NCBI GenBank assembly: GCA_016192435.1
Contig: JACPUD010000077.1
Span: 1-56,329, forward strand
Direction of reading: 5' to 3'
Source of the DNA: Rhodocyclales bacterium
GTDB lineage: Bacteria > Pseudomonadota > Gammaproteobacteria > Burkholderiales > Rhodocyclaceae
Length of the DNA: 56,329 bases
Shown: one piece after another, positions 1 through 56,329 of the stretch
Numbering within the stretch: the stretch's first letter is position 1
Layout: every line of letters starts with the position of its first letter
Notes under the pieces: generated by a model
Told to the model about the DNA's origin: nothing
The model's database searches: none
What the model saw: only the letters and a program-made list of their open reading frames with translations
Translations under genes and position numbers: made by a program

Positions 1-10
1 CGCGCCTTGC

Positions 11-86
11 GCCCTTGTAGCTCAGTGGATAGAGCGACCGCCTCCTAAGCGGTAGGTCTCAGGTTCGATTCCTGACTTGGGCGCCA
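11..86 (+). tRNA. tRNA-Arg (anticodon CCT)
   Basis: A cloverleaf can be drawn: D stem GCTC/GAGC, anticodon stem ACCGC/GCGGT enclosing the loop CTCCTAA (anticodon CCT, Arg), T stem TCAGG/CCTGA around TTCGATT, and an encoded CCA end at 84-86. The acceptor stem starting at 11 contains two T-T mismatches. An alternative fold pairs GCGCCC at 9-14 with GGGCGC at 79-84, so the exact 5' end is uncertain by two bases. The type and anticodon are clear. Confidence 0.93.
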
Positions 87-113
87 AGTCTAGTCAGGCG
101 TATTATTCAAATA

Positions 114-773
114 ATGATTGCCGACGAATCGACCCTCGAAGAACAACTGGTCCTGGCGCAGGCCGATTCCCGTGACATGAAGCGCACGGTGATCGCGTTG
201 CGCACGGAACTCGAAGCGGCGCACGCGGAAATCCAGGCGACGACCGCGCGCGTGACCCAGGCCAACGCCGCAGAAATCGCCCAACTCAAGACTACCGTGG
301 GCGCCCTGCGCGAAGAGTTGGAACGTGCGCACATCGAGCGCGACAAGGCGATCCAGCAGGAGCGGGTTGCCGCCAGCCAGGAAGCCCACATGCTCAAGGC
401 CACCGCTGCCGCCTTGCGCGAAGAACTCGAGCACTCGCGTGCTGAACGCGACCACGCGGTGCAGCAGGAACGCGTTGCCGGGCACAACGAAATGCAGCAA
501 CTGAAAGCCACCGCGGCGGCCCTGCGCGACGAACTGGAACGGGCGCGGGGCGACACCGACAATGCCGTGCGTGCAGCGCTGGTCAGCGCCCAGGGTGAAA
601 TCGCCCAGTTGCGGCAAACCGTCAGCGGTTTGCGCGAAAGCCTGGAACTGGCGCAGATCGACAAGACCAATTCCATCAATCGCGAGCGCAGCCTGTTCGC
701 TGATGAAGGCATACAGCTGCAAAGCACCATCCAGGCCTTGCGCGACCAGATCGAGGCCTTGCGCCGGAGCTGA
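114..773 (+). CDS. coiled-coil protein with a repeating five-heptad unit
   Basis: A 219-residue protein that is almost entirely helical heptads (Leu, Ala, Glu and Arg rich), with no signal peptide or membrane segment. From about residue 58 a roughly 35-residue unit recurs about four times. Each unit has the pattern 'LKxTxxALREELExxxxERDxAxQQE', so it equals five heptads. The gene stops two bases before the ATG of the adenylate cyclase, which suggests co-translation and a partnership such as a scaffold or oligomerisation factor for the cyclase. No enzymatic motif is visible. The start at 114 lacks a clear Shine-Dalgarno sequence, so an internal Met near 177 is possible. The family is not one I recognise, and the functional link rests on position only. 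Confidence 0.75.
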   Translation: MIADESTLEEQLVLAQADSRDMKRTVIALRTELEAAHAEIQATTARVTQANAAEIAQLKTTVGALREELERAHIERDKAIQQERVAASQEAHMLKATAAALREELEHSRAERDHAVQQERVAGHNEMQQLKATAAALRDELERARGDTDNAVRAALVSAQGEIAQLRQTVSGLRESLELAQIDKTNSINRERSLFADEGIQLQSTIQALRDQIEALRRS

Positions 774-775
774 AC

Positions 776-3082
776 ATGAATGCCGTGGACCAACCCCTGG
801 AGCCCGTCCCCGCGAAAAAGAAGACACCCGAACGCGACCAGGAAGGCCGGCGCCGCCTGCGCCACCTCGAACTGTTGCTCGAAGTCACGCGCCGCATGGC
901 CAGTTACGGCACGCTCGACGAAGTACTGCAGGCGCTGGTGGAAATGACCACCACCGAGTTGAATGCCGAGCGCGGCTCGCTGTTCCTCAACGACCCGGAC
1001 ACCAACGAACTATATTCGCGCGTGGCGCAGGGCAACATCCAGCGCGAAATCCGTATCCTCAATACCAGCGGCATCGCCGGCTACGTGTATACCGCGGGCG
1101 AGGCGCTGATCATCCAGGATGCCTACGCCGACGACCGTTTCAACCGTTCGATCGACGAGCAGACCGGCTTCACCACGCACAACATCCTCTGCGTGCCGAT
1201 CAAGACGGTGAAGGGCGAAATCATCGGCGTCGCGCAGACGCTCAACAAGCGCAGCGGAAAATTCACCAAGCATGACCTGAACCTGCTCGAAGCCATGACC
1301 AGCCAGGGCACGCTGGCGCTGCAAAGTGCGCAGTTCATCGAGCGCATGCAGGCGATCCGCCGCCAAGAGATGGAGTTCATCGACGTCGTCTCCGAGGTTA
1401 CGGCCGACATCAAGCTCGGCTCGCTGCTGCAGAAGGTCATGGGCGAAGCCACGCGCCTGCTGAATGCCGAACGCTCGACCCTGTTCCTCAACGACGAGAA
1501 GACCGGCGAACTCTGGTCGGAGGTCGGCCAGGGCCTGGAGTCGGTGCAGATCCGCCTGCCCAATCATCTGGGCATCGCCGGCGCCGTGTTCAGCTCGGGC
1601 AAGGCGATCAACATCCCCTACGCGTATGCCGACCTGCGCTTCAATCCAGCCTTCGACAAGAAGACCGGCTATTTCACGCGCTCGATACTCTGCGTGCCCA
1701 TCGTCAACAAACACGGCAAGGTGATCGGCGTCACGCAAGTGTTGAACAAGCGCGGCGGCCCTTTCACCGGCGAGGACGAATCGCGCCTGCGCGCCTTCAC
1801 CGCGCAGATCTCGATCGCACTGGAAAACGCCAAGCTGTTTGCCGACGTGCAGAACATGAAGAACTACAACGAGGCGATGCTGGAGTCGATGTCGAATGCC
1901 GTGATCACGCTCGACGAGGCCGAGAAGATCGCCACCTGCAACGCCGCCGGCCTGCGCATCCTCAAGGTGACGCCGACGCAGATCCTGCACCAGCCGGCAG
2001 CGGATTTCTTCGCCGGCAGCAATGCCTGGATCCAGGAAAAGTTGAAGCGCGTGGGCGAGACGCAGACCGCCGAACTGGTCATGGAAGCCGAGCTGATGGT
2101 CGGCGAGGAAAAGCTCTCGGTGAACCTGACCGCCCTGCCGCTGCTGTCGATGGAAAAGAAGCGCATCGGCTCGATGCTGATGCTGGAAGACATCTCCAAC
2201 GAGAAGCGCCTCAAGTCGACCATGTCGCGCTACATGGACCCCGGCATCGCCGACCAGATGCTGGCCTCGGGCGCGGAAAGCCTGGGCGGCAAGAGCGTGC
2301 ATGCGACGATCCTGTTCTCCGACGTGCGCAGCTTCACCACCATCACCGAACAGCTCGGCGCCCAGGGCACGGTGGCGCTGCTCAACGAATACTTCACGCT
2401 GATGGTCGATTGCATTCAGCGCGAGGAAGGCATGCTCGACAAGTTCATCGGCGATGCGATCATGGCCGCCTTCGGCATCCCGGTCGGCCACGACGACGAC
2501 GCCGACCGCGCGGTGCGTACCGCGATCGCCATGATCCGCGAGTTGTGGGCCTGGAACAAGGGACGCGTGAATGAAGGCAAGATGCCCGTGGATATCGGCA
2601 TCGGCCTCAACACCGACAACGTGGTGTCGGGCAACATCGGATCGAAGAAGCGCATGGACTACACCATCATCGGCGATGGAGTGAACCTGGCGGCACGGCT
2701 GGAATCCGCCTGCAAGCAATACGGCGCCCACGTGCTGATCAGCGAATTCACCTACAAGCAGTTGCGTGGCACCTATTTCAGCCGCGAACTCGACCTGGTG
2801 GTGGTCAAGGGCAAGACCAAGCCGGTCGCGATTTACGAAATCCTCGACTACCACACCGAGGAAAGCTATCCGCAGATGATCGATGCGTTACGCCATTTCA
2901 AGTCGGGACTGGTCAAGTACCGCCAGCAGAAATGGACTGATGCCAAGGGAGAATTCGGCGAAGTGCTGGCGCTGAACGACCACGACAAGTCCGCGAAGTT
3001 GTATATCGAGCGCTGCGATCACTTCATCGCCAATCCGCCTGGCGACGATTGGGACGGCGTCTGGGTGATGGAGTCGAAATAG
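776..3082 (+). CDS. class III adenylate cyclase with tandem GAF and PAS sensor domains
   Basis: A soluble 768-residue protein predicted to make cAMP. Two GAF domains lie at about residues 30-175 and 205-355, a PAS-like domain at 360-470 and a class III cyclase catalytic domain at 500-680, followed by a helical tail. The catalytic motifs are intact: the metal-binding Asp in FSDVRSFT (about 515), Asp in DKFIGDAIMAAFG (about 559), and DYTIIGDGVN (about 628), where Asn and the following Arg are the usual transition-state residues. The Lys of DKF and the Thr of YTIIG fit ATP rather than GTP as substrate. The tandem GAF domains may bind a cyclic nucleotide or another small ligand; the ligand cannot be read from sequence. 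It forms an apparent operon with the coiled-coil gene upstream. Confidence 0.92.
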   Translation: MNAVDQPLEPVPAKKKTPERDQEGRRRLRHLELLLEVTRRMASYGTLDEVLQALVEMTTTELNAERGSLFLNDPDTNELYSRVAQGNIQREIRILNTSGIAGYVYTAGEALIIQDAYADDRFNRSIDEQTGFTTHNILCVPIKTVKGEIIGVAQTLNKRSGKFTKHDLNLLEAMTSQGTLALQSAQFIERMQAIRRQEMEFIDVVSEVTADIKLGSLLQKVMGEATRLLNAERSTLFLNDEKTGELWSEVGQGLESVQIRLPNHLGIAGAVFSSGKAINIPYAYADLRFNPAFDKKTGYFTRSILCVPIVNKHGKVIGVTQVLNKRGGPFTGEDESRLRAFTAQISIALENAKLFADVQNMKNYNEAMLESMSNAVITLDEAEKIATCNAAGLRILKVTPTQILHQPAADFFAGSNAWIQEKLKRVGETQTAELVMEAELMVGEEKLSVNLTALPLLSMEKKRIGSMLMLEDISNEKRLKSTMSRYMDPGIADQMLASGAESLGGKSVHATILFSDVRSFTTITEQLGAQGTVALLNEYFTLMVDCIQREEGMLDKFIGDAIMAAFGIPVGHDDDADRAVRTAIAMIRELWAWNKGRVNEGKMPVDIGIGLNTDNVVSGNIGSKKRMDYTIIGDGVNLAARLESACKQYGAHVLISEFTYKQLRGTYFSRELDLVVVKGKTKPVAIYEILDYHTEESYPQMIDALRHFKSGLVKYRQQKWTDAKGEFGEVLALNDHDKSAKLYIERCDHFIANPPGDDWDGVWVMESK

Positions 3083-3115
3083 CCCGCAGGCCTCGTCGCC
3101 CCGAGGGCGAGCGGC

Positions 3116-3523
3116 TTACTTGACGCGGGTAAGAAACGGTTTGCCGGTGGGTCGCTCGCTGGGCGCATCCGGCGGTGATTCCTGCTGCGGAATGTCAGCA
3201 GCATCGGCCGCAAGCTTGTCGGTGACCTCGAAGGCCATACCCTCGCCGTTTTCGCTGGCGTAGATCGCCGCCACCCGCTCGATCGGCACCACCACGGGAA
3301 AAGCCTTGCCGCCGAAGCGTGCCTGAAAGGTGATTTCCTCGTTGCCCATCTGCAATTGGTGCGTCGCTTCGATACCCACGTTGAGCACGATTTCGCCGTC
3401 CTTGACGAATTCGCGCGGCACGCGCGTCGTCGCATCCACCTTGACCGCCAGATAGGGCGTGAAACCCTGATCCGCGCACCATTCGTGAATGGCGCGGATC
3501 AGATAGGGTTTGGTGGACTTCAT
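3116..3523 (-). CDS. sspB: ClpXP adaptor SspB
   Basis: A 135-residue protein that matches stringent starvation protein B, the adaptor that tethers ssrA-tagged proteins to ClpXP. The N-terminal PYLIRAIHEWC helix, the strand with VPREFV, the segment IVLNV and the segment MGNEEITFQARFGG are characteristic. The acidic, Pro-rich tail ending in FLTRVK corresponds to the flexible ClpX-docking peptide of the family. I chose the ATG at 3523 (MKSTKPYL) because eight extra upstream residues are not family-like. It lies downstream of sspA in the standard betaproteobacterial order petABC-sspA-sspB. Confidence 0.95.
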   Translation of the reverse strand: MKSTKPYLIRAIHEWCADQGFTPYLAVKVDATTRVPREFVKDGEIVLNVGIEATHQLQMGNEEITFQARFGGKAFPVVVPIERVAAIYASENGEGMAFEVTDKLAADAADIPQQESPPDAPSERPTGKPFLTRVK

Positions 3524-3559
3524 TGGCGTAGCGCCAAGATGAATCAAGCTGGGGACGGG

Positions 3560-3590
3560 GATGATGCGCCTCAGCGGCGCATCATCTTTT
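3560..3590 (-). promoter_or_regulatory. perfect hairpin across the sspA stop codon
   Basis: GATGATGCGCC at 3560-3570 and its exact complement at 3576-3586 enclose a five-base loop containing the sspA stop codon. An 11-bp stem at the sspA-sspB junction could act as an mRNA processing, stabilising or partial termination element. The only T run (3587-3590) lies on the opposite strand, so it is not a classical terminator for sspA. Confidence 0.45.
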
Positions 3591-4167
3591 CCGTCGGCGT
3601 CAGCGCGTCGATGAATCCTTGGCGCGAGAAGATGCGCTCGGCAAACTTCATCAGCGGCGACGCGGTCTTCGGCAGTTCGATACCGTAATGGTCAAGGCGC
3701 CACAGCAGCGGTGCGATCGCCACGTCGAGCATGGAGAAATCGTCGCCGAGCAGGAACTTCTGCTTGTTGAACATCGGCGCCAGTTCGATCAGCCGGTCAC
3801 GCATATGCAGCCTTGCCTTGTCCGCCGACTTGAGGTTCTTCTCCAGCGCATCGATGTGGCTGAACAACTCCTGCTCCATCGTAAACAGCAGCTGGCGCGC
3901 CTTGGCCCGCGTTTGCGGATCGGGCGGCATCAACTGCGGATGCGGGAAGCGCTCGTCGATGTACTCGTTGATGATGTTCGACTCGTAGAGCACCAGATCG
4001 CGATCCACCAGAACCGGAACCCGGTTGTAGGGATTGATGATCGCGATATCTTCAGGCTTATTGAACAGATCGACGTCGATCACCTGAAAATCCATCTGCT
4101 TCTCATACAAGACGATGCGGCAGCGATGACTGAAGGGGCACGTGGTACCCGAATACAGGTTCATCAT
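3571..4167 (-). CDS. sspA: stringent starvation protein A (GST fold)
   Basis: A 198-residue protein of the SspA family, an RNA-polymerase-associated regulator with a glutathione-transferase fold. The family signatures MNLYSGTTCPFSHRCRIVLYE, VDLFNKPEDIA, NPYNRVPVLVDRDLVLYES and IINEYIDERFPHPQLMP are all present; the C-terminal helical domain follows. The start is set at the Met-Met pair at 4164-4167, as in other SspA proteins. An in-frame extension to 4254 has no family similarity. It is transcribed with petABC and sspB, a conserved betaproteobacterial arrangement. Confidence 0.96.
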   Translation of the reverse strand: MMNLYSGTTCPFSHRCRIVLYEKQMDFQVIDVDLFNKPEDIAIINPYNRVPVLVDRDLVLYESNIINEYIDERFPHPQLMPPDPQTRAKARQLLFTMEQELFSHIDALEKNLKSADKARLHMRDRLIELAPMFNKQKFLLGDDFSMLDVAIAPLLWRLDHYGIELPKTASPLMKFAERIFSRQGFIDALTPTEKMMRR

Positions 4168-4267
4168 GGCACTGGTGCCCCAGGAGTAATCGGCATCACG
4201 CACCACTTTGCGGACAGGCGGTGCGTTCATTTCTCGATGCCCCATAGTTTGCATTCACGTATCAAAG

Positions 4268-4978
4268 TTAATGAACGTCTTTCCAGTACTCGCGTTTCAG
4301 CGCGTACGCAAAGACGAAGACGACTGCCAGGAAAATCAGCACGATCACACCCAACTGCTTGCGGAACTCGGCCATCGGCTCGCCCATGTACTTCAGGAAG
4401 CCCACCAAGTCGCCCACCGCCGCATCGAACTCCTGCGGCTTGAGCTTGCCCGGCTTGGCCAGGTTCAGCTTGTGGTCGGCGCCCATCACCTGCTCGCCCT
4501 GCAGTTCCCAGAGCACGTGCGGCATGCCGACGTTTTCGAACACCACATTGTTCCAGCCGGTCGGACGCTTGTCGTCGCGATAGAACCCGCGCAGATACGT
4601 GTACAGCCAGTCGGCACCGCTGCCGAATTCGGAAGCGCGGGCACGGGCGATCACGGTCAGATCGGGAGGCGCGGCGCCGAACCAGACCTTGGCGTCGGCA
4701 CGCTGCATCGCGATCTTCATCGGCTCGCCGACCTTTTCGGCGGTGAACAGCAGGTTGTCCTTGATCTGCGCATCGTTGAGGCCGATATCCTTCAGGCGGT
4801 TGTAGCGCATGTAGGACGCCGAATGGCAGTTCAGGCAGTAATTGACAAAAATCTTGGCGCCGTTTTGCAGGGCGGCCATGTCGCCGGACTTGTCCGGCGC
4901 ACGGTCGAGATGCAGTTCTGCGCCTGCGCCGAACGCCAGCAAGGGCGCGAACAGGATTGCGGTAAGGAATTTCTTCAT
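4268..4978 (-). CDS. petC: cytochrome c1 of the bc1 complex
   Basis: A 236-residue subunit of ubiquinol:cytochrome c oxidoreductase that accepts electrons from the Rieske protein on the periplasmic side. It has a cleavable signal peptide (MKKFLTAILFAPLLAFGAGA), a haem c site CLNCHS near residue 53 and a C-terminal membrane anchor (VIVLIFLAVVFVFAYAL). The methionine axial ligand is probably in the segment around GMPHVL. The ATG overlaps the petB stop (ATGA at 4975-4978), which confirms the start and indicates translational coupling. Confidence 0.96.
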   Translation of the reverse strand: MKKFLTAILFAPLLAFGAGAELHLDRAPDKSGDMAALQNGAKIFVNYCLNCHSASYMRYNRLKDIGLNDAQIKDNLLFTAEKVGEPMKIAMQRADAKVWFGAAPPDLTVIARARASEFGSGADWLYTYLRGFYRDDKRPTGWNNVVFENVGMPHVLWELQGEQVMGADHKLNLAKPGKLKPQEFDAAVGDLVGFLKYMGEPMAEFRKQLGVIVLIFLAVVFVFAYALKREYWKDVH

Positions 4979-6252
4979 TTCGAGGTCACCCTGTCCGGCT
5001 CCGGTTGGCACTTGTCCAGACTGCTGTAGATCGGCATCAGGAGGAAGAAGGCAAAGTAGATCACCGAGCAGATCTGCGCCACGAGCGTGCGCATCGGTGT
5101 CGGACCCAGCATGCCAAGATAGCCGAGGATAAAGAAGGAAACGATGAAGGCGGCGAGGAAGCCCTTGTACAGGGGGCCGCGATAGCGGATCGACTTCACC
5201 GGACTGCGATCCAGCCACGGCAGCAGGGCGATGATCAGGGTCGATGCGCCCATCGCGACGACGCCCCAGAACTTCGCATCGATGCCGAACAGCGGATAGG
5301 TCACCGCGCGCAGGATCGAGTAATACGGCGTGAAGTACCAGACCGGCGCGATGTGCGGCGGCGTCACCAGCGGGTCAGCCGGGAAGAAGTTGTTGTACTC
5401 GAGGAAGTAGCCGCCGAACTCGGGCATGAAGAAGACGATGACCGAGAACACCATCAGGAACACCACTACGCCGACGATGTCCTTGACCGAGTAGTAGGGA
5501 TGGAAGGGAATGCCGTCGAGCGGAATCCCGTTCGCGTCCTTCTTCTTCTTGATCTCGACCCCGTCCGGATTGTTCGAGCCGACTTCGTGCAGTGCGAGGA
5601 TGTGCGCCGCGACCAGGCCCAGCAGCACCAGCGGCACGGCGATGACGTGGAAGGCGAAGAAGCGGTTCAGCGTCGCGTCGCCGACGACATAGTCGCCGCG
5701 CAGCCAGATCGACAGGTCGGGCCCGATCAGGGGAATCGCGGAGAACAGATTCACGATCACCTGCGCACCCCAGAACGACATCTGGCCCCAGGGCAGCAAA
5801 TAACCGAAGAAAGCCTCGGCCATCAGGCACAGGAAGATGACCATGCCGAAGATCCAGATCAGTTCGCGCGGCTTGCGGTAGGAACCGTAGAGCATGCCGC
5901 GGAACATGTGCAGATACACGACGACGAAGAAGGCCGAAGCCCCGGTCGAGTGCATGTAGCGAATCAGCCAGCCCCAGGGCACGTCGCGCATGATGTACTC
6001 GACGCTGGCGAAGGCGACGGGCACGCCCGAGGCATTCAGCGAGGCGTCGGGCTTGAAGTGCATGGTCAGGAAAATACCGGTGACGATCTGGATCACCAGC
6101 ACCAGCATCGCCAGCGAACCGAAGAAGTACCAGAAATTAAAGTTCTTCGGCGCGTAGTATTCGGAAAGGTGGGCTTTCCAGTTCGAGGTGAGCGGAAAGC
6201 GCTCGTCGACCCAGTTCAGCGTCCCCTGCAATATGGCATTCACTTTGCTCAT
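4975..6252 (-). CDS. petB: cytochrome b of the bc1 complex
   Basis: A 425-residue polytopic membrane protein with about eight transmembrane helices that holds the two b haems and the quinone sites. GWLIRYMHSTGAS, HMFRGMLYGSYRKPREL and GYLLPWGQMSFWG are classic cytochrome b segments, with His pairs in helices B and D. A PPHIAPVWYF segment is the family's Qo-site loop region (PEWY-like, here PVWY). The start at 6252 (MSKVN) was preferred because the nine-residue upstream extension is not conserved. It starts four bases after petA and overlaps petC. Confidence 0.97.
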   Translation of the reverse strand: MSKVNAILQGTLNWVDERFPLTSNWKAHLSEYYAPKNFNFWYFFGSLAMLVLVIQIVTGIFLTMHFKPDASLNASGVPVAFASVEYIMRDVPWGWLIRYMHSTGASAFFVVVYLHMFRGMLYGSYRKPRELIWIFGMVIFLCLMAEAFFGYLLPWGQMSFWGAQVIVNLFSAIPLIGPDLSIWLRGDYVVGDATLNRFFAFHVIAVPLVLLGLVAAHILALHEVGSNNPDGVEIKKKKDANGIPLDGIPFHPYYSVKDIVGVVVFLMVFSVIVFFMPEFGGYFLEYNNFFPADPLVTPPHIAPVWYFTPYYSILRAVTYPLFGIDAKFWGVVAMGASTLIIALLPWLDRSPVKSIRYRGPLYKGFLAAFIVSFFILGYLGMLGPTPMRTLVAQICSVIYFAFFLLMPIYSSLDKCQPEPDRVTSK

Positions 6253-6256
6253 CGCA

Positions 6257-6850
6257 TCAGGCCTTCTTGTCTTCGCCAATCACAAGCTTGGCGTCGCCAA
6301 GATACATGTGCGGAGGAATTTCAAGGTTGTCCGGCGCCGGCTTGCTCTTGTAGACGCGGCCGGCCAGGTCGAAGGTGGAACCGTGGCAGGGGCAGAAGAA
6401 GCCGCCCGGCCAGTCGGCATCGATGCCCGACTCGGCCCCGGTCTTGAACTTCTCGGTGGGCGAACAGCCGAGGTGGGTGCAGATGCCCACCGCCACCAGG
6501 ATCTCCGGCTTGATCGAGCGCGTTTCGTTCTTCGCGTAGGCCGGTTGCATGTTCTTTTCCGACTTCGGATCGGCCAGCTTCTCGCCGATCTTGGCCAGGG
6601 ACGCAAGCTGCTCCTTGGTGCGATTGATGATCCAGACCGGCTTGCCGCGCCATTCGACGGTCATCATCTCGCCCGGGGCGAGCTTGCTGATGTCAACTTC
6701 CACAGGCGCGCCGGCAGCCTTCGCCCGCTCGGAAGGCAGCATGCTGGCCACGAAAGGCACAGCCACCGCCACCCCCGCTACCCCGCCTGCGGCTGCCGTG
6801 GCAACCAACAGACGCCGTCGACCGCAATCGACTGTATCGTCACAACTCAT
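6257..6850 (-). CDS. petA: Rieske iron-sulfur subunit of the bc1 complex
   Basis: A 197-residue [2Fe-2S] protein and first gene of the petABC operon. The N-terminus carries a twin-arginine type signal (GRRRLLVATAAAGGVAG) that serves as the membrane anchor. The two cluster-binding boxes, CTHLGC and CPCHGS, lie near residues 124-129 and 152-157, each with one Cys and one His ligand. A TACAAT element lies about 50 bases upstream of the ATG. Confidence 0.97.
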   Translation of the reverse strand: MSCDDTVDCGRRRLLVATAAAGGVAGVAVAVPFVASMLPSERAKAAGAPVEVDISKLAPGEMMTVEWRGKPVWIINRTKEQLASLAKIGEKLADPKSEKNMQPAYAKNETRSIKPEILVAVGICTHLGCSPTEKFKTGAESGIDADWPGGFFCPCHGSTFDLAGRVYKSKPAPDNLEIPPHMYLGDAKLVIGEDKKA

Positions 6851-6896
6851 GGTGATAGTCCCTGAATGCAGAAAATGCGAATTCGGAAAGACCGCA

Positions 6897-6902
6897 ATTG
6901 TA
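6897..6902 (-). promoter_or_regulatory. putative -10 box of petABC
   Basis: On the minus strand TACAAT lies about 50 bases upstream of the petA ATG. The -35 position 17 bases further up reads TTTAAT, a weak match. No operator is evident. Confidence 0.45.
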
Positions 6903-6989
6903 GCGAATCTCTCGCAGCGATTAAAGCCCTGAACTGAGCCAACTTATCGGCGCTGACTCCTGCAATGCCAATAACATCATATTAATCAG

Positions 6990-8201
6990 CTAGATAACTC
7001 CCGCCGCGCGCAAGCCAACTATCTCCTCAGGGGTATAACCGAGCCGCCCAAGTACCGACTCCGTATGCTCTCCGAGGGCCGGACCGAGCCAGCGGGTCTC
7101 GCCTGGCGTGAGGGACAGCTTGGGCACGATACCTGGGATATTAAAGCCTTTTCCATCAGGTAGTTGCGCTGGTTCGAGCATCTGCCGCGCGAGGAATTGC
7201 GGATCGCGAAACATGTCCTCGACGGAAAAAATACGGCTGGCGGGCACATGGGCCTCGGCGGTGATGCGCAGGATGGTTGCGGCGTCATGGGCCACCACCC
7301 ACGCATCAATCACGCCATATATTTCCGCCGCCCGCATGTCACGACCGGCGTTGCTTGCCAATTGCGGGTCTTCCGCCAGGTCACTACGGCCGATGGCCAG
7401 CATCAGGCGGCGAAAGATCGCGTCGCCGTTGGCGCCGATGATCAGGTGTTTGCCGTCCCTGGTCGTATGGGTATTTGACGGCGTGATGCCAGGCATCACG
7501 TTGCCGGTGCGTTCGCGGATGAAGCCGAACACGTCGAACTCGGGCACCAGGCTTTCCATCATGGCGAACACGGCTTCATACAGGGCGACATCGACCACCT
7601 GCCCCGCTCCACCCTTGACTTCGCGATGGCGCAGCGCCATCAGCGCACCCAACGCGCCCCACAAGGCGGCGATCGAGTCACCGATGGAAATGCCGGTTTT
7701 CACCGGCGGCCGGTCGGCAAAGCCGGTGATGTAGCGCAAGCCGCCCATCGATTCGCCGATGGCACCGAAGCCGGGCTGGGCGGCCATCGGCCCGGTCTGG
7801 CCGAAGCCGGACAGACGCACCATGACCAGGCCCGGATTAATCGCTGAGAGCGCCTCCCAGCCCAGACCGAGCTTCTCCATGACCCCGGGGCGGAAGTTCT
7901 CGACCACGATATCGGCCTCGGCCACCAGCTTGTGCGCGATCGCAATTCCTTGCGGATGCTTGAGGTTGAGCGTCACCGACTGCTTGTTGCGTGCCTGGAC
8001 GAACCACCACAGCGAGGTTTCGCCGTCTCCGGTGGGATACAGCTTGCGCCATTTGCGCAGCGGATCGCCCTCGCCCGGCGCTTCGATCTTGACCACCTCG
8101 GCGCCGAATTCGGCGAGGATGCGCGAGCAGAACGGACCCGCGATGAGCGTGCCAAACTCGACGACTTTTATGCCGGCAAGCGGTTTGGCGCCGTCAGTCA
8201 C
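6990..8201 (-). CDS. family III CoA-transferase (CaiB/BaiF type)
   Basis: A 403-residue CoA-transferase of the CaiB/BaiF (formyl-CoA transferase) family, which moves CoA between acyl groups through an enzyme-bound anhydride. The N-terminal [31 protein letters not shown] and [16 protein letters not shown] segments are diagnostic. The catalytic Asp is probably that of [11 protein letters not shown] near residue 171. It is the last gene of the dnaX-ybaB-recR operon and its ATG overlaps the recR stop, so its presence there looks incidental to DNA metabolism. The substrate cannot be predicted; short-chain dicarboxylates or aromatic acids are options. Confidence 0.9.
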
Positions 8202-8797
8202 ACAAAGTCGCGCCGCTCGCGCAGCGCCTGCGCCACGGTCGCCGCGTCGGAAAATTCCAGTTCGCCGCCGACCGGCAGGCCGCGCGCGATGCGGCTGACC
8301 TTGAGCCCGCGCGCATGCAGCAGTTCGGAAAGGTAATGCGCGGTGGCCTCGCCCTCGTTGGTGAAATTGGTGGCGAGTATCACTTCCTTGACGATGCCGT
8401 CGGCGGCCCGCGAAAACAGGCGTTCGAAGGCCAGTTCCTTGGGGCCGACGCCGTCGAGCGGCGAGAGGCGACCCATCAGCACATAGTAGAGGCCATTGTA
8501 GGCATGCGTCTGCTCCATGCTGTTTGCATCAACAGGCATTTCGACGATGCATAGTTGCGAAGCATCGCGGCGCGGCGAGAGGCAGCGCTCGCAGATTTCG
8601 GCTTCGGTGAAACTGTTGCAGCGCGCGCAGTGATGCAGCGACTGCAGGGCGGCGTCGAGTCCGCGCGCCAGTCGGTCGGCGCCATTGCGGTCGCGCTGCA
8701 GCAGGTGATATGCCATGCGCTGAGCGGACTTGGGGCCTACCCCCGGCAAGCAACGCAGCGCCTCGATAAGTTCGTCGAGGCTGGACGATGGCGTCAT
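8198..8797 (-). CDS. recR: recombination mediator RecR
   Basis: A 199-residue RecR protein, which works with RecF/RecO to load RecA at gaps. It has the N-terminal helix-hairpin-helix ([17 protein letters not shown]), a four-Cys zinc motif (CARC...CERC near residues 58-73) and a Toprim domain with CIVEMPVD and the segment ending in [16 protein letters not shown]. The ATG at 8797 overlaps the ybaB stop. It follows the conserved dnaX-ybaB-recR order. Confidence 0.97.
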
Positions 8798-9120
8798 CAG
8801 AACGGAAGTTTCATTCCGGGCGGCAGGTTCAAGCCGGCCGTAAAGCCGCCCATTTTTTCGGCAGTGGTCGCCTCGGCGCGCCGGTTGGCGTCGTTCAGCG
8901 CCGCCGCGATCAGGTCTTCCAGCATTTCCTTGTCGTCCATCACCGAGGGATCGATGGTGACGCGCTTGACGTCGTGCTTGCAGGTCATCACGACTTTCAC
9001 CGCGCCGGCGCCCGACTGGCCTTCGACTTCCAGCTGCGCCAGTTGCTCCTGCGCCTTTTCCATGTTGGCCTGCATCTGCTGGGCCTGCTTCATCAATCCG
9101 GCTATGCCACCCTTCATCAT
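8797..9120 (-). CDS. ybaB: nucleoid-associated protein YbaB/EbfC
   Basis: A 107-residue protein of the YbaB/EbfC family, a small homodimeric DNA-binding protein. The N-terminal Met-rich helix ([20 protein letters not shown]), the central strand segment with [14 protein letters not shown] and the [15 protein letters not shown] helix are typical. It lies 14 bases downstream of dnaX and overlaps recR by the usual ATGA-like junction. Confidence 0.95.
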
Positions 9121-9134
9121 TTTTCCTGCACTCC

Positions 9135-10775
9135 TTAAACGGGTTTGATCGTCGATTCGTCGATGCTCGCATCGAACAGGTCCACCACATCGCGCACGAA
9201 GGGATCCTGTTCGATCGAGGCGATGGCGCGTTCCTGGCGGTCGCGCTGCTGATTGCGGCTGCGCTCGGCCGGTGTCTCGCTGGCAGGCTCCGCGACGTCG
9301 ATTTCGAGACGCAGCAGGCGCTGGTACCAGGTCTGCAATTCGGTTTGCAGCTTGTCCTGCTGCGGCTTGCCGAGCAGATGCTTGTGCACGGGTGCGAGGC
9401 GCAGGCGGATCACCGACTCGGTGAGTTCCGACAGTTCGCAGTGCTGCGCCAGTTGCTTGGCCATGCCCGTCAGCGGCAGCCGCGCCACCAGAACATGCCA
9501 GTCGTCAGCGGCGGGCGCAGCGACAGCCGCCGCGGCAGCCGGCACAGAAAGCGACGCAGCGGGTGGTTCGGAAGTTGGCGCTGGCGGCGCGGCGACCACC
9601 GGGCGGACCGCAGCCGCCGGAACTGCCGCGGCCGCTGCGGGCTTGCGCACCGGCGCCGCTGCGGCGGCAGGCTTCACCACGGCCACCCCGGCACGCTCCG
9701 GCCGGAAGGCATGCAGCCGCAGCAGGCTCATGACGAAGCCGGCATGGTCGTCGGGCGCCAGCGACAGCTCGTCGCGGCCATGGATCGCGATCTGGTAGGC
9801 CAGTTGCAGGTACTCGGCATCCAGCGCTTGCGCGTAGGGTGCCAGGCGGCTGCGCTCGGCCTCGTCGAGCAGCGCTTCAGGGGCGAACTGCGCCAGCGCG
9901 ATGCGGTGGAACAAGGTCGCCAGTTCCTGCAGGCCGCCGTCGAAGGACAGGCTGCGCGCATCCATCAATTTGGCCACTTCGAGCATGGCCTGGACGTCCT
10001 GCGCGACGAGGCCGTCGAGCAGGGCGAACAGGTGTTCGTCGCCGACCGTGCCGAGCATGGCGCGCACCGCCTCGTCTTCCACTTTCCCGGCGCCATGGGC
10101 GATGGCCTGGTCCAGCAAGGACAGCGCATCGCGCATGCTGCCCGCCGCGCCCTTGGCCAGATGGCGCAGGGCGGCCGGCTCGAAGGCCACGCCCTCGGCC
10201 TCCAGCACCCGCGACAGATGATCGACGATGTGCGTCAGCGGCATCTGCTTGAGGTTGAACTGCAGGCAGCGCGACAGCACCGTGACCGGAATCTTTTGCG
10301 GATCGGTCGTGGCGAGGATGAACTTGACGTGTTCCGGCGGTTCTTCCAGAGTCTTCAGCATCGCGTTGAAGGCGTGCCCCGAGAGCTGGTGCACTTCGTC
10401 GATCACATAGACCTTGTAGCGGCCCATGGTCGGTGCGTAGGTGGCGCGCTCCAGCAACTGGGTCATGTCGTCGACGCCGCGATTCGAGGCGGCATCGAGC
10501 TCGATGTAATCGACGAAACGGCCGCTATCGATCGCGGTGCAGGCCGAGCACACGCCGCAGGGCGTGGAACTGATGCCCGCTTCGCAGTTCAGGGCCTTGG
10601 CCATGATGCGCGCCAGCGTGGTCTTGCCGACGCCGCGCGTGCCGGTAAACAGGTAGGCGTGATGCAGGCGGTTCTGCTCCAGCGCATGGGTCAGGGCGCG
10701 CACCACATGCTCCTGCCCGACCAAGGTCGCGAAGGACTTGGGGCGCCATTTGCGGGCAAGGACCTGATAGCTCAT
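9135..10775 (-). CDS. dnaX: DNA polymerase III subunit tau/gamma
   Basis: A 546-residue clamp-loader ATPase. The N-terminal [19 protein letters not shown], Walker [10 protein letters not shown], four zinc-binding Cys ([16 protein letters not shown]), Walker [10 protein letters not shown] and sensor 1 region ([10 protein letters not shown]) are intact. A long Ala/Pro linker (about residues 365-430) precedes the C-terminal domain that in tau binds the polymerase. I see no poly-A slippery site of the E. coli type, so a separate gamma form by frameshifting is not evident. The linker contains one copy, on the antisense strand, of the dispersed 22-bp motif. Confidence 0.97.
9573..9594 (+). repeat. 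dispersed 22-bp motif, copy 1 (inside dnaX, antisense)
   Basis: An exact 14-bp core AGTTGGCGCTGGCG is followed by GCGCGGCG. It lies on the strand opposite to dnaX coding and corresponds to Ala/Pro/Thr/Ser codons of the tau linker. Confidence 0.75.
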
Positions 10776-10807
10776 GGCGCAATTTTATCAGGCCCGTCAA
10801 CACAATC

Positions 10808-10834
10808 GGGGCAGCCTGTAAAGCTGGCTGCCCC
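10808..10834 (-). terminator. hairpin terminator after the Spy-like gene
   Basis: GGGGCAGCC and its perfect complement (9 bp) enclose a nine-base loop, 19 bases after the stop of the periplasmic protein gene. On the minus strand it is followed by a modest T/G-rich stretch, so it is a plausible Rho-independent terminator separating that gene from dnaX. Confidence 0.65.
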
Positions 10835-10852
10835 GCCTTGCGGCAACTGAAA

Positions 10853-11368
10853 TCAGCCTTTGCGCACTTCCGCGGCGCCCGGTGCCCCGCGACCCGGGCC
10901 GTGCCGATGGCGGCCGATATTGCTGAAGTACTTGTCGGCGGCGGCCTGCTGTTCCGGCGTCAACGCGGCGTAGAGCCGGGTGAAGGATTCGTTCACCGAT
11001 TCCATCGCCGTGACACGCTCCTTCATGAGGCCCTGCATCTGCGCCAGGCGCTCCGGCGCGCTCTGCGGCTGGTTGCTCTGCCGGCGTTCGCGCATGGCCT
11101 GGATGCCCTTTCCGCTCTCGTTCTTCGACTTCTCGGCGAAGGCCTGCCAGAGCGGTTCCTGCTGGGTGGTGATCTTCAGATCGGCTTTCAGCCGGCTCAA
11201 GCGCTGCTCGACGCGGACACCCGGGTCCATCATGCCGCGCTGCATCGCACTGCGTTTCATGCCCGGCCTGCCGTCGGGATCGCAACCTGGTCCCTGCGCG
11301 TAGGCAACGCCGAAAAAGACCGCGCTGGCGGCGAGAAAGCCCGCAATAAGTGTGTTTCTGCGATTCAT
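10853..11368 (-). CDS. Spy/CpxP-like periplasmic LTXXQ protein
   Basis: A 171-residue exported protein with a signal peptide ending in FFGVAYA-Q. The mature part is helical, basic and Gln-rich and carries the LTPEQQ motif of the Spy/CpxP/ZraP group. These are periplasmic chaperones or metal-stress sensors. The C-terminal HRHGPGRG stretch could bind metal. No two-component system is adjacent, so the stimulus is unknown. Confidence 0.8.
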   Translation of the reverse strand: MNRRNTLIAGFLAASAVFFGVAYAQGPGCDPDGRPGMKRSAMQRGMMDPGVRVEQRLSRLKADLKITTQQEPLWQAFAEKSKNESGKGIQAMRERRQSNQPQSAPERLAQMQGLMKERVTAMESVNESFTRLYAALTPEQQAAADKYFSNIGRHRHGPGRGAPGAAEVRKG

Positions 11369-11492
11369 GGTCTGCTCCTGTCATAAATGCCTGATGGCAG
11401 GAAGCATTTCAACCGATGGCTGTAAGCCCGATGTGACAGCGCGCTGCCGTTTGTAAGGGAAGATTACAAAAAGCTGTCCATCGAAAGGAGGT

Positions 11493-11593
11493 GCGGCGAG
11501 CCTGACCCCCGGCACTTGCGGAAAACGGCTGTGGCTGCTTCCTTCCGGACCTGACCAGATTCACCACCCCGCAATGCGGGGAGACCCGCCGCA
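11493..11593 (-). ncRNA. ffs: 4.5S signal recognition particle RNA
   Basis: Read on the minus strand, the region contains the conserved SRP core GTCAGGTCCGGAAGGAAGCA, with the GGAA tetraloop region that binds Ffh. The ends GCGGCG and CGCCGC are complementary and close a long hairpin of about 100 bases. A TAAAAT -10-like box lies just upstream (11599-11604). The exact ends are inferred from the pairing. Confidence 0.93.
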
Positions 11594-11598
11594 AAAGA

Positions 11599-11604
11599 AT
11601 TTTA
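11599..11604 (-). promoter_or_regulatory. putative -10 box of ffs
   Basis: TAAAAT on the minus strand lies six bases upstream of the predicted 5' end of the SRP RNA. No convincing -35 box was found. Confidence 0.4.
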
Positions 11605-11623
11605 ACAGCTTTCATCGCCTGGT

Positions 11624-11645
11624 CGCCGCATCGCCAGCGCCAACT
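11624..11645 (-). repeat. dispersed 22-bp motif, copy 2 (intergenic, aorE-ffs)
   Basis: The exact 14-bp core is followed by ATGCGGCG, with a 5' GAAG extension matching the long form. It lies between the end of the aor operon and the ffs promoter region. Confidence 0.8.
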
Positions 11646-11661
11646 CTTCGACCGAGCGCGT

Positions 11662-11937
11662 TCAGCCTCCGCCGCGCTGGTAGTGCTGCGCAAAGCGCCG
11701 CATGAAGCGATCCTGCTCCGTCGCCGTCAGCCCTTCGAACTCGATCTCGACGCGATGCCGCTCCAGGCGCACCAGGCCGATTTCCAGCGGCGGAATCCGC
11801 GTCAGGCGCAGCGACCAACCCTCGCCGCGAAAGCGATCCGCGACTTCCTGAAACGGCTGGCCGCCGGTCGCTCTCGGCAGCAGGCGGAGAAAATCCTCGC
11901 GCGTGATCGTCGCGTCAAAGACGAGCGGAAATATCAT
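11662..11937 (-). CDS. small protein ending the aldehyde oxidoreductase operon (AorE position)
   Basis: A 91-residue soluble protein with no signal peptide. It starts inside the end of the MoaD-like gene (ATGA junction at 11934-11937), so it is translationally coupled to it. The sequence has alternating strands (FPLVFDATITREDFLRLLP, RVEIEFEGLT) and an Arg-rich, Gly-ended C-terminus, but no recognised domain or Cys motif. As the fifth gene after the three enzyme subunits and the sulfur carrier, it may help insert or mature the pterin cofactor. That is inferred from position only. Confidence 0.7.
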   Translation of the reverse strand: MIFPLVFDATITREDFLRLLPRATGGQPFQEVADRFRGEGWSLRLTRIPPLEIGLVRLERHRVEIEFEGLTATEQDRFMRRFAQHYQRGGG

Positions 11938-12197
11938 CCGCCGGCAACGGGGGGCCAGATGGCGAGCGTTTCTCCGTCGCGCAGCACCCGCCCCGCACGC
12001 TCCGACGGCGGCACGAACACGCCGTCGATCAGCACCAGATGCACCAGCTTCTCCGGCAGGCCGAAACGCGTGACGATTTGCGCTACGGTACTTGCCTCGT
12101 CGATTTCCAGCGCCAGGGCATTCGTCTTTTTCGCCTCGGGCGGAAGATAGTCCTGCAGGTGGGCGAACAGCTTGAACGTGATTTTGGTTACGGCCAC
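11934..12197 (-). CDS. MoaD/ThiS-like sulfur carrier of the aor operon
   Basis: An 87-residue ubiquitin-fold protein ending in Gly-Gly (IWPPVAGG), the terminus that is adenylated and thiocarboxylated in MoaD to deliver dithiolene sulfur to molybdopterin. The pattern ITFKLFAHLQDYLPPE...VLIDGVFV fits the family. Its place immediately after aorC suggests a carrier dedicated to the bis-pterin tungsten or molybdenum cofactor of the neighbouring enzyme. The first gene of the general pterin pathway in this window (moaA) lies 29 kb away. Confidence 0.85.
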   Translation of the reverse strand: MAVTKITFKLFAHLQDYLPPEAKKTNALALEIDEASTVAQIVTRFGLPEKLVHLVLIDGVFVPPSERAGRVLRDGETLAIWPPVAGG

Positions 12198-12247
12198 TGC
12201 GTTTTACTCCAAGAAAGCCGGCGTTAGCCTTCACTGAAACTTCGTCG

Positions 12248-13501
12248 TCATGCGGCCTTTTGCGCGGTCGCCAGATACGCGGCCATGAACTGCGTCGGAT
12301 CGGCCAGCAGGCGCGCCTTCCATTCGCCCAGCGGCGCCTGGGTCTGCACCAGACCGCGCAGCGCGCCGACGTGGTCGGTCCAGCCTATGCTGGTGGCGCC
12401 GATCAGCACGTCGCCCTTGAACTGCAGCGACAGGTAGCGATAGTTGTCCTCATCGACCCGCTCCACGCCGGCGCCGCCCTGCTCCCTGGCGACGCCCTGC
12501 CATTGTCCGAAGGAGGTCGAGATGAGGCCCAGGGTATCCAGCACGTTGATCGCCAGGCTGCCGCCGCTGACCGCTTCACCGCCGGCCATGTTGTGCGCGG
12601 CAATGCGCGCCTGATCGACCGCGTTGGGCTGGATCGCATTGAGTTCGGGCTTGCCTGTATGAAAATCGGCCGCCTCGGTCACGTCGCCAGCGGCATAGAT
12701 GTCGGCGACGCTGGTGCGCATCCCGGCATCGACGCGTATGCCACGCTCCATGGCGACGCCGCTGCCCTGCAGGAACTCGATGTTGGGCCGCACCCCGGCA
12801 GCACAGATCACCAGATCGGCCGCCAGTTCGCCGCCGGTACTGAGCTTGACGGCCAGCGCACCATCCTTTTGCTCGATCGCGGTGATCGCGGCATTGACAT
12901 GCACCGCGACACCCTTTTTTTCGACCCAGGCCTTGATCATCGCGCCGGCCTTGGGCGTCATCATGCGCGGCACCATGCGATCGCCCATTTCCACCACGGT
13001 CAGCTCGACGCCGCGTGCCGCCAGGGATTCCATGATGATGCAGCCGATGAAGCCGGCACCGAGCTGCAGCACGCGGCTGCCGGGCTTGGCCTTGGCCGCG
13101 ATGGCGCGTGCATCCTCGATGGTCCAGCAGGTATGCACGTTGGCCAGATCCATGCCGGCAACCTTGGGCCGTATCGGTTGCGAGCCGGTTGCGATCAGCA
13201 ATCGGTCGTAGGGCAGGCGTTCGCCGCTGGCGAACTCCAACTGCTTGGCCGGCGCATCGACCTTGACCACGCGGCCTTCTATGAGGTGGATGCGCTCCCG
13301 GGCGTAATGGTCGTGGCTTTTGCGCAGATGGGTGCCGCTGTCCGCAATCTTTCCGATCAGGAAATAGGGAATCGCCATGCGCGAATACGGCGGTTCCGCC
13401 TCGTCGCCGATCAGCGCGATTTCGGCGTCCGGTTGCAGGCGACGCAGGGTTTCGGCGGCGACCAGTCCGGTCGGGCCATTGCCGATGATGACGTGTTTCA
13501 T
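12248..13501 (-). CDS. aorC: FAD-dependent NAD(P)H oxidoreductase subunit of aldehyde oxidoreductase
   Basis: A 417-residue pyridine nucleotide-disulfide oxidoreductase family protein. It has an N-terminal FAD dinucleotide fold (VIIGNGPTGLVAAETL), a second NAD-binding fold (VLQLGAGFIGCIIME near residue 140) and the FAD-closing DIYAAGDVTEA motif near residue 268. In the AorABC enzyme of Aromatoleum this subunit passes electrons between the iron-sulfur subunit and NAD+. It follows aorB after a strong hairpin and precedes the sulfur-carrier gene. The symbol is assigned from gene order and family. Confidence 0.85.
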   Translation of the reverse strand: MKHVIIGNGPTGLVAAETLRRLQPDAEIALIGDEAEPPYSRMAIPYFLIGKIADSGTHLRKSHDHYARERIHLIEGRVVKVDAPAKQLEFASGERLPYDRLLIATGSQPIRPKVAGMDLANVHTCWTIEDARAIAAKAKPGSRVLQLGAGFIGCIIMESLAARGVELTVVEMGDRMVPRMMTPKAGAMIKAWVEKKGVAVHVNAAITAIEQKDGALAVKLSTGGELAADLVICAAGVRPNIEFLQGSGVAMERGIRVDAGMRTSVADIYAAGDVTEAADFHTGKPELNAIQPNAVDQARIAAHNMAGGEAVSGGSLAINVLDTLGLISTSFGQWQGVAREQGGAGVERVDEDNYRYLSLQFKGDVLIGATSIGWTDHVGALRGLVQTQAPLGEWKARLLADPTQFMAAYLATAQKAA

Positions 13502-13519
13502 GGGCTTTCCTTAAAACGA

Positions 13520-13548
13520 GCAGGGGACCGGCGATGCCGGTCCCCTGC
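13520..13548 (-). promoter_or_regulatory. 13-bp perfect hairpin between aorB and aorC
   Basis: GCAGGGGACCGGC at 13520-13532 and its exact complement at 13536-13548 enclose a three-base loop. On the minus strand a TTTT stretch follows a few bases later, then the aorC start. This looks like an intra-operon attenuator or a 3' stabiliser that sets subunit ratios. Confidence 0.7.
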
Positions 13549-13561
13549 GGTCCTCACACGA

Positions 13562-15412
13562 TTACAGGCCGAGCCGCGCCAGGGTTTCCTTGGTCGGCAC
13601 GCCTTCCGGCGTCCAGCCGCGGGCCTTGTAATACTCCGGCCGCATCTTGTCGATGCCATTCACCAGGCCCTTGGCCGGACCGGTCTTGGCCGCTTCGGTC
13701 TTCAGGCGCGGCGGCAGGTCGTCGTCCTTGGCGGTGAAGCCGGCGGCGTTGTTGAACAGGCGCTCCATGTTCCAGATGCGCTCGCCCAGCACGGTCAGCT
13801 TCTCCATGGTCCAGTCGCCCTCACAGGCCGCGTCGAGCTGCGGCTGCAGGTCGGCCAGCGACCAGGCGAAGGTGGTGAACACGCAGACGCCGGCCGAGTC
13901 GAACACCGAGGTCGCATCCTGGAAGGCCTTGACCAGGTCGGCCTTGCCTTCGGTGACATGCGGATCGGTCTTGACCGGAATGCCCAGCACTTCCGACGCC
14001 ACGGTGTAGCCGCGCAAATGGCAGGCGCCGCGATTCGACGTCGCATAGGCCAGGCCCATGCCCTGGATGCCGCGCGAGTCATAGGCCGGGAACTCCTGCT
14101 TCTTGACGCCCATCGACAGTTCGGGGCGGCCGTACTTCTCGCACAGGCGAGCCGAGCCCATGCCCAGTTCCTTGCCGAAGCCTTCGCCCTTGGCCACCAT
14201 TTCCGCCAGCGCGACCAGTGCCTGGGGCGAACCGAAGGGCGCCTCGATGCCGATCTGTTCCTTGGTCAGAATGCCCAAGTCATAGAGCTCCATCGCCGCG
14301 GCCACGGTGGCACCGAAAGTAATCGGATCGAAGGCGTCCTCGTTGCACAGGACATTCACGTATTGCAGGGCTTCGAGGTCGCCGACGCCGTTGGCGGCAC
14401 CCAGAGCCCAGGCCGCTTCGTATTCGAGGCCGCCGGAGGCGCCCCAGTACTCGGGTTTGTTCACCACGCTGAAGTGGCTCTCGTCGATCTTCGAGATGCG
14501 CCCGCAGGCAATCGTGCAGCCGAAGCAGGCGGCATTGGTGACCAGATGCGTCTTGCCGTCGGTGGGCCGCTTCTCGTGCATGGCTTCGCCGGAAATCTTG
14601 CGCGCGTCCTCGAACTGCACGTCGCGGTGGTTGCGCGTGGGCAGCGCGCCCATTTCGTTGATCACGTTCATCAGCACCTGGGTGCCGTACTTGGGCAGGC
14701 CCTGGCCGGTCACGGCGTTGTCGGCCAGCACCTTCTTCGCCGCCTTGGTCGCGGCCATGAAGGCCTTGGCATCCTTGAGCGCGCCGCCGCTGCCCTTGGC
14801 GCCACGTACGGCGACGGCCTTGAGGTTCTTCGAGCCCATCACGGTACCGACCCCGGAACGTCCGGCGGCGCGGTGCAGGTCATTGACCACGCAGGCATAC
14901 AGCACGCCGTTCTCGCCCGAACGGCCGATGCTGGAAACGCGGATCTGCGGGTCCTGGTGGCTGCTCTTGATGATCTCCTCGGTCTGGAACACGGTCTTGC
15001 CCCACAGATGCGCGGCGTCCTTGAGTTCGGCCTTGTCGTCCTCGATCGACAGGTAGACCGGCTTCGGGCTCTTGCCTTCGAAAATGATCATGTCCCAACC
15101 GGCGAACTTGAGTTCGGAGCCGAAGTAGCCGCCCGAGTTCGAGCAGGCGATGGCGCCGGTCAGTGCGCCCTTGGTAATGACGGAATAGCGCCCGCCGGTG
15201 GAAGCGACTGTACCGGTCAAGGGCCCGGTCGCCATGATCAGCTTGTTGCCGGGGGCGAGCGGATCGACCTTGGGGTCGACTTCTTCGACGAAGTACTTGG
15301 TGGCGAGTCCCCGCTGCCCCAGGTACTCCTGGGCCCATTCCATGTTGAGGGGTTCGGCTTTGCAGGTGCCCTTGGTCAGGTCAACGCGCAGTATTTTTCT
15401 GTTCCATGCCAT
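13562..15412 (-). CDS. aorB: aldehyde:ferredoxin oxidoreductase family catalytic subunit (tungsten or molybdenum)
   Basis: A 616-residue catalytic subunit that oxidises aldehydes to acids with a bis-pterin tungsten (or molybdenum) cofactor and one [4Fe-4S] cluster. The N-terminal NRKILRVDLTKGT, the GRSGVGTVMGSKNLKAVAVRG segment and ACFGCTIACGR (C-x2-C-x3-C cluster ligands near residue 300) are hallmarks of the AOR family. The length matches family members of about 600-620 residues. The start at 15412 sits 11 bases after the aorA stop; longer in-frame extensions overlap aorA. Phenylacetaldehyde and other aromatic aldehydes are likely substrates by analogy with Aromatoleum. Confidence 0.92.
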   Translation of the reverse strand: MAWNRKILRVDLTKGTCKAEPLNMEWAQEYLGQRGLATKYFVEEVDPKVDPLAPGNKLIMATGPLTGTVASTGGRYSVITKGALTGAIACSNSGGYFGSELKFAGWDMIIFEGKSPKPVYLSIEDDKAELKDAAHLWGKTVFQTEEIIKSSHQDPQIRVSSIGRSGENGVLYACVVNDLHRAAGRSGVGTVMGSKNLKAVAVRGAKGSGGALKDAKAFMAATKAAKKVLADNAVTGQGLPKYGTQVLMNVINEMGALPTRNHRDVQFEDARKISGEAMHEKRPTDGKTHLVTNAACFGCTIACGRISKIDESHFSVVNKPEYWGASGGLEYEAAWALGAANGVGDLEALQYVNVLCNEDAFDPITFGATVAAAMELYDLGILTKEQIGIEAPFGSPQALVALAEMVAKGEGFGKELGMGSARLCEKYGRPELSMGVKKQEFPAYDSRGIQGMGLAYATSNRGACHLRGYTVASEVLGIPVKTDPHVTEGKADLVKAFQDATSVFDSAGVCVFTTFAWSLADLQPQLDAACEGDWTMEKLTVLGERIWNMERLFNNAAGFTAKDDDLPPRLKTEAAKTGPAKGLVNGIDKMRPEYYKARGWTPEGVPTKETLARLGL

Positions 15413-15422
15413 GTTCGTCTCC

Positions 15423-15902
15423 TTATGCAGTCGCGCGCGGCTGGGTGTCGGTCTTGCCGGCCCATTGACGCATCTTGTCGAGGCCCGTCCAGTCGGCATC
15501 GACATAGGTAATGGCGCCGGTCGGGCAGGCGTCGGCGCAGGCCGGTTCACCGCCGCAGAGGTCGCATTTCTGCACCTTGCCGGTCTCGGCCACGTAATTC
15601 ACCGTGCCGAACGGGCAGGCAATGGTGCACACCTTGCAGCCGACGCAGATGTCTTCATGCACGGCCTTGGCGCCGGTCGTCGCGTCGATGCGGATGGCAT
15701 CGACCGGGCAGGCCGTCATGCACCAGGCGTCGCTACACTGGGTGCAGGTGTAGGGCACTTTGCGTCCGGCATGTTCGAAATTGAAGACCTTGATGCGCGA
15801 CTTGGAGATGTTGAACACGCCGTGGTTCTCGTAGGAACACGCCATTTCGCACTGCAGACAGCCAGTGCATTTGTTGGCGTCGATGTGCAACGATTTTTGC
15901 AT
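15423..15902 (-). CDS. aorA: four-cluster ferredoxin-like subunit of aldehyde oxidoreductase
   Basis: A 159-residue polyferredoxin with four Cys clusters: CTGCLQCEMAC, CTQCSDAWCMTACP, CVGCKVCTIACP and CDLCGGEPACADACP. These should hold four [4Fe-4S] centres, as in DmsB/AorA-type subunits. There is no signal peptide, so the complex is cytoplasmic. It is the first gene of the aor operon, with a good promoter about 50 bases upstream and a GAGGAGG ribosome site. Confidence 0.93.
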   Translation of the reverse strand: MQKSLHIDANKCTGCLQCEMACSYENHGVFNISKSRIKVFNFEHAGRKVPYTCTQCSDAWCMTACPVDAIRIDATTGAKAVHEDICVGCKVCTIACPFGTVNYVAETGKVQKCDLCGGEPACADACPTGAITYVDADWTGLDKMRQWAGKTDTQPRATA

Positions 15903-15948
15903 GATGCCTCCTCAGTTATCCATTGCCGAAATATGCGAACGGGCACCT

Positions 15949-15978
15949 ATTGTAGGCCGCGAAAAATGTTGATATCAA
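15949..15978 (-). promoter_or_regulatory. sigma-70-like promoter of the aor operon
   Basis: On the minus strand TTGATA and TACAAT are separated by 18 bases, about 50 bases before the aorA start. The -35 box is part of the 10-base palindrome TTGATATCAA, which could be an operator half-shared with a regulator. It is not the spaced FNR type. Confidence 0.6.
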
Positions 15979-16017
15979 AAATTTCGATGCTGCGATGCGT
16001 CAATCCAAAAAACGCCA

Positions 16018-16878
16018 TCAGCCGAGCAAGAATCTCCGCACCGGCGCCACCTGCGCTGCGTCCATGAACATCGGTGCGTGACCGACTCCTGGCACTTCGA
16101 CCAGGGTCGCGCGCGGCCCGCGCCCGGCCATCTGCAACGCCGCGTCGTGAGTCAACAGATCGGAGGTTTCGCCGCGCAGCAGCAGCGTCGGACAGGCGAT
16201 GCCGTCGTAAAGCGGCCACAGCTCGACGTCCTTGCCATCGCCGGCCGCCAGCATTTCACGAAACGACTGGGCGATGCCTGGGTCATAGGCGAACTCGATC
16301 TTGCCGTCGCTGGCGGTACGCGTCACATGCACCGTGAGATGCCGCCACTGCTCGTCGCTGAAACTGCCGAAGGTGGCGGAGACGAAGCGGACGAAGGCCT
16401 CGGCCTGCTCGATGCTGTCGAAGCGCGGCGCGGCGCCGAGATAGGTGCCGATGCGCTCCAGCGAAGTCGCCGTGATCACCGGACCGACGTCGTTCAGCAC
16501 CAGACGCGCGATCGGGGTTTCCGGCTGGCAAGCCAGCGCCATGCCGATAAGGCCGCCCATCGAAGTGCCGACCCAATGCACCGTCTCCACATTCAGCCTG
16601 GCCAGCAGCGCCGTCATGTCGGCGCAGTACTGCGGCAGCGCGTACAGCGACTTATTGCGCAGCCAGTCGCTGCGCCCGCGCCCGACCACGTCGGGGCAGA
16701 CCACCCGGTAGTCGGCGGCGAGCGCCTGCGCCAGGAAATCGAAATCGCGCCCGCTGCGCGTCAGGCCATGGACGCAGACCAGCACCTGCGGATTCGCCGC
16801 ATCGCCCCACTCCACATAGGCCATGTGATGAAAACCGGCCGCACTCAGACACTTCACTTTTCCTTCACGCATTTCCAT
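16018..16878 (-). CDS. alpha/beta hydrolase
   Basis: A 286-residue alpha/beta-fold hydrolase. The oxyanion region VCVHGLTRSGRDFD, the nucleophile elbow GTSMGG near residue 97, an acidic residue region (LLRGETSDLL) and the late His in GVGHAPMF form a complete catalytic set. The start at 16878 has a GGAG ribosome site seven bases upstream. The substrate is unknown. It is divergent from nothing nearby and reads in the same direction as srkA and the aor operon. Confidence 0.88.
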   Translation of the reverse strand: MEMREGKVKCLSAAGFHHMAYVEWGDAANPQVLVCVHGLTRSGRDFDFLAQALAADYRVVCPDVVGRGRSDWLRNKSLYALPQYCADMTALLARLNVETVHWVGTSMGGLIGMALACQPETPIARLVLNDVGPVITATSLERIGTYLGAAPRFDSIEQAEAFVRFVSATFGSFSDEQWRHLTVHVTRTASDGKIEFAYDPGIAQSFREMLAAGDGKDVELWPLYDGIACPTLLLRGETSDLLTHDAALQMAGRGPRATLVEVPGVGHAPMFMDAAQVAPVRRFLLG

Positions 16879-16923
16879 GTTTGTTTCTCCAGATTCGCGG
16901 GCAAAGCCTGCCAAATACAGTTA

Positions 16924-16958
16924 CTCCCTTCCCCGGGAAGGGGGCTGGGAGGGGATGG
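16924..16958. repeat. C/G-rich stem-loop element, copy A
   Basis: A CCCTTCCCCGGGAAGGG palindrome is followed by GGGAGGGGATGG. The same layout recurs near 38935 and 54740, so it is a small dispersed intergenic repeat. Confidence 0.55.
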
Positions 16959-16959
16959 C

Positions 16960-17943
16960 TCACCGAGGCACCAGGGCCGGCTCGGCCATCGCGGCAACCT
17001 GCTCGCGCAGTTCCAGTATCCGTTCCTCCCAGTAGCGGTTCGTGGCGAACCAAGGAAACGCCGCGGGAAAGGCCGGATCGTCCCAGCGCCGCGCCAGCCA
17101 GGCCGAATGATGGATCAGGCGCAGCGTGCGCAAGGCTTCGACCAGTTGCAGTTCGCGGTCGTCGAATTCGCGGAAAGTCTCGTATCCGGCCAGCACATGG
17201 CCGAACTGCAACCCCATTTCCTCCGCATCGCCGGACAGCAGCATCCACAAGTCCTGGATCGCCGGTCCCATGCGCGCGTCGTCGAAATCGACGAAATGCG
17301 GGCCGTCCCGGGTCCACAACACATTGCCGGCGTGGCAATCGCCATGCAGGCGCAGCAGTTCGACCTTGCCTGCGCGCGCATAGCAATCGCGCACGCCTTC
17401 CAGTGCCTGATCGGCGACCCCCTGCCAGACCGGAGCCAGGTCAGGCGGTATCACCGCGTTGGACAACAGCCAGTCGCGCGCTTCGACGCCGAAGCTCCGG
17501 ATATCCAGCGTCTCCCGCTGCGCGAAGGGCATGCGCGCGCCCACGATGTGGATGCGCGCCATTAGACGGCCCATCCATTCCAGTATCTGCGGCTCGGCAA
17601 ATTCCGGCGCGCGTCCGCCCTGCTTCGGGAACACCGAAAAGCGGAAGCCACCGTGGGCGAACAGCGTCCTGCCTTCGATCACCAGCGGCGTCACCACCGG
17701 CAATTCGTCTGCCACCATGGCCACCGTGAAGGCGTGCTCCTCGGCAATCTGGGCGTCGCTCCAGCGGCCGGGCCGATAGAACTTGGCGACCACCGGTGCG
17801 CTGTCTTCGATGCCGATCTGCCAGACCCGGTTTTCGTAGCTGTTGAGCGCCATCAGGGCGCCGTCGCAGCGATAGCCGACGCTTTCCAGCGCGTCGAGGA
17901 TGCGCGCGGGGGTCAGGCCGGCAAAGGGAATGCTGTGAGTCAT
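16960..17943 (-). CDS. srkA: stress response kinase A
   Basis: A 327-residue Ser/Thr protein kinase of the SrkA/YihE family, matching the family length. The nucleotide-binding region LNSYENRVWQIG, Lys in APVVAKFYRPGRW, catalytic loop LLRLHGDCHAGNVLW (about residues 193-207) and metal-binding DFDDAR are all present. In E. coli the protein counters toxin-linked cell death and envelope stress. It lies between the hydrolase and comEC on the same strand. Confidence 0.93.
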   Translation of the reverse strand: MTHSIPFAGLTPARILDALESVGYRCDGALMALNSYENRVWQIGIEDSAPVVAKFYRPGRWSDAQIAEEHAFTVAMVADELPVVTPLVIEGRTLFAHGGFRFSVFPKQGGRAPEFAEPQILEWMGRLMARIHIVGARMPFAQRETLDIRSFGVEARDWLLSNAVIPPDLAPVWQGVADQALEGVRDCYARAGKVELLRLHGDCHAGNVLWTRDGPHFVDFDDARMGPAIQDLWMLLSGDAEEMGLQFGHVLAGYETFREFDDRELQLVEALRTLRLIHHSAWLARRWDDPAFPAAFPWFATNRYWEERILELREQVAAMAEPALVPR

Positions 17944-17980
17944 GATGGGCGCCGCAATAGCTCGGGCCCCGGATTATCGT

Positions 17981-20344
17981 CTACCGCGCATGCCAGTAGC
18001 GCTTGCGCTCGGCACGCTCGTGCCGGAAACCGATGCCCGCCGCCTCCAGGCTGACCCTGACGGCACCGTCGGCATCGGTGCGATGCAGGCGGGCGCCGCT
18101 TTGCAGGTAGCGTGCCACCACGTCCTCCTTGGGATGACCGAAGCGGTTGCGGTAGCCGACCGGAAAAACCACGTCGCGCGCCGCCACCGCTGCCATGAAC
18201 TCCGGCGTCGATGAGGTCTTGCTGCCGTGATGCGGGGCCGTCATTGCGGCAGCCGCCAGCTCGGCCGGATGCTGGCGGAGCAGCGCGCGTTCCGACACCG
18301 CCTCGATGTCGGAGGTCAGCAGCATCGATTGCCCGGCGGCCGTCACGCGCAGCACGCAACTGAGGTCGTTGGTCTTGCGCGAAAGCGCCTCGGCGCCGGG
18401 ATGCAGCATTTCGAAGCGCACGCCGTCCCAGTTCCAGGCATCGCCGTCGCGGCACAATTCGTGGGGGACAGGCTGCGCCGACAGGGCATGCTCGAAGGGC
18501 AGCGAGGTTTTCATGATCGCCACGGGCAGCGCAGCCAGCACCGAGGCTGCACCGCCCTCGTGGTCCTTGTCGGCGTGGCTGACCACCAGCGTATCGAGCC
18601 CGCGCACACCCATCGCGCGCAGGTAGGGCGCGATGATGCGGTTGCCGCTGTCGGCATCCGCCGAAAATGCCGGCCCGGCATCGAACAGCAGATCGTGGCC
18701 GGCGGTCTGCACATGGATCGCCAATCCCTGGCCGACGTCGAGCACCGCGATTGCGGCGGCGCCGGGCGCCGGGCGCGGCGGCAGCACCGTCAGCAGCGGC
18801 AGGAAGGCCAGCAGACCCAGCCAGCGCGCCGGAAAGCCGCGCGGCAGCAGGAGCCAGATGCCGCCGACCAGCGCCAGCAGCACCGACCACCCTGGCGGCG
18901 CGGCCTGCTGCCACATCGCCAGCGGCAAGGCGGCAAGCCAGTCGATCAACACCATCAGCCAGGCCGTCAGCAGATGTGCCAGCGACAGCAGCGGATCGAG
19001 CGGCGGCAGGCTGCCGAGCAGGGCCAGCGGTGCGACGACGAAGCTGACCGCCGGGATCGCCACGGCATTGGCCAGCGGCGAGACCAGCGAGAACTGCTGG
19101 AACAGGGCCAGCAAGGCCGGCAGCATGCCCAGCGTAACGGCCCACTGCGCCCGCCCCCATTCGACCAGCCAATGCGCCGGCCCCAACCGCCCGCTGCCGA
19201 TGTGGAACAGCAGCGCCACCGCGCCGAAGGAAAGCCAGAAGCCGGCGGCCAGCACCGCCCACGGATCGAGCAGCAGGACCAGCAACAGCGCCAGCGCCAG
19301 CACACGCGAGCCGGCGATCTCGCGCGTGCTCAACCGCGCCAGCGCCACCACGCCGAGCATGTACAGCGTGCGCTGCGCCGGCACGGCGAAGCCGGCCAGC
19401 AGGCAATACAGCAGGGCCGCCAGGAAACCGCCGACGGTCGCCGCCTGCTGCGCCGGAATGACCAGCGGCAGGCGCGCCGAACGCCGCCACAGCCAGTTCA
19501 CCAGCGCATAGGCCAGCCCCGCCAGCATGGTCACGTGCAGGCCGGAGATGCTCATCAGGTGGGTGATGCCGGTGCGGGCGAAGGTCTGCCACAGGGCGGG
19601 ATCGATCGCATGCTGATCGCCGATGGCCAGCGCGATCAGGATGCCGGCATAGGGCGCGTCCGGCAGCGCGGCGTGGAAGCGGTCGCGTATCGCTTCGCGC
19701 AGCATTTCCACCGCGTAACCCGGCCGCCACACCCGGGCATCGATGCGCTCGGCGCTGTGCGGACGCACGTAACCGGTGGCGCGGATGCCGCGCTCGAACA
19801 GCCAGGCTTCATAGTCGAAGCCATGCGGATTGAGATTGCCGTGCGGACGCTTCAGCCGCACCGTGAAGCGCCAGCGCTCGCCGGCGCGCACGGGAATCAG
19901 CGGCGAGGCTTCAGCGTCGGCCTCGTCGCGGCCGCGATACCAGGCCAGCGAGATATGCGGCGGCAGGCCGGCCGCGGCCTGTTCGACGTCGAACTCGAAG
20001 CGCACGCCGCGTTCCAGCGCCTGCGGCAGGCCGGCGACCACGCCGGTCAGCTCGATGTCGCGGCCTTCCAAGGCCGGCGGCAATTCGTCGGCCAGGCGCA
20101 GATAGGCGAAACCCGCCGCCCAGACGAAACCCAGCGCGACACCCACGGCAAGCCACAGCGCCGAAGCAACCAAGCGCCGGGTCGCCAGCGCCAACTCTTG
20201 CAGCCTGCTGCGCAGCGCCAGCCCCAGCCAGGCGCAGGCGGCCGCACCCGTAGCGATGGCGGCCAGCCAGCTTGCGCCAGGCAGCACTGCCTGCTGTTGC
20301 AGCAACCAGATACCGCCGGCAAAGGCTATGACAAAAGGGCGCAC
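17981..20344 (-). CDS. comEC: DNA internalisation channel ComEC/Rec2
   Basis: A 787-residue inner-membrane protein that carries single-stranded DNA into the cytoplasm during natural transformation. It has N-terminal membrane helices with an OB-like region (about residues 1-200), the Competence domain with ISGLHVTMLAG (about 270) and a C-terminal metallo-beta-lactamase domain with SHADKDHEGG (about 590-600). The gene appears full-length and intact. A copy of the dispersed 22-bp motif lies in its early coding region (encoding QELALATRR). No other competence gene is nearby. Confidence 0.93.
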   Translation of the reverse strand: MRPFVIAFAGGIWLLQQQAVLPGASWLAAIATGAAACAWLGLALRSRLQELALATRRLVASALWLAVGVALGFVWAAGFAYLRLADELPPALEGRDIELTGVVAGLPQALERGVRFEFDVEQAAAGLPPHISLAWYRGRDEADAEASPLIPVRAGERWRFTVRLKRPHGNLNPHGFDYEAWLFERGIRATGYVRPHSAERIDARVWRPGYAVEMLREAIRDRFHAALPDAPYAGILIALAIGDQHAIDPALWQTFARTGITHLMSISGLHVTMLAGLAYALVNWLWRRSARLPLVIPAQQAATVGGFLAALLYCLLAGFAVPAQRTLYMLGVVALARLSTREIAGSRVLALALLLVLLLDPWAVLAAGFWLSFGAVALLFHIGSGRLGPAHWLVEWGRAQWAVTLGMLPALLALFQQFSLVSPLANAVAIPAVSFVVAPLALLGSLPPLDPLLSLAHLLTAWLMVLIDWLAALPLAMWQQAAPPGWSVLLALVGGIWLLLPRGFPARWLGLLAFLPLLTVLPPRPAPGAAAIAVLDVGQGLAIHVQTAGHDLLFDAGPAFSADADSGNRIIAPYLRAMGVRGLDTLVVSHADKDHEGGAASVLAALPVAIMKTSLPFEHALSAQPVPHELCRDGDAWNWDGVRFEMLHPGAEALSRKTNDLSCVLRVTAAGQSMLLTSDIEAVSERALLRQHPAELAAAAMTAPHHGSKTSSTPEFMAAVAARDVVFPVGYRNRFGHPKEDVVARYLQSGARLHRTDADGAVRVSLEAAGIGFRHERAERKRYWHAR
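20175..20196 (-). repeat. dispersed 22-bp motif, copy 3 (inside comEC)
   Basis: The exact core is followed by ACCCGGCG and preceded by CAAG, the long form seen in intergenic copies. In comEC it is read in the frame giving Gln-Glu-Leu-Ala-Leu-Ala, a different frame from the Val-Gly-Ala-Gly copies. Confidence 0.75.
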
Positions 20345-20371
20345 GGCCGGGATTAAACCATGCGCCCAGAC

Positions 20372-20392
20372 CCGCCCCTTGGAACGGGGCGG
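20372..20392 (-). terminator. weak hairpin after the CBS-domain gene
   Basis: CCGCCCC and GGGGCGG enclose a seven-base loop between the CBS gene and comEC. No T run follows on the minus strand, so termination by it alone is doubtful. Confidence 0.35.
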
Positions 20393-20404
20393 AAGTTCCT
20401 GCGC

Positions 20405-20995
20405 TCAGGTCTTCAGGGCGAGACTGATTTCAGCGAAGGTCTGGGCGATCTCGATGGTCTCCACCGGCTCGCCGAGCTGGCGCGCAAGCTGGGAACAGGA
20501 GAACAGGCCGCGCAACACCTGGTTGCCGGCGGCGTCCTCGTCCACCACCGCCGCATGCTGGCGCCCCTTGGACTTGAGCGTCGCCACGACATGCCCGACG
20601 TGCGCATGCATGACGTCGTCCATGCTGATCACTTCGAGCCTGTCCTCCGGGGTCATGATGTCGCGCACCAGCGCATCGGCGCGGGAGATGCCGCGGGCGT
20701 TGATGCATTGCAGGGTCTTCTCGCCCAGCAGGTCGTTCGAGGTGATGATGCCGAGAACATGATTCTCCTCGCTCATCACCAGCAGCAGATGCACCTTGCG
20801 CCGACGCATGACGCGCGCCGCGGTGTCGACGCTGACATCGGGGTCGATGGTGAAGGCGGTGACCTTCTGGAAATCGGTCATCACCGTCATCGCGGGATCT
20901 TCAAAGCTGACCTTGGGCGGCAGGACCTGGCTGGGGGTATGGACGGTGGTGCGTGGCCGCAAGGGCCGATTGGGCAGGGCGGAATACTGGCGCAT
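20405..20995 (-). CDS. CBS-domain protein
   Basis: A 196-residue cytoplasmic protein with two CBS motifs (about residues 40-110 and 115-185), a module that usually binds adenine nucleotides. It has conserved-looking VRDIMTPEDRLEVISMDD and GIITSNDLLG segments. No enzyme domain is fused. The ATG at 20995 is preceded by a strong AAGGAGG site, which rules out the longer in-frame extension. Its role is unknown; single CBS-pair proteins often regulate a separate partner. Confidence 0.85.
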   Translation of the reverse strand: MRQYSALPNRPLRPRTTVHTPSQVLPPKVSFEDPAMTVMTDFQKVTAFTIDPDVSVDTAARVMRRRKVHLLLVMSEENHVLGIITSNDLLGEKTLQCINARGISRADALVRDIMTPEDRLEVISMDDVMHAHVGHVVATLKSKGRQHAAVVDEDAAGNQVLRGLFSCSQLARQLGEPVETIEIAQTFAEISLALKT

Positions 20996-21258
20996 CGTGA
21001 TCCTCCTTCGGTTTGTTTCGTCGGGCCAGCCTCTTCGGGCGGGTTTGACGCATTCTTCGCCCGAACTGCGCCTGCCGTCCAAACCATTTTTTTGATAAGG
21101 GCATTCAGGCGCATGGAGATTTGCCCGGTCGGCAGGGCACGACGCCACCTTGTCCATGCAATGGACATCGATCGATCCGCGTCGATTGCGGGCAGGCTTG
21201 CACCTGCCGTTTGAGACAGGCGATGAGCGATAATGGTTGCGACATTTCAGGAACCGCC

Positions 21259-21957
21259 ATGAGCTACGCCATCCCCCCTGCCCCGATTCCCGCCGTGCCG
21301 GTCGCCGGCAGCGCCGACAGCTTTCCGGTGCGGCGCATCTACTGCGTCGGCCGCAACTACGCCGCGCATGCGCGCGAGATGGGTTCCGACCCGGACCGCG
21401 AGCCGCCCTTCTTTTTTTGCAAGCCGGCCGATGCCGTGGTGCCGGTGGCGCCGAATGTCACGATGGACGTCGCCTATCCGCCGCAGACCGCCAACTATCA
21501 CCACGAAGTCGAACTCGTGGCGGCGATCGGCAAGCGCGGCCGCAACATTGCCAGGGAGGCCGCCGGCGACCATGTCTGGGGTTATGCGGTCGGCTTCGAC
21601 ATGACCCGGCGCGACTTGCAGTTCGCCTTGCGCGACAAGGGCCGGCCCTGGGAACTGGGCAAGGCCTTCGACCAGTCGGCGCCGATCACGCCCATCGTTC
21701 CCGTCAGCCGCTGCGGCCATCCCGGCGCCGGCCGGGTCTGGCTCACGGTCAATGGCAAGACCAAACAGGATGGCGACCTCGCCGACCTGATCTGGTCGGT
21801 GCCGGAAACCATCGCGCATCTTTCGCAATACTTCGAGCTATGCCCCGGCGACCTGATCTTCACCGGTACGCCGGAGGGCGTCGGCCCGGTGGTGAGGGGC
21901 GACCTGGTTTCCGGCGGCGTGGCAGGCGTCGGCGAACTGTCGATCCGCATCGTCTGA
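21259..21957 (+). CDS. fumarylacetoacetate hydrolase family protein
   Basis: A 232-residue member of the FAH superfamily (fumarylpyruvate/acylpyruvate hydrolase-like). The VRRIYCVGRNYAAHAREMG start, the metal-binding HHEVELVAAIGKRGRNI, GYAVGFDMTRRDLQ and GDLIFTGTPEGVGPV are characteristic. These enzymes cleave C-C bonds of 2,4-dioxo acids or hydrate/decarboxylate related substrates in aromatic degradation. The ATG at 21259 gives the family length; upstream Mets lack similarity. It is followed 28 bases later by the DUF2062 gene. Confidence 0.9.
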   Translation: MSYAIPPAPIPAVPVAGSADSFPVRRIYCVGRNYAAHAREMGSDPDREPPFFFCKPADAVVPVAPNVTMDVAYPPQTANYHHEVELVAAIGKRGRNIAREAAGDHVWGYAVGFDMTRRDLQFALRDKGRPWELGKAFDQSAPITPIVPVSRCGHPGAGRVWLTVNGKTKQDGDLADLIWSVPETIAHLSQYFELCPGDLIFTGTPEGVGPVVRGDLVSGGVAGVGELSIRIV

Positions 21958-21985
21958 CCCGGGACGGACTGCGTCAACACATGCC

Positions 21986-22531
21986 ATGCGCAAACGCATC
22001 CGCAAGATCCTGCCCGACCATGAGGTAGTCCGCGGCAACCGCTGGCTGGCACCGTTCGAGAACACCCTGCTGCATCCGCGGCTGTGGCATATCAATCGCC
22101 GCTCCGCAGCCGGCGCCGTCGCGGCCGGGATGTTCTGCGGGCTGATTCCGGGGCCGTTTCAAATGCTCGGGGCGGCGATCTGCGCGGTGGTGTTTCGCGT
22201 CAATCTGCCGCTGGCGCTGTTGACCACCTTTTTCAGCAATCCCTTCACCATCGTGCCGCTCTACATCGTCGCCTTTGCGCTCGGACAACTGGCGCTGCCG
22301 GGACCGGGCAAGCCCTTCGTCATGCCGCCCGAGTATGGCGAAGCGGGGTTCGTCGGCTGGACGCACGAATTGATGGCCTGGATGCTCGGCCTCGGCGCGC
22401 CCTTGGCACTGGGCCTGGTGCTGCTCGCCCTGGGGCTGGCGCTGGCGAGCTATGTCCTGATCCGGGTGGCCTGGCGGATCTATCTGGTCCGCGCCTGGCA
22501 TCTACGGCGCCGGCGGCACCACAGCGCATGA
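21986..22531 (+). CDS. DUF2062 inner-membrane protein
   Basis: A 181-residue protein with a basic N-terminus and two to three hydrophobic segments. The GLIPGPFQMLGAAICAVVFRVNLPLALL and TFFSNPFTIVPLY stretches are the DUF2062 signature. The function of the family is unknown. It probably forms an operon with the FAH gene and ends at a shared bidirectional terminator facing lolD. Confidence 0.85.
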   Translation: MRKRIRKILPDHEVVRGNRWLAPFENTLLHPRLWHINRRSAAGAVAAGMFCGLIPGPFQMLGAAICAVVFRVNLPLALLTTFFSNPFTIVPLYIVAFALGQLALPGPGKPFVMPPEYGEAGFVGWTHELMAWMLGLGAPLALGLVLLALGLALASYVLIRVAWRIYLVRAWHLRRRRHHSA

Positions 22532-22553
22532 AGCCGTGGCGCAGGCTTCGGTC

Positions 22554-22583
22554 TTGCGTGGCCGGCTGAAGCTGGCCACGCAA
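22554..22583. terminator. bidirectional hairpin between convergent genes
   Basis: TTGCGTGGCC and its perfect complement (10 bp) enclose a ten-base loop between the ends of the DUF2062 gene (plus) and lolD (minus). The location suits termination for both strands, although T runs are short. Confidence 0.7.
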
Positions 22584-22591
22584 CGCAACAG

Positions 22592-23293
22592 CTAAACCAG
22601 CACGCCATCCTGCAGATGCAGCACCCTGCCCGCCCGCGCCGCGAGATCGAGGTCGTGCGTCACCAGAATCAGGGCCGCGCCGTGCTCGCGGCAGAGTTCC
22701 AGCAGCAGGCCGAACACCGAATCGGCCGCGCCGCGATCCAGGTTGCCGGTCGGCTCGTCGGCCAGCAGGCAGTCCGGCCGCGTCACCAGGGCACGCGCCA
22801 CGGCCACTCGCTGGCGCTCGCCGCCCGACAGTTCACCGGGCCGGTGGCTCAGGCGATGGCCGAGGCCGACCCGATTCAGCACCGCGCTGGCCTGCTGTTC
22901 GGCTGCGGCGCGGTCCATGCGGCGGATCAGGAGCGGCATGGCGACATTTTCCACGGCGGTGAATTCCATCAGCAGATGGTGGAACTGATAGACGAAGCCC
23001 AGGCTGCGATTGCGCAGCCGCCCGCGCTGCGCCTCGCCGACCTGCGCCAGGTCGTTGCCGTGCAGCAGCACGCGACCCGCGGTCGGCGTGTCGAGTCCGC
23101 CCAGCAGGTGCAGCAGGGTGCTCTTGCCCGATCCGCTGGCGCCGACGATCGCCACCGTGTCGCCAGCGCCAACTTTCAGATCGACAGCGGTCAGGACCGG
23201 TACCTGCGCCGCGCCCTGGCGAAAAATCTTGCTCAGGCCGTGGCACTCCAGCACGGTCTCCGGCGCCTGCCCTGCCTTCTCCAGATCACTCAT
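22592..23293 (-). CDS. lolD: lipoprotein-releasing ABC transporter ATPase LolD
   Basis: A 233-residue ABC ATPase with Walker [10 protein letters not shown] (about residue 43), the Q-loop region [11 protein letters not shown], signature [14 protein letters not shown] and Walker [10 protein letters not shown]. It powers release of outer-membrane lipoproteins from the inner membrane to LolA. It overlaps the permease gene by eight bases. A copy of the dispersed motif encodes its [10 protein letters not shown] segment with unusual AAA-GTT-GGC-GCT codons. Confidence 0.94.
23153..23174 (-). repeat. dispersed 22-bp motif, copy 4 (inside lolD)
   Basis: The exact core preceded by AA (short form) and followed by ACACGGTG. 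In lolD it encodes Lys-Val-Gly-Ala-Gly-Asp-Thr-Val. Confidence 0.75.
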
Positions 23294-24539
23294 AGCGCAG
23301 CGCCTCCGCCGGTTGCGTGCGCGAGGCGCGCCAGCTCGGGTACAGGGTGGCCAGCAACGTAAGAACGAAGGACACCACGCCGATGGTGCCGACGTCCGAC
23401 CAGTGCAGGTCGGAAGGCAGCTCGCTGATGTAATACACGTCCTTGGCGAGGAACTGCAGGCCCAGCAGGCGCTCCAGCGCCGGCACCACGACGTCGATGT
23501 TCAGCGCCAGGGCCACGCCTCCCGCGATGCCGGTGGCCAGGCCGACCATGCCGATCAGCGTTCCCTGCACGATGAAAATCGCCATGATGCTCTGCGGGCT
23601 GGCGCCCAGCGTGCGCAGGATAGCGATGTCGGCGCGCTTGTCGGTGACGGCCATGACCAGGGTCGACACGATATTGAAGGCGGCGACGGCAACGATCAGC
23701 AGCAGGATCAGGAACATCATGCGTTTTTCGATTTCGACGGCGCGGAAGAAATTGGCGTGGCTGCGCGTCCAGTCGCTGACCCAGGCGTCCATCGGGAGGA
23801 AACGCAGCAATTCGCGGCCGATCCGCGGCGCGGCGAACAGGTCATCGACCTTGAGCCGCACGCCGCTGACGCGCTCGTCCATGCGGTAAAGCTTTTGCGC
23901 GTCGCTCATGTGGATCAGGGCCAGGCCCGAATCGAACTCGAACATGCCGGCCTCGAAAATGCCCACCACGCGGAACTGCTTGACCCGCGGCAGGATCGCC
24001 GCCGGCGTCACCAGGCCCTGCGGCGCCAGCAGCGTCACCTTGTCGCCGGCGGTGGCGCGCAGCGCGCGTGCCAGTTCGCTGCCGAGCACGATGCCGAATT
24101 CGCCCGGCTGCAACTGGGTGAGCTTGCCCGACTTCATGTAGCGGGCGAAATCGGCCACCTTGTCTTCGGCCTCGGGCAGGATGCCGCGCACCATCATGCC
24201 GCGCACCTGTCCGTCGTAACTCAGCATGCCCTGGGCCTGCACATAGGGCGCCGCGGCCTTGACCCGCGGATGCTGCGCCACACCCTGCAGCACCTTGCTC
24301 CAGTCGGCCAGCTCGCCGCTTTCGGCGCTGACCTGGATATGGGAAACCACGCCAAGAATCCGCTCGCGCAATTCCTTCTGGAAGCCGTTCATGACCGACA
24401 ACACCACGATCAATGCCGCGACCCCGAGCGCCAGGCCGGCCATGGAAATCAGCGCGATGAAGGATATGAAGCGGTTGGCGGCGCCTTCGCGCGGCTGGGC
24501 GCGCGTGTAGCGCAGGCCGATGAGGAGTTCGTAGTTCAT
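23286..24539 (-). CDS. lolC: lipoprotein-releasing ABC transporter permease LolC/LolE
   Basis: A 417-residue permease with the LolC/E layout: one N-terminal membrane helix ([27 protein letters not shown]), a large periplasmic domain and three C-terminal helices. The N-terminal [13 protein letters not shown] and C-terminal [18 protein letters not shown] are family motifs. Only one permease lies beside lolD; either the second is elsewhere or this one acts as a homodimer. The start at 24539 matches family N-termini. Confidence 0.92.
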
Positions 24540-24578
24540 TCGATTAGTCGGGTTGGCGCCGCATGTTAACATGCGCCC

Positions 24579-25583
24579 ATGCTGACGCTCATCGTGCCTG
24601 GCCTTATCTGGACGCGCCAGGCGCTCGCAGACCTCACCTGTGACCTGCCCCTGCCCGCCTTCACCACCCTGCTCGGGCGCGGCCGCCTGAGTCGGCGCCC
24701 GGCCCGCGACACCACCACCATGCTCGCCGAAGCGACCGGCCTCGCCGCCCCGCTGCCGGCTGCCGCCCTGCGCTGGTTCGCGCTGCGCGATCACCCCGGG
24801 GCGGCGGACTGGCTGTGCCTCGATCCGGTGCGGCTGAACTTCCAGGAGCGCAGCCTGATCGTCGACGATCCGCAGCACTTGAAGTTGAGCGACGCGGAAG
24901 CGGCCGCGCTCGCCGCCGCTCTGGCGCCGACGCTGGCCGCGCTGGGCGAGCTGGAAGTGCTCGCGCCGGGCCACTGGAACCTGCGCCTGTCGGCCGGCGC
25001 GCCCACCTTCCAGGCCCTGTCCGAGGCCGCCGGCCGTTCCGCCGCGCCCCTGCCGCCGGACGCAGCCTACGCGCCCTGGCGCCAGGCGCTCAACGAAGCG
25101 CAGATGATCCTCCATGCCCATCCGGTGAATCAGGCGCGCCAGGCCGCCGGACAGCCGGTGGTCAATTCGCTGTGGCCCTGGGGCGGCGGCCGGCTGCCCG
25201 CGCTTGCCGCGCCCGACATCGCGCATGACGCGATCTGGAGCAACGATCCGGTCGCCCGCGGCATCGCCCGCCTGCTGCAGATCGACGGCGCGGCGCTGCC
25301 GGCCGGCTGCCCCGCCAGCGCGGCAGGTGCGCCGCTGGCCGTGATCGACAGCCTGGAGCCCTCTGCCGGCACCGGCGATGCGATCGTCTGGCGCGACGAA
25401 CTGACCCGCTTCGAGGCCGCGTGGCTGGCGCCGGCGCTTGACGCCCTGCGCCGGGGCCGCCTCGATGGCCTGCGCCTGATTGCCCCCGGCGATCTCGCCG
25501 CCGCAGAGTTGCAGGTCAGCCGCCGCGACTTGTGGAAATTCTGGCGCAAACCGCGCGGCCTGGCCGAATTGGTAACGACATGA
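24579..25583 (+). CDS. RpfE-like protein (phosphoglycerate mutase-related)
   Basis: A 334-residue protein resembling the 'regulatory protein RpfE' family, which sits next to recJ in many beta- and gammaproteobacteria, including Xanthomonas. It starts MLTLIVPGLIW and contains PVVNSLWPWGGGRLP, the segment typical of these phosphoglycerate mutase-like proteins. The classic metal ligands of active mutases are not evident, so enzymatic activity is doubtful. Its stop overlaps the recJ start (ATGA at 25580-25583), so the two are coupled. Confidence 0.8.
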   Translation: MLTLIVPGLIWTRQALADLTCDLPLPAFTTLLGRGRLSRRPARDTTTMLAEATGLAAPLPAAALRWFALRDHPGAADWLCLDPVRLNFQERSLIVDDPQHLKLSDAEAAALAAALAPTLAALGELEVLAPGHWNLRLSAGAPTFQALSEAAGRSAAPLPPDAAYAPWRQALNEAQMILHAHPVNQARQAAGQPVVNSLWPWGGGRLPALAAPDIAHDAIWSNDPVARGIARLLQIDGAALPAGCPASAAGAPLAVIDSLEPSAGTGDAIVWRDELTRFEAAWLAPALDALRRGRLDGLRLIAPGDLAAAELQVSRRDLWKFWRKPRGLAELVTT

Positions 25584-27295
25584 CCCGCATCAGCGTTCGC
25601 GACATCCCGCCGCGCTCCACCTGGGCGCTCGAACAGGGCGGCGTGCATCCGCTGCTGGCGCGGCTTTACGCCGCGCGCGGCATCCGCAGCCCCGACGAAC
25701 TCGACACGCGCAGCAGCGCCCTGCTCGCCCCCGACCGGCTCAAGGGTGCGCGCGAGGCCGCGACGCTACTGGCCGACAGCATCGCCGCCGGACGCAGGAT
25801 ACTGATCGTCGCCGACTACGACTGCGACGGCGCCACCGCCTGCGCGGTCGGCCTGCGCGCGCTGCGCATGATGGGCGCCACGGTCGATTACCTGGTGCCG
25901 GACCGCTTCACGCTGGGCTATGGACTCTCGCCGGAAGTCGCGCAACTGGCGGCGGCAAGGCAACCCGACCTGGTCGTCACGGTCGACAACGGCATCGCCA
26001 GCGTCGAAGGCGTGGCGGAATTGAAGCGCCGCGGCATCGCGACGCTGATCACCGATCATCACCTGCCGGCGGGTTTGTCGAATGCAGAGTTGCCCGACGC
26101 CGAGGTGATCGTCAATCCCAACCAGCCCGGCTGCGATTTCCCGAGCAAGGCGCTGGCCGGCGTCGGCGTGATGTTCTACGTGGCGCTGGCCCTGCGCGCC
26201 GAACTGCGCCGGCGCGGCGCCTACGCCAATGCGCCGGAACCGAACCTGGCCGGCCTGCTCGACCTGGTGGCGCTGGGCACCGTGGCCGACGTGGTGCCGC
26301 TCGACCGCAACAACCGCATCCTGGTGGCCCAGGGACTGGCACGCATCCGCGGCGGGCAGATGCAGGCCGGCGTCGCCGCGCTGTGCGCCGTCGCCGGGCG
26401 CGAGTCGGCCCGCGCCGCCACCTTCGATCTCGGTTTCGCGCTGGGCCCGCGCCTCAACGCCGCCGGCCGCCTGGCCGACATGGCGCTCGGCATCGAATGC
26501 CTATGCACCGACGACCCCAGCCGCGCCATGAACATCGCCCAGCAGCTCGACGCCATCAACCGCGAGCGGCGCACGATCGAAGCCGACATGCGCGAGGATG
26601 CGGAACTCCTGCTGGCCTCGCTCGACGCCGGCAGCCGCGCCAGCCTGACCCTGTTCGATCCGGGCTGGCATCAGGGCGTGATCGGCATCCTGGCCGGCCG
26701 CGTCAAGGAAAAGCTGCACCGCCCGACCTTCGCCTTTGCCCGCGGCAATGCCGGCGAACTCAAGGCTTCCGGCCGTTCGATAGCCGGCCTGCATCTGCGC
26801 GACGCGCTCGATCTGGTCGCCAAGCAGCATCCGGACCTGCTGCTGCGTTTCGGCGGCCACGCCGCCGCCGCGGGCCTGACGCTGAGGGAAGAACGCCTGG
26901 CCGAGTTCGAGGCCGCTTTCGAAACCGTCTGCGCCGAACTACTCTCGCCGGCCGAACTGACGCGCACCCTGGAAACCGACGGACCGCTCGAATCCGGCTA
27001 CTTTTCGCTCGACGCGGTGCGCCTGATGCAACAGGAAGTCTGGGGCCAGGCTTTCCCCGCGCCGCTGTTTGCCGACAGCTTCGAGGTGCTCAATCAGCGC
27101 ATCCTTAAAGACAAGCATCTTAAGCTCAAGCTGCAGAAGGGCAATCAGCGCTTCGACGCGATCCAGTTCAATTTTGTCGATGGCTCCGCCAGCGCTGCGC
27201 CGAATCGCATCCATGCCGTGTTTCGCGTCGATATCAACGAATGGAATGGCACCCAGACCGTGCAACTGATGCTGGAGCACTTCGAGCCGGCCTGA
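25580..27295 (+). CDS. recJ: single-stranded-DNA-specific exonuclease RecJ
   Basis: A 571-residue 5'-3' exonuclease of the DHH family, active in recombination and mismatch repair. The metal-binding motifs are intact: ADYDCDGATA (about residue 78), VDNGIAS, TDHHLP, LGTVADVVPL, and the DHHA1 signature FGGHAAAAG near residue 430. Full length for the family. It is translationally coupled to the upstream RpfE-like gene. Confidence 0.96.
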   Translation: MTRISVRDIPPRSTWALEQGGVHPLLARLYAARGIRSPDELDTRSSALLAPDRLKGAREAATLLADSIAAGRRILIVADYDCDGATACAVGLRALRMMGATVDYLVPDRFTLGYGLSPEVAQLAAARQPDLVVTVDNGIASVEGVAELKRRGIATLITDHHLPAGLSNAELPDAEVIVNPNQPGCDFPSKALAGVGVMFYVALALRAELRRRGAYANAPEPNLAGLLDLVALGTVADVVPLDRNNRILVAQGLARIRGGQMQAGVAALCAVAGRESARAATFDLGFALGPRLNAAGRLADMALGIECLCTDDPSRAMNIAQQLDAINRERRTIEADMREDAELLLASLDAGSRASLTLFDPGWHQGVIGILAGRVKEKLHRPTFAFARGNAGELKASGRSIAGLHLRDALDLVAKQHPDLLLRFGGHAAAAGLTLREERLAEFEAAFETVCAELLSPAELTRTLETDGPLESGYFSLDAVRLMQQEVWGQAFPAPLFADSFEVLNQRILKDKHLKLKLQKGNQRFDAIQFNFVDGSASAAPNRIHAVFRVDINEWNGTQTVQLMLEHFEPA

Positions 27296-27296
27296 T

Positions 27297-30200
27297 TCAG
27301 ACCTCGGCCGTGCGTGCCGCGAACAGATTTTCGGCCGTTCCCGGCTTGCCGAACAGGTTGCCCTGATAGGCGTCGCAGCCCTCCGCGGCGAGGAATTCGA
27401 ACTGCGCTTCGGTTTCGACCCCCTCGGCGATCACGGCCAGGCCGAGGCTGCGACCCAGGGCGATGATGGTGCGGGCGATGGCGGCATCGTTGCCGTCGGT
27501 CAACACGTCGCGCACGAAAGACTGGTCTATCTTCAACTGGTCCAGCGGCAGGCGTTTAAGGTAGGACAGCGATGAATAGCCGGTGCCAAAATCGTCGAGC
27601 GAGAAGCTGACGCCTGCGACTTTCAGCTCGGTCATCTTGGTCACGATGTCCTCGATGTCGTGCAACAGCAGGCTTTCGGTCACCTCGAGCTTCAGGCGCC
27701 GCGGATTGGCGCCGGTGCGGCTCAGCACCGCCAGCACCTGGTCGACAAAATTGGCCTGATGGAACTGGCGGCTGCTGACATTCACCGCCAGCGAGAGATG
27801 GGCTGTGCCGCCCTGCCCGGCCCAGGCCACCAACTGCCGGCAGGCGGTTTCCAGCACCCAGTGGCCCAGCGGCATGATCAGCCGGGTGGCCTCGGCCTGC
27901 TGGATGAACTCGGCCGGATAGACCAGGCCGCGCCGCGGATGCTGCCAGCGCACCAGCGCTTCCGCTCCGGTCACGCGCCCGGCCGCATCGACTTGCGGCT
28001 GGTAGTGCAGCACGAACTGGCCTTCGTCGAGCGCCCGGCGCAAATCGGTATCGAGCACGGCGCGGGCGGAGACGGCTGCCTGCATTTCCGGGTCGAAGAA
28101 GCGCAGCGCGTTGCGACCCGCCTCCTTGGCCTGGTACATCGCCGTATCGGCCCGCTTCATCAGCTCATCGACCGACACCGAATGATCGCGGAACAGCGTG
28201 ATGCCTATGCTCGACGTGCAGTGGTAGCTGCGCGTGTTGTGTTCCCCGCCGCTGAGGCTCAGGTCCAGCAGGTAGGGTTCGTTGAGCATGGCCTGGATCT
28301 TCACTGCCACGCTCTCCGCCTGCATGGCGGCCAGCGCCTCGGCGTCGAGATCCTCGAGAATGATCACGAACTCGTCGCCGCCCAGCCGCGCCACGGTGTC
28401 GCACTCGCGGATGCTGGATGCCAGGCGCGAGGCGACTTCGATCAGGAACTGGTCGCCGATGTCGTGTCCCAGGGTGTCGTTGAGGGTCTTGAAATCGTCC
28501 AGATCGAACAGCATCAGTGCGCCGTGGCGGCCGTGCCGGGCGCTGCTGGTCAGGGCCTGCCGCAGGCGTTCGAGCATCAGTCGGCGATTGGGCAGCCCGG
28601 TCAGCGGATCGTAGAAGGCCAGATGCCGGATCTCGTCCTCCGCCGCCTTGCGCAAGGTGATATCGGCAAGAGTGGCGACATAGTGGGTAACCGTACCGCG
28701 ACCACCCTTCACCGCCGTGATGTTGATCCACCCCGGATAGATTTCGCCGCTCTTGCGCCGGTTCCATATTTCGCCGCGCCAGGTGCCGTATTCTTCGAGG
28801 CTTTCCCACATCGCGGCGAAAAAAGCCGCATCGTGCCGCCCCGAGTGCAGCAGGCGCGGCGTCTTGCCGACGGCATCGGCGCTCGAATACCCGGTGATCT
28901 CGGTGAAGGCCCGATTGACGCGCAGGATCACCGTCGCAGCATCGGTAATGATCACGCCCTCCTGCGACTCGAAGGTGATCGCGGCGACGCGCAGATCGGC
29001 CTCGGCGCGCTTGCGCTCGGTGATGTCGATGAAGCTGCCGCGGATCAGCCGATGGCCGATCGCCGGCAAGCGGACCAGGCGGATTTCGCAGCGCACCAGT
29101 TGTCCCTGGCCATTGCGGATGGTACGGTCGAACACCACCTGGTCACCGGCCATCGCCCGCTCGAGCATTTCCTGGACAATTTGCGCTGCGGTCTTCCCAT
29201 CGTGCAGGCCCGGTGCATAGAATCTTTCGACGCCTCCGGCCAGTAGTTCCTCGCGGCTGCAGCCAAAGAGTTTCTCGGCCTGCGCATTGGCGTCCACGAA
29301 GTGGCCCAGATCGAGGTCGTACACCACGATGGCGTCGGGCGCCTGCTCCACCAGGACCCGGAAGCGATCTTCGCTTTCGCGCAGCGAGCGGGTCATGTCG
29401 CGCGCCAGGCGCAGGGCGCGATCGCGCGTGGTGGCCAGCGACCAGCCTATGGTGAACAGCAGCAGGCTGGTCAGCACGCCGCCCGCCAGTACCTGCGTCG
29501 AGCGCGTCATGTAGCCCAGTCCTTCGAGTTCCGGCTGGCTCGCGTAATTCAGTGTCCAGGACCGGCCACCGACCACCAGGGTTTCGTTGTGCACGAACTT
29601 TGCCGACGCCGCACGATCCGCCGGACCGCTGCGGTAGAAAAGGTTTTCCGGACGCAGATCGGCGCCGTCGTGGATGCTCAGCGCCACCGCGCGGGGATTG
29701 CGCTGCAGCAGCTCGGCCATCAGATGCGGCATGCGAAACGGACTCAAGACATAGCCGTAAACCTCGGCGCCCGATTTCGACATCACCGGCAGGTACATGA
29801 TGAAGGCCGGCACCGGATTGGCCTGCTCGTCGATTTTCAGCGTGAGCCTGCGCGTGATCATCGGCTCGCCGGCATCGCGGGCGCGCTGCATGGTTTCGCG
29901 TCGCCCGGCATCCTGCCACATGTCATAGCCCAGCGCCGGGTGGTTGTGCCCGTCGTCGGGTTCCGTATAGACGTTCACCACATAGCGCTCGCGCTGCCCC
30001 GGCGGGCGCACGGCAAAATCGGTCACGCCACTGCGGCGCATTTCGGCGACCAGCTCCGGCAGTCCGGCGCCATCGACCGAGCGCGCGAAGGCCAGGGCCT
30101 GAATCGCCGGATAGTCGCGCTCCACCTTGAGCCCGCCGACAAAGGCGCGCCAATCCTTGCGCGTCACGGCATTGCTGGCGCCAAACAGCGCGGCAGCGGC

Positions 30201-30428
30201 GCGCAAGGTCTGGGTGTAGCCGGTGATGCTGGCCTTGAGGTCGGCCCGCAACTGGCTGACCTCGGCATCGAACTCGCGGCGCTGCTGGACCTGCAGGTCC
30301 TGCTCGGCATAGCGCCAGGCAAGCAGCGTCAGACCCAGCGAACAGGCAAGCGCGACCCAGGCGGGCCAGAGACCCAGCCGGGAACGTGGCGAACCCGGAT
30401 TTGCGTCCAACAGCTGATCTCGCGGCAT
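27297..30428 (-). CDS. CHASE-PAS-PAS-GGDEF-EAL cyclic-di-GMP enzyme
   Basis: A 1043-residue membrane-bound signalling protein. A transmembrane helix (about 20-42), a periplasmic CHASE domain (80-270) and a second helix (about 310-330) are followed by two PAS domains (350-465 and 475-590), a GGDEF domain and an EAL domain. The synthase motif RLGGDEF (about 683) and the inhibitory RECD I-site five residues upstream are intact. So are the phosphodiesterase motifs EALVRW (about 822), DDFGTGYSSLSYLK and AEGVET. It could therefore both make and degrade cyclic-di-GMP. It converges tail to tail with recJ. Confidence 0.94.
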   Translation of the reverse strand: MPRDQLLDANPGSPRSRLGLWPAWVALACSLGLTLLAWRYAEQDLQVQQRREFDAEVSQLRADLKASITGYTQTLRAAAALFGASNAVTRKDWRAFVGGLKVERDYPAIQALAFARSVDGAGLPELVAEMRRSGVTDFAVRPPGQRERYVVNVYTEPDDGHNHPALGYDMWQDAGRRETMQRARDAGEPMITRRLTLKIDEQANPVPAFIMYLPVMSKSGAEVYGYVLSPFRMPHLMAELLQRNPRAVALSIHDGADLRPENLFYRSGPADRAASAKFVHNETLVVGGRSWTLNYASQPELEGLGYMTRSTQVLAGGVLTSLLLFTIGWSLATTRDRALRLARDMTRSLRESEDRFRVLVEQAPDAIVVYDLDLGHFVDANAQAEKLFGCSREELLAGGVERFYAPGLHDGKTAAQIVQEMLERAMAGDQVVFDRTIRNGQGQLVRCEIRLVRLPAIGHRLIRGSFIDITERKRAEADLRVAAITFESQEGVIITDAATVILRVNRAFTEITGYSSADAVGKTPRLLHSGRHDAAFFAAMWESLEEYGTWRGEIWNRRKSGEIYPGWINITAVKGGRGTVTHYVATLADITLRKAAEDEIRHLAFYDPLTGLPNRRLMLERLRQALTSSARHGRHGALMLFDLDDFKTLNDTLGHDIGDQFLIEVASRLASSIRECDTVARLGGDEFVIILEDLDAEALAAMQAESVAVKIQAMLNEPYLLDLSLSGGEHNTRSYHCTSSIGITLFRDHSVSVDELMKRADTAMYQAKEAGRNALRFFDPEMQAAVSARAVLDTDLRRALDEGQFVLHYQPQVDAAGRVTGAEALVRWQHPRRGLVYPAEFIQQAEATRLIMPLGHWVLETACRQLVAWAGQGGTAHLSLAVNVSSRQFHQANFVDQVLAVLSRTGANPRRLKLEVTESLLLHDIEDIVTKMTELKVAGVSFSLDDFGTGYSSLSYLKRLPLDQLKIDQSFVRDVLTDGNDAAIARTIIALGRSLGLAVIAEGVETEAQFEFLAAEGCDAYQGNLFGKPGTAENLFAARTAEV

Positions 30429-30571
30429 CGATTGGTGTTTTGCGGGGGAAGGGCAAAGCGGATGTTACACCGCCACAAAGTCGATCCGGGTAATGACACG
30501 GAAGTGGCGTGGCGCGCCGGGGCGCCCGGCCGCCCTTCGCCGCGGTCCGCCGCGGGCGATCAATGCCGGCG

Positions 30572-30593
30572 CGCCGTAGCGCCAGCGCCAACT
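30572..30593 (-). repeat. dispersed 22-bp motif, copy 5 (intergenic, upstream of prfC)
   Basis: The exact core followed by CTACGGCG, preceded by AGAG. It lies about 30 bases upstream of the TATAAT box of prfC. Confidence 0.8.
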
Positions 30594-30624
30594 CTCTGCG
30601 CCCCTTGGGGCACTCCCGGCGCCG

Positions 30625-30630
30625 TATAAT
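30625..30630 (+). promoter_or_regulatory. TATAAT box of prfC
   Basis: A perfect consensus -10 hexamer lies 32 bases before the GTG start of prfC, predicting a short leader of about 25 bases. The -35 region is C/G-rich and unclear. Confidence 0.6.
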
Positions 30631-30661
30631 CGCGGCCCTTCGCCCCGATATCCCTGCCGCC

Positions 30662-32236
30662 GTGTCCCAGCTCGATCTAGAAACCGCCCGCCGCCGCACT
30701 TTCGCCATCATTTCCCACCCCGATGCGGGCAAGACCACGCTGACCGAAAAGCTGCTGTGGTTCGGCGGCGCGATCCAGGTCGCCGGCGAAGTCCGCGCCA
30801 GGAAGGCCAGCCGCCACGCCACCTCGGACTGGATGGAACTTGAAAAGCAGCGCGGCATCTCGGTCACCAGCTCGGTGATGCAGTTCCCCTACCGCGAATG
30901 CATGGTCAACCTGCTCGACACGCCGGGCCACGAGGATTTTTCCGAGGACACCTACCGCACCCTGACCGCGGTCGACTCCGCCGTCATGGTGATCGACTCG
31001 GTCAACGGCGTCGAAGCCCAGACCATCAAACTCTTGAACGTCTGCCGCCTGCGCGACACGCCGATCCTGACCTTTATCAACAAGCTCGACCGCGAAGGCC
31101 GGCCGCCGATCGAACTGCTCGACGAGATCGAGTCGGTGCTCGACATCCAGTGCGCGCCGATGACCTGGCCGATCAGCATGGGCAAGCGCTTTCGCGGCGT
31201 CTATCACCTCTACGACGACAGCATCAGCTTCTTCGACCCGCAGGCCGAGAAGGGCACGGCCGAGGTCATCAAGGGCCTGCACAACCCGCGCCTCGACGAG
31301 CTGATCCCCGACCAGGCCGAGGAACTGCGCATGGAAGTCGAGCTGGTGCGCGGCGCCTCGCATGCCTTCGACCGCGCGGCCTACCTCGCCGGCAAGCAGA
31401 CGCCGGTGTATTTCGGCTCGGCGATCAACAATTTCGGCGTCCAGTCGCTGCTCGACGCCGTGGTCGAACTCTCGCCGCCGCCGCAGCCGCGCGCCACCGA
31501 GTCGCGCCTGGTGCAGCCCGGCGAGCCGAAGTTCACCGGCTTCGTCTTCAAAATCCAGGCCAATATGGACCCCAAGCATCGCGACCGCATTGCCTTCGTC
31601 CGCGTCTGTTCGGGCAAGTTCGAGCGCGGCATCAAGCTCAGGCAGCGCTCGACCGGCAAGACCCTGGCCGTGAACAACGCCATCACCTTCATGGCGCAGG
31701 ACCGCAACACCACCGACGAAGCCTGGCCCGGCGACATCCTCGGCATTCCCAACCACGGCACGGTGCTGCTCGGCGACGCCTTCAGCGAAGGCGAGGACCT
31801 CAAATTCACCGGCATTCCCTGCTTCGCGCCCGAGCATTTCCGCCGCGCCCAGATCCGCAACCCGATGAAAATGAAGCAGTTGCAGAAGGGCCTGCAGCAG
31901 CTCGCCGAGGAAGGCGCGACGCAGTTGTTCCGCCCGATCCACAGCAACGACCTGATCCTCGGCGCGGTCGGCACGCTGCAGTTCGATGTGGTCGCCCACC
32001 GCCTCGAATTCGAATACGGCGTCGATGTCATGTTCGAGCCCTACCCAGTCGCCACGGCGCGCTGGCTGCGCGGCGACGACCTGGCGATCCGCGCCCTGGC
32101 CGACAAGTCGGGCGTCAATGTGGCGCTGGACGGCGCCGGCGACTATGTCTATCTGGCGCCGAATCGCGTCAACCTGTCGATGACCCAGGATCGCCACCCG
32201 GAAGTGAAATTCCTCGAAACCCGCGAGATTCACTGA
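30662..32236 (+). CDS. prfC: peptide chain release factor 3 (GTG start)
   Basis: A 524-residue translational GTPase that recycles RF1/RF2. G-motifs [18 protein letters not shown] and NKLD are present, along with the RF3 C-terminal region ending in FLETREIH. The start was set at GTG (30662), reading [22 protein letters not shown], because this matches RF3 N-termini. The in-frame upstream extension to 30509 is not conserved and would cross the promoter and the dispersed repeat. Confidence 0.95.
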
Positions 32237-32287
32237 GCATGCCCCGCGGCGGCGCAGCGATGTCGCCGCAAGCACAAGGAAAGCCGA

Positions 32288-32971
32288 ATGCACCCGCTGC
32301 TGCCTCCCATCGAGATCGAAACCGCCGCAGCGCCGCTGTTTGCCGTGATCTGGATGCACGGCCTGGGCGCCGATGGATCGGATTTCGCACCCGTCGTGCC
32401 GGAACTCGGCCTCGACGACGGCCCCGGCGTGCGTTTCATTTTTCCTCACGCGCCGCCAATACCGGTGACCTGCAACGGCGGCTACGTCATGCCGGCCTGG
32501 TACGACATCATTGCGCTGGACAGCAGCAGCCGCACCGTCGATGAAGCCGGCATCGTCCGCTCGCGGCAGGCGATTCGCGACCTCATGGCGCGCGAGAACC
32601 AGCGCGGCGTGCCCTGCTCGCGCATCTTCCTGGCCGGCTTTTCGCAAGGCGGCGCGATTGCCTACACCACGGCGCTGACCCATGCCGAGCCCGTGGCCGG
32701 CGTGATTGCGCTATCGACCTATATTCCGACCCAGAAGCTGATACCCGACCAGGCGGCGGGCGCCGCGCTGCCGATCTTCGCGGCCCACGGCAGCGAAGAC
32801 GACGTGGTATCGATCGAACTGGGCATCCGCGCCAGGGATTTTGTGACGGCGCGCGGCCACCCGGTCGAGTGGCAGGAATACCCGATGCCGCATTCGATTT
32901 GCATCGAGGAAATACATGCCGTCGGGCGCTGGCTGAAGAAGGCCATGAGGGGCGGATCAAGCCGATCCTGA
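32288..32971 (+). CDS. carboxylesterase/phospholipase family hydrolase
   Basis: A 227-residue alpha/beta hydrolase of the small carboxylesterase (COG0400) family. It has the WMHGLGADGSDF oxyanion motif, the nucleophile GFSQGG (about residue 117), Asp in AHGSEDDVV and His in YPMPHSIC. Predicted to cleave short ester or thioester bonds in the cytoplasm. It lies 51 bases after prfC and may be co-transcribed with it. Confidence 0.9.
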   Translation: MHPLLPPIEIETAAAPLFAVIWMHGLGADGSDFAPVVPELGLDDGPGVRFIFPHAPPIPVTCNGGYVMPAWYDIIALDSSSRTVDEAGIVRSRQAIRDLMARENQRGVPCSRIFLAGFSQGGAIAYTTALTHAEPVAGVIALSTYIPTQKLIPDQAAGAALPIFAAHGSEDDVVSIELGIRARDFVTARGHPVEWQEYPMPHSICIEEIHAVGRWLKKAMRGGSSRS

Positions 32972-33008
32972 CCGGCTCGCCGCGCCTGCTGCACCCGCTG
33001 GCCGCAAC

Positions 33009-33030
33009 CGCCGTGTCGCCAGCGCCAACT
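33009..33030 (-). repeat. dispersed 22-bp motif, copy 6 (intergenic, before luxR-type gene)
   Basis: The exact core followed by ACACGGCG and preceded by CAAG. This copy is closest to the overall consensus. It sits 38 bases after the esterase stop and 47 bases before the regulator start. Confidence 0.85.
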
Positions 33031-33077
33031 CTTGTCCTGCGTTGCAAGGGCGCCGGCACTCGCCTACACTTGTCCGC

Positions 33078-33824
33078 ATGTACCTGACGGCCTCGGAAAG
33101 TCGCGCCCTCTCCCGCCTCTTCGGTCTGCTGGCCGAAGACATGGCGGAACGCGAGGTGCGGGAACGGATCGGCTACGGCCTGCTCGACATGCTGCATGCC
33201 GACCACTTCGCCTCCTTCGTCTGGAACGAGGCGACGCGGCGCTTCGACGGATGCGTCTCGATCAACATGAACGCGGACACGCTGGGCACCTACGCCAGCC
33301 ATTTCCAGTTCCACGATCCGATCACCTTCAAGCTGCAGGCGCGGCGCGTACCGACGCTGGTGACCCAGGTGATGCCGCAGAACGAGCTTATGGGCACCGA
33401 ATTCTTCAACGACTTCCTGGCGCGCGACGGCCTGCACTGGGGCGTCAATTCCTACAGCTACGCGGGCGAGCGCAGCATCGGCGACCTGCGCATCTGGCGC
33501 GGCCGGCACCGCGACAACTTCGACGGCCACACGCTCGACCTGCTGCGCCTGGTCGAGCCGGCCTTCGCCGGCGCCCTGCGCCGCGTGTCGCAGCACGCCC
33601 CCGCCGGCGTCGCCAGCGCCGGCCCGGAAATGGCGGCGCTGTCCGCGCGCGAACTCGCCGTCGCACGAATGGTCGGCGAAGGCCTGACCGACAAGCAGAT
33701 CGCGCAGCGCCTGGAGGTCGAGTTGTCGACGGTGCGCACCTACCTCAAGCGCAGCTACCTCAAGCTCGGCGTGAACCGCCGCGGCGGGCTCGCCACCGCG
33801 GTCGGCCGCCTCAGGCGCGACTAG
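33078..33824 (+). CDS. LuxR-family transcriptional regulator
   Basis: A 248-residue regulator. The C-terminal LuxR helix-turn-helix (about residues 185-245) is clear: LSARELAVARMVGEGLTDKQIAQRL with VSTVRTYL-like recognition helix (ELSTVRTYLKRSYLKLGVNRR). The N-terminal 170 residues form a sensor-like domain without the canonical Trp/Asp residues of acyl-homoserine-lactone receptors, so the ligand is unknown. The ATG at 33078 was preferred over an upstream in-frame Met in the intergenic region. Its stop overlaps that of the convergent amidase gene. Confidence 0.87.
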   Translation: MYLTASESRALSRLFGLLAEDMAEREVRERIGYGLLDMLHADHFASFVWNEATRRFDGCVSINMNADTLGTYASHFQFHDPITFKLQARRVPTLVTQVMPQNELMGTEFFNDFLARDGLHWGVNSYSYAGERSIGDLRIWRGRHRDNFDGHTLDLLRLVEPAFAGALRRVSQHAPAGVASAGPEMAALSARELAVARMVGEGLTDKQIAQRLEVELSTVRTYLKRSYLKLGVNRRGGLATAVGRLRRD

Positions 33825-35338
33825 CGCCTGGCCGGCGCCGGCAGGCGCCCGAAGACACCCTCCAGCGCCAGGCCGATGGCGATCAGCCGGCGATCGCTGC
33901 CGGCCGGGCCGTCGAGTTCGAGGCCGATCGGCAGCTTGCTGGCCGCCCCCAGCGCCAACGGAATTTGCAGGCCGGGGATGCCGGCATTGCTGCCCGGATC
34001 GGTGTTCTGGATGTACAGGCCGAAGTTGGCCAGGCTGCTCGAATCCGCAGTCGCGGCGATGGCCACCTTCGGCACCGTGGGAAAGGCGATGGCATCGAGC
34101 CGGTGGCGGCGGAATGTGTCCTGGTAGAGCTTCTGCAGCGCCGGGCGGCTGGTCTTGAGCGCCGCAGCGTAGGCCGGCTGGGCGTCGACCAGCGTGTTGT
34201 TGGGTCCGGGCAGCTTGCGCGGAATCACCAGCCCGTCGTAGGTGCCCTTCACGTCGGGGCTGGCGATACCCTTCGCCAGTTCCTCGATGGAGATGCCGGC
34301 ACCGCTCTTCTTCAGGTAGGCCACCATGTCGTCGTAGGCCTCGTAGAGCGCCACCGGGAAGCCTATCGCGCCGTTCAGCTCGGCCAGCCGCGGCATCTCG
34401 ACAGCGACCACCGTCACGCCGGCGGACTTCATTTTGGCGATGGCGGCATCGGTCGCCGCCTGGGTGTCGGCATCGAGGTTGGCCAGGGTCGAGGCGACGA
34501 CGCCGACCCGTACTTTCTTCAGGTCCGCCGCCCGCACCGCCTTGCCGCCGGCGATCAGCCGGTCGAGTAATTCGACGTCGGCCATGGCGACAGCCATCGG
34601 CCCCGCCGTGTCGCGCGTATGCGAAATCGGCGCGATGCCCGCCTGCGCATAGCGGCCGACGCTCGGCCGCAGCGAGGCACAGCCATTCAGAGCGCAGGGA
34701 ATCCGGACCGAACCGCCGGTATCGGTGCCGAGGCCCGCGGCGACGATGCGCGCGCCGATCGCCGCGGCGCTGCCCGAGGACGAGCCGCCGGCCATCCGGG
34801 CCGGGTCGTAGGCATTCCTCACGCCCCAGTCCGTGCCGGTCTTGAACGCGGCGTTGTAGCCGGAAATGCCGAAGGCCAGCTCGTGCATGTTGGTCTTGCC
34901 GATGACGATGGCCCCCGCCTGGCGCAGCTTCGCGACGACCGGCGCGTCGGCCCTGGGCACGAAGTTCTTCAGCGCCGGCGTGCCCGCGCTCGCCGGCAGG
35001 CCGGCCACCTCGATGTTGTCCTTGACCACCAGCGGCACGCCGCCCAGCGGCAGGCAGGCCTTGCCCTTGCCGCGCGCCGCATCCGCCGCCCGGGCCGCCT
35101 TGAGGGCGCCGGCCTCATCCAGGGTGATGAAGACGTTCAGGTCGGCGCGCGATCTGGCGCGCTCCAGCGCCGCCGTCACCAGCGCCTCGCTGGTGTATTT
35201 CCCGGCGCACAGGTCGGCGGCGGCCTGGGTCGCCGTCAGCGCATCGAGATCGGGTTGCGCCGCCGCCGGCGTGGTCGCCGCACAAGCGACGGTGGCGAAA
35301 ATGCTCGCGGTCAGGCGTGAAATGCGGGGCTGCGTCAT
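33821..35338 (-). CDS. exported amidase-signature family hydrolase
   Basis: A 505-residue amidase of the amidase-signature family with an N-terminal signal peptide ending near AATTPAAAQ. The Ser-cisSer-Lys triad is visible: Lys in PLVVKDNI, cis-Ser in GGSSSGSAAAIGARI and the nucleophile Ser in GTDTGGSVRIPC. The substrate is unknown; family members cleave amides, including aryl amides and, in some cases, cell-to-cell signals. It converges with the LuxR-type gene with a four-base tail overlap. Confidence 0.9.
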   Translation of the reverse strand: MTQPRISRLTASIFATVACAATTPAAAQPDLDALTATQAAADLCAGKYTSEALVTAALERARSRADLNVFITLDEAGALKAARAADAARGKGKACLPLGGVPLVVKDNIEVAGLPASAGTPALKNFVPRADAPVVAKLRQAGAIVIGKTNMHELAFGISGYNAAFKTGTDWGVRNAYDPARMAGGSSSGSAAAIGARIVAAGLGTDTGGSVRIPCALNGCASLRPSVGRYAQAGIAPISHTRDTAGPMAVAMADVELLDRLIAGGKAVRAADLKKVRVGVVASTLANLDADTQAATDAAIAKMKSAGVTVVAVEMPRLAELNGAIGFPVALYEAYDDMVAYLKKSGAGISIEELAKGIASPDVKGTYDGLVIPRKLPGPNNTLVDAQPAYAAALKTSRPALQKLYQDTFRRHRLDAIAFPTVPKVAIAATADSSSLANFGLYIQNTDPGSNAGIPGLQIPLALGAASKLPIGLELDGPAGSDRRLIAIGLALEGVFGRLPAPARR

Positions 35339-35634
35339 GCTGTGTCCTCCTGTCGTGGATGGTCGTCGGGCCCGGTACGGATGCCGGACCTGTCGCCGAT
35401 TCTCGGCCGGGAGAGCAAGCATGTATGTCCCCATTTCGGGGGACAGCGCAGCGGGCAAGCCCGGCGATAAACGAGAAAGCCCCAGGATCAGGTCAGAATA
35501 TCGCGCCAAGGCTGCCGACCCGATTGGAATAAATAGCCTGTCGCCACGGCATGCGATTCGAGGACTCACCGAAGCAAATCACTCCGGCCCGAATCGCCCG
35601 AATCGCCCTTCCAATCGTCCTTGGCGACCGCGGA
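35339..35634. other. intergenic stretch without a recognised gene
   Basis: This gap lies between the amidase start and the end of the GST gene. It should hold the amidase promoter. I see no RNA gene, repeat or convincing terminator in it. Confidence 0.4.
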
Positions 35635-36291
35635 TTATTTCGCCTTGTAGGTAGCGAGGTCGATGCCTTCGCGCGCCATCGCCGCCGCTACCGGCAGCTG
35701 CGCGGCGACGCGGGCGACATAGGCTTGGTAGTCCGGCAGCGAGGCCGGATCGATGCCGCCGAGCCCGCCCCAGCGCAGAAATGTCAGCGCATAGGCATCG
35801 ACGAAGGAAAGCCGGTCGCCCAGCAGGAAGGGGCCGGCCTGCTGCGCCAGGGTCTGGATGCGTTCCAGGCACTCGCGGAACGCCGCCACGGCGGTGTTGC
35901 GGACGTCGGCCTGGGCGGCTTCGCTCGCCGCAAACTTGGCCGGCCGGAAAATGTGCGTGAAGGTCGGATGCACGGTGTTGTTCATCCAGGCGAACAGCGA
36001 GATCGCCTGCGCCCGCTGCCAGCTTTCGCTCGGCAGCAGTCCGGCCTGGGGAAAGCGCCGGTCGAGGTAATCGCAAATCGCCACGATCTGGTTCAGCGGC
36101 TTGCCATCGACCACCAGCAGCGGCACCTGGCCCAACTTGTTCAGCGCCAGGTATTCCGGCGTGTGCTGCTCGCCCTTGTGCAGCTTCACCGTCTGGGTTT
36201 CGATTTCCTCGCCCGTGGCGGCCTTGATCGCTTCGATTCCGACATGGGGTACGAAAGAGCAGGCGCCGGGGCCGTAGTAAAGCTTCATCAT
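35635..36291 (-). CDS. glutathione S-transferase, beta-class-like
   Basis: A 218-residue GST-fold protein. The N-terminal MKLYYGPGACSFVPHVGIEA carries the Cys of bacterial beta-class GSTs (PGACS), and LGQVPLLVVDGKPLNQIVAICDYLD is the glutathione-binding region. The C-terminal helical domain contains the LSFVDAYALTFLRWGG motif. The start is at the Met-Met pair (36288-36291), not the longer in-frame extension. Likely cytoplasmic detoxification; the substrate is unknown. Confidence 0.9.
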   Translation of the reverse strand: MMKLYYGPGACSFVPHVGIEAIKAATGEEIETQTVKLHKGEQHTPEYLALNKLGQVPLLVVDGKPLNQIVAICDYLDRRFPQAGLLPSESWQRAQAISLFAWMNNTVHPTFTHIFRPAKFAASEAAQADVRNTAVAAFRECLERIQTLAQQAGPFLLGDRLSFVDAYALTFLRWGGLGGIDPASLPDYQAYVARVAAQLPVAAAMAREGIDLATYKAK

Positions 36292-36373
36292 GGGATGTCT
36301 CCTGTGGGGTCGTGAAATGGACGCAGTGACGAATTCTCGCACGGGCCGCCGGAGGATCGCGAGAGGCGGCGCG

Positions 36374-36505
36374 GCCACGGGATAGCACCAGTTCGCGCAA
36401 GGGGAACTCGACCGGACGACCGATCAGCGGATGGCGAACCAGCAAGCCCACGGCTTCCTCGATCAGTTCCACCGTCTCAAACGCCGCCTGCGGGTCGCGC
36501 TCAGT
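36374..36505 (-). pseudogene. truncated RelE/ParE-type toxin remnant
   Basis: On the minus strand, about 44 codons read ERDPQAAFETVELIEEAVGL and then LLVRHPLIGRPVEFPLREL. This resembles the middle of ParE/RelE toxins (DPxAA...LxxHPxIGRPVE..LRELV). The usual N-terminal strand is missing or replaced by the end of the SRAP gene. After LVLSRG the frame loses similarity. No antitoxin is adjacent. It is best read as a decayed fragment. Confidence 0.6.
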
Positions 36506-37154
36506 CCTTCGGCGCCGCCTCGATCGCCTCGACCGGCGGCACGCGCAACAACTCCTTCGCGTCGTCGATGGAGCCATGCAGCCAGACATCGACATCGCCC
36601 AGCTCGATCGCGATGACGCTGCGCTTGTCCTGGCGATCCGGCGGCAGTTTCGGGTCGGGTCGATGCATGCGCGACATCAGCGGGTGCTGGTCGGCGTTGA
36701 TGGTGAGCATGGTGTAACTGGCAATCACCTCGCCGCTTTCCTTGTCGGTCCAGTCGTTCCACAGGCCCGCCAGGCCCCAGGGCTGGCCGTCCGCGCGCCG
36801 GAAGTTCCACCACACGTTGCGCCCGGTCTCCCAGCTCGGTTCGTCGAACGACCAGGCCGGGATGATGCAGCGCCTGCCCTGCAGCCACGACTGCTTGTAG
36901 GAAGCCTTGGTCGCGACTTCCTCGGACCGGGCATTGTTGGTCGAGTAAGTCAGCTTTGCGGTCTTGGCGAACCAGGGAATCAAGCCCCACTGCCCGACCA
37001 CCAGTTCACGCTCCGCTGCGCTTGCGCCCGGGCGAACGAACGGACCCGGCGCGCGCGGGAAAATCTCCCTGGCCCATTGCGGCTGGTTTTGCCGGCCGAT
37101 GTGCCAGAAGCGTTCGATGGCCGCTTGCTGCGGCGAGACGTAACGATTGCACAT
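36501..37154 (-). CDS. SOS response-associated peptidase (SRAP/YedK, HMCES-like)
   Basis: A 217-residue SRAP-family protein that crosslinks to abasic sites in single-stranded DNA. The start at 37154 exposes Cys2 after Met removal (MCNRYVSP), the residue that forms the thiazolidine crosslink. STNNARSEEV, the RRCIIPAWSFDEP motif and the active-site His region SRMHRPDP are present. Its 3' end abuts the toxin remnant. Confidence 0.93.
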   Translation of the reverse strand: MCNRYVSPQQAAIERFWHIGRQNQPQWAREIFPRAPGPFVRPGASAAERELVVGQWGLIPWFAKTAKLTYSTNNARSEEVATKASYKQSWLQGRRCIIPAWSFDEPSWETGRNVWWNFRRADGQPWGLAGLWNDWTDKESGEVIASYTMLTINADQHPLMSRMHRPDPKLPPDRQDKRSVIAIELGDVDVWLHGSIDDAKELLRVPPVEAIEAAPKD

Positions 37155-37329
37155 GATGCAAGTGTAAAGCCTGGCCCGACGCCGCCATAGCGCCATCGGT
37201 CATGCAACAACTTTGCTATTGCACATTGGCAATGCCTTGCTCTCAAGCAATATATGAAAGCGAAGTGACGAAAGCAGGGACGAGCAATGAAACCCGCCAT
37301 CCCAAGCCTTTATCGGTGAGTGGTTCAAG

Positions 37330-37351
37330 AGTTGGCGCTGGCGGAACGGCG
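37330..37351 (+). repeat. dispersed 22-bp motif, copy 7 (intergenic, before the TA remnant)
   Basis: The exact core followed by GAACGGCG and preceded by CAAG. It lies in the gap between the SRAP start and the antitoxin operon promoter. Confidence 0.8.
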
Positions 37352-37402
37352 GATCCAGCCTTCCAAGGTGAAAGTCAGGCTGACCTCATAGCGCCCACGC
37401 CA

Positions 37403-37421
37403 TAGCACTTGGTGCTACACT
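37403..37421 (+). promoter_or_regulatory. operator and -10 box of the toxin-antitoxin operon
   Basis: TAGCAC and GTGCTA form a perfect inverted repeat around TTG (37403-37417), overlapping a TACACT -10-like box (37416-37421). It lies about 20 bases before the toxin remnant ATG, which has an AAGGAG ribosome site. Such palindromes are the usual autoregulatory sites of HTH antitoxins. Confidence 0.6.
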
Positions 37422-37440
37422 TCGCATAAGGAGACAAGGC

Positions 37441-37566
37441 ATGTCGATCTACACGACCCGATGGTTCGACCCTTGGGCGCGGAAACAAGGACCGACGGCG
37501 CCGTTGCTGTCAAAGGCTCAGCGTACCGGTGAATTGATGGAGGTCAATTGCGATGCGCAAGACTAA
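37441..37566 (+). pseudogene. internally deleted RelE/HigB-type toxin gene
   Basis: The frame encodes 41 residues. It begins MSIYTTRWFDPWARKQG, the usual N-terminus of a RelE/HigB-type toxin of about 110-120 residues. It ends in KAQRTGELMEVNCDAQD, the usual C-terminus of the same family. The central catalytic two thirds, with the KKR...GKSGG...RTLVA core, is missing, consistent with an in-frame deletion of about 70 codons. Promoter, ribosome site and the 14-base overlap with the antitoxin start are retained. Confidence 0.75.
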
Positions 37567-37867
37567 ATCAGCGATTCTTGAGGCCGTCCACGACACGGCC
37601 AAGGGCCTGCACAAGGCCGGCGCGATGGACATGATGACGCTGCGCGAATTCGGCCGCCTCTGCCTGCCGCCGGTCGAACCGCTGGAGCCCGAGCAGATCA
37701 AGCAAATCCGCGAGGCTTCGCGCGTCAGCCAGGCAGTATTTGCCCGCCTGCTGAACACCAGCCTATCGACGGTGCAGAAGTGGGAAATCGGCCAGAAAAA
37801 GCCGACGGGTACCGCGCTGAAACTGCTTCATCTGGTGCAGAAGCGCGGGCTGGAAGTTGTTGCCTGA
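37553..37867 (+). CDS. orphaned HTH antitoxin (HigA/RelB-like partner)
   Basis: A 104-residue protein with a C-terminal Cro/C1-type helix-turn-helix (IKQIREASRVSQAVFARLLNTSLSTVQKWEIGQKKPTG). The N-terminal half is the usual toxin-binding part of this antitoxin class. It appears complete although its toxin is not, so it may still repress its own promoter or guard against related toxins. The start overlaps the toxin remnant's end. Confidence 0.88.
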   Translation: MRKTKSAILEAVHDTAKGLHKAGAMDMMTLREFGRLCLPPVEPLEPEQIKQIREASRVSQAVFARLLNTSLSTVQKWEIGQKKPTGTALKLLHLVQKRGLEVVA

Positions 37868-37902
37868 CGGGTCGGAACTCAAGGCAGGCGTTGGAACGCT
37901 CG

Positions 37903-37972
37903 TGGGGTCAGTAAGTCGGCGCTGACGACGCGGCAATTCGATGGGTCGGACACGCAAATCACTCTGACCCCA
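37903..37972. repeat. short element with TGGGGTCAG inverted ends
   Basis: TGGGGTCAG at 37903-37911 and its complement CTGACCCCA at 37964-37972 flank about 52 bases. This end sequence resembles that of small non-autonomous elements common in proteobacteria ('GGGGTCAGAGT' ends). There is no coding capacity. Confidence 0.5.
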
Positions 37973-38015
37973 TATCAGTAAACCTGAGGTCGAGCGCTCG
38001 TCGCGACCGCCTCGC

Positions 38016-38861
38016 CTAAATTCTGTCCCCCGCCGCGAACCCCGCAAAGAACAGCACCCGCCGCACGTAGCCCTGGGTTTCGCGGTAGGGCGGGATGCCG
38101 TCGTGGCGGTCGACGGCGCCTTCGCCGGCGTTGTAGGCGGCGGCGACCCGTTCCCAGTCGCCGGCGTAGCGCGCCTTGAGCCAGCGCAGGTAGGCCAGGC
38201 CGCCCTTGATGTTGGACTCGGGATCGAAGGGCCGGGTGACGCCGAAGCGCTCCTGCGTGCCCGGTATCAGTTGCATCACGCCCTGGGCGTTCTTCGGCGA
38301 GATGGCCTGCGCGTCGAGGTTGGATTCGGCCATGGCGACCGCCAGCGCGATGCGCACGTCGATGCCGTAGCGCTCGGCGTGGCGGCGGATCAGGGCGGCG
38401 ACCTGGCGCTTGGCCGGCGACAGGCCGGACAGGTAGCCGTCGAGGTCGAAGGACTCGGGCTCGGTGCCGAGATCGAGCGTGTTGCAGTCGTCCTGCAGCG
38501 GCGCAGCGGCGACCGACCGGTCGAAATGTTCGAACGCGGCGTGATGGCCAAGCCGCGCGGCCAGCGCGAAATAGGCATTCGCCAGTTCAGGATTGCGCAA
38601 GTAGGCCGGCCCGCGGGCGAGAACCCGGCCGATGCGGAAATAGCCCTCGGCGCTGCCCATGATGCCGGCTGCGCAGTAGAGCTTGACCGCCAGGCGCGGA
38701 TTGCGCCGCAGCCCGGCGCCGGTTTCGACCGCCAGCCCCTGCTCCAGCGCGGCCGTGGCGCGCGGCGCCTCGATGTCAGCGCGATCGACGGCGCGCGCCG
38801 CGGACGCCGCCAGCACCGCGGCGCAACCCAGCAGCAGCAGACGGCAGGCGCGCAATCTCAT
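38016..38861 (-). CDS. exported lytic transglycosylase (SLT domain)
   Basis: A 281-residue exported protein: a signal peptide (LLLLGCAAVLAASAARA), Sel1/TPR-like repeats (about residues 35-110) and a C-terminal SLT domain. The catalytic Glu lies in AVAMAESNLDAQAISPKNAQGVMQLIPGT. The downstream GLAYLRWLKARY and VAAAYNAGEGAVDR segments are typical. It would cleave peptidoglycan glycan strands. Isolated, so its specific role is unknown. Confidence 0.92.
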   Translation of the reverse strand: MRLRACRLLLLGCAAVLAASAARAVDRADIEAPRATAALEQGLAVETGAGLRRNPRLAVKLYCAAGIMGSAEGYFRIGRVLARGPAYLRNPELANAYFALAARLGHHAAFEHFDRSVAAAPLQDDCNTLDLGTEPESFDLDGYLSGLSPAKRQVAALIRRHAERYGIDVRIALAVAMAESNLDAQAISPKNAQGVMQLIPGTQERFGVTRPFDPESNIKGGLAYLRWLKARYAGDWERVAAAYNAGEGAVDRHDGIPPYRETQGYVRRVLFFAGFAAGDRI

Positions 38862-38934
38862 CCGGCAAGATTAACCTGAAATACGCGACTAAGTGCGCCC
38901 TGTCACATTCGAGCGCAGCGAGCAAACCGATAGC

Positions 38935-38964
38935 CTCCCCGCGAGGGGAGGATGGGAGGGGCGG
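38935..38964. repeat. C/G-rich stem-loop element, copy B
   Basis: CCTCCCC-gcga-GGGGAGG is followed by ATGGGAGGGGCGGG, the same layout as copies A and C. Confidence 0.5.
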
Positions 38965-39030
38965 GCGTTCAATTCGCTGTTGCGTTGTTTCATTGCCAGG
39001 GGTGCAGTCATTGACGGTATGAGCGTTAGC

Positions 39031-40653
39031 TTATTTCACGGCGTTGAGGCGCTTCACCCCGGCCACGAAGCGTTGCAGCGTATCCGACAGCACGCCGCGC
39101 GGAATCGTCACCTCGATCAACTGGAAGCGGCCGCGCGTCGCCATGGCGCGGTCCAGCGCGGCTTTCAGTTCGGCGCGGGTGCCGACGCGAACGCCGTCGC
39201 CGCCCAGGCCCGCCGCCATTTCGGCGAAGCCCCAGTGGCCGAGGTCGTTGAAGGCGGACTCGGGCTGGAAGGTGCGCAGCATTTCCCAACTGGCATTATT
39301 GAACAGCAGCACGATCGGGTCCCAGCCGTAGCGCCGGCAGTTGCCGAGCTCCCAGCCGGTCATCTGGAAAGCGCCGTCGCCGACCAGGATCAGCGGCCGC
39401 TGCCCGGTCGCCGCCTGCAGGCCGAGGCCGGCCGGCACGCCGTAGCCCATGGTGGCGTAATAGCCGGGCGCGACCAGCGCCGTGTGTTCGATTTCCATCG
39501 CGGTGAACAGGCAGTCGCCCATGTCCGATGCGATGGGCATCTTGCCGTGCGCCGCCATGAGGTCGTTCACCGCCGTGGCGATGTCGGTCGGCGCGATGCT
39601 CGCGGCATCGGCCGGCATGCCGCGCGGAAACACCTGGCCCTGTACCGCGAAGGGCTTTTGCTCGGCCGCGACCCGCGCCAGCAGGCCGTCGACCAAGGCC
39701 GCCAGCGGCAGCTCGGGATAGGTGTGGTAGCCGAGCGTGACGCGGCCGTCGAGCGCCTGGATGGTCTTGCGCATGTCGATGCGGGTTTCGGACACTGCAA
39801 AATTGGTGTCGCAGATGATTTCGCCGAGCAGGAACAGGCCGTCGGAACCTTCCACCAGTTGGGTCACCGCGGGCAACCCGGCGACGCCCATGTAGGTGCC
39901 GACCAGTGGCGCGTCCTGGTCGGCGAGCAGGCCGCGGCCCATGAAGCTGGTCACCACCGGCAGGCCCAGGCGCCGCGCCAGCAGCGCGACCTTGTCTTCG
40001 AGGCCAAAGCGGCGCACCTCGACGCCGGCCATTAGCACCGGCGACTGCGCCTGCGCCAGGCGCGCCAGGATTTCCTCGACGCAGGCCGCGAGCGCCTCGG
40101 CGTCGACCGCCGGCGCGCTCTCAGGGATTACCGGCGCACAGGGCACGGCCACCATGTCGCGCGGAATCTCGATATACACCGGCTCCGAATTGCGCAGGGC
40201 ATTGCCCAGCACGCGCGCGATGTCGGCCGGCGCGCGCGCGGCATCGTCGAGCCTGACCTGGTCGCAGGTGATCTCGCGGTACATCTGGAATTGCGAATCC
40301 AGCGTCTTGGCCTGATGGTGCAGCAACAGGCCGGAGCGCGACTCGCCCTTGCCCGGCCCGCCCGAGAGCACCACCAGCGGCGACTTCTCGGCATAGGCCG
40401 CGGCCACCGCATTGACCATGTTGAGCGCGCCGGCGCCGTAGGTCACGGCGGCGACGCCCAGACCCAGGTGGGCGCGCGCCGCGGCGTCGGCGGCGAAGCC
40501 GACGGCCGGCTCGTGCGAGAGCGTGTAGAGCGGCAGGATCTGCGACTGCTCGATGATGCGGAAATACGGCAGGGCGAAATCGCCCGGGATGCCGAAGATC
40601 TGGCGGGCGCCATGATCCTTGAGGGCGTGCAGCAGGGATTCGACGAGATTCAT
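39031..40653 (-). CDS. thiamine-diphosphate decarboxylase, phenylpyruvate/indolepyruvate type
   Basis: A 540-residue ThDP-dependent 2-oxo acid decarboxylase. The catalytic Glu lies in LYTLSHEPAVGF (about residue 48) and the cofactor motif GDGAFQMTGWELGN...NN near residues 425-450 is intact. It resembles the phenylpyruvate/indole-3-pyruvate decarboxylases of Azospirillum and Azoarcus relatives. The product aldehyde (phenylacetaldehyde or indoleacetaldehyde) is a natural substrate for the aldehyde oxidoreductase encoded 24 kb away. The Lrp-type gene is divergent. Confidence 0.88.
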   Translation of the reverse strand: MNLVESLLHALKDHGARQIFGIPGDFALPYFRIIEQSQILPLYTLSHEPAVGFAADAAARAHLGLGVAAVTYGAGALNMVNAVAAAYAEKSPLVVLSGGPGKGESRSGLLLHHQAKTLDSQFQMYREITCDQVRLDDAARAPADIARVLGNALRNSEPVYIEIPRDMVAVPCAPVIPESAPAVDAEALAACVEEILARLAQAQSPVLMAGVEVRRFGLEDKVALLARRLGLPVVTSFMGRGLLADQDAPLVGTYMGVAGLPAVTQLVEGSDGLFLLGEIICDTNFAVSETRIDMRKTIQALDGRVTLGYHTYPELPLAALVDGLLARVAAEQKPFAVQGQVFPRGMPADAASIAPTDIATAVNDLMAAHGKMPIASDMGDCLFTAMEIEHTALVAPGYYATMGYGVPAGLGLQAATGQRPLILVGDGAFQMTGWELGNCRRYGWDPIVLLFNNASWEMLRTFQPESAFNDLGHWGFAEMAAGLGGDGVRVGTRAELKAALDRAMATRGRFQLIEVTIPRGVLSDTLQRFVAGVKRLNAVK

Positions 40654-40774
40654 GAACGAAAGTCCGATGCGGGAGAGAGATGACCATTCTCACGCGAATA
40701 CTGCGCAATAAGTGTTCATACTTGCAGGTGTTTCGCTAGTAACATGCACGTTTTGTGCGCAGATACCGACAATC

Positions 40775-41296
40775 ATGCCGACAATCACCATCGACCGTTA
40801 CGACCTCGCCCTGCTCGACGCCCTGCAGCGCCGGGGCAATGCCACCAATGCCGCGCTGGGCGAGGCGGTGCATCTCTCGGCCTCGCAGATCAGCCGCCGC
40901 CTGCAGCGCCTGGCCGATGCCGGCATCATCGCCGGCCATGCCGCCCTGCTCGACCCTGCACTGCTGGGGCTGGGCGTCACCGCCTTCGCCCACGTGGTGC
41001 TGGAGCGCCACGGCAAGACGCAGTCGGATGCCTTCGAGCAGGCGGTCGCGGACTTGCCCGAAGTGCTCGACTGCTTTTCGGTCAGCGGCGATGCCGACTA
41101 CCTGTTGCGCATCGTCGCCGCCGATCTGCCGGCCTTCTCCGAGCTCATGATGAAGCGCGTGCTGCGCCTGCCCGGCGTGGCCCACGTCAAGACCAATATC
41201 GCGCTGCAGAAGGTCAAGCAGACCCATGTGCTGCCGCTCGACCACCTGACGCAACCGGCCCGGCCGCGGCAACAGGTGCTCTACGCCGGCGATTGA
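40775..41296 (+). CDS. Lrp/AsnC-family regulator
   Basis: A 173-residue regulator with an N-terminal winged helix-turn-helix (DLALLDALQRRGNATNAALGEAVHLSASQISRRLQRLADAGII) and a C-terminal ligand-binding domain (VLDCFSVSGDADYLLRIVAADL). Members sense amino acids or related metabolites. Its divergence from the decarboxylase gene across about 120 bases suggests it controls aromatic amino acid breakdown. The ATG at 40775 was chosen; an upstream in-frame Met lies in the promoter region. Confidence 0.9.
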   Translation: MPTITIDRYDLALLDALQRRGNATNAALGEAVHLSASQISRRLQRLADAGIIAGHAALLDPALLGLGVTAFAHVVLERHGKTQSDAFEQAVADLPEVLDCFSVSGDADYLLRIVAADLPAFSELMMKRVLRLPGVAHVKTNIALQKVKQTHVLPLDHLTQPARPRQQVLYAGD

Positions 41297-41388
41297 TCGC
41301 GCCGCTCGACAACTCCCCTTCCATCGCTTCGGCCGCCCCGAAGAAAATGGGGATATTGCGACTTTGCTCTGACAAGCACGGCGGCAGT

Positions 41389-41416
41389 TGTCTCGAAGGC
41401 CCGCGCAGCTTATAGT
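41389..41416 (+). promoter_or_regulatory. putative promoter of moaA
   Basis: TTGTCT and TATAGT are separated by 16 bases. Transcription would start only a few bases before the moaA ATG, so the message may be nearly leaderless; no ribosome site is visible there. Confidence 0.45.
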
Positions 41417-41426
41417 CTGAAGTCTC

Positions 41427-42512
41427 ATGAAAGCGCGAATCATTCCCATCGTCAGGGCCGTCAGAACCACGCTGCCGCCGGGGCGCGACCTCGTCGCGCC
41501 GCCCGAGGGCGAACTGCTCGACCTGCGCCAGCGGCGCGTGCGCGACTTGCGCATTTCGGTCACCGACCGCTGCAACTTCCGCTGCGTGTATTGCATGCCG
41601 AAGGAAATCTTCGACGACGATTACGCTTTCCTGCCGCGCAGCAAGCTGCTCTCCTTCGAGGAAATCGTGCGCATTGCCCGCATCTTCGTCGACCAGGGCG
41701 TGGAGAAGATCCGCCTCACCGGCGGCGAGCCGCTGTTGCGCAAGCACATCGAGAACCTGATCGAGCAATTGGCGAAGCTGCCGGTCGAAATCACCCTGAC
41801 CACCAACGGCTCGCTGCTGCGCAAGAAGTCGCGGGCGCTCAAGGATGCCGGCCTGCACCGGGTCACGGTCAGCCTCGACGGCATCGACGACGCCGTATTC
41901 AAGCGCATGAACGACGTCGATTTCGCCGTCGGCGACGTGCTCGACGGCATCGCCGCGGCGGCGGAAGTCGGCCTCGCCCCGATCAAGGTGAACTGCGTGG
42001 TCAAGCGCGGCGCCAACGACGACCAGATCCTGCCGCTGGCGCGCCATTTCCGCGGCAGCGGGCACATCCTGCGCTTCATCGAATACATGGACGTCGGCAG
42101 TTCCAATGGCTGGCGCATGGACGAGGTGGTGCCCTCGGCCGAGGTCGTCGCCCGCATCAATGCGGAATTTCCGCTGCAAGCGGTCGATGCCAACTACCCC
42201 GGCGAAGTTGCCGAGCGCTGGCGTTACGCCGACGGCGGCGGCGAGATCGGCGTGATCTCCTCGGTGACCCAGGCATTCTGTGCCACCTGCACGCGCATCA
42301 GGCTATCGACCGAGGGCCAGCTCTACACCTGTCTGTTCGCCCAGTCCGGCCACGACCTGCGCGCCATGCTGCGCCAGGGTGCCGGCGACGAGGCGCTGCG
42401 GCGCGAAATCGCCGCGGTCTGGCGCGGACGCGAAGACCGCTATTCGGAGATCCGCACCGCCGCCACGGTCCTGCCCGGCAGCAAGGTGGAAATGTCCTAC
42501 ATCGGCGGCTGA
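41427..42512 (+). CDS. moaA: GTP 3',8-cyclase MoaA
   Basis: A 361-residue radical SAM enzyme that starts molybdopterin synthesis. The N-terminal cluster motif CNFRCVYC (about residue 49), the C-terminal cluster motif [13 protein letters not shown]...C and the terminal Gly-Gly (SYIGG) needed for catalysis are present. The first 35 residues are longer than usual, so a later start cannot be excluded. It is followed by moeA after 40 bases. Confidence 0.95.
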
Positions 42513-42552
42513 GCGCCGCCTTGTTCAAGATTCACTTGTTCGCCTCCACCCC

Positions 42553-43836
42553 ATGACTTCCATACTCCAAGCCTTTTCCTGCGCCGACGATTACGACCCG
42601 AATTCCCTGCCGGTCGATCGCGCCCGCGAACTGATCCTCGGCCTGCTCGCGCCCGTTACCGGGCATGAGCGCGTTTTCGTGCGCCAAGCGCTGGATCGCG
42701 TGCTGTCGGACGACGTCATTTCGCCGATCGACGTGCCGGCCCACGACAACTCCGCCATGGACGGCTGGGCCGTGCGCTTCGGCGATCTGGCGACGAACGG
42801 ACCAACCCGCCTGAAGAACATCGGCACCGCCTTTGCCGGGCGTGCCTTCGAAGGCAAAGTTGGCGCTGGCGAGACGGTGCGCATCATGACCGGCGGCGTG
42901 CTGCCGCAGGGCGTGGACTGCGTGGTGGTCCAAGAAGTGACGCAGGTCGAGGGCGATGCCGTGATCATTCCGCCGGGCCAGCGCCAGGGACAGAACCTGC
43001 GCCGCGCCGGCGAGGATCTGCAGGCCGGCCGCCCGGCGATACCGGCCGGCAGGAAGCTGCGTCCGGCCGAGATCGGCATCGTCGCCTCGCTGGGGCTGGG
43101 CGAAGTCTCGGTGCGGCGCCGGGTGCGCGTGGCGATTTTTTCCACGGGCGACGAACTCTGTTCGATCGGCACGCCGCTGGCGGAAGGCGCCGTGTATGAC
43201 AGCAACCGCTACACGCTGTGGGGCATGCTGACGCGTCTGGGTTGCGAGGTGATCGACATGGGCGTGGTGCGGGACGACCCGGCCGCGCTCGAAGCCGCCT
43301 TCCGCGAGGCGGCGGCCTGCGCCGACGCGATCATCACCAGCGGCGGCGTCTCGGTCGGCGAGGCCGATTTCATCAAGCAGCTGATGGCCCAGCTGGGCGA
43401 AGTCGCCTTCTGGAAAATCGCCATGAAGCCCGGCCGGCCGATGGCATTCGGCCGCATCCAGCCCGAAGGCGAGCAGCGTCCCGGCGCCTGGCTGTTCGGC
43501 CTGCCGGGCAACCCGGTGGCGGTGATGGTGACCTTCTACCAGTTCGTCCAGCCGGCCATCCTCAAACTGGCCGGGATCGACCCGGTCAGGCCCGTTCCCG
43601 GCTTTCCCGCGCGCTGCGTCGAGCCGATGAAGAAGGGCCGCGGCCGCACCGAATTTCAGCGCGGCATCCTGTTCCAGGAAAACGGCGAGTGGTGCGTGCG
43701 CCCCACCGGCGCGCAAGGGTCGGGCGTACTGCGCTCGATGGCCGACGCCGACTGCTTCATCGTGCTGGAACACGAACGCGACAAAGTTGGCGCTGGCGAG
43801 ACGGTGATGGTGCAGTTGATGAACGGGCTGGTTTAG
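42553..43836 (+). CDS. moeA: molybdopterin molybdenumtransferase MoeA
   Basis: A 427-residue MoeA protein that inserts molybdate into adenylylated molybdopterin. DVPAHDNSAMDGWAVR, RIMTGGVLPQG, FSTGDEL, IITSGGVSVGEADF and LFGLPGNPVAV are family motifs. Two copies of the dispersed 22-bp motif lie in the gene, one in the middle domain and one six codons before the end; both encode KVGAGETV. It should serve the pterin enzyme of the aor operon among others. Confidence 0.96.
   Translation: MTSILQAFSCADDYDPNSLPVDRARELILGLLAPVTGHERVFVRQALDRVLSDDVISPIDVPAHDNSAMDGWAVRFGDLATNGPTRLKNIGTAFAGRAFEGKVGAGETVRIMTGGVLPQGVDCVVVQEVTQVEGDAVIIPPGQRQGQNLRRAGEDLQAGRPAIPAGRKLRPAEIGIVASLGLGEVSVRRRVRVAIFSTGDELCSIGTPLAEGAVYDSNRYTLWGMLTRLGCEVIDMGVVRDDPAALEAAFREAAACADAIITSGGVSVGEADFIKQLMAQLGEVAFWKIAMKPGRPMAFGRIQPEGEQRPGAWLFGLPGNPVAVMVTFYQFVQPAILKLAGIDPVRPVPGFPARCVEPMKKGRGRTEFQRGILFQENGEWCVRPTGAQGSGVLRSMADADCFIVLEHERDKVGAGETVMVQLMNGLV
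42858..42879 (+). repeat. dispersed 22-bp motif, copy 8 (inside moeA)
   Basis: The exact core preceded by CAA and followed by AGACGGTG, read as Lys-Val-Gly-Ala-Gly-Glu-Thr-Val. Confidence 0.75.
43785..43806 (+). repeat. dispersed 22-bp motif, copy 9 (inside moeA, 3' end)
   Basis: Identical to copy 8 over the 22 bases and its 5' neighbours, again encoding Lys-Val-Gly-Ala-Gly-Glu-Thr-Val. It lies about 30 bases before the moeA stop. Confidence 0.75.
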
Positions 43837-43845
43837 CCACAGCGA

Positions 43846-43905
43846 GGACCGCAGGGCGGACCGTAGGGCGGACCGTAGGGCGGACCGTAGGGCGGACCGT
43901 AGGGC
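43846..43905 (+). repeat. five tandem 12-bp units
   Basis: Five consecutive copies of GGACCGTAGGGC (the first with C for T). The unit looks derived from the left arm of the adjacent GGCGGACT palindrome. Confidence 0.85.
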
Positions 43906-44110
43906 GGACTTCAGTCCGCCAACGTAAACCGGCGGACTGAAGTCCGCCCTACAACGCCAACGTAAACCGGCGGACTAAAGTCCGCCCTACAACGCCATCG
44001 TAAACCGGCGGACTGAAGTCCGCCCTACAACCCCAACGTAAATCGGCGGACTGAAGTCCGCCCTACAACACCAACGTAAACCGGCGGACTGAAGTCCGCC
44101 CTACAACGCT
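43903..44110. repeat. array of palindromic GGCGGACT repeats
   Basis: Six near-perfect palindromes of GGCGGACT(T/G)(C/A)AGTCCGCC occur. The first is inverted relative to the others. From 43931 the unit is 38 bp (the palindrome, CCCTAC, then a 16-bp spacer with AACGTAAACC), present four times complete and once partial. It resembles REP-type elements of betaproteobacteria and fills most of the 317-bp gap between moeA and the M48 peptidase. Confidence 0.85.
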
Positions 44111-44153
44111 ATCGTTTCCTGGCCGACTGAAGCCGGTCCGGCTTGGGCGCGCC

Positions 44154-45719
44154 TTAATCGACGGCTTCGGCGCCGCGCGCCTGGCCCCTGACCTGATCGA
44201 GTCCGACCCGGAAATCGGCGAGGCGGACGCCCATCGCCACCACCGTCGTCTGCCCCGGCTTCAGCGTGGCCAGCGCATAGTCGCGCTGGAAGCCGGCCGC
44301 CGGCACCGCGCCCGCGATGCGCAGATTGCGCAGCGCCAGCGGGCTGCGGTTGGTCACGCGCAGGCCGAGGTTGCCGCTGCCGTCGGCCACCGGTTCGACG
44401 CGGAGGTAGTTGCCGGGATTGCGCGGCAGATCGAGGCGCACCAGCGCGGCACCGGCGCGCTTGCCGACATCGGAATCCGCCCCCGCGGCCAGCCTGTAAT
44501 GCTTGATCGCCTTGCCCGGGTTGTTGGCGCCCTGCGCCAGGTTGCCCAGCAGATAATGCGCGGCGGCGGTCGGCAGCAGCTTGTTGGCATGTTCCAGGTC
44601 GCTCTGCGCGCCGCCCTGGTTGCCCAGGCGCTGGCGCACCAGGCCGCGATTCAGGTAGTAGGCGTAGTACGCGTCGTTGCGCTCGATCGCCGCGCCGTAC
44701 TCGCGTTCCGCTTCCGCATCGCGGCCGAGCTTGCGCAGGGCGTCGCCGCGCAGCGCATGGAACATCGCTTCGCGCGGCTCCAGCTTGAGCGCCCGATCGG
44801 CCTGCGCCAGCGCCTGCGCCGGCTGCTTTTCGAGCAGCTTGCGGCCTTCGTCGTGCGCCGCGTAGGCCGGCTTGGTCGCGGTCAGGAAGGCCAGCTTCTG
44901 CCGGTAGGCGTCCTCGCCGCGGAACAGCCCGCCCGGCATCCCGGCGGCCTTGGCGCGGTTGGCATCGACGCGCTCCTGCGAGGGCGGATGGGTGGCGAAC
45001 ATGCCGGCGAGCCAGTTCGGCTGCTTGCCGCCGGAGAGACGGACGAAGGTTTCCTGCAGTTCGACCGCCGCCTGCGGGTCATAGCCGGCGCGCACCATGT
45101 AGTCCATGCCGTAGCGGTCGGCTTCGAGCTCGTGCTCGCGGCTGAAGCGGAAGTTGAGCAGCATGGCGCCGCCCTGGGTGGCCGCGTCGATCAGGTCGGC
45201 GGCCCGGTTGTCCGCCGTCAGCACCGAGATCACCGCGGCGCCGGCCGACAGCAGCGTGCCGCGCTCGACCGCGCTGGCGCCGTGGCGCGCCGCGGCGTGG
45301 ACGATTTCATGGGCCAGCACCGCAGCCAGTTCGGCCTCGCTTTTCAGCTCGGTCAGCAGGCCGCGATTGAGCGCCAGCTTGCCGCCGGGCAGGGCCCAGG
45401 CGTTGGGCACCGAATCGTTGATGATGACGAATTCGAAGGGCAGTTGCGGCCGGTCGCTGACCTTGACCAGCTTCTGCCCGACCGCGCTGACGTAGGCCGC
45501 GAGCGCCGGATCGAGAATGAACTTGCCGCCCGCCGACTGCTGGCTCTGCTGGTACTGCTTGGCCCCCATGCTGATTTCCTGCTGCTCCGAGACGAAGGCA
45601 AGTTCGGTTTTCCGCGTCACCGGATTGGTGGCGCAAGCGGTCGCCACGAGCGCCGCCAGCAGCAGGCGGCAGCAGTGGATGCCGCTGTGGATGCAGCGGA
45701 CCAGGATGGATGCGTTCAT
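44154..45719 (-). CDS. M48-family metalloprotease with TPR domain
   Basis: A 521-residue exported zinc protease, similar to the BepA/LoiP group. A signal sequence with a possible lipobox (AALVATAC) precedes the M48 domain. HEIVH at residues 137-141 and the downstream Glu in EHELEADRYG form the zinc site. TPR-like repeats follow (about 300-420), then a beta-rich C-terminus. The start at 45719 (MNASILV) was chosen; 34 upstream codons are not conserved. It likely acts in outer-membrane protein quality control. Confidence 0.9.
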   Translation of the reverse strand: MNASILVRCIHSGIHCCRLLLAALVATACATNPVTRKTELAFVSEQQEISMGAKQYQQSQQSAGGKFILDPALAAYVSAVGQKLVKVSDRPQLPFEFVIINDSVPNAWALPGGKLALNRGLLTELKSEAELAAVLAHEIVHAAARHGASAVERGTLLSAGAAVISVLTADNRAADLIDAATQGGAMLLNFRFSREHELEADRYGMDYMVRAGYDPQAAVELQETFVRLSGGKQPNWLAGMFATHPPSQERVDANRAKAAGMPGGLFRGEDAYRQKLAFLTATKPAYAAHDEGRKLLEKQPAQALAQADRALKLEPREAMFHALRGDALRKLGRDAEAEREYGAAIERNDAYYAYYLNRGLVRQRLGNQGGAQSDLEHANKLLPTAAAHYLLGNLAQGANNPGKAIKHYRLAAGADSDVGKRAGAALVRLDLPRNPGNYLRVEPVADGSGNLGLRVTNRSPLALRNLRIAGAVPAAGFQRDYALATLKPGQTTVVAMGVRLADFRVGLDQVRGQARGAEAVD

Positions 45720-45814
45720 GCGGGGAAACCTCCGGCGGCGCGGCGCGCAGTGCCACGATTTTAAACCGTGCGATTTGCTATCCTGCGCGTTCGCCAATCT
45801 GCCACGGGAACGCG

Positions 45815-47326
45815 ATGTCATCCCCCATCAAGAACATCCTCATCGTCGGCGGCGGCACCGCGGGCTGGGTCGCCGCCACCTTCCTCAATCGCTTCCTCGA
45901 TCCGCAGCTGTGTTCCATCACCCTGGTCGAATCGCCCGGCATCGGCACCATCGGCGTCGGCGAGGCCACGGTGCCGCCCCTGGTCGGCTTCCTGCGCGCG
46001 ATGGGGATCGACGAGGCGGCCTTCATGCAGGCCAGCAACGCCACCTACAAGCTCGGCATCAAGTTCATCGACTGGCAGCGCGGCGCCGACGCCGTCTGGC
46101 ACCCCTTCGGCGTCGTCGGCGCGGCGCAGGTCGGCGGCCTGCCGCTGTTCCACCACTGGCTGCGCGAACGCCAGGACGGCCGCGAGACCGAGTCCTACAT
46201 CGCGTACTCGCTGCAGGCGCTGCTCGGCGACATGAACCGCGGGCCGCATCCGTTCGACGGCAATCCGCTGGCGAAATCGGCGATCATGCAGCAGGGCGCC
46301 TACGCCTACCACCTCGACGCGCGCGCCTTTGCCGGCTTCCTGCGCGACGTGGCGGTGGGCCGCGGCGTGCGCCACGTCAGCGACGAGGTCGGCCGGGTGG
46401 CGCTCGATGCGCGCGGCTTCATCAGCCATGTCGACACGGCGGCCCACGGCCCGCTGCAGGCCGACCTGTTCATCGACTGCACCGGCTTCGCCGCGAAACT
46501 GATCGAGGGCAGCCTCCATGACGGCTTCATCAGCTGGGCCGACCAGTTGCTGTGCGACAGCGCCGCCGTGCTGCCGCTTCCCCACGACGGCGATTTCCAT
46601 CCCTATACGCGGTCCACGGCGCTCTCCGCCGGCTGGTGCTGGCGCATTCCGCTGCGCCACCGGGTCGGCAGCGGCTACGTGTATTCCAGCCGCTTCCTCG
46701 ACCGCGAGCAGGCCGCCGCGGAACTCAGGGCCCACGCCGGACAGCCGGACGGCGAGCCGCTGCACCTGGCGATGAAGATCGGCCGCCGCGAGAACTTCTG
46801 GGTCAGGAATTGCCTGGCGATCGGCCTCTCCGCCGGCTTCCTCGAACCGCTCGAATCCACCGGGATCTATCTCGCGCAAAAGAGCGTCGAGATGCTGCTC
46901 GACTATTTCCCCGACAGCGGTTTCGATCCGCTGCTGATCGAGCAGTACAACCGCCGCGTGGCGCGCGAATACGACGAGGCGCGCGACTTCATCGTGCTCC
47001 ACTACCTGCTCAACAGCCGCGAAGACAGCGAATTCTGGCGCACCGCGCGCGCCCTGCCGCCGCCCGATTCGCTGGCGCAGACGCTGGAACTTTACGATCG
47101 CACCGGCCTGGTCGAATGGCAGGACCATGGCCTGTTCGGCGATACCGCCTTCTATTCCATCGCCAGCGGCTTCGGCCGCCTGCCGCGCACGCCCCACGCC
47201 ATGAGCCGGCAGATGCCGAAGGACGCGGCCTGGCAGACCATGCGCAAAATCAAGGCCGCCAACCTGGAACTGGCCCGCACCCTGCCCGACCACGGCGAAC
47301 TGATGCGGCGCCTGCACGCGCGCTAG
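45815..47326 (+). CDS. flavin-dependent tryptophan halogenase family protein
   Basis: A 503-residue FAD protein of the tryptophan halogenase family. The FAD motif GGGTAGW (about 12-18), the segment TYKLGIKFIDW with Lys at residue 79 (the position of the catalytic lysine in PrnA and RebH), GWCWRIP (W274-P279, the WxWxIP motif) and FLEPLESTGIYL (Glu about 344) are all intact. It should therefore be able to halogenate an aromatic substrate with reduced flavin and halide. No flavin reductase or biosynthetic cluster is adjacent, so substrate and partner are unknown. Confidence 0.9.
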   Translation: MSSPIKNILIVGGGTAGWVAATFLNRFLDPQLCSITLVESPGIGTIGVGEATVPPLVGFLRAMGIDEAAFMQASNATYKLGIKFIDWQRGADAVWHPFGVVGAAQVGGLPLFHHWLRERQDGRETESYIAYSLQALLGDMNRGPHPFDGNPLAKSAIMQQGAYAYHLDARAFAGFLRDVAVGRGVRHVSDEVGRVALDARGFISHVDTAAHGPLQADLFIDCTGFAAKLIEGSLHDGFISWADQLLCDSAAVLPLPHDGDFHPYTRSTALSAGWCWRIPLRHRVGSGYVYSSRFLDREQAAAELRAHAGQPDGEPLHLAMKIGRRENFWVRNCLAIGLSAGFLEPLESTGIYLAQKSVEMLLDYFPDSGFDPLLIEQYNRRVAREYDEARDFIVLHYLLNSREDSEFWRTARALPPPDSLAQTLELYDRTGLVEWQDHGLFGDTAFYSIASGFGRLPRTPHAMSRQMPKDAAWQTMRKIKAANLELARTLPDHGELMRRLHAR

Positions 47327-47349
47327 CCGCGCGGCGGATCGCGCTACGC

Positions 47350-47375
47350 AGCCCGGCACCCGTTGCCGGGCTTTT
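47350..47375 (+). terminator. Rho-independent terminator of the halogenase gene
   Basis: AGCCCGGCA and TGCCGGGCT (9 bp) enclose a five-base loop and run into TTT, 23 bases after the stop codon. Confidence 0.75.
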
Positions 47376-47393
47376 CACGTCCAGGGCCGCAAG

Positions 47394-47415
47394 AGTTGGC
47401 GCTGGCGCTACGGCG
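47394..47415 (+). repeat. dispersed 22-bp motif, copy 10 (intergenic, after the halogenase)
   Basis: The exact core followed by CTACGGCG and preceded by CAAG. It lies between the halogenase terminator and the ompW regulatory region. Confidence 0.85.
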
Positions 47416-47429
47416 ATGGGCGCCGCGGC

Positions 47430-47453
47430 GGCCATAAATCGGCCATAAATCGG
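47430..47453 (+). repeat. short tandem repeat GGCCATAAATC
   Basis: Two complete 11-base copies and a partial third lie in the intergenic region before ompW. No function is evident. Confidence 0.5.
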
Positions 47454-47487
47454 CCGCAATCCGGCTGTCCCGACCCTCGCCGATTTG

Positions 47488-47513
47488 CAAATCCTGACGC
47501 AGGTCAGGATTTG
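47488..47513. promoter_or_regulatory. 11-bp perfect inverted repeat with four-base spacer
   Basis: CAAATCCTGAC and GTCAGGATTTG flank GCAG. The TGAC-N4-GTCA core is shared with the FNR-like box 40 bases downstream, so it may be a second site for the same regulator. A transcript hairpin is the alternative. Confidence 0.5.
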
Positions 47514-47542
47514 TGTTCGCGGGCCAGCGCCAGGCCCCCGCC

Positions 47543-47560
47543 AATTGACAAAAGTCAATT
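47543..47560 (+). promoter_or_regulatory. CRP/FNR-family box before ompW
   Basis: AATTGAC-AAAA-GTCAATT is a perfect 7-bp inverted repeat with a four-base spacer, close to the FNR consensus TTGAT-N4-ATCAA. Its centre lies about 40.5 bases before the start predicted from the TATTAT box at 47580-47585, the position of class II activation. Confidence 0.7.
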
Positions 47561-47641
47561 CCCACACCTTTCTCATGGTTATTATCGCCGCAAACTTTTT
47601 CCGCTTGACCATTAAACCTTAAATCCCTGAAAGGATCTGTT

Positions 47642-48280
47642 ATGAAGCATGCAAGACTCGCTATCGCCGTTGCCGCCGTTCTCGGTTCCACCGCCGCCCT
47701 GGCCCAGCAGGCCGAAGGCAACTGGATGATGCGCATCCGCGCGGTGGATGTTCAGCCGATCAAGAAGTCCGATCCCATCCCCGCCCTGGCGCTTGCCGCC
47801 GACGCCGTATGGGTCGAACACAAGCTGATTCCCGAGGTGGACTTCACCTACTTCTTCACCAAGAACCTCGCCGCCGAATTGATCCTGACCTATCCGCAAA
47901 AGCTCGACGTGCAGGTCAACGGCGTCGGCAAGGTCGGCAACTTCAAGGCCCTGCCGCCGACGCTGACGCTGCAATACCACTTCGCGCCCGAAGCGACCTT
48001 CCGCCCCTACGTCGGCGCCGGCATCAACTACACGCTGATTTCCGGCGTTGACCTGCCGGTGGTGAACACCCTGACCGGATCCACGTCGGATCTGAGCAAT
48101 TCCAGCGTCGGCGGCGCGCTGCAGGTCGGCTTCGACTACAAGATCGGCAAGAACAGCTATATCAACTTCGACATCAAGAAGACTTACATCCGCGCCGACC
48201 TGCTGGTGGGCGGCACCAAGGTCAGCAAGCTCACGCTGGACCCGGTGCTGATCGGCATCGGCTACGGCTTCAGGTTCTAA
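47642..48280 (+). CDS. ompW: OmpW-family outer membrane protein
   Basis: A 212-residue outer-membrane beta-barrel. The signal peptide (AVAAVLGSTAALAQ) is followed by the OmpW pattern: WMMRIRAVDVQP, TYFFTKNLAAELILTYPQ, LPPTLTLQYHF, RPYVGAGINYT and a C-terminal Phe (GYGFRF) that targets the barrel to Bam. OmpW forms an eight-stranded pore for small hydrophobic compounds and is FNR-regulated in other bacteria, consistent with the upstream box. An AAAGGA ribosome site precedes the ATG. Confidence 0.94.
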   Translation: MKHARLAIAVAAVLGSTAALAQQAEGNWMMRIRAVDVQPIKKSDPIPALALAADAVWVEHKLIPEVDFTYFFTKNLAAELILTYPQKLDVQVNGVGKVGNFKALPPTLTLQYHFAPEATFRPYVGAGINYTLISGVDLPVVNTLTGSTSDLSNSSVGGALQVGFDYKIGKNSYINFDIKKTYIRADLLVGGTKVSKLTLDPVLIGIGYGFRF

Positions 48281-48300
48281 GCCTTAGCCGCGGCAAGGCA

Positions 48301-48326
48301 AAAGGCCACCTACGGGTGGCCTTTTT
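48301..48326 (+). terminator. Rho-independent terminator of ompW
   Basis: AAAGGCCACC and its complement enclose TACG and run into a T tract, 20 bases after the stop codon. Confidence 0.9.
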
Positions 48327-48348
48327 TACGCCCGCGCGCCGCCGCGCG

Positions 48349-49305
48349 CTATACCGAACCCAGCCAGAACGCCACATCCCGCTTGAGGAACTCGTCCCAG
48401 GGCATGTAGTGGGAACCGTCGCAGGAGAAGGTCAGGCCGACCATGCCGTTGAACAGGTTCAGCGTGCCGGTGCGCAGATAGAAAGTCTCGTCGACGAAGC
48501 GCAGCGAACCCAGGGTGTCGAGGATGGCGCGGATGCGTTGCTGCGGCACCAGCGCGTCGGCCGGATAGGCGTGCTTCGGATAGGCCAGGCAGGTGTCGGG
48601 ATCGACCAGCGCCTGGATGTCGAACAGGCGGTAGCGATAGGGATCGTCGAGCGTCCAATACACGGCGCGGCTGCTCGAAAAGTGCAGCATGATGTGGTAC
48701 ATGCCGTGATCGGCCATCAGTTCCTCGACAACGCCGAGCACGGTGCCCAGTTGGCGGTCCATTTCGCTCTCGCTGCGGGTCTGGTGGAAGACCTGGCTGC
48801 GGATCGACGGATCGCCGCGCAGTTGCCGCCACTGGTGCTGTTCCTCGAAGCGCGCCCGGGTCAGCGGCAGATCGTGGAGATAGAAATCGGCGCCGAGAAA
48901 GCCCACCGCGACGCCGGCGGCGCTGCGCACGATCTGGATCGCGGTCAGGCCGGGGCGTCGCTCGCGCAGAGTGATGTAGGAGCGCGACAGCAGGAAGCCC
49001 GTGGCCGGCTGGGATTCGCGCATATACGGACGATGCGAGCGGTCGCGGCCGAAATCGGCCTCGCTGACGCCGGCGGCGCCGACATTGTCGGAAATCTGCA
49101 CGCCGTCGATACTCATGACGTAAAGGTAGCGGCAATGCGGCACGCCGGGGAACAGCCGGGCCAGCTCGGCGTTCAGCGCGGCGCGGCTGCCCCAGGCCGC
49201 GGCGACCGCCTGCGCCGCACCGCGCAGCGGTTCCTCGATAATCCTCTTGAGCGCCGCGCGTTGCAGGGCGACGCTCTCCTGAAGTGTGTTGCCGGCATTC
49301 AGCAT
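48349..49305 (-). CDS. stand-alone sensor (PDC/Cache-like) protein
   Basis: A 318-residue protein that resembles the extracytoplasmic PDC/Cache sensor domains of bacterial receptors (YVMSIDGVQISDNVG, FGRDRSHRPYM, GFLLSRSYITLRERRPGLTAIQIVR, VAVGFLGADFYLHDLP). It has no signal peptide, membrane segment or output domain such as GGDEF, EAL or kinase. The second half (about 150-318) is not recognised. It may be a cytoplasmic ligand sensor acting through a partner; no candidate partner is adjacent. Confidence 0.65.
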   Translation of the reverse strand: MLNAGNTLQESVALQRAALKRIIEEPLRGAAQAVAAAWGSRAALNAELARLFPGVPHCRYLYVMSIDGVQISDNVGAAGVSEADFGRDRSHRPYMRESQPATGFLLSRSYITLRERRPGLTAIQIVRSAAGVAVGFLGADFYLHDLPLTRARFEEQHQWRQLRGDPSIRSQVFHQTRSESEMDRQLGTVLGVVEELMADHGMYHIMLHFSSSRAVYWTLDDPYRYRLFDIQALVDPDTCLAYPKHAYPADALVPQQRIRAILDTLGSLRFVDETFYLRTGTLNLFNGMVGLTFSCDGSHYMPWDEFLKRDVAFWLGSV

Positions 49306-49488
49306 GATGCGCAAGCTTAGCAATTCAACATTTCGCGCCCATTAATTCTACGCATGGCAGGCATCACGCTGATTTTTGCCCAGGCGTCGAGATCGTCGGA
49401 AACTGTATATTCTCTATTTCTCCCCGACCGACGAGTTACAAGTCATGCACCTGCGACCCGATACGGCGCTGCCCCGGCACTCCATGCA

Positions 49489-50004
49489 ATGAGCAAGGAC
49501 TCCCCTGCCCCGGGTTTCCGGCGACGCATTTATGCCGGCCCCATGCAGTTCTGGCGCGACCTGTATCGCGCGCTGGCGCAGTTGCGCCCGGTGCTTTCGC
49601 TGTCCCTCAAATCCGGGATTTCCGCGGCTTTTCGCGAGCGCATCATGATGGTCGTCAGCGGCGTCAATCGCTGCCGGCATTGCGCCTATGGACACGAGTT
49701 TCTCGCGGCGCTGGCGGGCGTTTCCAAAGCCGAGATTGCCCGCCTGCTGGCGCTGGACCTGACCGCTTCCCCGGCCGAAGAAATCCCCGCGCTGCTGTTC
49801 GCCATGCACTGGGCGGAATCCGACGGGCAGCCGACCAGCGCGGCGCAAGCCGATCTGCAGGCCCGCTATGGCGTCGCGGTCGCACGCCAGATCGAGGCGG
49901 CGACACTGATGATCCACATCGGCAACCGGATCGGCAACACCTTCGATTACTGGCTCAGCCGGCTCTCGGGCGGGCGCTTCGGGCTGCTCGCCGATGAACA
50001 CTGA
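49489..50004 (+). CDS. carboxymuconolactone decarboxylase/AhpD-like protein
   Basis: A 171-residue protein of the CMD/AhpD family. The redox motif CRHCAYGHEFLAAL (CxxC with downstream His) near residue 60 suggests peroxidase-like or thiol-disulfide activity. The ATG at 49489 was preferred over 49354 because the extension has no family similarity; no strong ribosome site supports either. It overlaps the next gene by 11 bases. Confidence 0.8.
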   Translation: MSKDSPAPGFRRRIYAGPMQFWRDLYRALAQLRPVLSLSLKSGISAAFRERIMMVVSGVNRCRHCAYGHEFLAALAGVSKAEIARLLALDLTASPAEEIPALLFAMHWAESDGQPTSAAQADLQARYGVAVARQIEAATLMIHIGNRIGNTFDYWLSRLSGGRFGLLADEH

Positions 50005-50320
50005 TCCGGCCTGCCTGACGGGCGCCGTGCCCGGCGATTTCGCGCTGAGCGTGGCGGAGCTCGCCCCGCCGCAGCCGCTCGCGAATTACCTCGCGGCGAT
50101 GAAGCTTGCCGATGCCGAGGCCAGTGCGCGCCTCGGCAGCCACATGCTGTTGTCGTGGTATGACCGCGACCGGGATTTCGAATCGCCCCAGCATGCCAGC
50201 GAATGCCATGCGTCCGGCGCCATGCCCGGCTATGCGGTGTACGGCCTGCACCACGGCGCCACGCTGATGGTGAACGTCGAACAGGGCCGCTTCGTGTTCT
50301 TCTATTTGCCGCTGGAATGA
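49994..50320 (+). CDS. small conserved-looking protein of unknown function
   Basis: A 108-residue soluble protein with no signal peptide. Its central MLLSWYDRDRDFESPQHASECH and the following GYAVYGLHHGATLMVNVEQGRFVFFY look like a compact, conserved fold with several His, Asp and Cys residues that could bind metal. I do not recognise the family. It starts inside the end of the CMD gene, so the two are co-translated and may act together. Confidence 0.7.
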   Translation: MNTDPACLTGAVPGDFALSVAELAPPQPLANYLAAMKLADAEASARLGSHMLLSWYDRDRDFESPQHASECHASGAMPGYAVYGLHHGATLMVNVEQGRFVFFYLPLE

Positions 50321-50327
50321 GCGGTAT

Positions 50328-50349
50328 CGCCGTGTCGCCAACGCCAACT
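50328..50349 (-). repeat. dispersed 22-bp motif, copy 11 (intergenic, between convergent genes)
   Basis: The core has one mismatch (GTTGGCGTTGGCG) and is followed by ACACGGCG and preceded by CAAG. It lies between the ends of two convergent genes. Confidence 0.75.
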
Positions 50350-50367
50350 CTTGCCGCGGGCCGCGCC

Positions 50368-51567
50368 CTACTCCGTCCTTAGCGCTTCGACCGGATCGAG
50401 CAGCGCCGCGCGTCGCGCCGGCAGCACGCCGGCGGCCAGGCCGATGGCGGCGGCCAGGGCTTCGGCCAGCAGCACGAATGATATCGGCGTATGCACCGGC
50501 AGCGCCGGGACGAAAAGGCCGATCAGTTGCGCCAGACCGATGCCGAGCAGCAGGCCGACCAGGCCGCCGATCGCGGCGAGCGCCACGGCTTCGCCGAGGA
50601 ACAGGCCGAGGATGGTCTGGCGCCGGGCGCCGAGCGCCACCAGCAGGCCGATCTCGTTGGTGCGTTCGGTGACGGCGATGGTCATGATGGTGACGATGCC
50701 GACACCGCCGACCAGCAGCGAAATGCCGCCGAGGGCGCCGACCGCCATGGTCAGCACGTCGAGGATGCCGCCCAGCGTGGCCAGCATTTCCTCCTGGCTG
50801 ATGATGGTGACATCGTTGCGGCCGTGGCGGGCAGCGACCACCTGCTTGATCGCGTCCACCACGCCGGCGGCGGGCACGCCCTCGGCCACCGAGATGTTGA
50901 TTTCGTTGAGACCCTCGCGATTGAACAGTTCCATGGCGCGTGCCGCCGGGACATAGGCCGTGTCGTCGAGGTCGATGCCGAGGAACTGACCCTTGGGCTC
51001 CATGATGCCGATCACGCGGAACTGCAGGCCGCCGATGCGCACGCGCGCGCCCAGCGCATTCTCGGCGCCGAACAATTCGTTCTTCAGCTTCGGTCCCAGC
51101 ACCACCTGGGCGCGTGCGGCACCAGCCTCCTCCTCCGGCAGGAACTGGCCGCTGCGCACCTTGGCGCGGAACACCACCAGCAGGCCGGGACCGACGCCAT
51201 AGACCGAGACGCGCCGCACGCGGCCGTTGCCGCTGACCTCGGCATTGCCGAACACGCTGGGCGTGACCGCGACCACGTTGGGCACGCGCTTCAGCGCCTC
51301 GGCATCCTCCAGCGACAGCGGCCGCGCGCTGCTCGGAAAGCCGATGGTCCCGCCGCCGGTCTTGGTGCGCCCCGGATGGACGCCGACCACGTTGGTGCCG
51401 AACTGGGTGAACTCCGCCAGCACATAGCGATGGATGCCCTCGCCGATCGAGGTCAGCAGGATCACCGCGGCAATGCCGACGGCAATCCCGAGCAGGGTCA
51501 GGAAACTGCGCAGGCGCTGGGCGGCGATCGCGCGCAGGGCCAGGGCGAAGAAATCGGTAAACACCAT
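50368..51567 (-). CDS. MacB-like ABC permease, second copy
   Basis: A 399-residue permease with one N-terminal helix (FLTLLGIAVGIAAVILLTSIG), a periplasmic MacB-core domain and three C-terminal helices (MTIAVTERTNEIGLLVALGARR between them). It lacks an ATPase domain and would use the ATPase encoded upstream. The ATG at 51567 lies three bases after the previous permease gene. The two permeases probably pair as a heterodimer. Confidence 0.9.
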   Translation of the reverse strand: MVFTDFFALALRAIAAQRLRSFLTLLGIAVGIAAVILLTSIGEGIHRYVLAEFTQFGTNVVGVHPGRTKTGGGTIGFPSSARPLSLEDAEALKRVPNVVAVTPSVFGNAEVSGNGRVRRVSVYGVGPGLLVVFRAKVRSGQFLPEEEAGAARAQVVLGPKLKNELFGAENALGARVRIGGLQFRVIGIMEPKGQFLGIDLDDTAYVPAARAMELFNREGLNEINISVAEGVPAAGVVDAIKQVVAARHGRNDVTIISQEEMLATLGGILDVLTMAVGALGGISLLVGGVGIVTIMTIAVTERTNEIGLLVALGARRQTILGLFLGEAVALAAIGGLVGLLLGIGLAQLIGLFVPALPVHTPISFVLLAEALAAAIGLAAGVLPARRAALLDPVEALRTE

Positions 51568-51569
51568 GG

Positions 51570-52778
51570 TCAGTGCTTCATCAGGGCCTGCACGGGATCG
51601 AGCCTGGCCGCGCGCCGCGCCGGCATGATGCCGAACAGCATACCGGTGCAAAGCGCCGTGCCGAGTGCCGCGATCACCGCCCAGTCCGGCGGATAGGCGG
51701 GAAACGCCGGGTACATCTGGCGCAGCACGAAGGCGCCGAACAGGCCGAGGCCGTAGCCGGTGACGGCGCCGACCAGGGAGAGCATCGCGGCCTCGGCCAT
51801 GAAGGCATTGCGGATCGTCGTGGCGCGCGCGCCGAGCGCCTTGAGCAGGCCGATCTCGGCCGTGCGCTGGGTCACCGCGACCAGCATCACGTTCATCACC
51901 AGGATGCCGGCGACGGCCAGGCTGATCGCGGCAATGCCGGCCACCGCGGCGGTCAGCGCGCGCAGCAGCTTGTCGAAGGTGGCGAGCACGGCGTCCTGGG
52001 TGATCACTGTGATGTCTTCCTCGCCGTGACGCGCCTTGAGCATGGCGGTCACCTCGCGCTTGACGGCTTCGATCTCGCCGCGACTCCTGGCCTCGATCAG
52101 AATGCGGAACAGGCTGCTGGTATTGAACAGGCTCTGGGCCAGGCTGACCGGGACGAAGACCACCTCGTCGGTGTTCATGCCGCCCACCCCCTGGCCGGTG
52201 GCCTTCAGCACGCCGACGACGCGCAGGCGGCGGTCGCCGAGGCGGACCAGCTCGCCCACGGCAGGGTTGGCGCCGAAAATCTCCTCCTTGATCTTGGCGC
52301 CGATCACCATCACCGGTGCGCCGCGGTTCCAGTCGCCTTCGGGCAGGAAATGCCCCTGCGCCATGGCGAAGCTGCGTATGTCGAAGTAAGGCGAGGCGGT
52401 GCCGGCCACCACGACTTCGCGCAGCCGCCCGTTGGCGTTGATCTCCGAATTGCCCGCGGCCAGCGGTGCCACGCGCCGCACCGAAGGCAGCCGGGTCAGG
52501 GCAAAGGCATCGTCCACCGTAAGGTCGCGCGGCGTTGTGGTCAGCGCATTGGCCGGGCTGAAGCCGCCGGTGGCCGATCGTCCGGGCAGGACGATGACGA
52601 GGTTGCTGCCCAGCGCCGAGAACTGTTCGATCACGTAGCGCCGCGCGCCGTCGCCGAGCGAAGTCAGCACCACCACGGCGGCAACGCCGATGGCCATCGC
52701 CAGCACCGAGAGCGACGTGCGCAGCGGATAGCCGGCCGCCGCATCGCGGGCGAAACGCAGGACGTCGGCGTGGCGCAT
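51570..52778 (-). CDS. MacB-like ABC permease, first copy
   Basis: A 402-residue permease with the same layout as its neighbour (LSVLAMAIGVAAVVVLTSLGDG at the N-terminus, FtsX-like C-terminal helices with VTQRTAEIGLLKALGARA). It lies nine bases after the ATPase gene. Tandem paralogous permeases in one operon suggest duplication and heterodimer formation for export. Confidence 0.9.
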   Translation of the reverse strand: MRHADVLRFARDAAAGYPLRTSLSVLAMAIGVAAVVVLTSLGDGARRYVIEQFSALGSNLVIVLPGRSATGGFSPANALTTTPRDLTVDDAFALTRLPSVRRVAPLAAGNSEINANGRLREVVVAGTASPYFDIRSFAMAQGHFLPEGDWNRGAPVMVIGAKIKEEIFGANPAVGELVRLGDRRLRVVGVLKATGQGVGGMNTDEVVFVPVSLAQSLFNTSSLFRILIEARSRGEIEAVKREVTAMLKARHGEEDITVITQDAVLATFDKLLRALTAAVAGIAAISLAVAGILVMNVMLVAVTQRTAEIGLLKALGARATTIRNAFMAEAAMLSLVGAVTGYGLGLFGAFVLRQMYPAFPAYPPDWAVIAALGTALCTGMLFGIMPARRAARLDPVQALMKH

Positions 52779-52787
52779 GGCGTCGCT

Positions 52788-53486
52788 TCAGCTCGCCGCA
52801 GCGACCGGCCGCGCGCTGTCGCTTTTCAGCTCACCATCTTCCATCAGCAACTGGCGCCGCGCGCGGGTGCCGATTTTCGGGTCGTGGGTGACGATGATCA
52901 GGGTCATGCCGCGCTGGTTGAGTTCTTCCAGCAAATGGATCACGTCGTCGCCGGTGGCGCGGTCGAGGTTGCCGGTCGGCTCGTCGGCCAGCAGCACGGC
53001 GGGCTGCATGATGGTGGCGCGGGCGATCGCGACGCGCTGCCGCTGGCCGCCGGAAAGCTGGTCGGGCCTATGGTCGGCGCGCTGGTCGAGGCCGAAATCC
53101 TTGAGCGCCTGTTGCACGCGCTGCGCCCGCTCGGCCGCCGGGATGCCGGCCAGCATCATCGGCAGGGCAACGTTCTCGGCGGCCGTCAGGCGCGGCACCA
53201 GATGGAAGCTCTGGAACACGAAGCCGATGCGCCGGCTGCGCACGGCGGCCTGCTCGTCGGGCGAGAGCGTGGTGACGTCGCGGCCTTCGAGACGATAGGA
53301 CCCCGCATCGGGCCGGTCGAGCAGGCCCAGCAGGTTGAGCAGCGTGGATTTGCCGGAACCCGATGGCCCCATGATCGCCACATATTCCCCGGCCTCGATG
53401 GCGACATCGAGCCCGGTCAGCGCATGCACCACGCTGTCGCCGAGATGGAAGACGCGCTCGATGCCGGCGAGCTGTATCACCGCCAT
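52788..53486 (-). CDS. MacB/LolD-type ABC ATPase
   Basis: A 232-residue ATPase with Walker A GPSGSGKST, signature LSGGQRQRVAIARA and Walker [10 protein letters not shown]. The N-terminal ERVFHLGDSVVHALTGLDVAIEAGEYVAIMG matches MacB-type mechanotransmission ATPases. The ATG at 53486 avoids an in-frame extension that overlaps the upstream macA-like gene. Confidence 0.93.
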   Translation of the reverse strand: MAVIQLAGIERVFHLGDSVVHALTGLDVAIEAGEYVAIMGPSGSGKSTLLNLLGLLDRPDAGSYRLEGRDVTTLSPDEQAAVRSRRIGFVFQSFHLVPRLTAAENVALPMMLAGIPAAERAQRVQQALKDFGLDQRADHRPDQLSGGQRQRVAIARATIMQPAVLLADEPTGNLDRATGDDVIHLLEELNQRGMTLIIVTHDPKIGTRARRQLLMEDGELKSDSARPVAAAS

Positions 53487-53487
53487 G

Positions 53488-54654
53488 CTATTTCGATTTT
53501 TCGTTCGCCGTGGCCGCCGTGGCGCGAGCGCCAACTTTCACGCCCTCGCGTTCGAGCGAGGTGACGATGCGCTCGGCCTCGGCCAGGCCTTCGACGATTT
53601 CGGTGAACTCCCAGTTGGCGGTGCCGATCTTGACCTTGCGCTCTTCGAGCTTGCCGCTTTCGGCGTTCAGCACCATCACGCGACTGCCCTCGATCAGCGC
53701 CGCGGTGGGCACCCGCAGCACGTTGGCGCGCGTGGCGAGCACGATCTCGACGTCGGCGCTGTAGCCGACCAGCAGGCCGCCGCTCGCCGGTATGTCGAAA
53801 TCCACCTCGACATCGACCGTGCGCGCCTGCTTCTCGACCGCCAGCACATAGGGCGCGACGCGCCGCACCTTGCCCTGCAAAGGCTGCTTGGGCAGGGCAT
53901 CGAGCGTGACGCGCACCGGCAGGCCGGCCTTGATCTTCGGCGCATCGATTTCATCCATCGGTGCGTTGATGTAAAGACAGGAATCGTCGATCAGGTCGAT
54001 CGCCGGCGGCGTCGGCACGCCCGGCGGCGAAGGTGTCGAATATTCGCCGAGCTCGCCGACGATGTTCGCCACGATGCCGTCGAAGGGCGCATACAGCGTC
54101 ATGCGGCCCTGTTCGACTTTCGTCACGTTGATCCGCGCCTGGGCCTGGGCCACGTCGGCACGTGCCGTGTCGCAGGCCGCGCGGCGGGTGTCGGCCTCGC
54201 TGCGCGCGGCGTCCTCGCGCGCCTCCGAAACATAGCCCTTGGCGCGCAGCGAGGTCTGCCGTTCGGCTTCTCGCCCGGCGCTGGCGGCCGCGGTGCACAC
54301 CTCCTTGACGCGCTGGGCCGATGTCGTGCGCTGGGCTTCGGCCAGGGTCTGCTGTGCCTTCTGGTCGTCGTTCCAGAGCTTCATCAGCAACTGGCCCTGC
54401 TTCACCTTGTCGCCTTCCTTGACGCCGAGGTATTCGATGCGGCCGCCCATGATGGTGGATAGCCGCGTGCGCTGGCAGGCTTCGACCGTGCCGGCACGGG
54501 TATTGACCACCGTGGACTCGACGTTGCCGCGGTCGACGGACCTCAGCACCACGCTGACCGGTTTGGTCCGCGTGGTCCATAGATAGGCGCCGACGAGGAG
54601 AAGCAGGACGAGCGCCGCCGGCAGGATGCGGCGCAATAAAAAGGATGTATTCAT
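53488..54654 (-). CDS. MacA-like periplasmic adaptor (HlyD family)
   Basis: A 388-residue membrane-fusion protein with an N-terminal membrane anchor (ILPAALVLLLLVGAYLW), a lipoyl half-motif (GRIEYLGVKEGDKVKQGQLLMKL), a coiled-coil hairpin (about residues 95-170) and the second lipoyl and beta-barrel regions. It is the first gene of the export operon. Near its C-terminus a copy of the dispersed motif encodes VKVGARATAATA. No outer-membrane factor is nearby, so a TolC-like protein from elsewhere would be needed. Confidence 0.9.
   Translation of the reverse strand: MNTSFLLRRILPAALVLLLLVGAYLWTTRTKPVSVVLRSVDRGNVESTVVNTRAGTVEACQRTRLSTIMGGRIEYLGVKEGDKVKQGQLLMKLWNDDQKAQQTLAEAQRTTSAQRVKEVCTAAASAGREAERQTSLRAKGYVSEAREDAARSEADTRRAACDTARADVAQAQARINVTKVEQGRMTLYAPFDGIVANIVGELGEYSTPSPPGVPTPPAIDLIDDSCLYINAPMDEIDAPKIKAGLPVRVTLDALPKQPLQGKVRRVAPYVLAVEKQARTVDVEVDFDIPASGGLLVGYSADVEIVLATRANVLRVPTAALIEGSRVMVLNAESGKLEERKVKIGTANWEFTEIVEGLAEAERIVTSLEREGVKVGARATAATANEKSK
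53515..53536 (-). repeat. dispersed 22-bp motif, copy 12 (inside the macA-like gene)
   Basis: One mismatch in the core (GCTCGCG for GCTGGCG), followed by CCACGGCG and preceded by AA. It encodes Lys-Val-Gly-Ala-Arg-Ala-Thr-Ala near the protein's end. Confidence 0.65.
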
Positions 54655-54738
54655 GGCGTGTGATTATGCCGTGTTTGCCACAGCCGCGCCCTTCCCCGGA
54701 AGGGCATTGAGCGCTAACTTAAGTGTGTCGGCACATTT

Positions 54739-54778
54739 CTCCCTCCCCTTCAAGGGGAGGGTCGGGGAGGGGATGGGG
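54739..54778. repeat. C/G-rich stem-loop element, copy C
   Basis: CCCTCCCC-ttcaa-GGGGAGGG is followed by TCGGGGAGGGGATGGGG, in the gap between the macA-like gene and the DUF4824-like gene. Confidence 0.55.
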
Positions 54779-54779
54779 T

Positions 54780-55643
54780 TCAGCGCGGCACGGCGACCGC
54801 TTCGATCCACGGCTCCAGGCGCTGGCCGGAGGCGATGGTGGCCTCGAAGCGCGCGCCGGGTTCGTCCGCGTTGCGCCGCGGGCTGCGCAGCGCCGGTTCC
54901 AGCGCCGGACGCAGGGCGTGCGGCACATTGATCTGCGACACCGCGAGGGCGCTGAGATAGCCGCCGATGCGGGTCTGCTTGTCGCGCATCACCGTGCGCG
55001 GGCGCAGCGTGGCCTTGACGATCAGGTAACGGCCGCGATCCGGATACTTCGCGCGCAGGGCCGCGCGGCCCAGCCCGGCATCGATGGCGAACAGCCGACT
55101 GTTCACGTTCTCCTCGCGCTTCACCTGTTCCTCGGCGCGCCTGGCCTTGTCGGCGAAGGCCTTGCTGTCGGCATTGGCCGCCTGCGCCGCGACGTGGCGC
55201 GCGGCATTTTGCCGCGTGCGCTCCAGCGCCTGCTGCCAGGCCGCACCGCCGAGCTCCAGCACCAGCAGCACCTCGCGCGGCAGAGATCGCTCGAAGCGCC
55301 GGCGCTCGGCGTTGTCCGCGGCTACGGCCGCGGTATCGAAGCCCAGCGCCGCCATCTTCGCCTGGTCCAGCCAGTCCGGCATGCCGCCGTTGGTGCCGAA
55401 ACCCGAACCGTAGTATTCGCCCGTGCCGGCATCGAGCACGCGCCAGTTCAGCGCCAGCGCCAGGCCGCTGTTCTCCCTGGCCATGCCGCGGCCCCAGGGC
55501 AGGGACAGTTCGCGCTGGGTCAGCAGCATGCGGCTTTCCGCCTCGCCGCTGCGATTCAGATAGACGCCCAGCAGCGCCACGGCATTGGCCAGCAGGATCA
55601 GCGCCGCGCCGGCCCCCAGGACTTTCCAGGGCGTGAGCTTCAC
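54780..55643 (-). CDS. DUF4824-like membrane-anchored protein (GTG start)
   Basis: A 287-residue protein with one N-terminal membrane helix (VLGAGAALILLANAVALLGVYL) and an extracytoplasmic remainder. RELSLPW and GLALALNWRV resemble DUF4824 proteins, which accompany DUF2157 membrane proteins. The start is a GTG at 55643 that overlaps the stop of the upstream gene (GTGA), which fixes it. The function is unknown. Confidence 0.75.
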   Translation of the reverse strand: MKLTPWKVLGAGAALILLANAVALLGVYLNRSGEAESRMLLTQRELSLPWGRGMARENSGLALALNWRVLDAGTGEYYGSGFGTNGGMPDWLDQAKMAALGFDTAAVAADNAERRRFERSLPREVLLVLELGGAAWQQALERTRQNAARHVAAQAANADSKAFADKARRAEEQVKREENVNSRLFAIDAGLGRAALRAKYPDRGRYLIVKATLRPRTVMRDKQTRIGGYLSALAVSQINVPHALRPALEPALRSPRRNADEPGARFEATIASGQRLEPWIEAVAVPR

Positions 55644-56329
55644 GGCGCGCCCCCCATGGCGCCGCGCCCGACGCGGCGCAGGCGCTTCAACACCAGCAGG
55701 ATCAGGATCGCGGCCAGACCCAGCACCAGGAAGAACAGGTACTTGGGCATGAGCTCCCACCACCAGTCGAAGAACTTGGTGTAGAGAAAGATGACGAAGA
55801 ATGTGATGCCGGTATTCACCGTGTCCAGCCACTGCCGGCGCGCGCCGATCCAGATCGCCAGGGCGCTGGCGACGAAGCCGGCGAGTTCGTAGATGCCCTC
55901 GATGCTGCTCATTTCGATGTCGTAATTGGCCAGGTAGCTGCCCTGTCCCCAGTGGCCCAGCACCAGCATCGGCAGCAGCAGGCAGAGCAGGCCGAAGATC
56001 CGGTAGATCGCGGCGAAGCCCGACAGGCGTCGGTGTTCGGTCAGCGCCGGGACGGCGAACAGCAGCGCCGCCACCGGGAAGAAATTCTCCGGCCGCTCGC
56101 CAAAATGCAGCCAGTAGATGCCGCCCCACTCGCCCACGCGCGCGGCGACGAAGGCGATCACGCAGCAGATGCCGGCCGCCAGCAGCAGCCGCAGGTCGCA
56201 GGCATAGGCCAGCAGCAAGGCCAGCGCCGCCCAGGGCAACAGCGCGCGATCGGTCGGCGTGATGTTGAAGATCTGGCCGAGCATGGTCAGGTTCAGCACG
56301 AAGCAGGCGAAGGCCACCATCGCCGCCAG
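55640..56329 (-). CDS. DUF2157-like polytopic membrane protein (partial, cut by window edge)
   Basis: At least 226 residues with seven or more hydrophobic helices and short loops, ending in a basic C-terminus (LKRLRRVGRGAMGGAP). The N-terminal part lies beyond 56329, so the first Met seen is probably internal. It is coupled to the DUF4824-like gene by a GTGA overlap. Its pairing with that gene supports a DUF2157-type assignment; function unknown. Confidence 0.7.
   Translation of the reverse strand: MAAMVAFACFVLNLTMLGQIFNITPTDRALLPWAALALLLAYACDLRLLLAAGICCVIAFVAARVGEWGGIYWLHFGERPENFFPVAALLFAVPALTEHRRLSGFAAIYRIFGLLCLLLPMLVLGHWGQGSYLANYDIEMSSIEGIYELAGFVASALAIWIGARRQWLDTVNTGITFFVIFLYTKFFDWWWELMPKYLFFLVLGLAAILILLVLKRLRRVGRGAMGGAP

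Follow-up and report, generated by a model that had tools for sequence, protein, structure and literature searches.

A lineage-variable word of about 25 bp as a probable DNA-uptake sequence in the Rhodocyclales

Strict DNA-uptake sequences (DUS) of the Neisseriaceae are words of 10-13 nt with a CTG core that are bound by the receptor ComP. Copy numbers of about 900-5900 per genome are given for DUS (PMC3630211), and published accounts describe both dialects and a permissive core location (PMC3630211; PMC2397512). According to a 2025 paper, recognition of own DNA by means of such words is known only from the Neisseriaceae and the Pasteurellaceae (PMC12616744). In the open PMC literature nothing was found on a DNA-uptake sequence in the Rhodocyclales or on natural transformation in Sulfuritalea. 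A search there with the 12-base core of the word described below gave no paper about it, judged by titles and the beginnings of abstracts, and further searches named no paper on this word family among the matches listed.

The window, that is the whole stretch of 56,329 nt analysed here, belongs to a Sulfuritalea-type MAG of 3.52 Mb from the Rhodocyclales (G000). The word that recurs in it most likely serves a clade of this family as a DNA-uptake sequence for self-recognition and would work like DUS and the uptake signal sequences (USS) of the Pasteurellaceae. It is probably the uptake sequence of a third family, unrelated in sequence to the known ones and longer than DUS.

The word and its copies

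The original prediction described a 22-bp motif at twelve sites of the window, on both strands and about half intergenic. All twelve were recovered at their positions, ten as exact AGTTGGCGCTGGCG and two (50328 and 53515) with one mismatch. Five lie on the plus and seven on the minus strand, CGG at a constant offset and a final G are present in 12/12, and 6/12 are intergenic according to a map of 51 gene calls, about half of which have Pfam support. The copies and two genes of particular interest are the following.

9573..9594, plus strand: copy in dnaX (9135-10775, minus strand), antisense to the gene
11624..11645, minus strand: intergenic copy flanked by the small SRP RNA gene (11492-11590) and a called gene (11662-11937); retained in sister MAG locus L037
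17981..20344, minus strand: comEC, with Competence domain PF03772 (1.5e-58), DUF4131 and a metallo-beta-lactamase domain
20175..20196, minus strand: copy within comEC, sense strand
23153..23174, minus strand: sense-strand copy within the gene of an ABC transporter ATPase (22592-23293)
30572..30593, minus strand: intergenic copy between divergent genes; AGTTGGCGTTGGCG in sister MAG locus L009
33009..33030, minus strand: intergenic copy; identical in G015 (L198)
37330..37351, plus strand: intergenic copy between divergent genes
42553..43836, plus strand: moeA, with two copies, used for cross-genus comparison
42858..42879, plus strand: copy in moeA, sense strand; word kept, in local dialect, in 21/26 genomes
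43785..43806, plus strand: sense-strand copy in moeA; G001 and others show the C dialect at the orthologous site
47394..47415, plus strand: intergenic copy a short way past the end of a gene (47326); G015 has the same (L190)
50328..50349, minus strand: intergenic copy with one core mismatch; same word in G015 (L190)
53515..53536, minus strand: copy in an HlyD-type gene (53488-54654) with one core mismatch; C at the dialect base in G001

A mobile-element insertion beside the motif at 30476-30572 was considered and dropped: locus L009 is about 1.2 kb longer there, and the motif itself is aligned.

The motif is real and slightly longer than the 22 bp described. Counted from the A of AGTT, positions of about -3 to +21 carry all of the information, which gives a full word of about 25 bp, RARAGTTGGCGCTGGCGNNACGGCG, present on both strands. 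The CAAG that had been assigned to the 5' end of intergenic copies was seen in four of the six (33009, 37330, 47394 and 50328) and is not exclusive to them, as the comEC copy has it too; AA stands directly before AGTT in 4/6 coding copies.

The expectation of a true family with a genome-wide signal was borne out by the whole-genome count, in which AGTTGGCGCTGGCG has 276 exact copies in G000 (144 forward and 132 reverse) and the reversed control none; at up to one mismatch the figures are 501 and 7. Exact copies are more closely spaced in the window (10 in 56 kb) than in the genome as a whole (276 in 3.52 Mb). At up to two mismatches the window holds 21 matches, nine of them additional to the twelve, versus 1.56 expected from shuffles (largest shuffle 5). 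De novo, the top over-represented 12-mers of G000 come from the word (AGCGCCAACTCT and AGTTGGCGCTGG), as does that of the complete congener G001 (AGTCGGCGCTGG), where 1.2 Mb contained 218 sites versus 0 for each of 12 permuted words. Such strong over-representation on both strands of whole genomes is characteristic of uptake sequences. Known DUS genomes have a higher density than the one copy per 5.5-13 kb, depending on stringency, observed here. When 100-kb samples were taken from G050, G180 and G278, another 10-mer ranked first in each, although G050 did show enrichment of the word.

Placement in genes, replichores and islands

Sixty-one of 164 sites are intergenic, though only 10.3% of bases are, which corresponds to a 3-4-fold enrichment between genes. 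Among these 61, 22 lie between convergent genes (9 expected) and 8 between divergent ones (17 expected), so that promoter regions are depleted. This permissive placement is typical of uptake sequences. The intergenic enrichment, highest between convergent genes, would also suit a transcription-related element such as a regulator box or part of a terminator. That reading appears highly improbable, given that 103/164 sites lie within genes on either strand, that the divergent regions where promoters are found are poor in sites, and that there are hardly any close pairs (2/198 neighbour gaps below 100 bp in G001, sites at up to two mismatches). Rfam matched one SRP RNA and one tRNA in the window and none of the motif sites.

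The two replichores of G001 carry 48 plus and 55 minus sites and 59 plus and 56 minus sites, respectively. Polarity relative to replication is thus absent, as expected of an uptake sequence, and the replication-polarity site that had been proposed among the candidates is contradicted. The same counts bear on a Chi- or KOPS-like signal that a translocase would read in recombination or segregation. Signals of this type are short and polar. Genome-wide spread would agree with such a signal, and its link to recombination might also produce lineage variants, but strand use is equal in both replichores and we regard this explanation as very unlikely.

Sites occur all around the sampled circle, with the exception of a low-GC stretch. 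A 40-kb stretch devoid of the motif carries the conjugation genes TraN and TraI_2 together with McrBC and HipA, and its low GC contributes to the deficit: sites become sparser with falling GC in general, and composition therefore accounts for some of the shortage in the island. A site-poor, low-GC stretch of G000 (L122) holds ordinary genes.

Dialects and a joint switch at orthologous sites

Exact AGTTGGCGCTGGCG was at first seen only in G000 and G015 (2/25 genomes of the genus). This restriction is apparent, because dialects differ: most congeners carry AGTCGG... in place of the AGTT version of the window, and other genera have further variants. G000 itself has 38 exact AGTC copies, and G336 is mixed, with GGTG at 13/23 listed sites and GGCG at the rest (hand count). 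Dialect-aware matching yielded 202 sites in G050 and 356 in G180, versus 3 and 2 in an order-wide scan of 300 genomes for just the right half of the C/T dialect, so that other dialects may occur outside the family. As in uptake sequences, the small-change dialects follow lineages, the inner part of the word is constant and orthologous sites are conserved.

The switch between T and C at the fourth base was followed at orthologous sites, the dialect base being excluded from the criterion by which a site counted as kept. At sites keeping the word, T in the window's genome corresponds to C in G001 in 16/16 cases, and the comparison of sister MAGs with G001 gave 16/16 as well; in the reverse direction, C in G001 became T in 16/19. 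The background in the flanks is 11% for T to C and 5.4% for C to T. Even at the 46% found for T to C at third codon positions, 32/32 would have a probability of 1.5e-11 if sites were independent. Identity across the 19 kept G000 sites is 94% in the core, 84% in the flanks and 16% at the dialect base. In the reading frame in which T to C turns TTG into TCG (Leu to Ser), the switch is present at 3/3 kept sites. Twenty-six G000 sites had a spanning ortholog, six of them aligned with gaps and one not kept; of 30 sites in the reverse comparison, six were not kept and five were gapped.

Across genera, the word at moeA site 42858 is kept in 21/26 genomes, each time in the local dialect (hand count, up to three mismatches), for example with GGTG in G336 and ending in GGCA in G180. 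It has decayed in the motif-poor congener G016, placed by the moeA tree within a group of motif-rich congeners, and the moeA of G370 shows that genome's dialect only in the left half and departs from the word at 5 positions. The alignment at 42858 is free of indels in 26/26 genomes, motif-poor ones included, and at 43785 there is one insertion, of four residues in G278.

These alignments bear on a small dispersed or mobile repeat inserting copies of itself, another candidate of the original prediction. Identical words at many unrelated places are what such a repeat would leave behind, but similarity ends at the motif edges, the flanks are unrelated, and sites were written by substitution at orthologous codons. 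Sites are moreover common to several genera, with the dialect switched jointly, and neither a palindromic unit nor an inserted unit with an extended shared flank, as in REP or MITE elements, was found. Hardly any credence is left for this idea.

The joint switch also weighs on the view that the word is bound by a cytoplasmic protein that organises the chromosome or belongs to the nucleoid, the dialects reflecting a change of specificity with compensatory change at all sites. The site of an abundant DNA protein had likewise been among the original candidates, and it is still a rival. The word is indeed long, rigid, non-palindromic and of constant length over the whole genome, its copy number is moderate, and ComEC is present in bearers and non-bearers alike. 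Nevertheless, this view is rather unlikely. Sites are spread around the circle outside the low-GC stretch with no strand polarity in the replichores, and a concerted one-base switch, even against the amino-acid sequence, would be hard to achieve by site-wise selection, whereas it would be expected under biased uptake and recombination. No nucleoid protein known to us has several hundred binding sites of such length.

Dialects, orthologous sites and location thus favour the DNA-uptake sequence, which had been listed first among the candidates. There is a good chance that Rhodocyclales bacteria have a third, independently evolved system for recognising own DNA in natural transformation, with small-change dialects numbering about five. 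This picture includes one C-to-T switch at the fourth base, seen within the genus in a clade of three genomes, which rewrote most sites and changed amino acids of host proteins, and viral contigs that carry the word too.

Competence genes and comparison with known systems

ComEC is the channel of natural transformation, and comEC lies inside the window with a motif copy of its own. PF03772 (ComEC) was present in 50/50 family genomes tested, and PF16732 (ComP_DUS, ComP-type pilin) was matched in 38/40 genomes, motif-bearing or not. Motif-free members as well as the motif-poor G016 have both, so this machinery, with ComEC and type IV pili, is a necessary element of uptake that does not discriminate bearers. 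Pilins around the PF16732 matches, inspected by eye at 17 loci, gave no presence/absence pattern; minor-pilin-like operons were recognised by eye on contig C39 of G000.

In the favoured reading, DNA with RARAGTYGGCGCTGGCGNNACGGCG would be preferred by a receptor on the cell surface, most probably a minor type IV pilin, and would then be drawn in and handed by ComEC to recombination. Because better-matching fragments would be taken up and recombined more often, matches would build up by molecular drive wherever the core genome tolerates them, and a shift in receptor specificity would let the sites drift jointly to a new dialect. If a third family does use an unrelated, longer word, self-recognition in transformation would have more than two origins. 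Close relatives stand on either side of the recent C-to-T switch, so receptor change and site conversion could be dated, and a comparison of pilins between the two sides, and in lineages that have lost the word, could be used to look for the receptor. The word could also provide a practical key for transforming these little-studied bacteria.

Nucleoid-protein, parS, matS, KOPS and Chi motifs are, like this word, repeated signals read by a protein; unlike them, it combines about 25 bp with concerted dialect switches and a lack of replichore polarity. The DUS of the Neisseriaceae differ in sequence, apart from a CTG within the consensus, and in their length of 10-13 versus about 25 bp; copies here number in the hundreds, and the close inverted pairs that are usual for DUS and act as terminators are nearly absent (2/198 gaps). 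No discriminating ComP homolog was found. With DUS it shares its rank as the most over-represented genome word (in G000 and G001), its use of both strands, copies in genes and between them, small-change dialects following lineages, orthologous sites conserved above their flanks, absence from one acquired-looking island (in part an effect of its low GC), the presence of ComEC and a betaproteobacterial host family. The USS of the Pasteurellaceae (Hin and Apl types) belong to another bacterial class and are unrelated in sequence, with an AT-rich second block where the word has the GC-rich ACGGCG, but they resemble it in architecture: a core followed by a second downstream block, a length of about 25-32 bp and types that go with lineages.

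Abundance and placement of the word

The twelve copies of a ~25-bp word, a candidate DNA-uptake sequence, that the original prediction placed at 9573-53536 are real sites, and the genome-wide signal it envisaged is borne out. The window corresponds to contig C47 of G000, a Sulfuritalea-type MAG (3.52 Mb, 83% complete), which holds 144 + 132 exact copies of the 14-mer and 0 of the reversed word, and 501 copies at one mismatch vs 7 for the reversed control. Across 111 exact copies from the loci examined, the consensus reads (C)RARAGTTGGCGCTGGCG(A)(C)ACGGCG, four of its columns being sharpened by the CGG.G fixed in the pattern that picked many of these loci; information on either side of the word is close to background.

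With a gene finder seeded with window genes having Pfam support, 31 of 87 sites in G000 and 30 of 77 in the complete congener G001 were found between genes, where 10.3% of the bases of each genome lie (binomial 7e-20). Gaps between convergent genes make up 15% of intergenic bases and hold 22 of the 61 intergenic sites (p 5e-5); for gaps between divergent genes the figures are 27% and 8 of 61 (p 0.007). A 1.2-Mb portion of G001 contains 218 sites at up to 2 mismatches, and 0 for each of 12 permuted words. Strand use by replichore, with boundaries set by GC skew, was 48+/55- and 59+/56-, neighbouring sites had the same orientation in 107 cases and the opposite one in 91, and spacing lay in the random range (gap CV 0.86 vs 0.85-1.08). 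Four 10-kb windows at 1900001-1940000 of G001 (L110, L230; GC 0.53-0.57) hold 0 sites, and the 10 proteins tested there include the conjugation genes TraN and TraI_2, McrBC, HipA and an ADP-ribosylglycohydrolase/macro protein. This deficit is partly one of composition, because low GC goes with few sites throughout, densities ranging from 0.25 to 2.6 per 10 kb. Ordinary genes occupy a low-GC stretch of G000.

Other features of the window
11-83, plus strand: tRNA gene
11492-11590, minus strand: small SRP RNA
30476-30572: compared with L009 5427-6681, ~1.2 kb extra in a sister MAG between the genes flanking a motif copy
38869-39005: dispersed repeat 1, containing a CCCCGCGAGGGG-type hairpin, with many copies in congeners and in the genera of G336 and G363
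43852-43999: dispersed repeat 2, different from repeat 1, made of GTAGGGCGGACT / GGACTGAAGTCC palindromes that also stand high in the G000 k-mer list; many copies in congeners

Dialects among relatives

The word occurs in lineage variants, or dialects; those within the window's genus differ in the fourth base of AGTT/AGTC. The near relatives by name are Sulfuritalea MAGs, two of which supplied 63 of 80 among the matches listed in a scan for the word. Loci of the sister MAGs G015 and G044 are ~89-97% identical to the window or to other loci of G000. The T form, AGTTGGCGCTGGCG, reaches hundreds of copies only in G000 (276) and G015 (312) among 25 genus genomes, the remaining 23 having 0-6; G044 is a third T-dialect genome: of the 31 sites in 160 kb, 25 carry T. 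De novo counting in G001 gave AGTCGGCGCTGG, a single-base difference, as the top over-represented 12-mer (40 vs 0.8 expected). At least 75 copies of the C form, AGTCGGCGCTGGCG, are present in 26 of 31 genus genomes, and fewer in G000 (38), G015 (47), G044 (46), G021 (52) and G016 (9).

A family scan at up to 2 mismatches returned at least 30 matches in 24 of 199 genomes, which belong to 9 of 68 genera; the other family genomes reached at most 19 and reversed controls at most 6. In 100-kb samples, the word ranked first among 10-mers only in the mixed GGTG/GGCG genome G336 and close to first in G050; words other than the motif headed the list in G180 and G278. A scan of 300 genomes of the order used only the right-hand half of the word in its C/T spelling, a query that other dialects outside the family would escape; this half was plentiful only in G000 (226) and G278 (50), with at most 3 elsewhere.

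Dialects of four genera, and named bearers (direct counts at up to 2 mismatches)
g18: AAA(G/C/A)TCGGCGCTGGCGGGACGGCA
g142: AAAAGTCGG(T/C)GCTGGCGAGACGGCG, T at 13 of 23 listed sites
g22: AAAGTCGGCGCTGGCGGNACGGCG
g176: AGTCGACGCTGGCG
Sulfuritalea MAG2: 606
Sulfuritalea E14: 576
Sulfurisoma MAG: 514
Uncultured betaproteobacterium: 508
Three other Rhodocyclales MAGs: 442-473
Background: Accumulibacter necessarius 5, Achromobacter 3

In G379 and G378, where counts are low, several copies sit on one contig (C104, C66, C557; C50), which may mean that a relative with the motif is the source of this DNA, by contamination or by acquisition. The full word was also seen in at least 120 viral-contig stretches (loci L318 onward, such as L342 692-713, L355 and L326). 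All 102 distinct viral contexts that were read are in the C dialect, 86 of them with A at -2. The copy at L342 692-713 falls within the 3' end of a gene for a phage-type DNA methyltransferase, and only 6 of 120 viral loci show similarity to family DNA.

The dialect base at orthologous sites

For G000, 87 sites in 441 kb, called at up to 3 mismatches with any base allowed at the dialect position, were compared with 1.2 Mb of G001 by alignment; such ortholog alignments are partial samples, and the MAGs are of uneven quality. A spanning match was obtained for 26 sites, of which 19 kept the word, 6 were gapped and 1 did not keep it. T became C at 16 of 16 kept sites, the other 3 being C in both genomes. 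From the sister MAGs, 123 sites gave 21 spanning matches (18 kept, 2 gapped, 1 not kept), with T to C at 16 of 16 and C in both at 2. In reverse, 233 G001 sites gave 30 spanning matches in G000 (19 kept, 6 not kept, 5 gapped), with C to T at 16 kept sites and C in both at 3. Flank substitution rates are 11% for T to C and 5.4% for C to T. Of the two directions, C to T is the more telling, because T to C reaches 46% at third codon positions and GTC replaces GTT in 32 of 112 codons. The switched sites are not independent draws, since one switch underlies them. Identity at the 19 kept G000 sites is 94% in the core, 66% at the two free bases, 16% at the dialect base and 84% in the flanks. Thirteen of these sites are sense, with 10 sharing one frame and the other 3 a second; 5 more are antisense and 1 is intergenic. 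Judged from the codons, the switch turns Leu (TTG) into Ser (TCG) at 3 of 3 sites in the second sense frame and Asn into Asp at the single kept site of one antisense frame.

The moeA gene (42553-43836, plus strand) holds copies 42858 and 43785, which were read in the 26 genomes with this paralogue out of 30 searched. By hand count, 21 of 26 kept the word at 42858 (up to 3 mismatches), and no indel occurred there in 26 of 26 alignments. Its spelling agrees with each genome's own dialect: GTT GGC GCT in the three T-clade genomes, GTC GGC GCT or GCC in most congeners, GTC GGT GCT in G336 and GTC GGC GCT ... GCA in G180. The word is not kept in G016, G046, G370, G432 and G363; in G370 the left half (GTC GAC GCT) is of its own dialect and the remainder is not. 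Copy 43785 is absent from several genomes, including G370, G180, G050, G363, G278, G016 and G046, and in the nearly copy-free G016 substitutions overwrite both sites. A moeA tree with the two sites left out joins G000, G015 and G044 (support 0.96) inside the C-dialect genomes and groups G016 with G009 and G012 (0.87); therefore, on this one gene's tree, both the T switch and the word loss look derived.

Competence machinery and a possible reader

For dispersed orthologous sites to shift by one base, partly against amino-acid sequence, takes a shared reader and a converting force. A nucleoid protein binding the word would provide the reader, but could not readily explain how the copies were converted. 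Biased uptake with recombination would give both, the word being recognised by a putative pilus-tip receptor analogous to ComP and the proposed ComN.

The window carries comEC (17981-20344, minus strand) with one word copy inside the gene, and the ComEC Competence domain (PF03772) was detected in each of the 50 genomes of the family that were searched for it. Locus L137 (G000:C39:1-20000) holds two adjacent minor-pilin-like operons, with FimT, PilV, PilW, PilX, PilY1 and PilE types recognised by eye in the translations. ComP-type pilins (PF16732) number two in G000, both at L137, and one in the whole of G001. The comEC gene, PF03772 and the minor-pilin-like operons permit uptake; they do not separate bearers from non-bearers. 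In G016 and G046, of the same genus, the word is lost or being lost, yet PF03772 is present, which makes them test cases for the receptor.

Analogues of such a receptor are ComP and the proposed ComN, as presented in PMC12616744. For the Neisseriaceae DUS, PMC3630211 describes eight dialects with ~900-5900 copies, and PMC2397512 reports conservation of the DUS above that of their permissive flanks.
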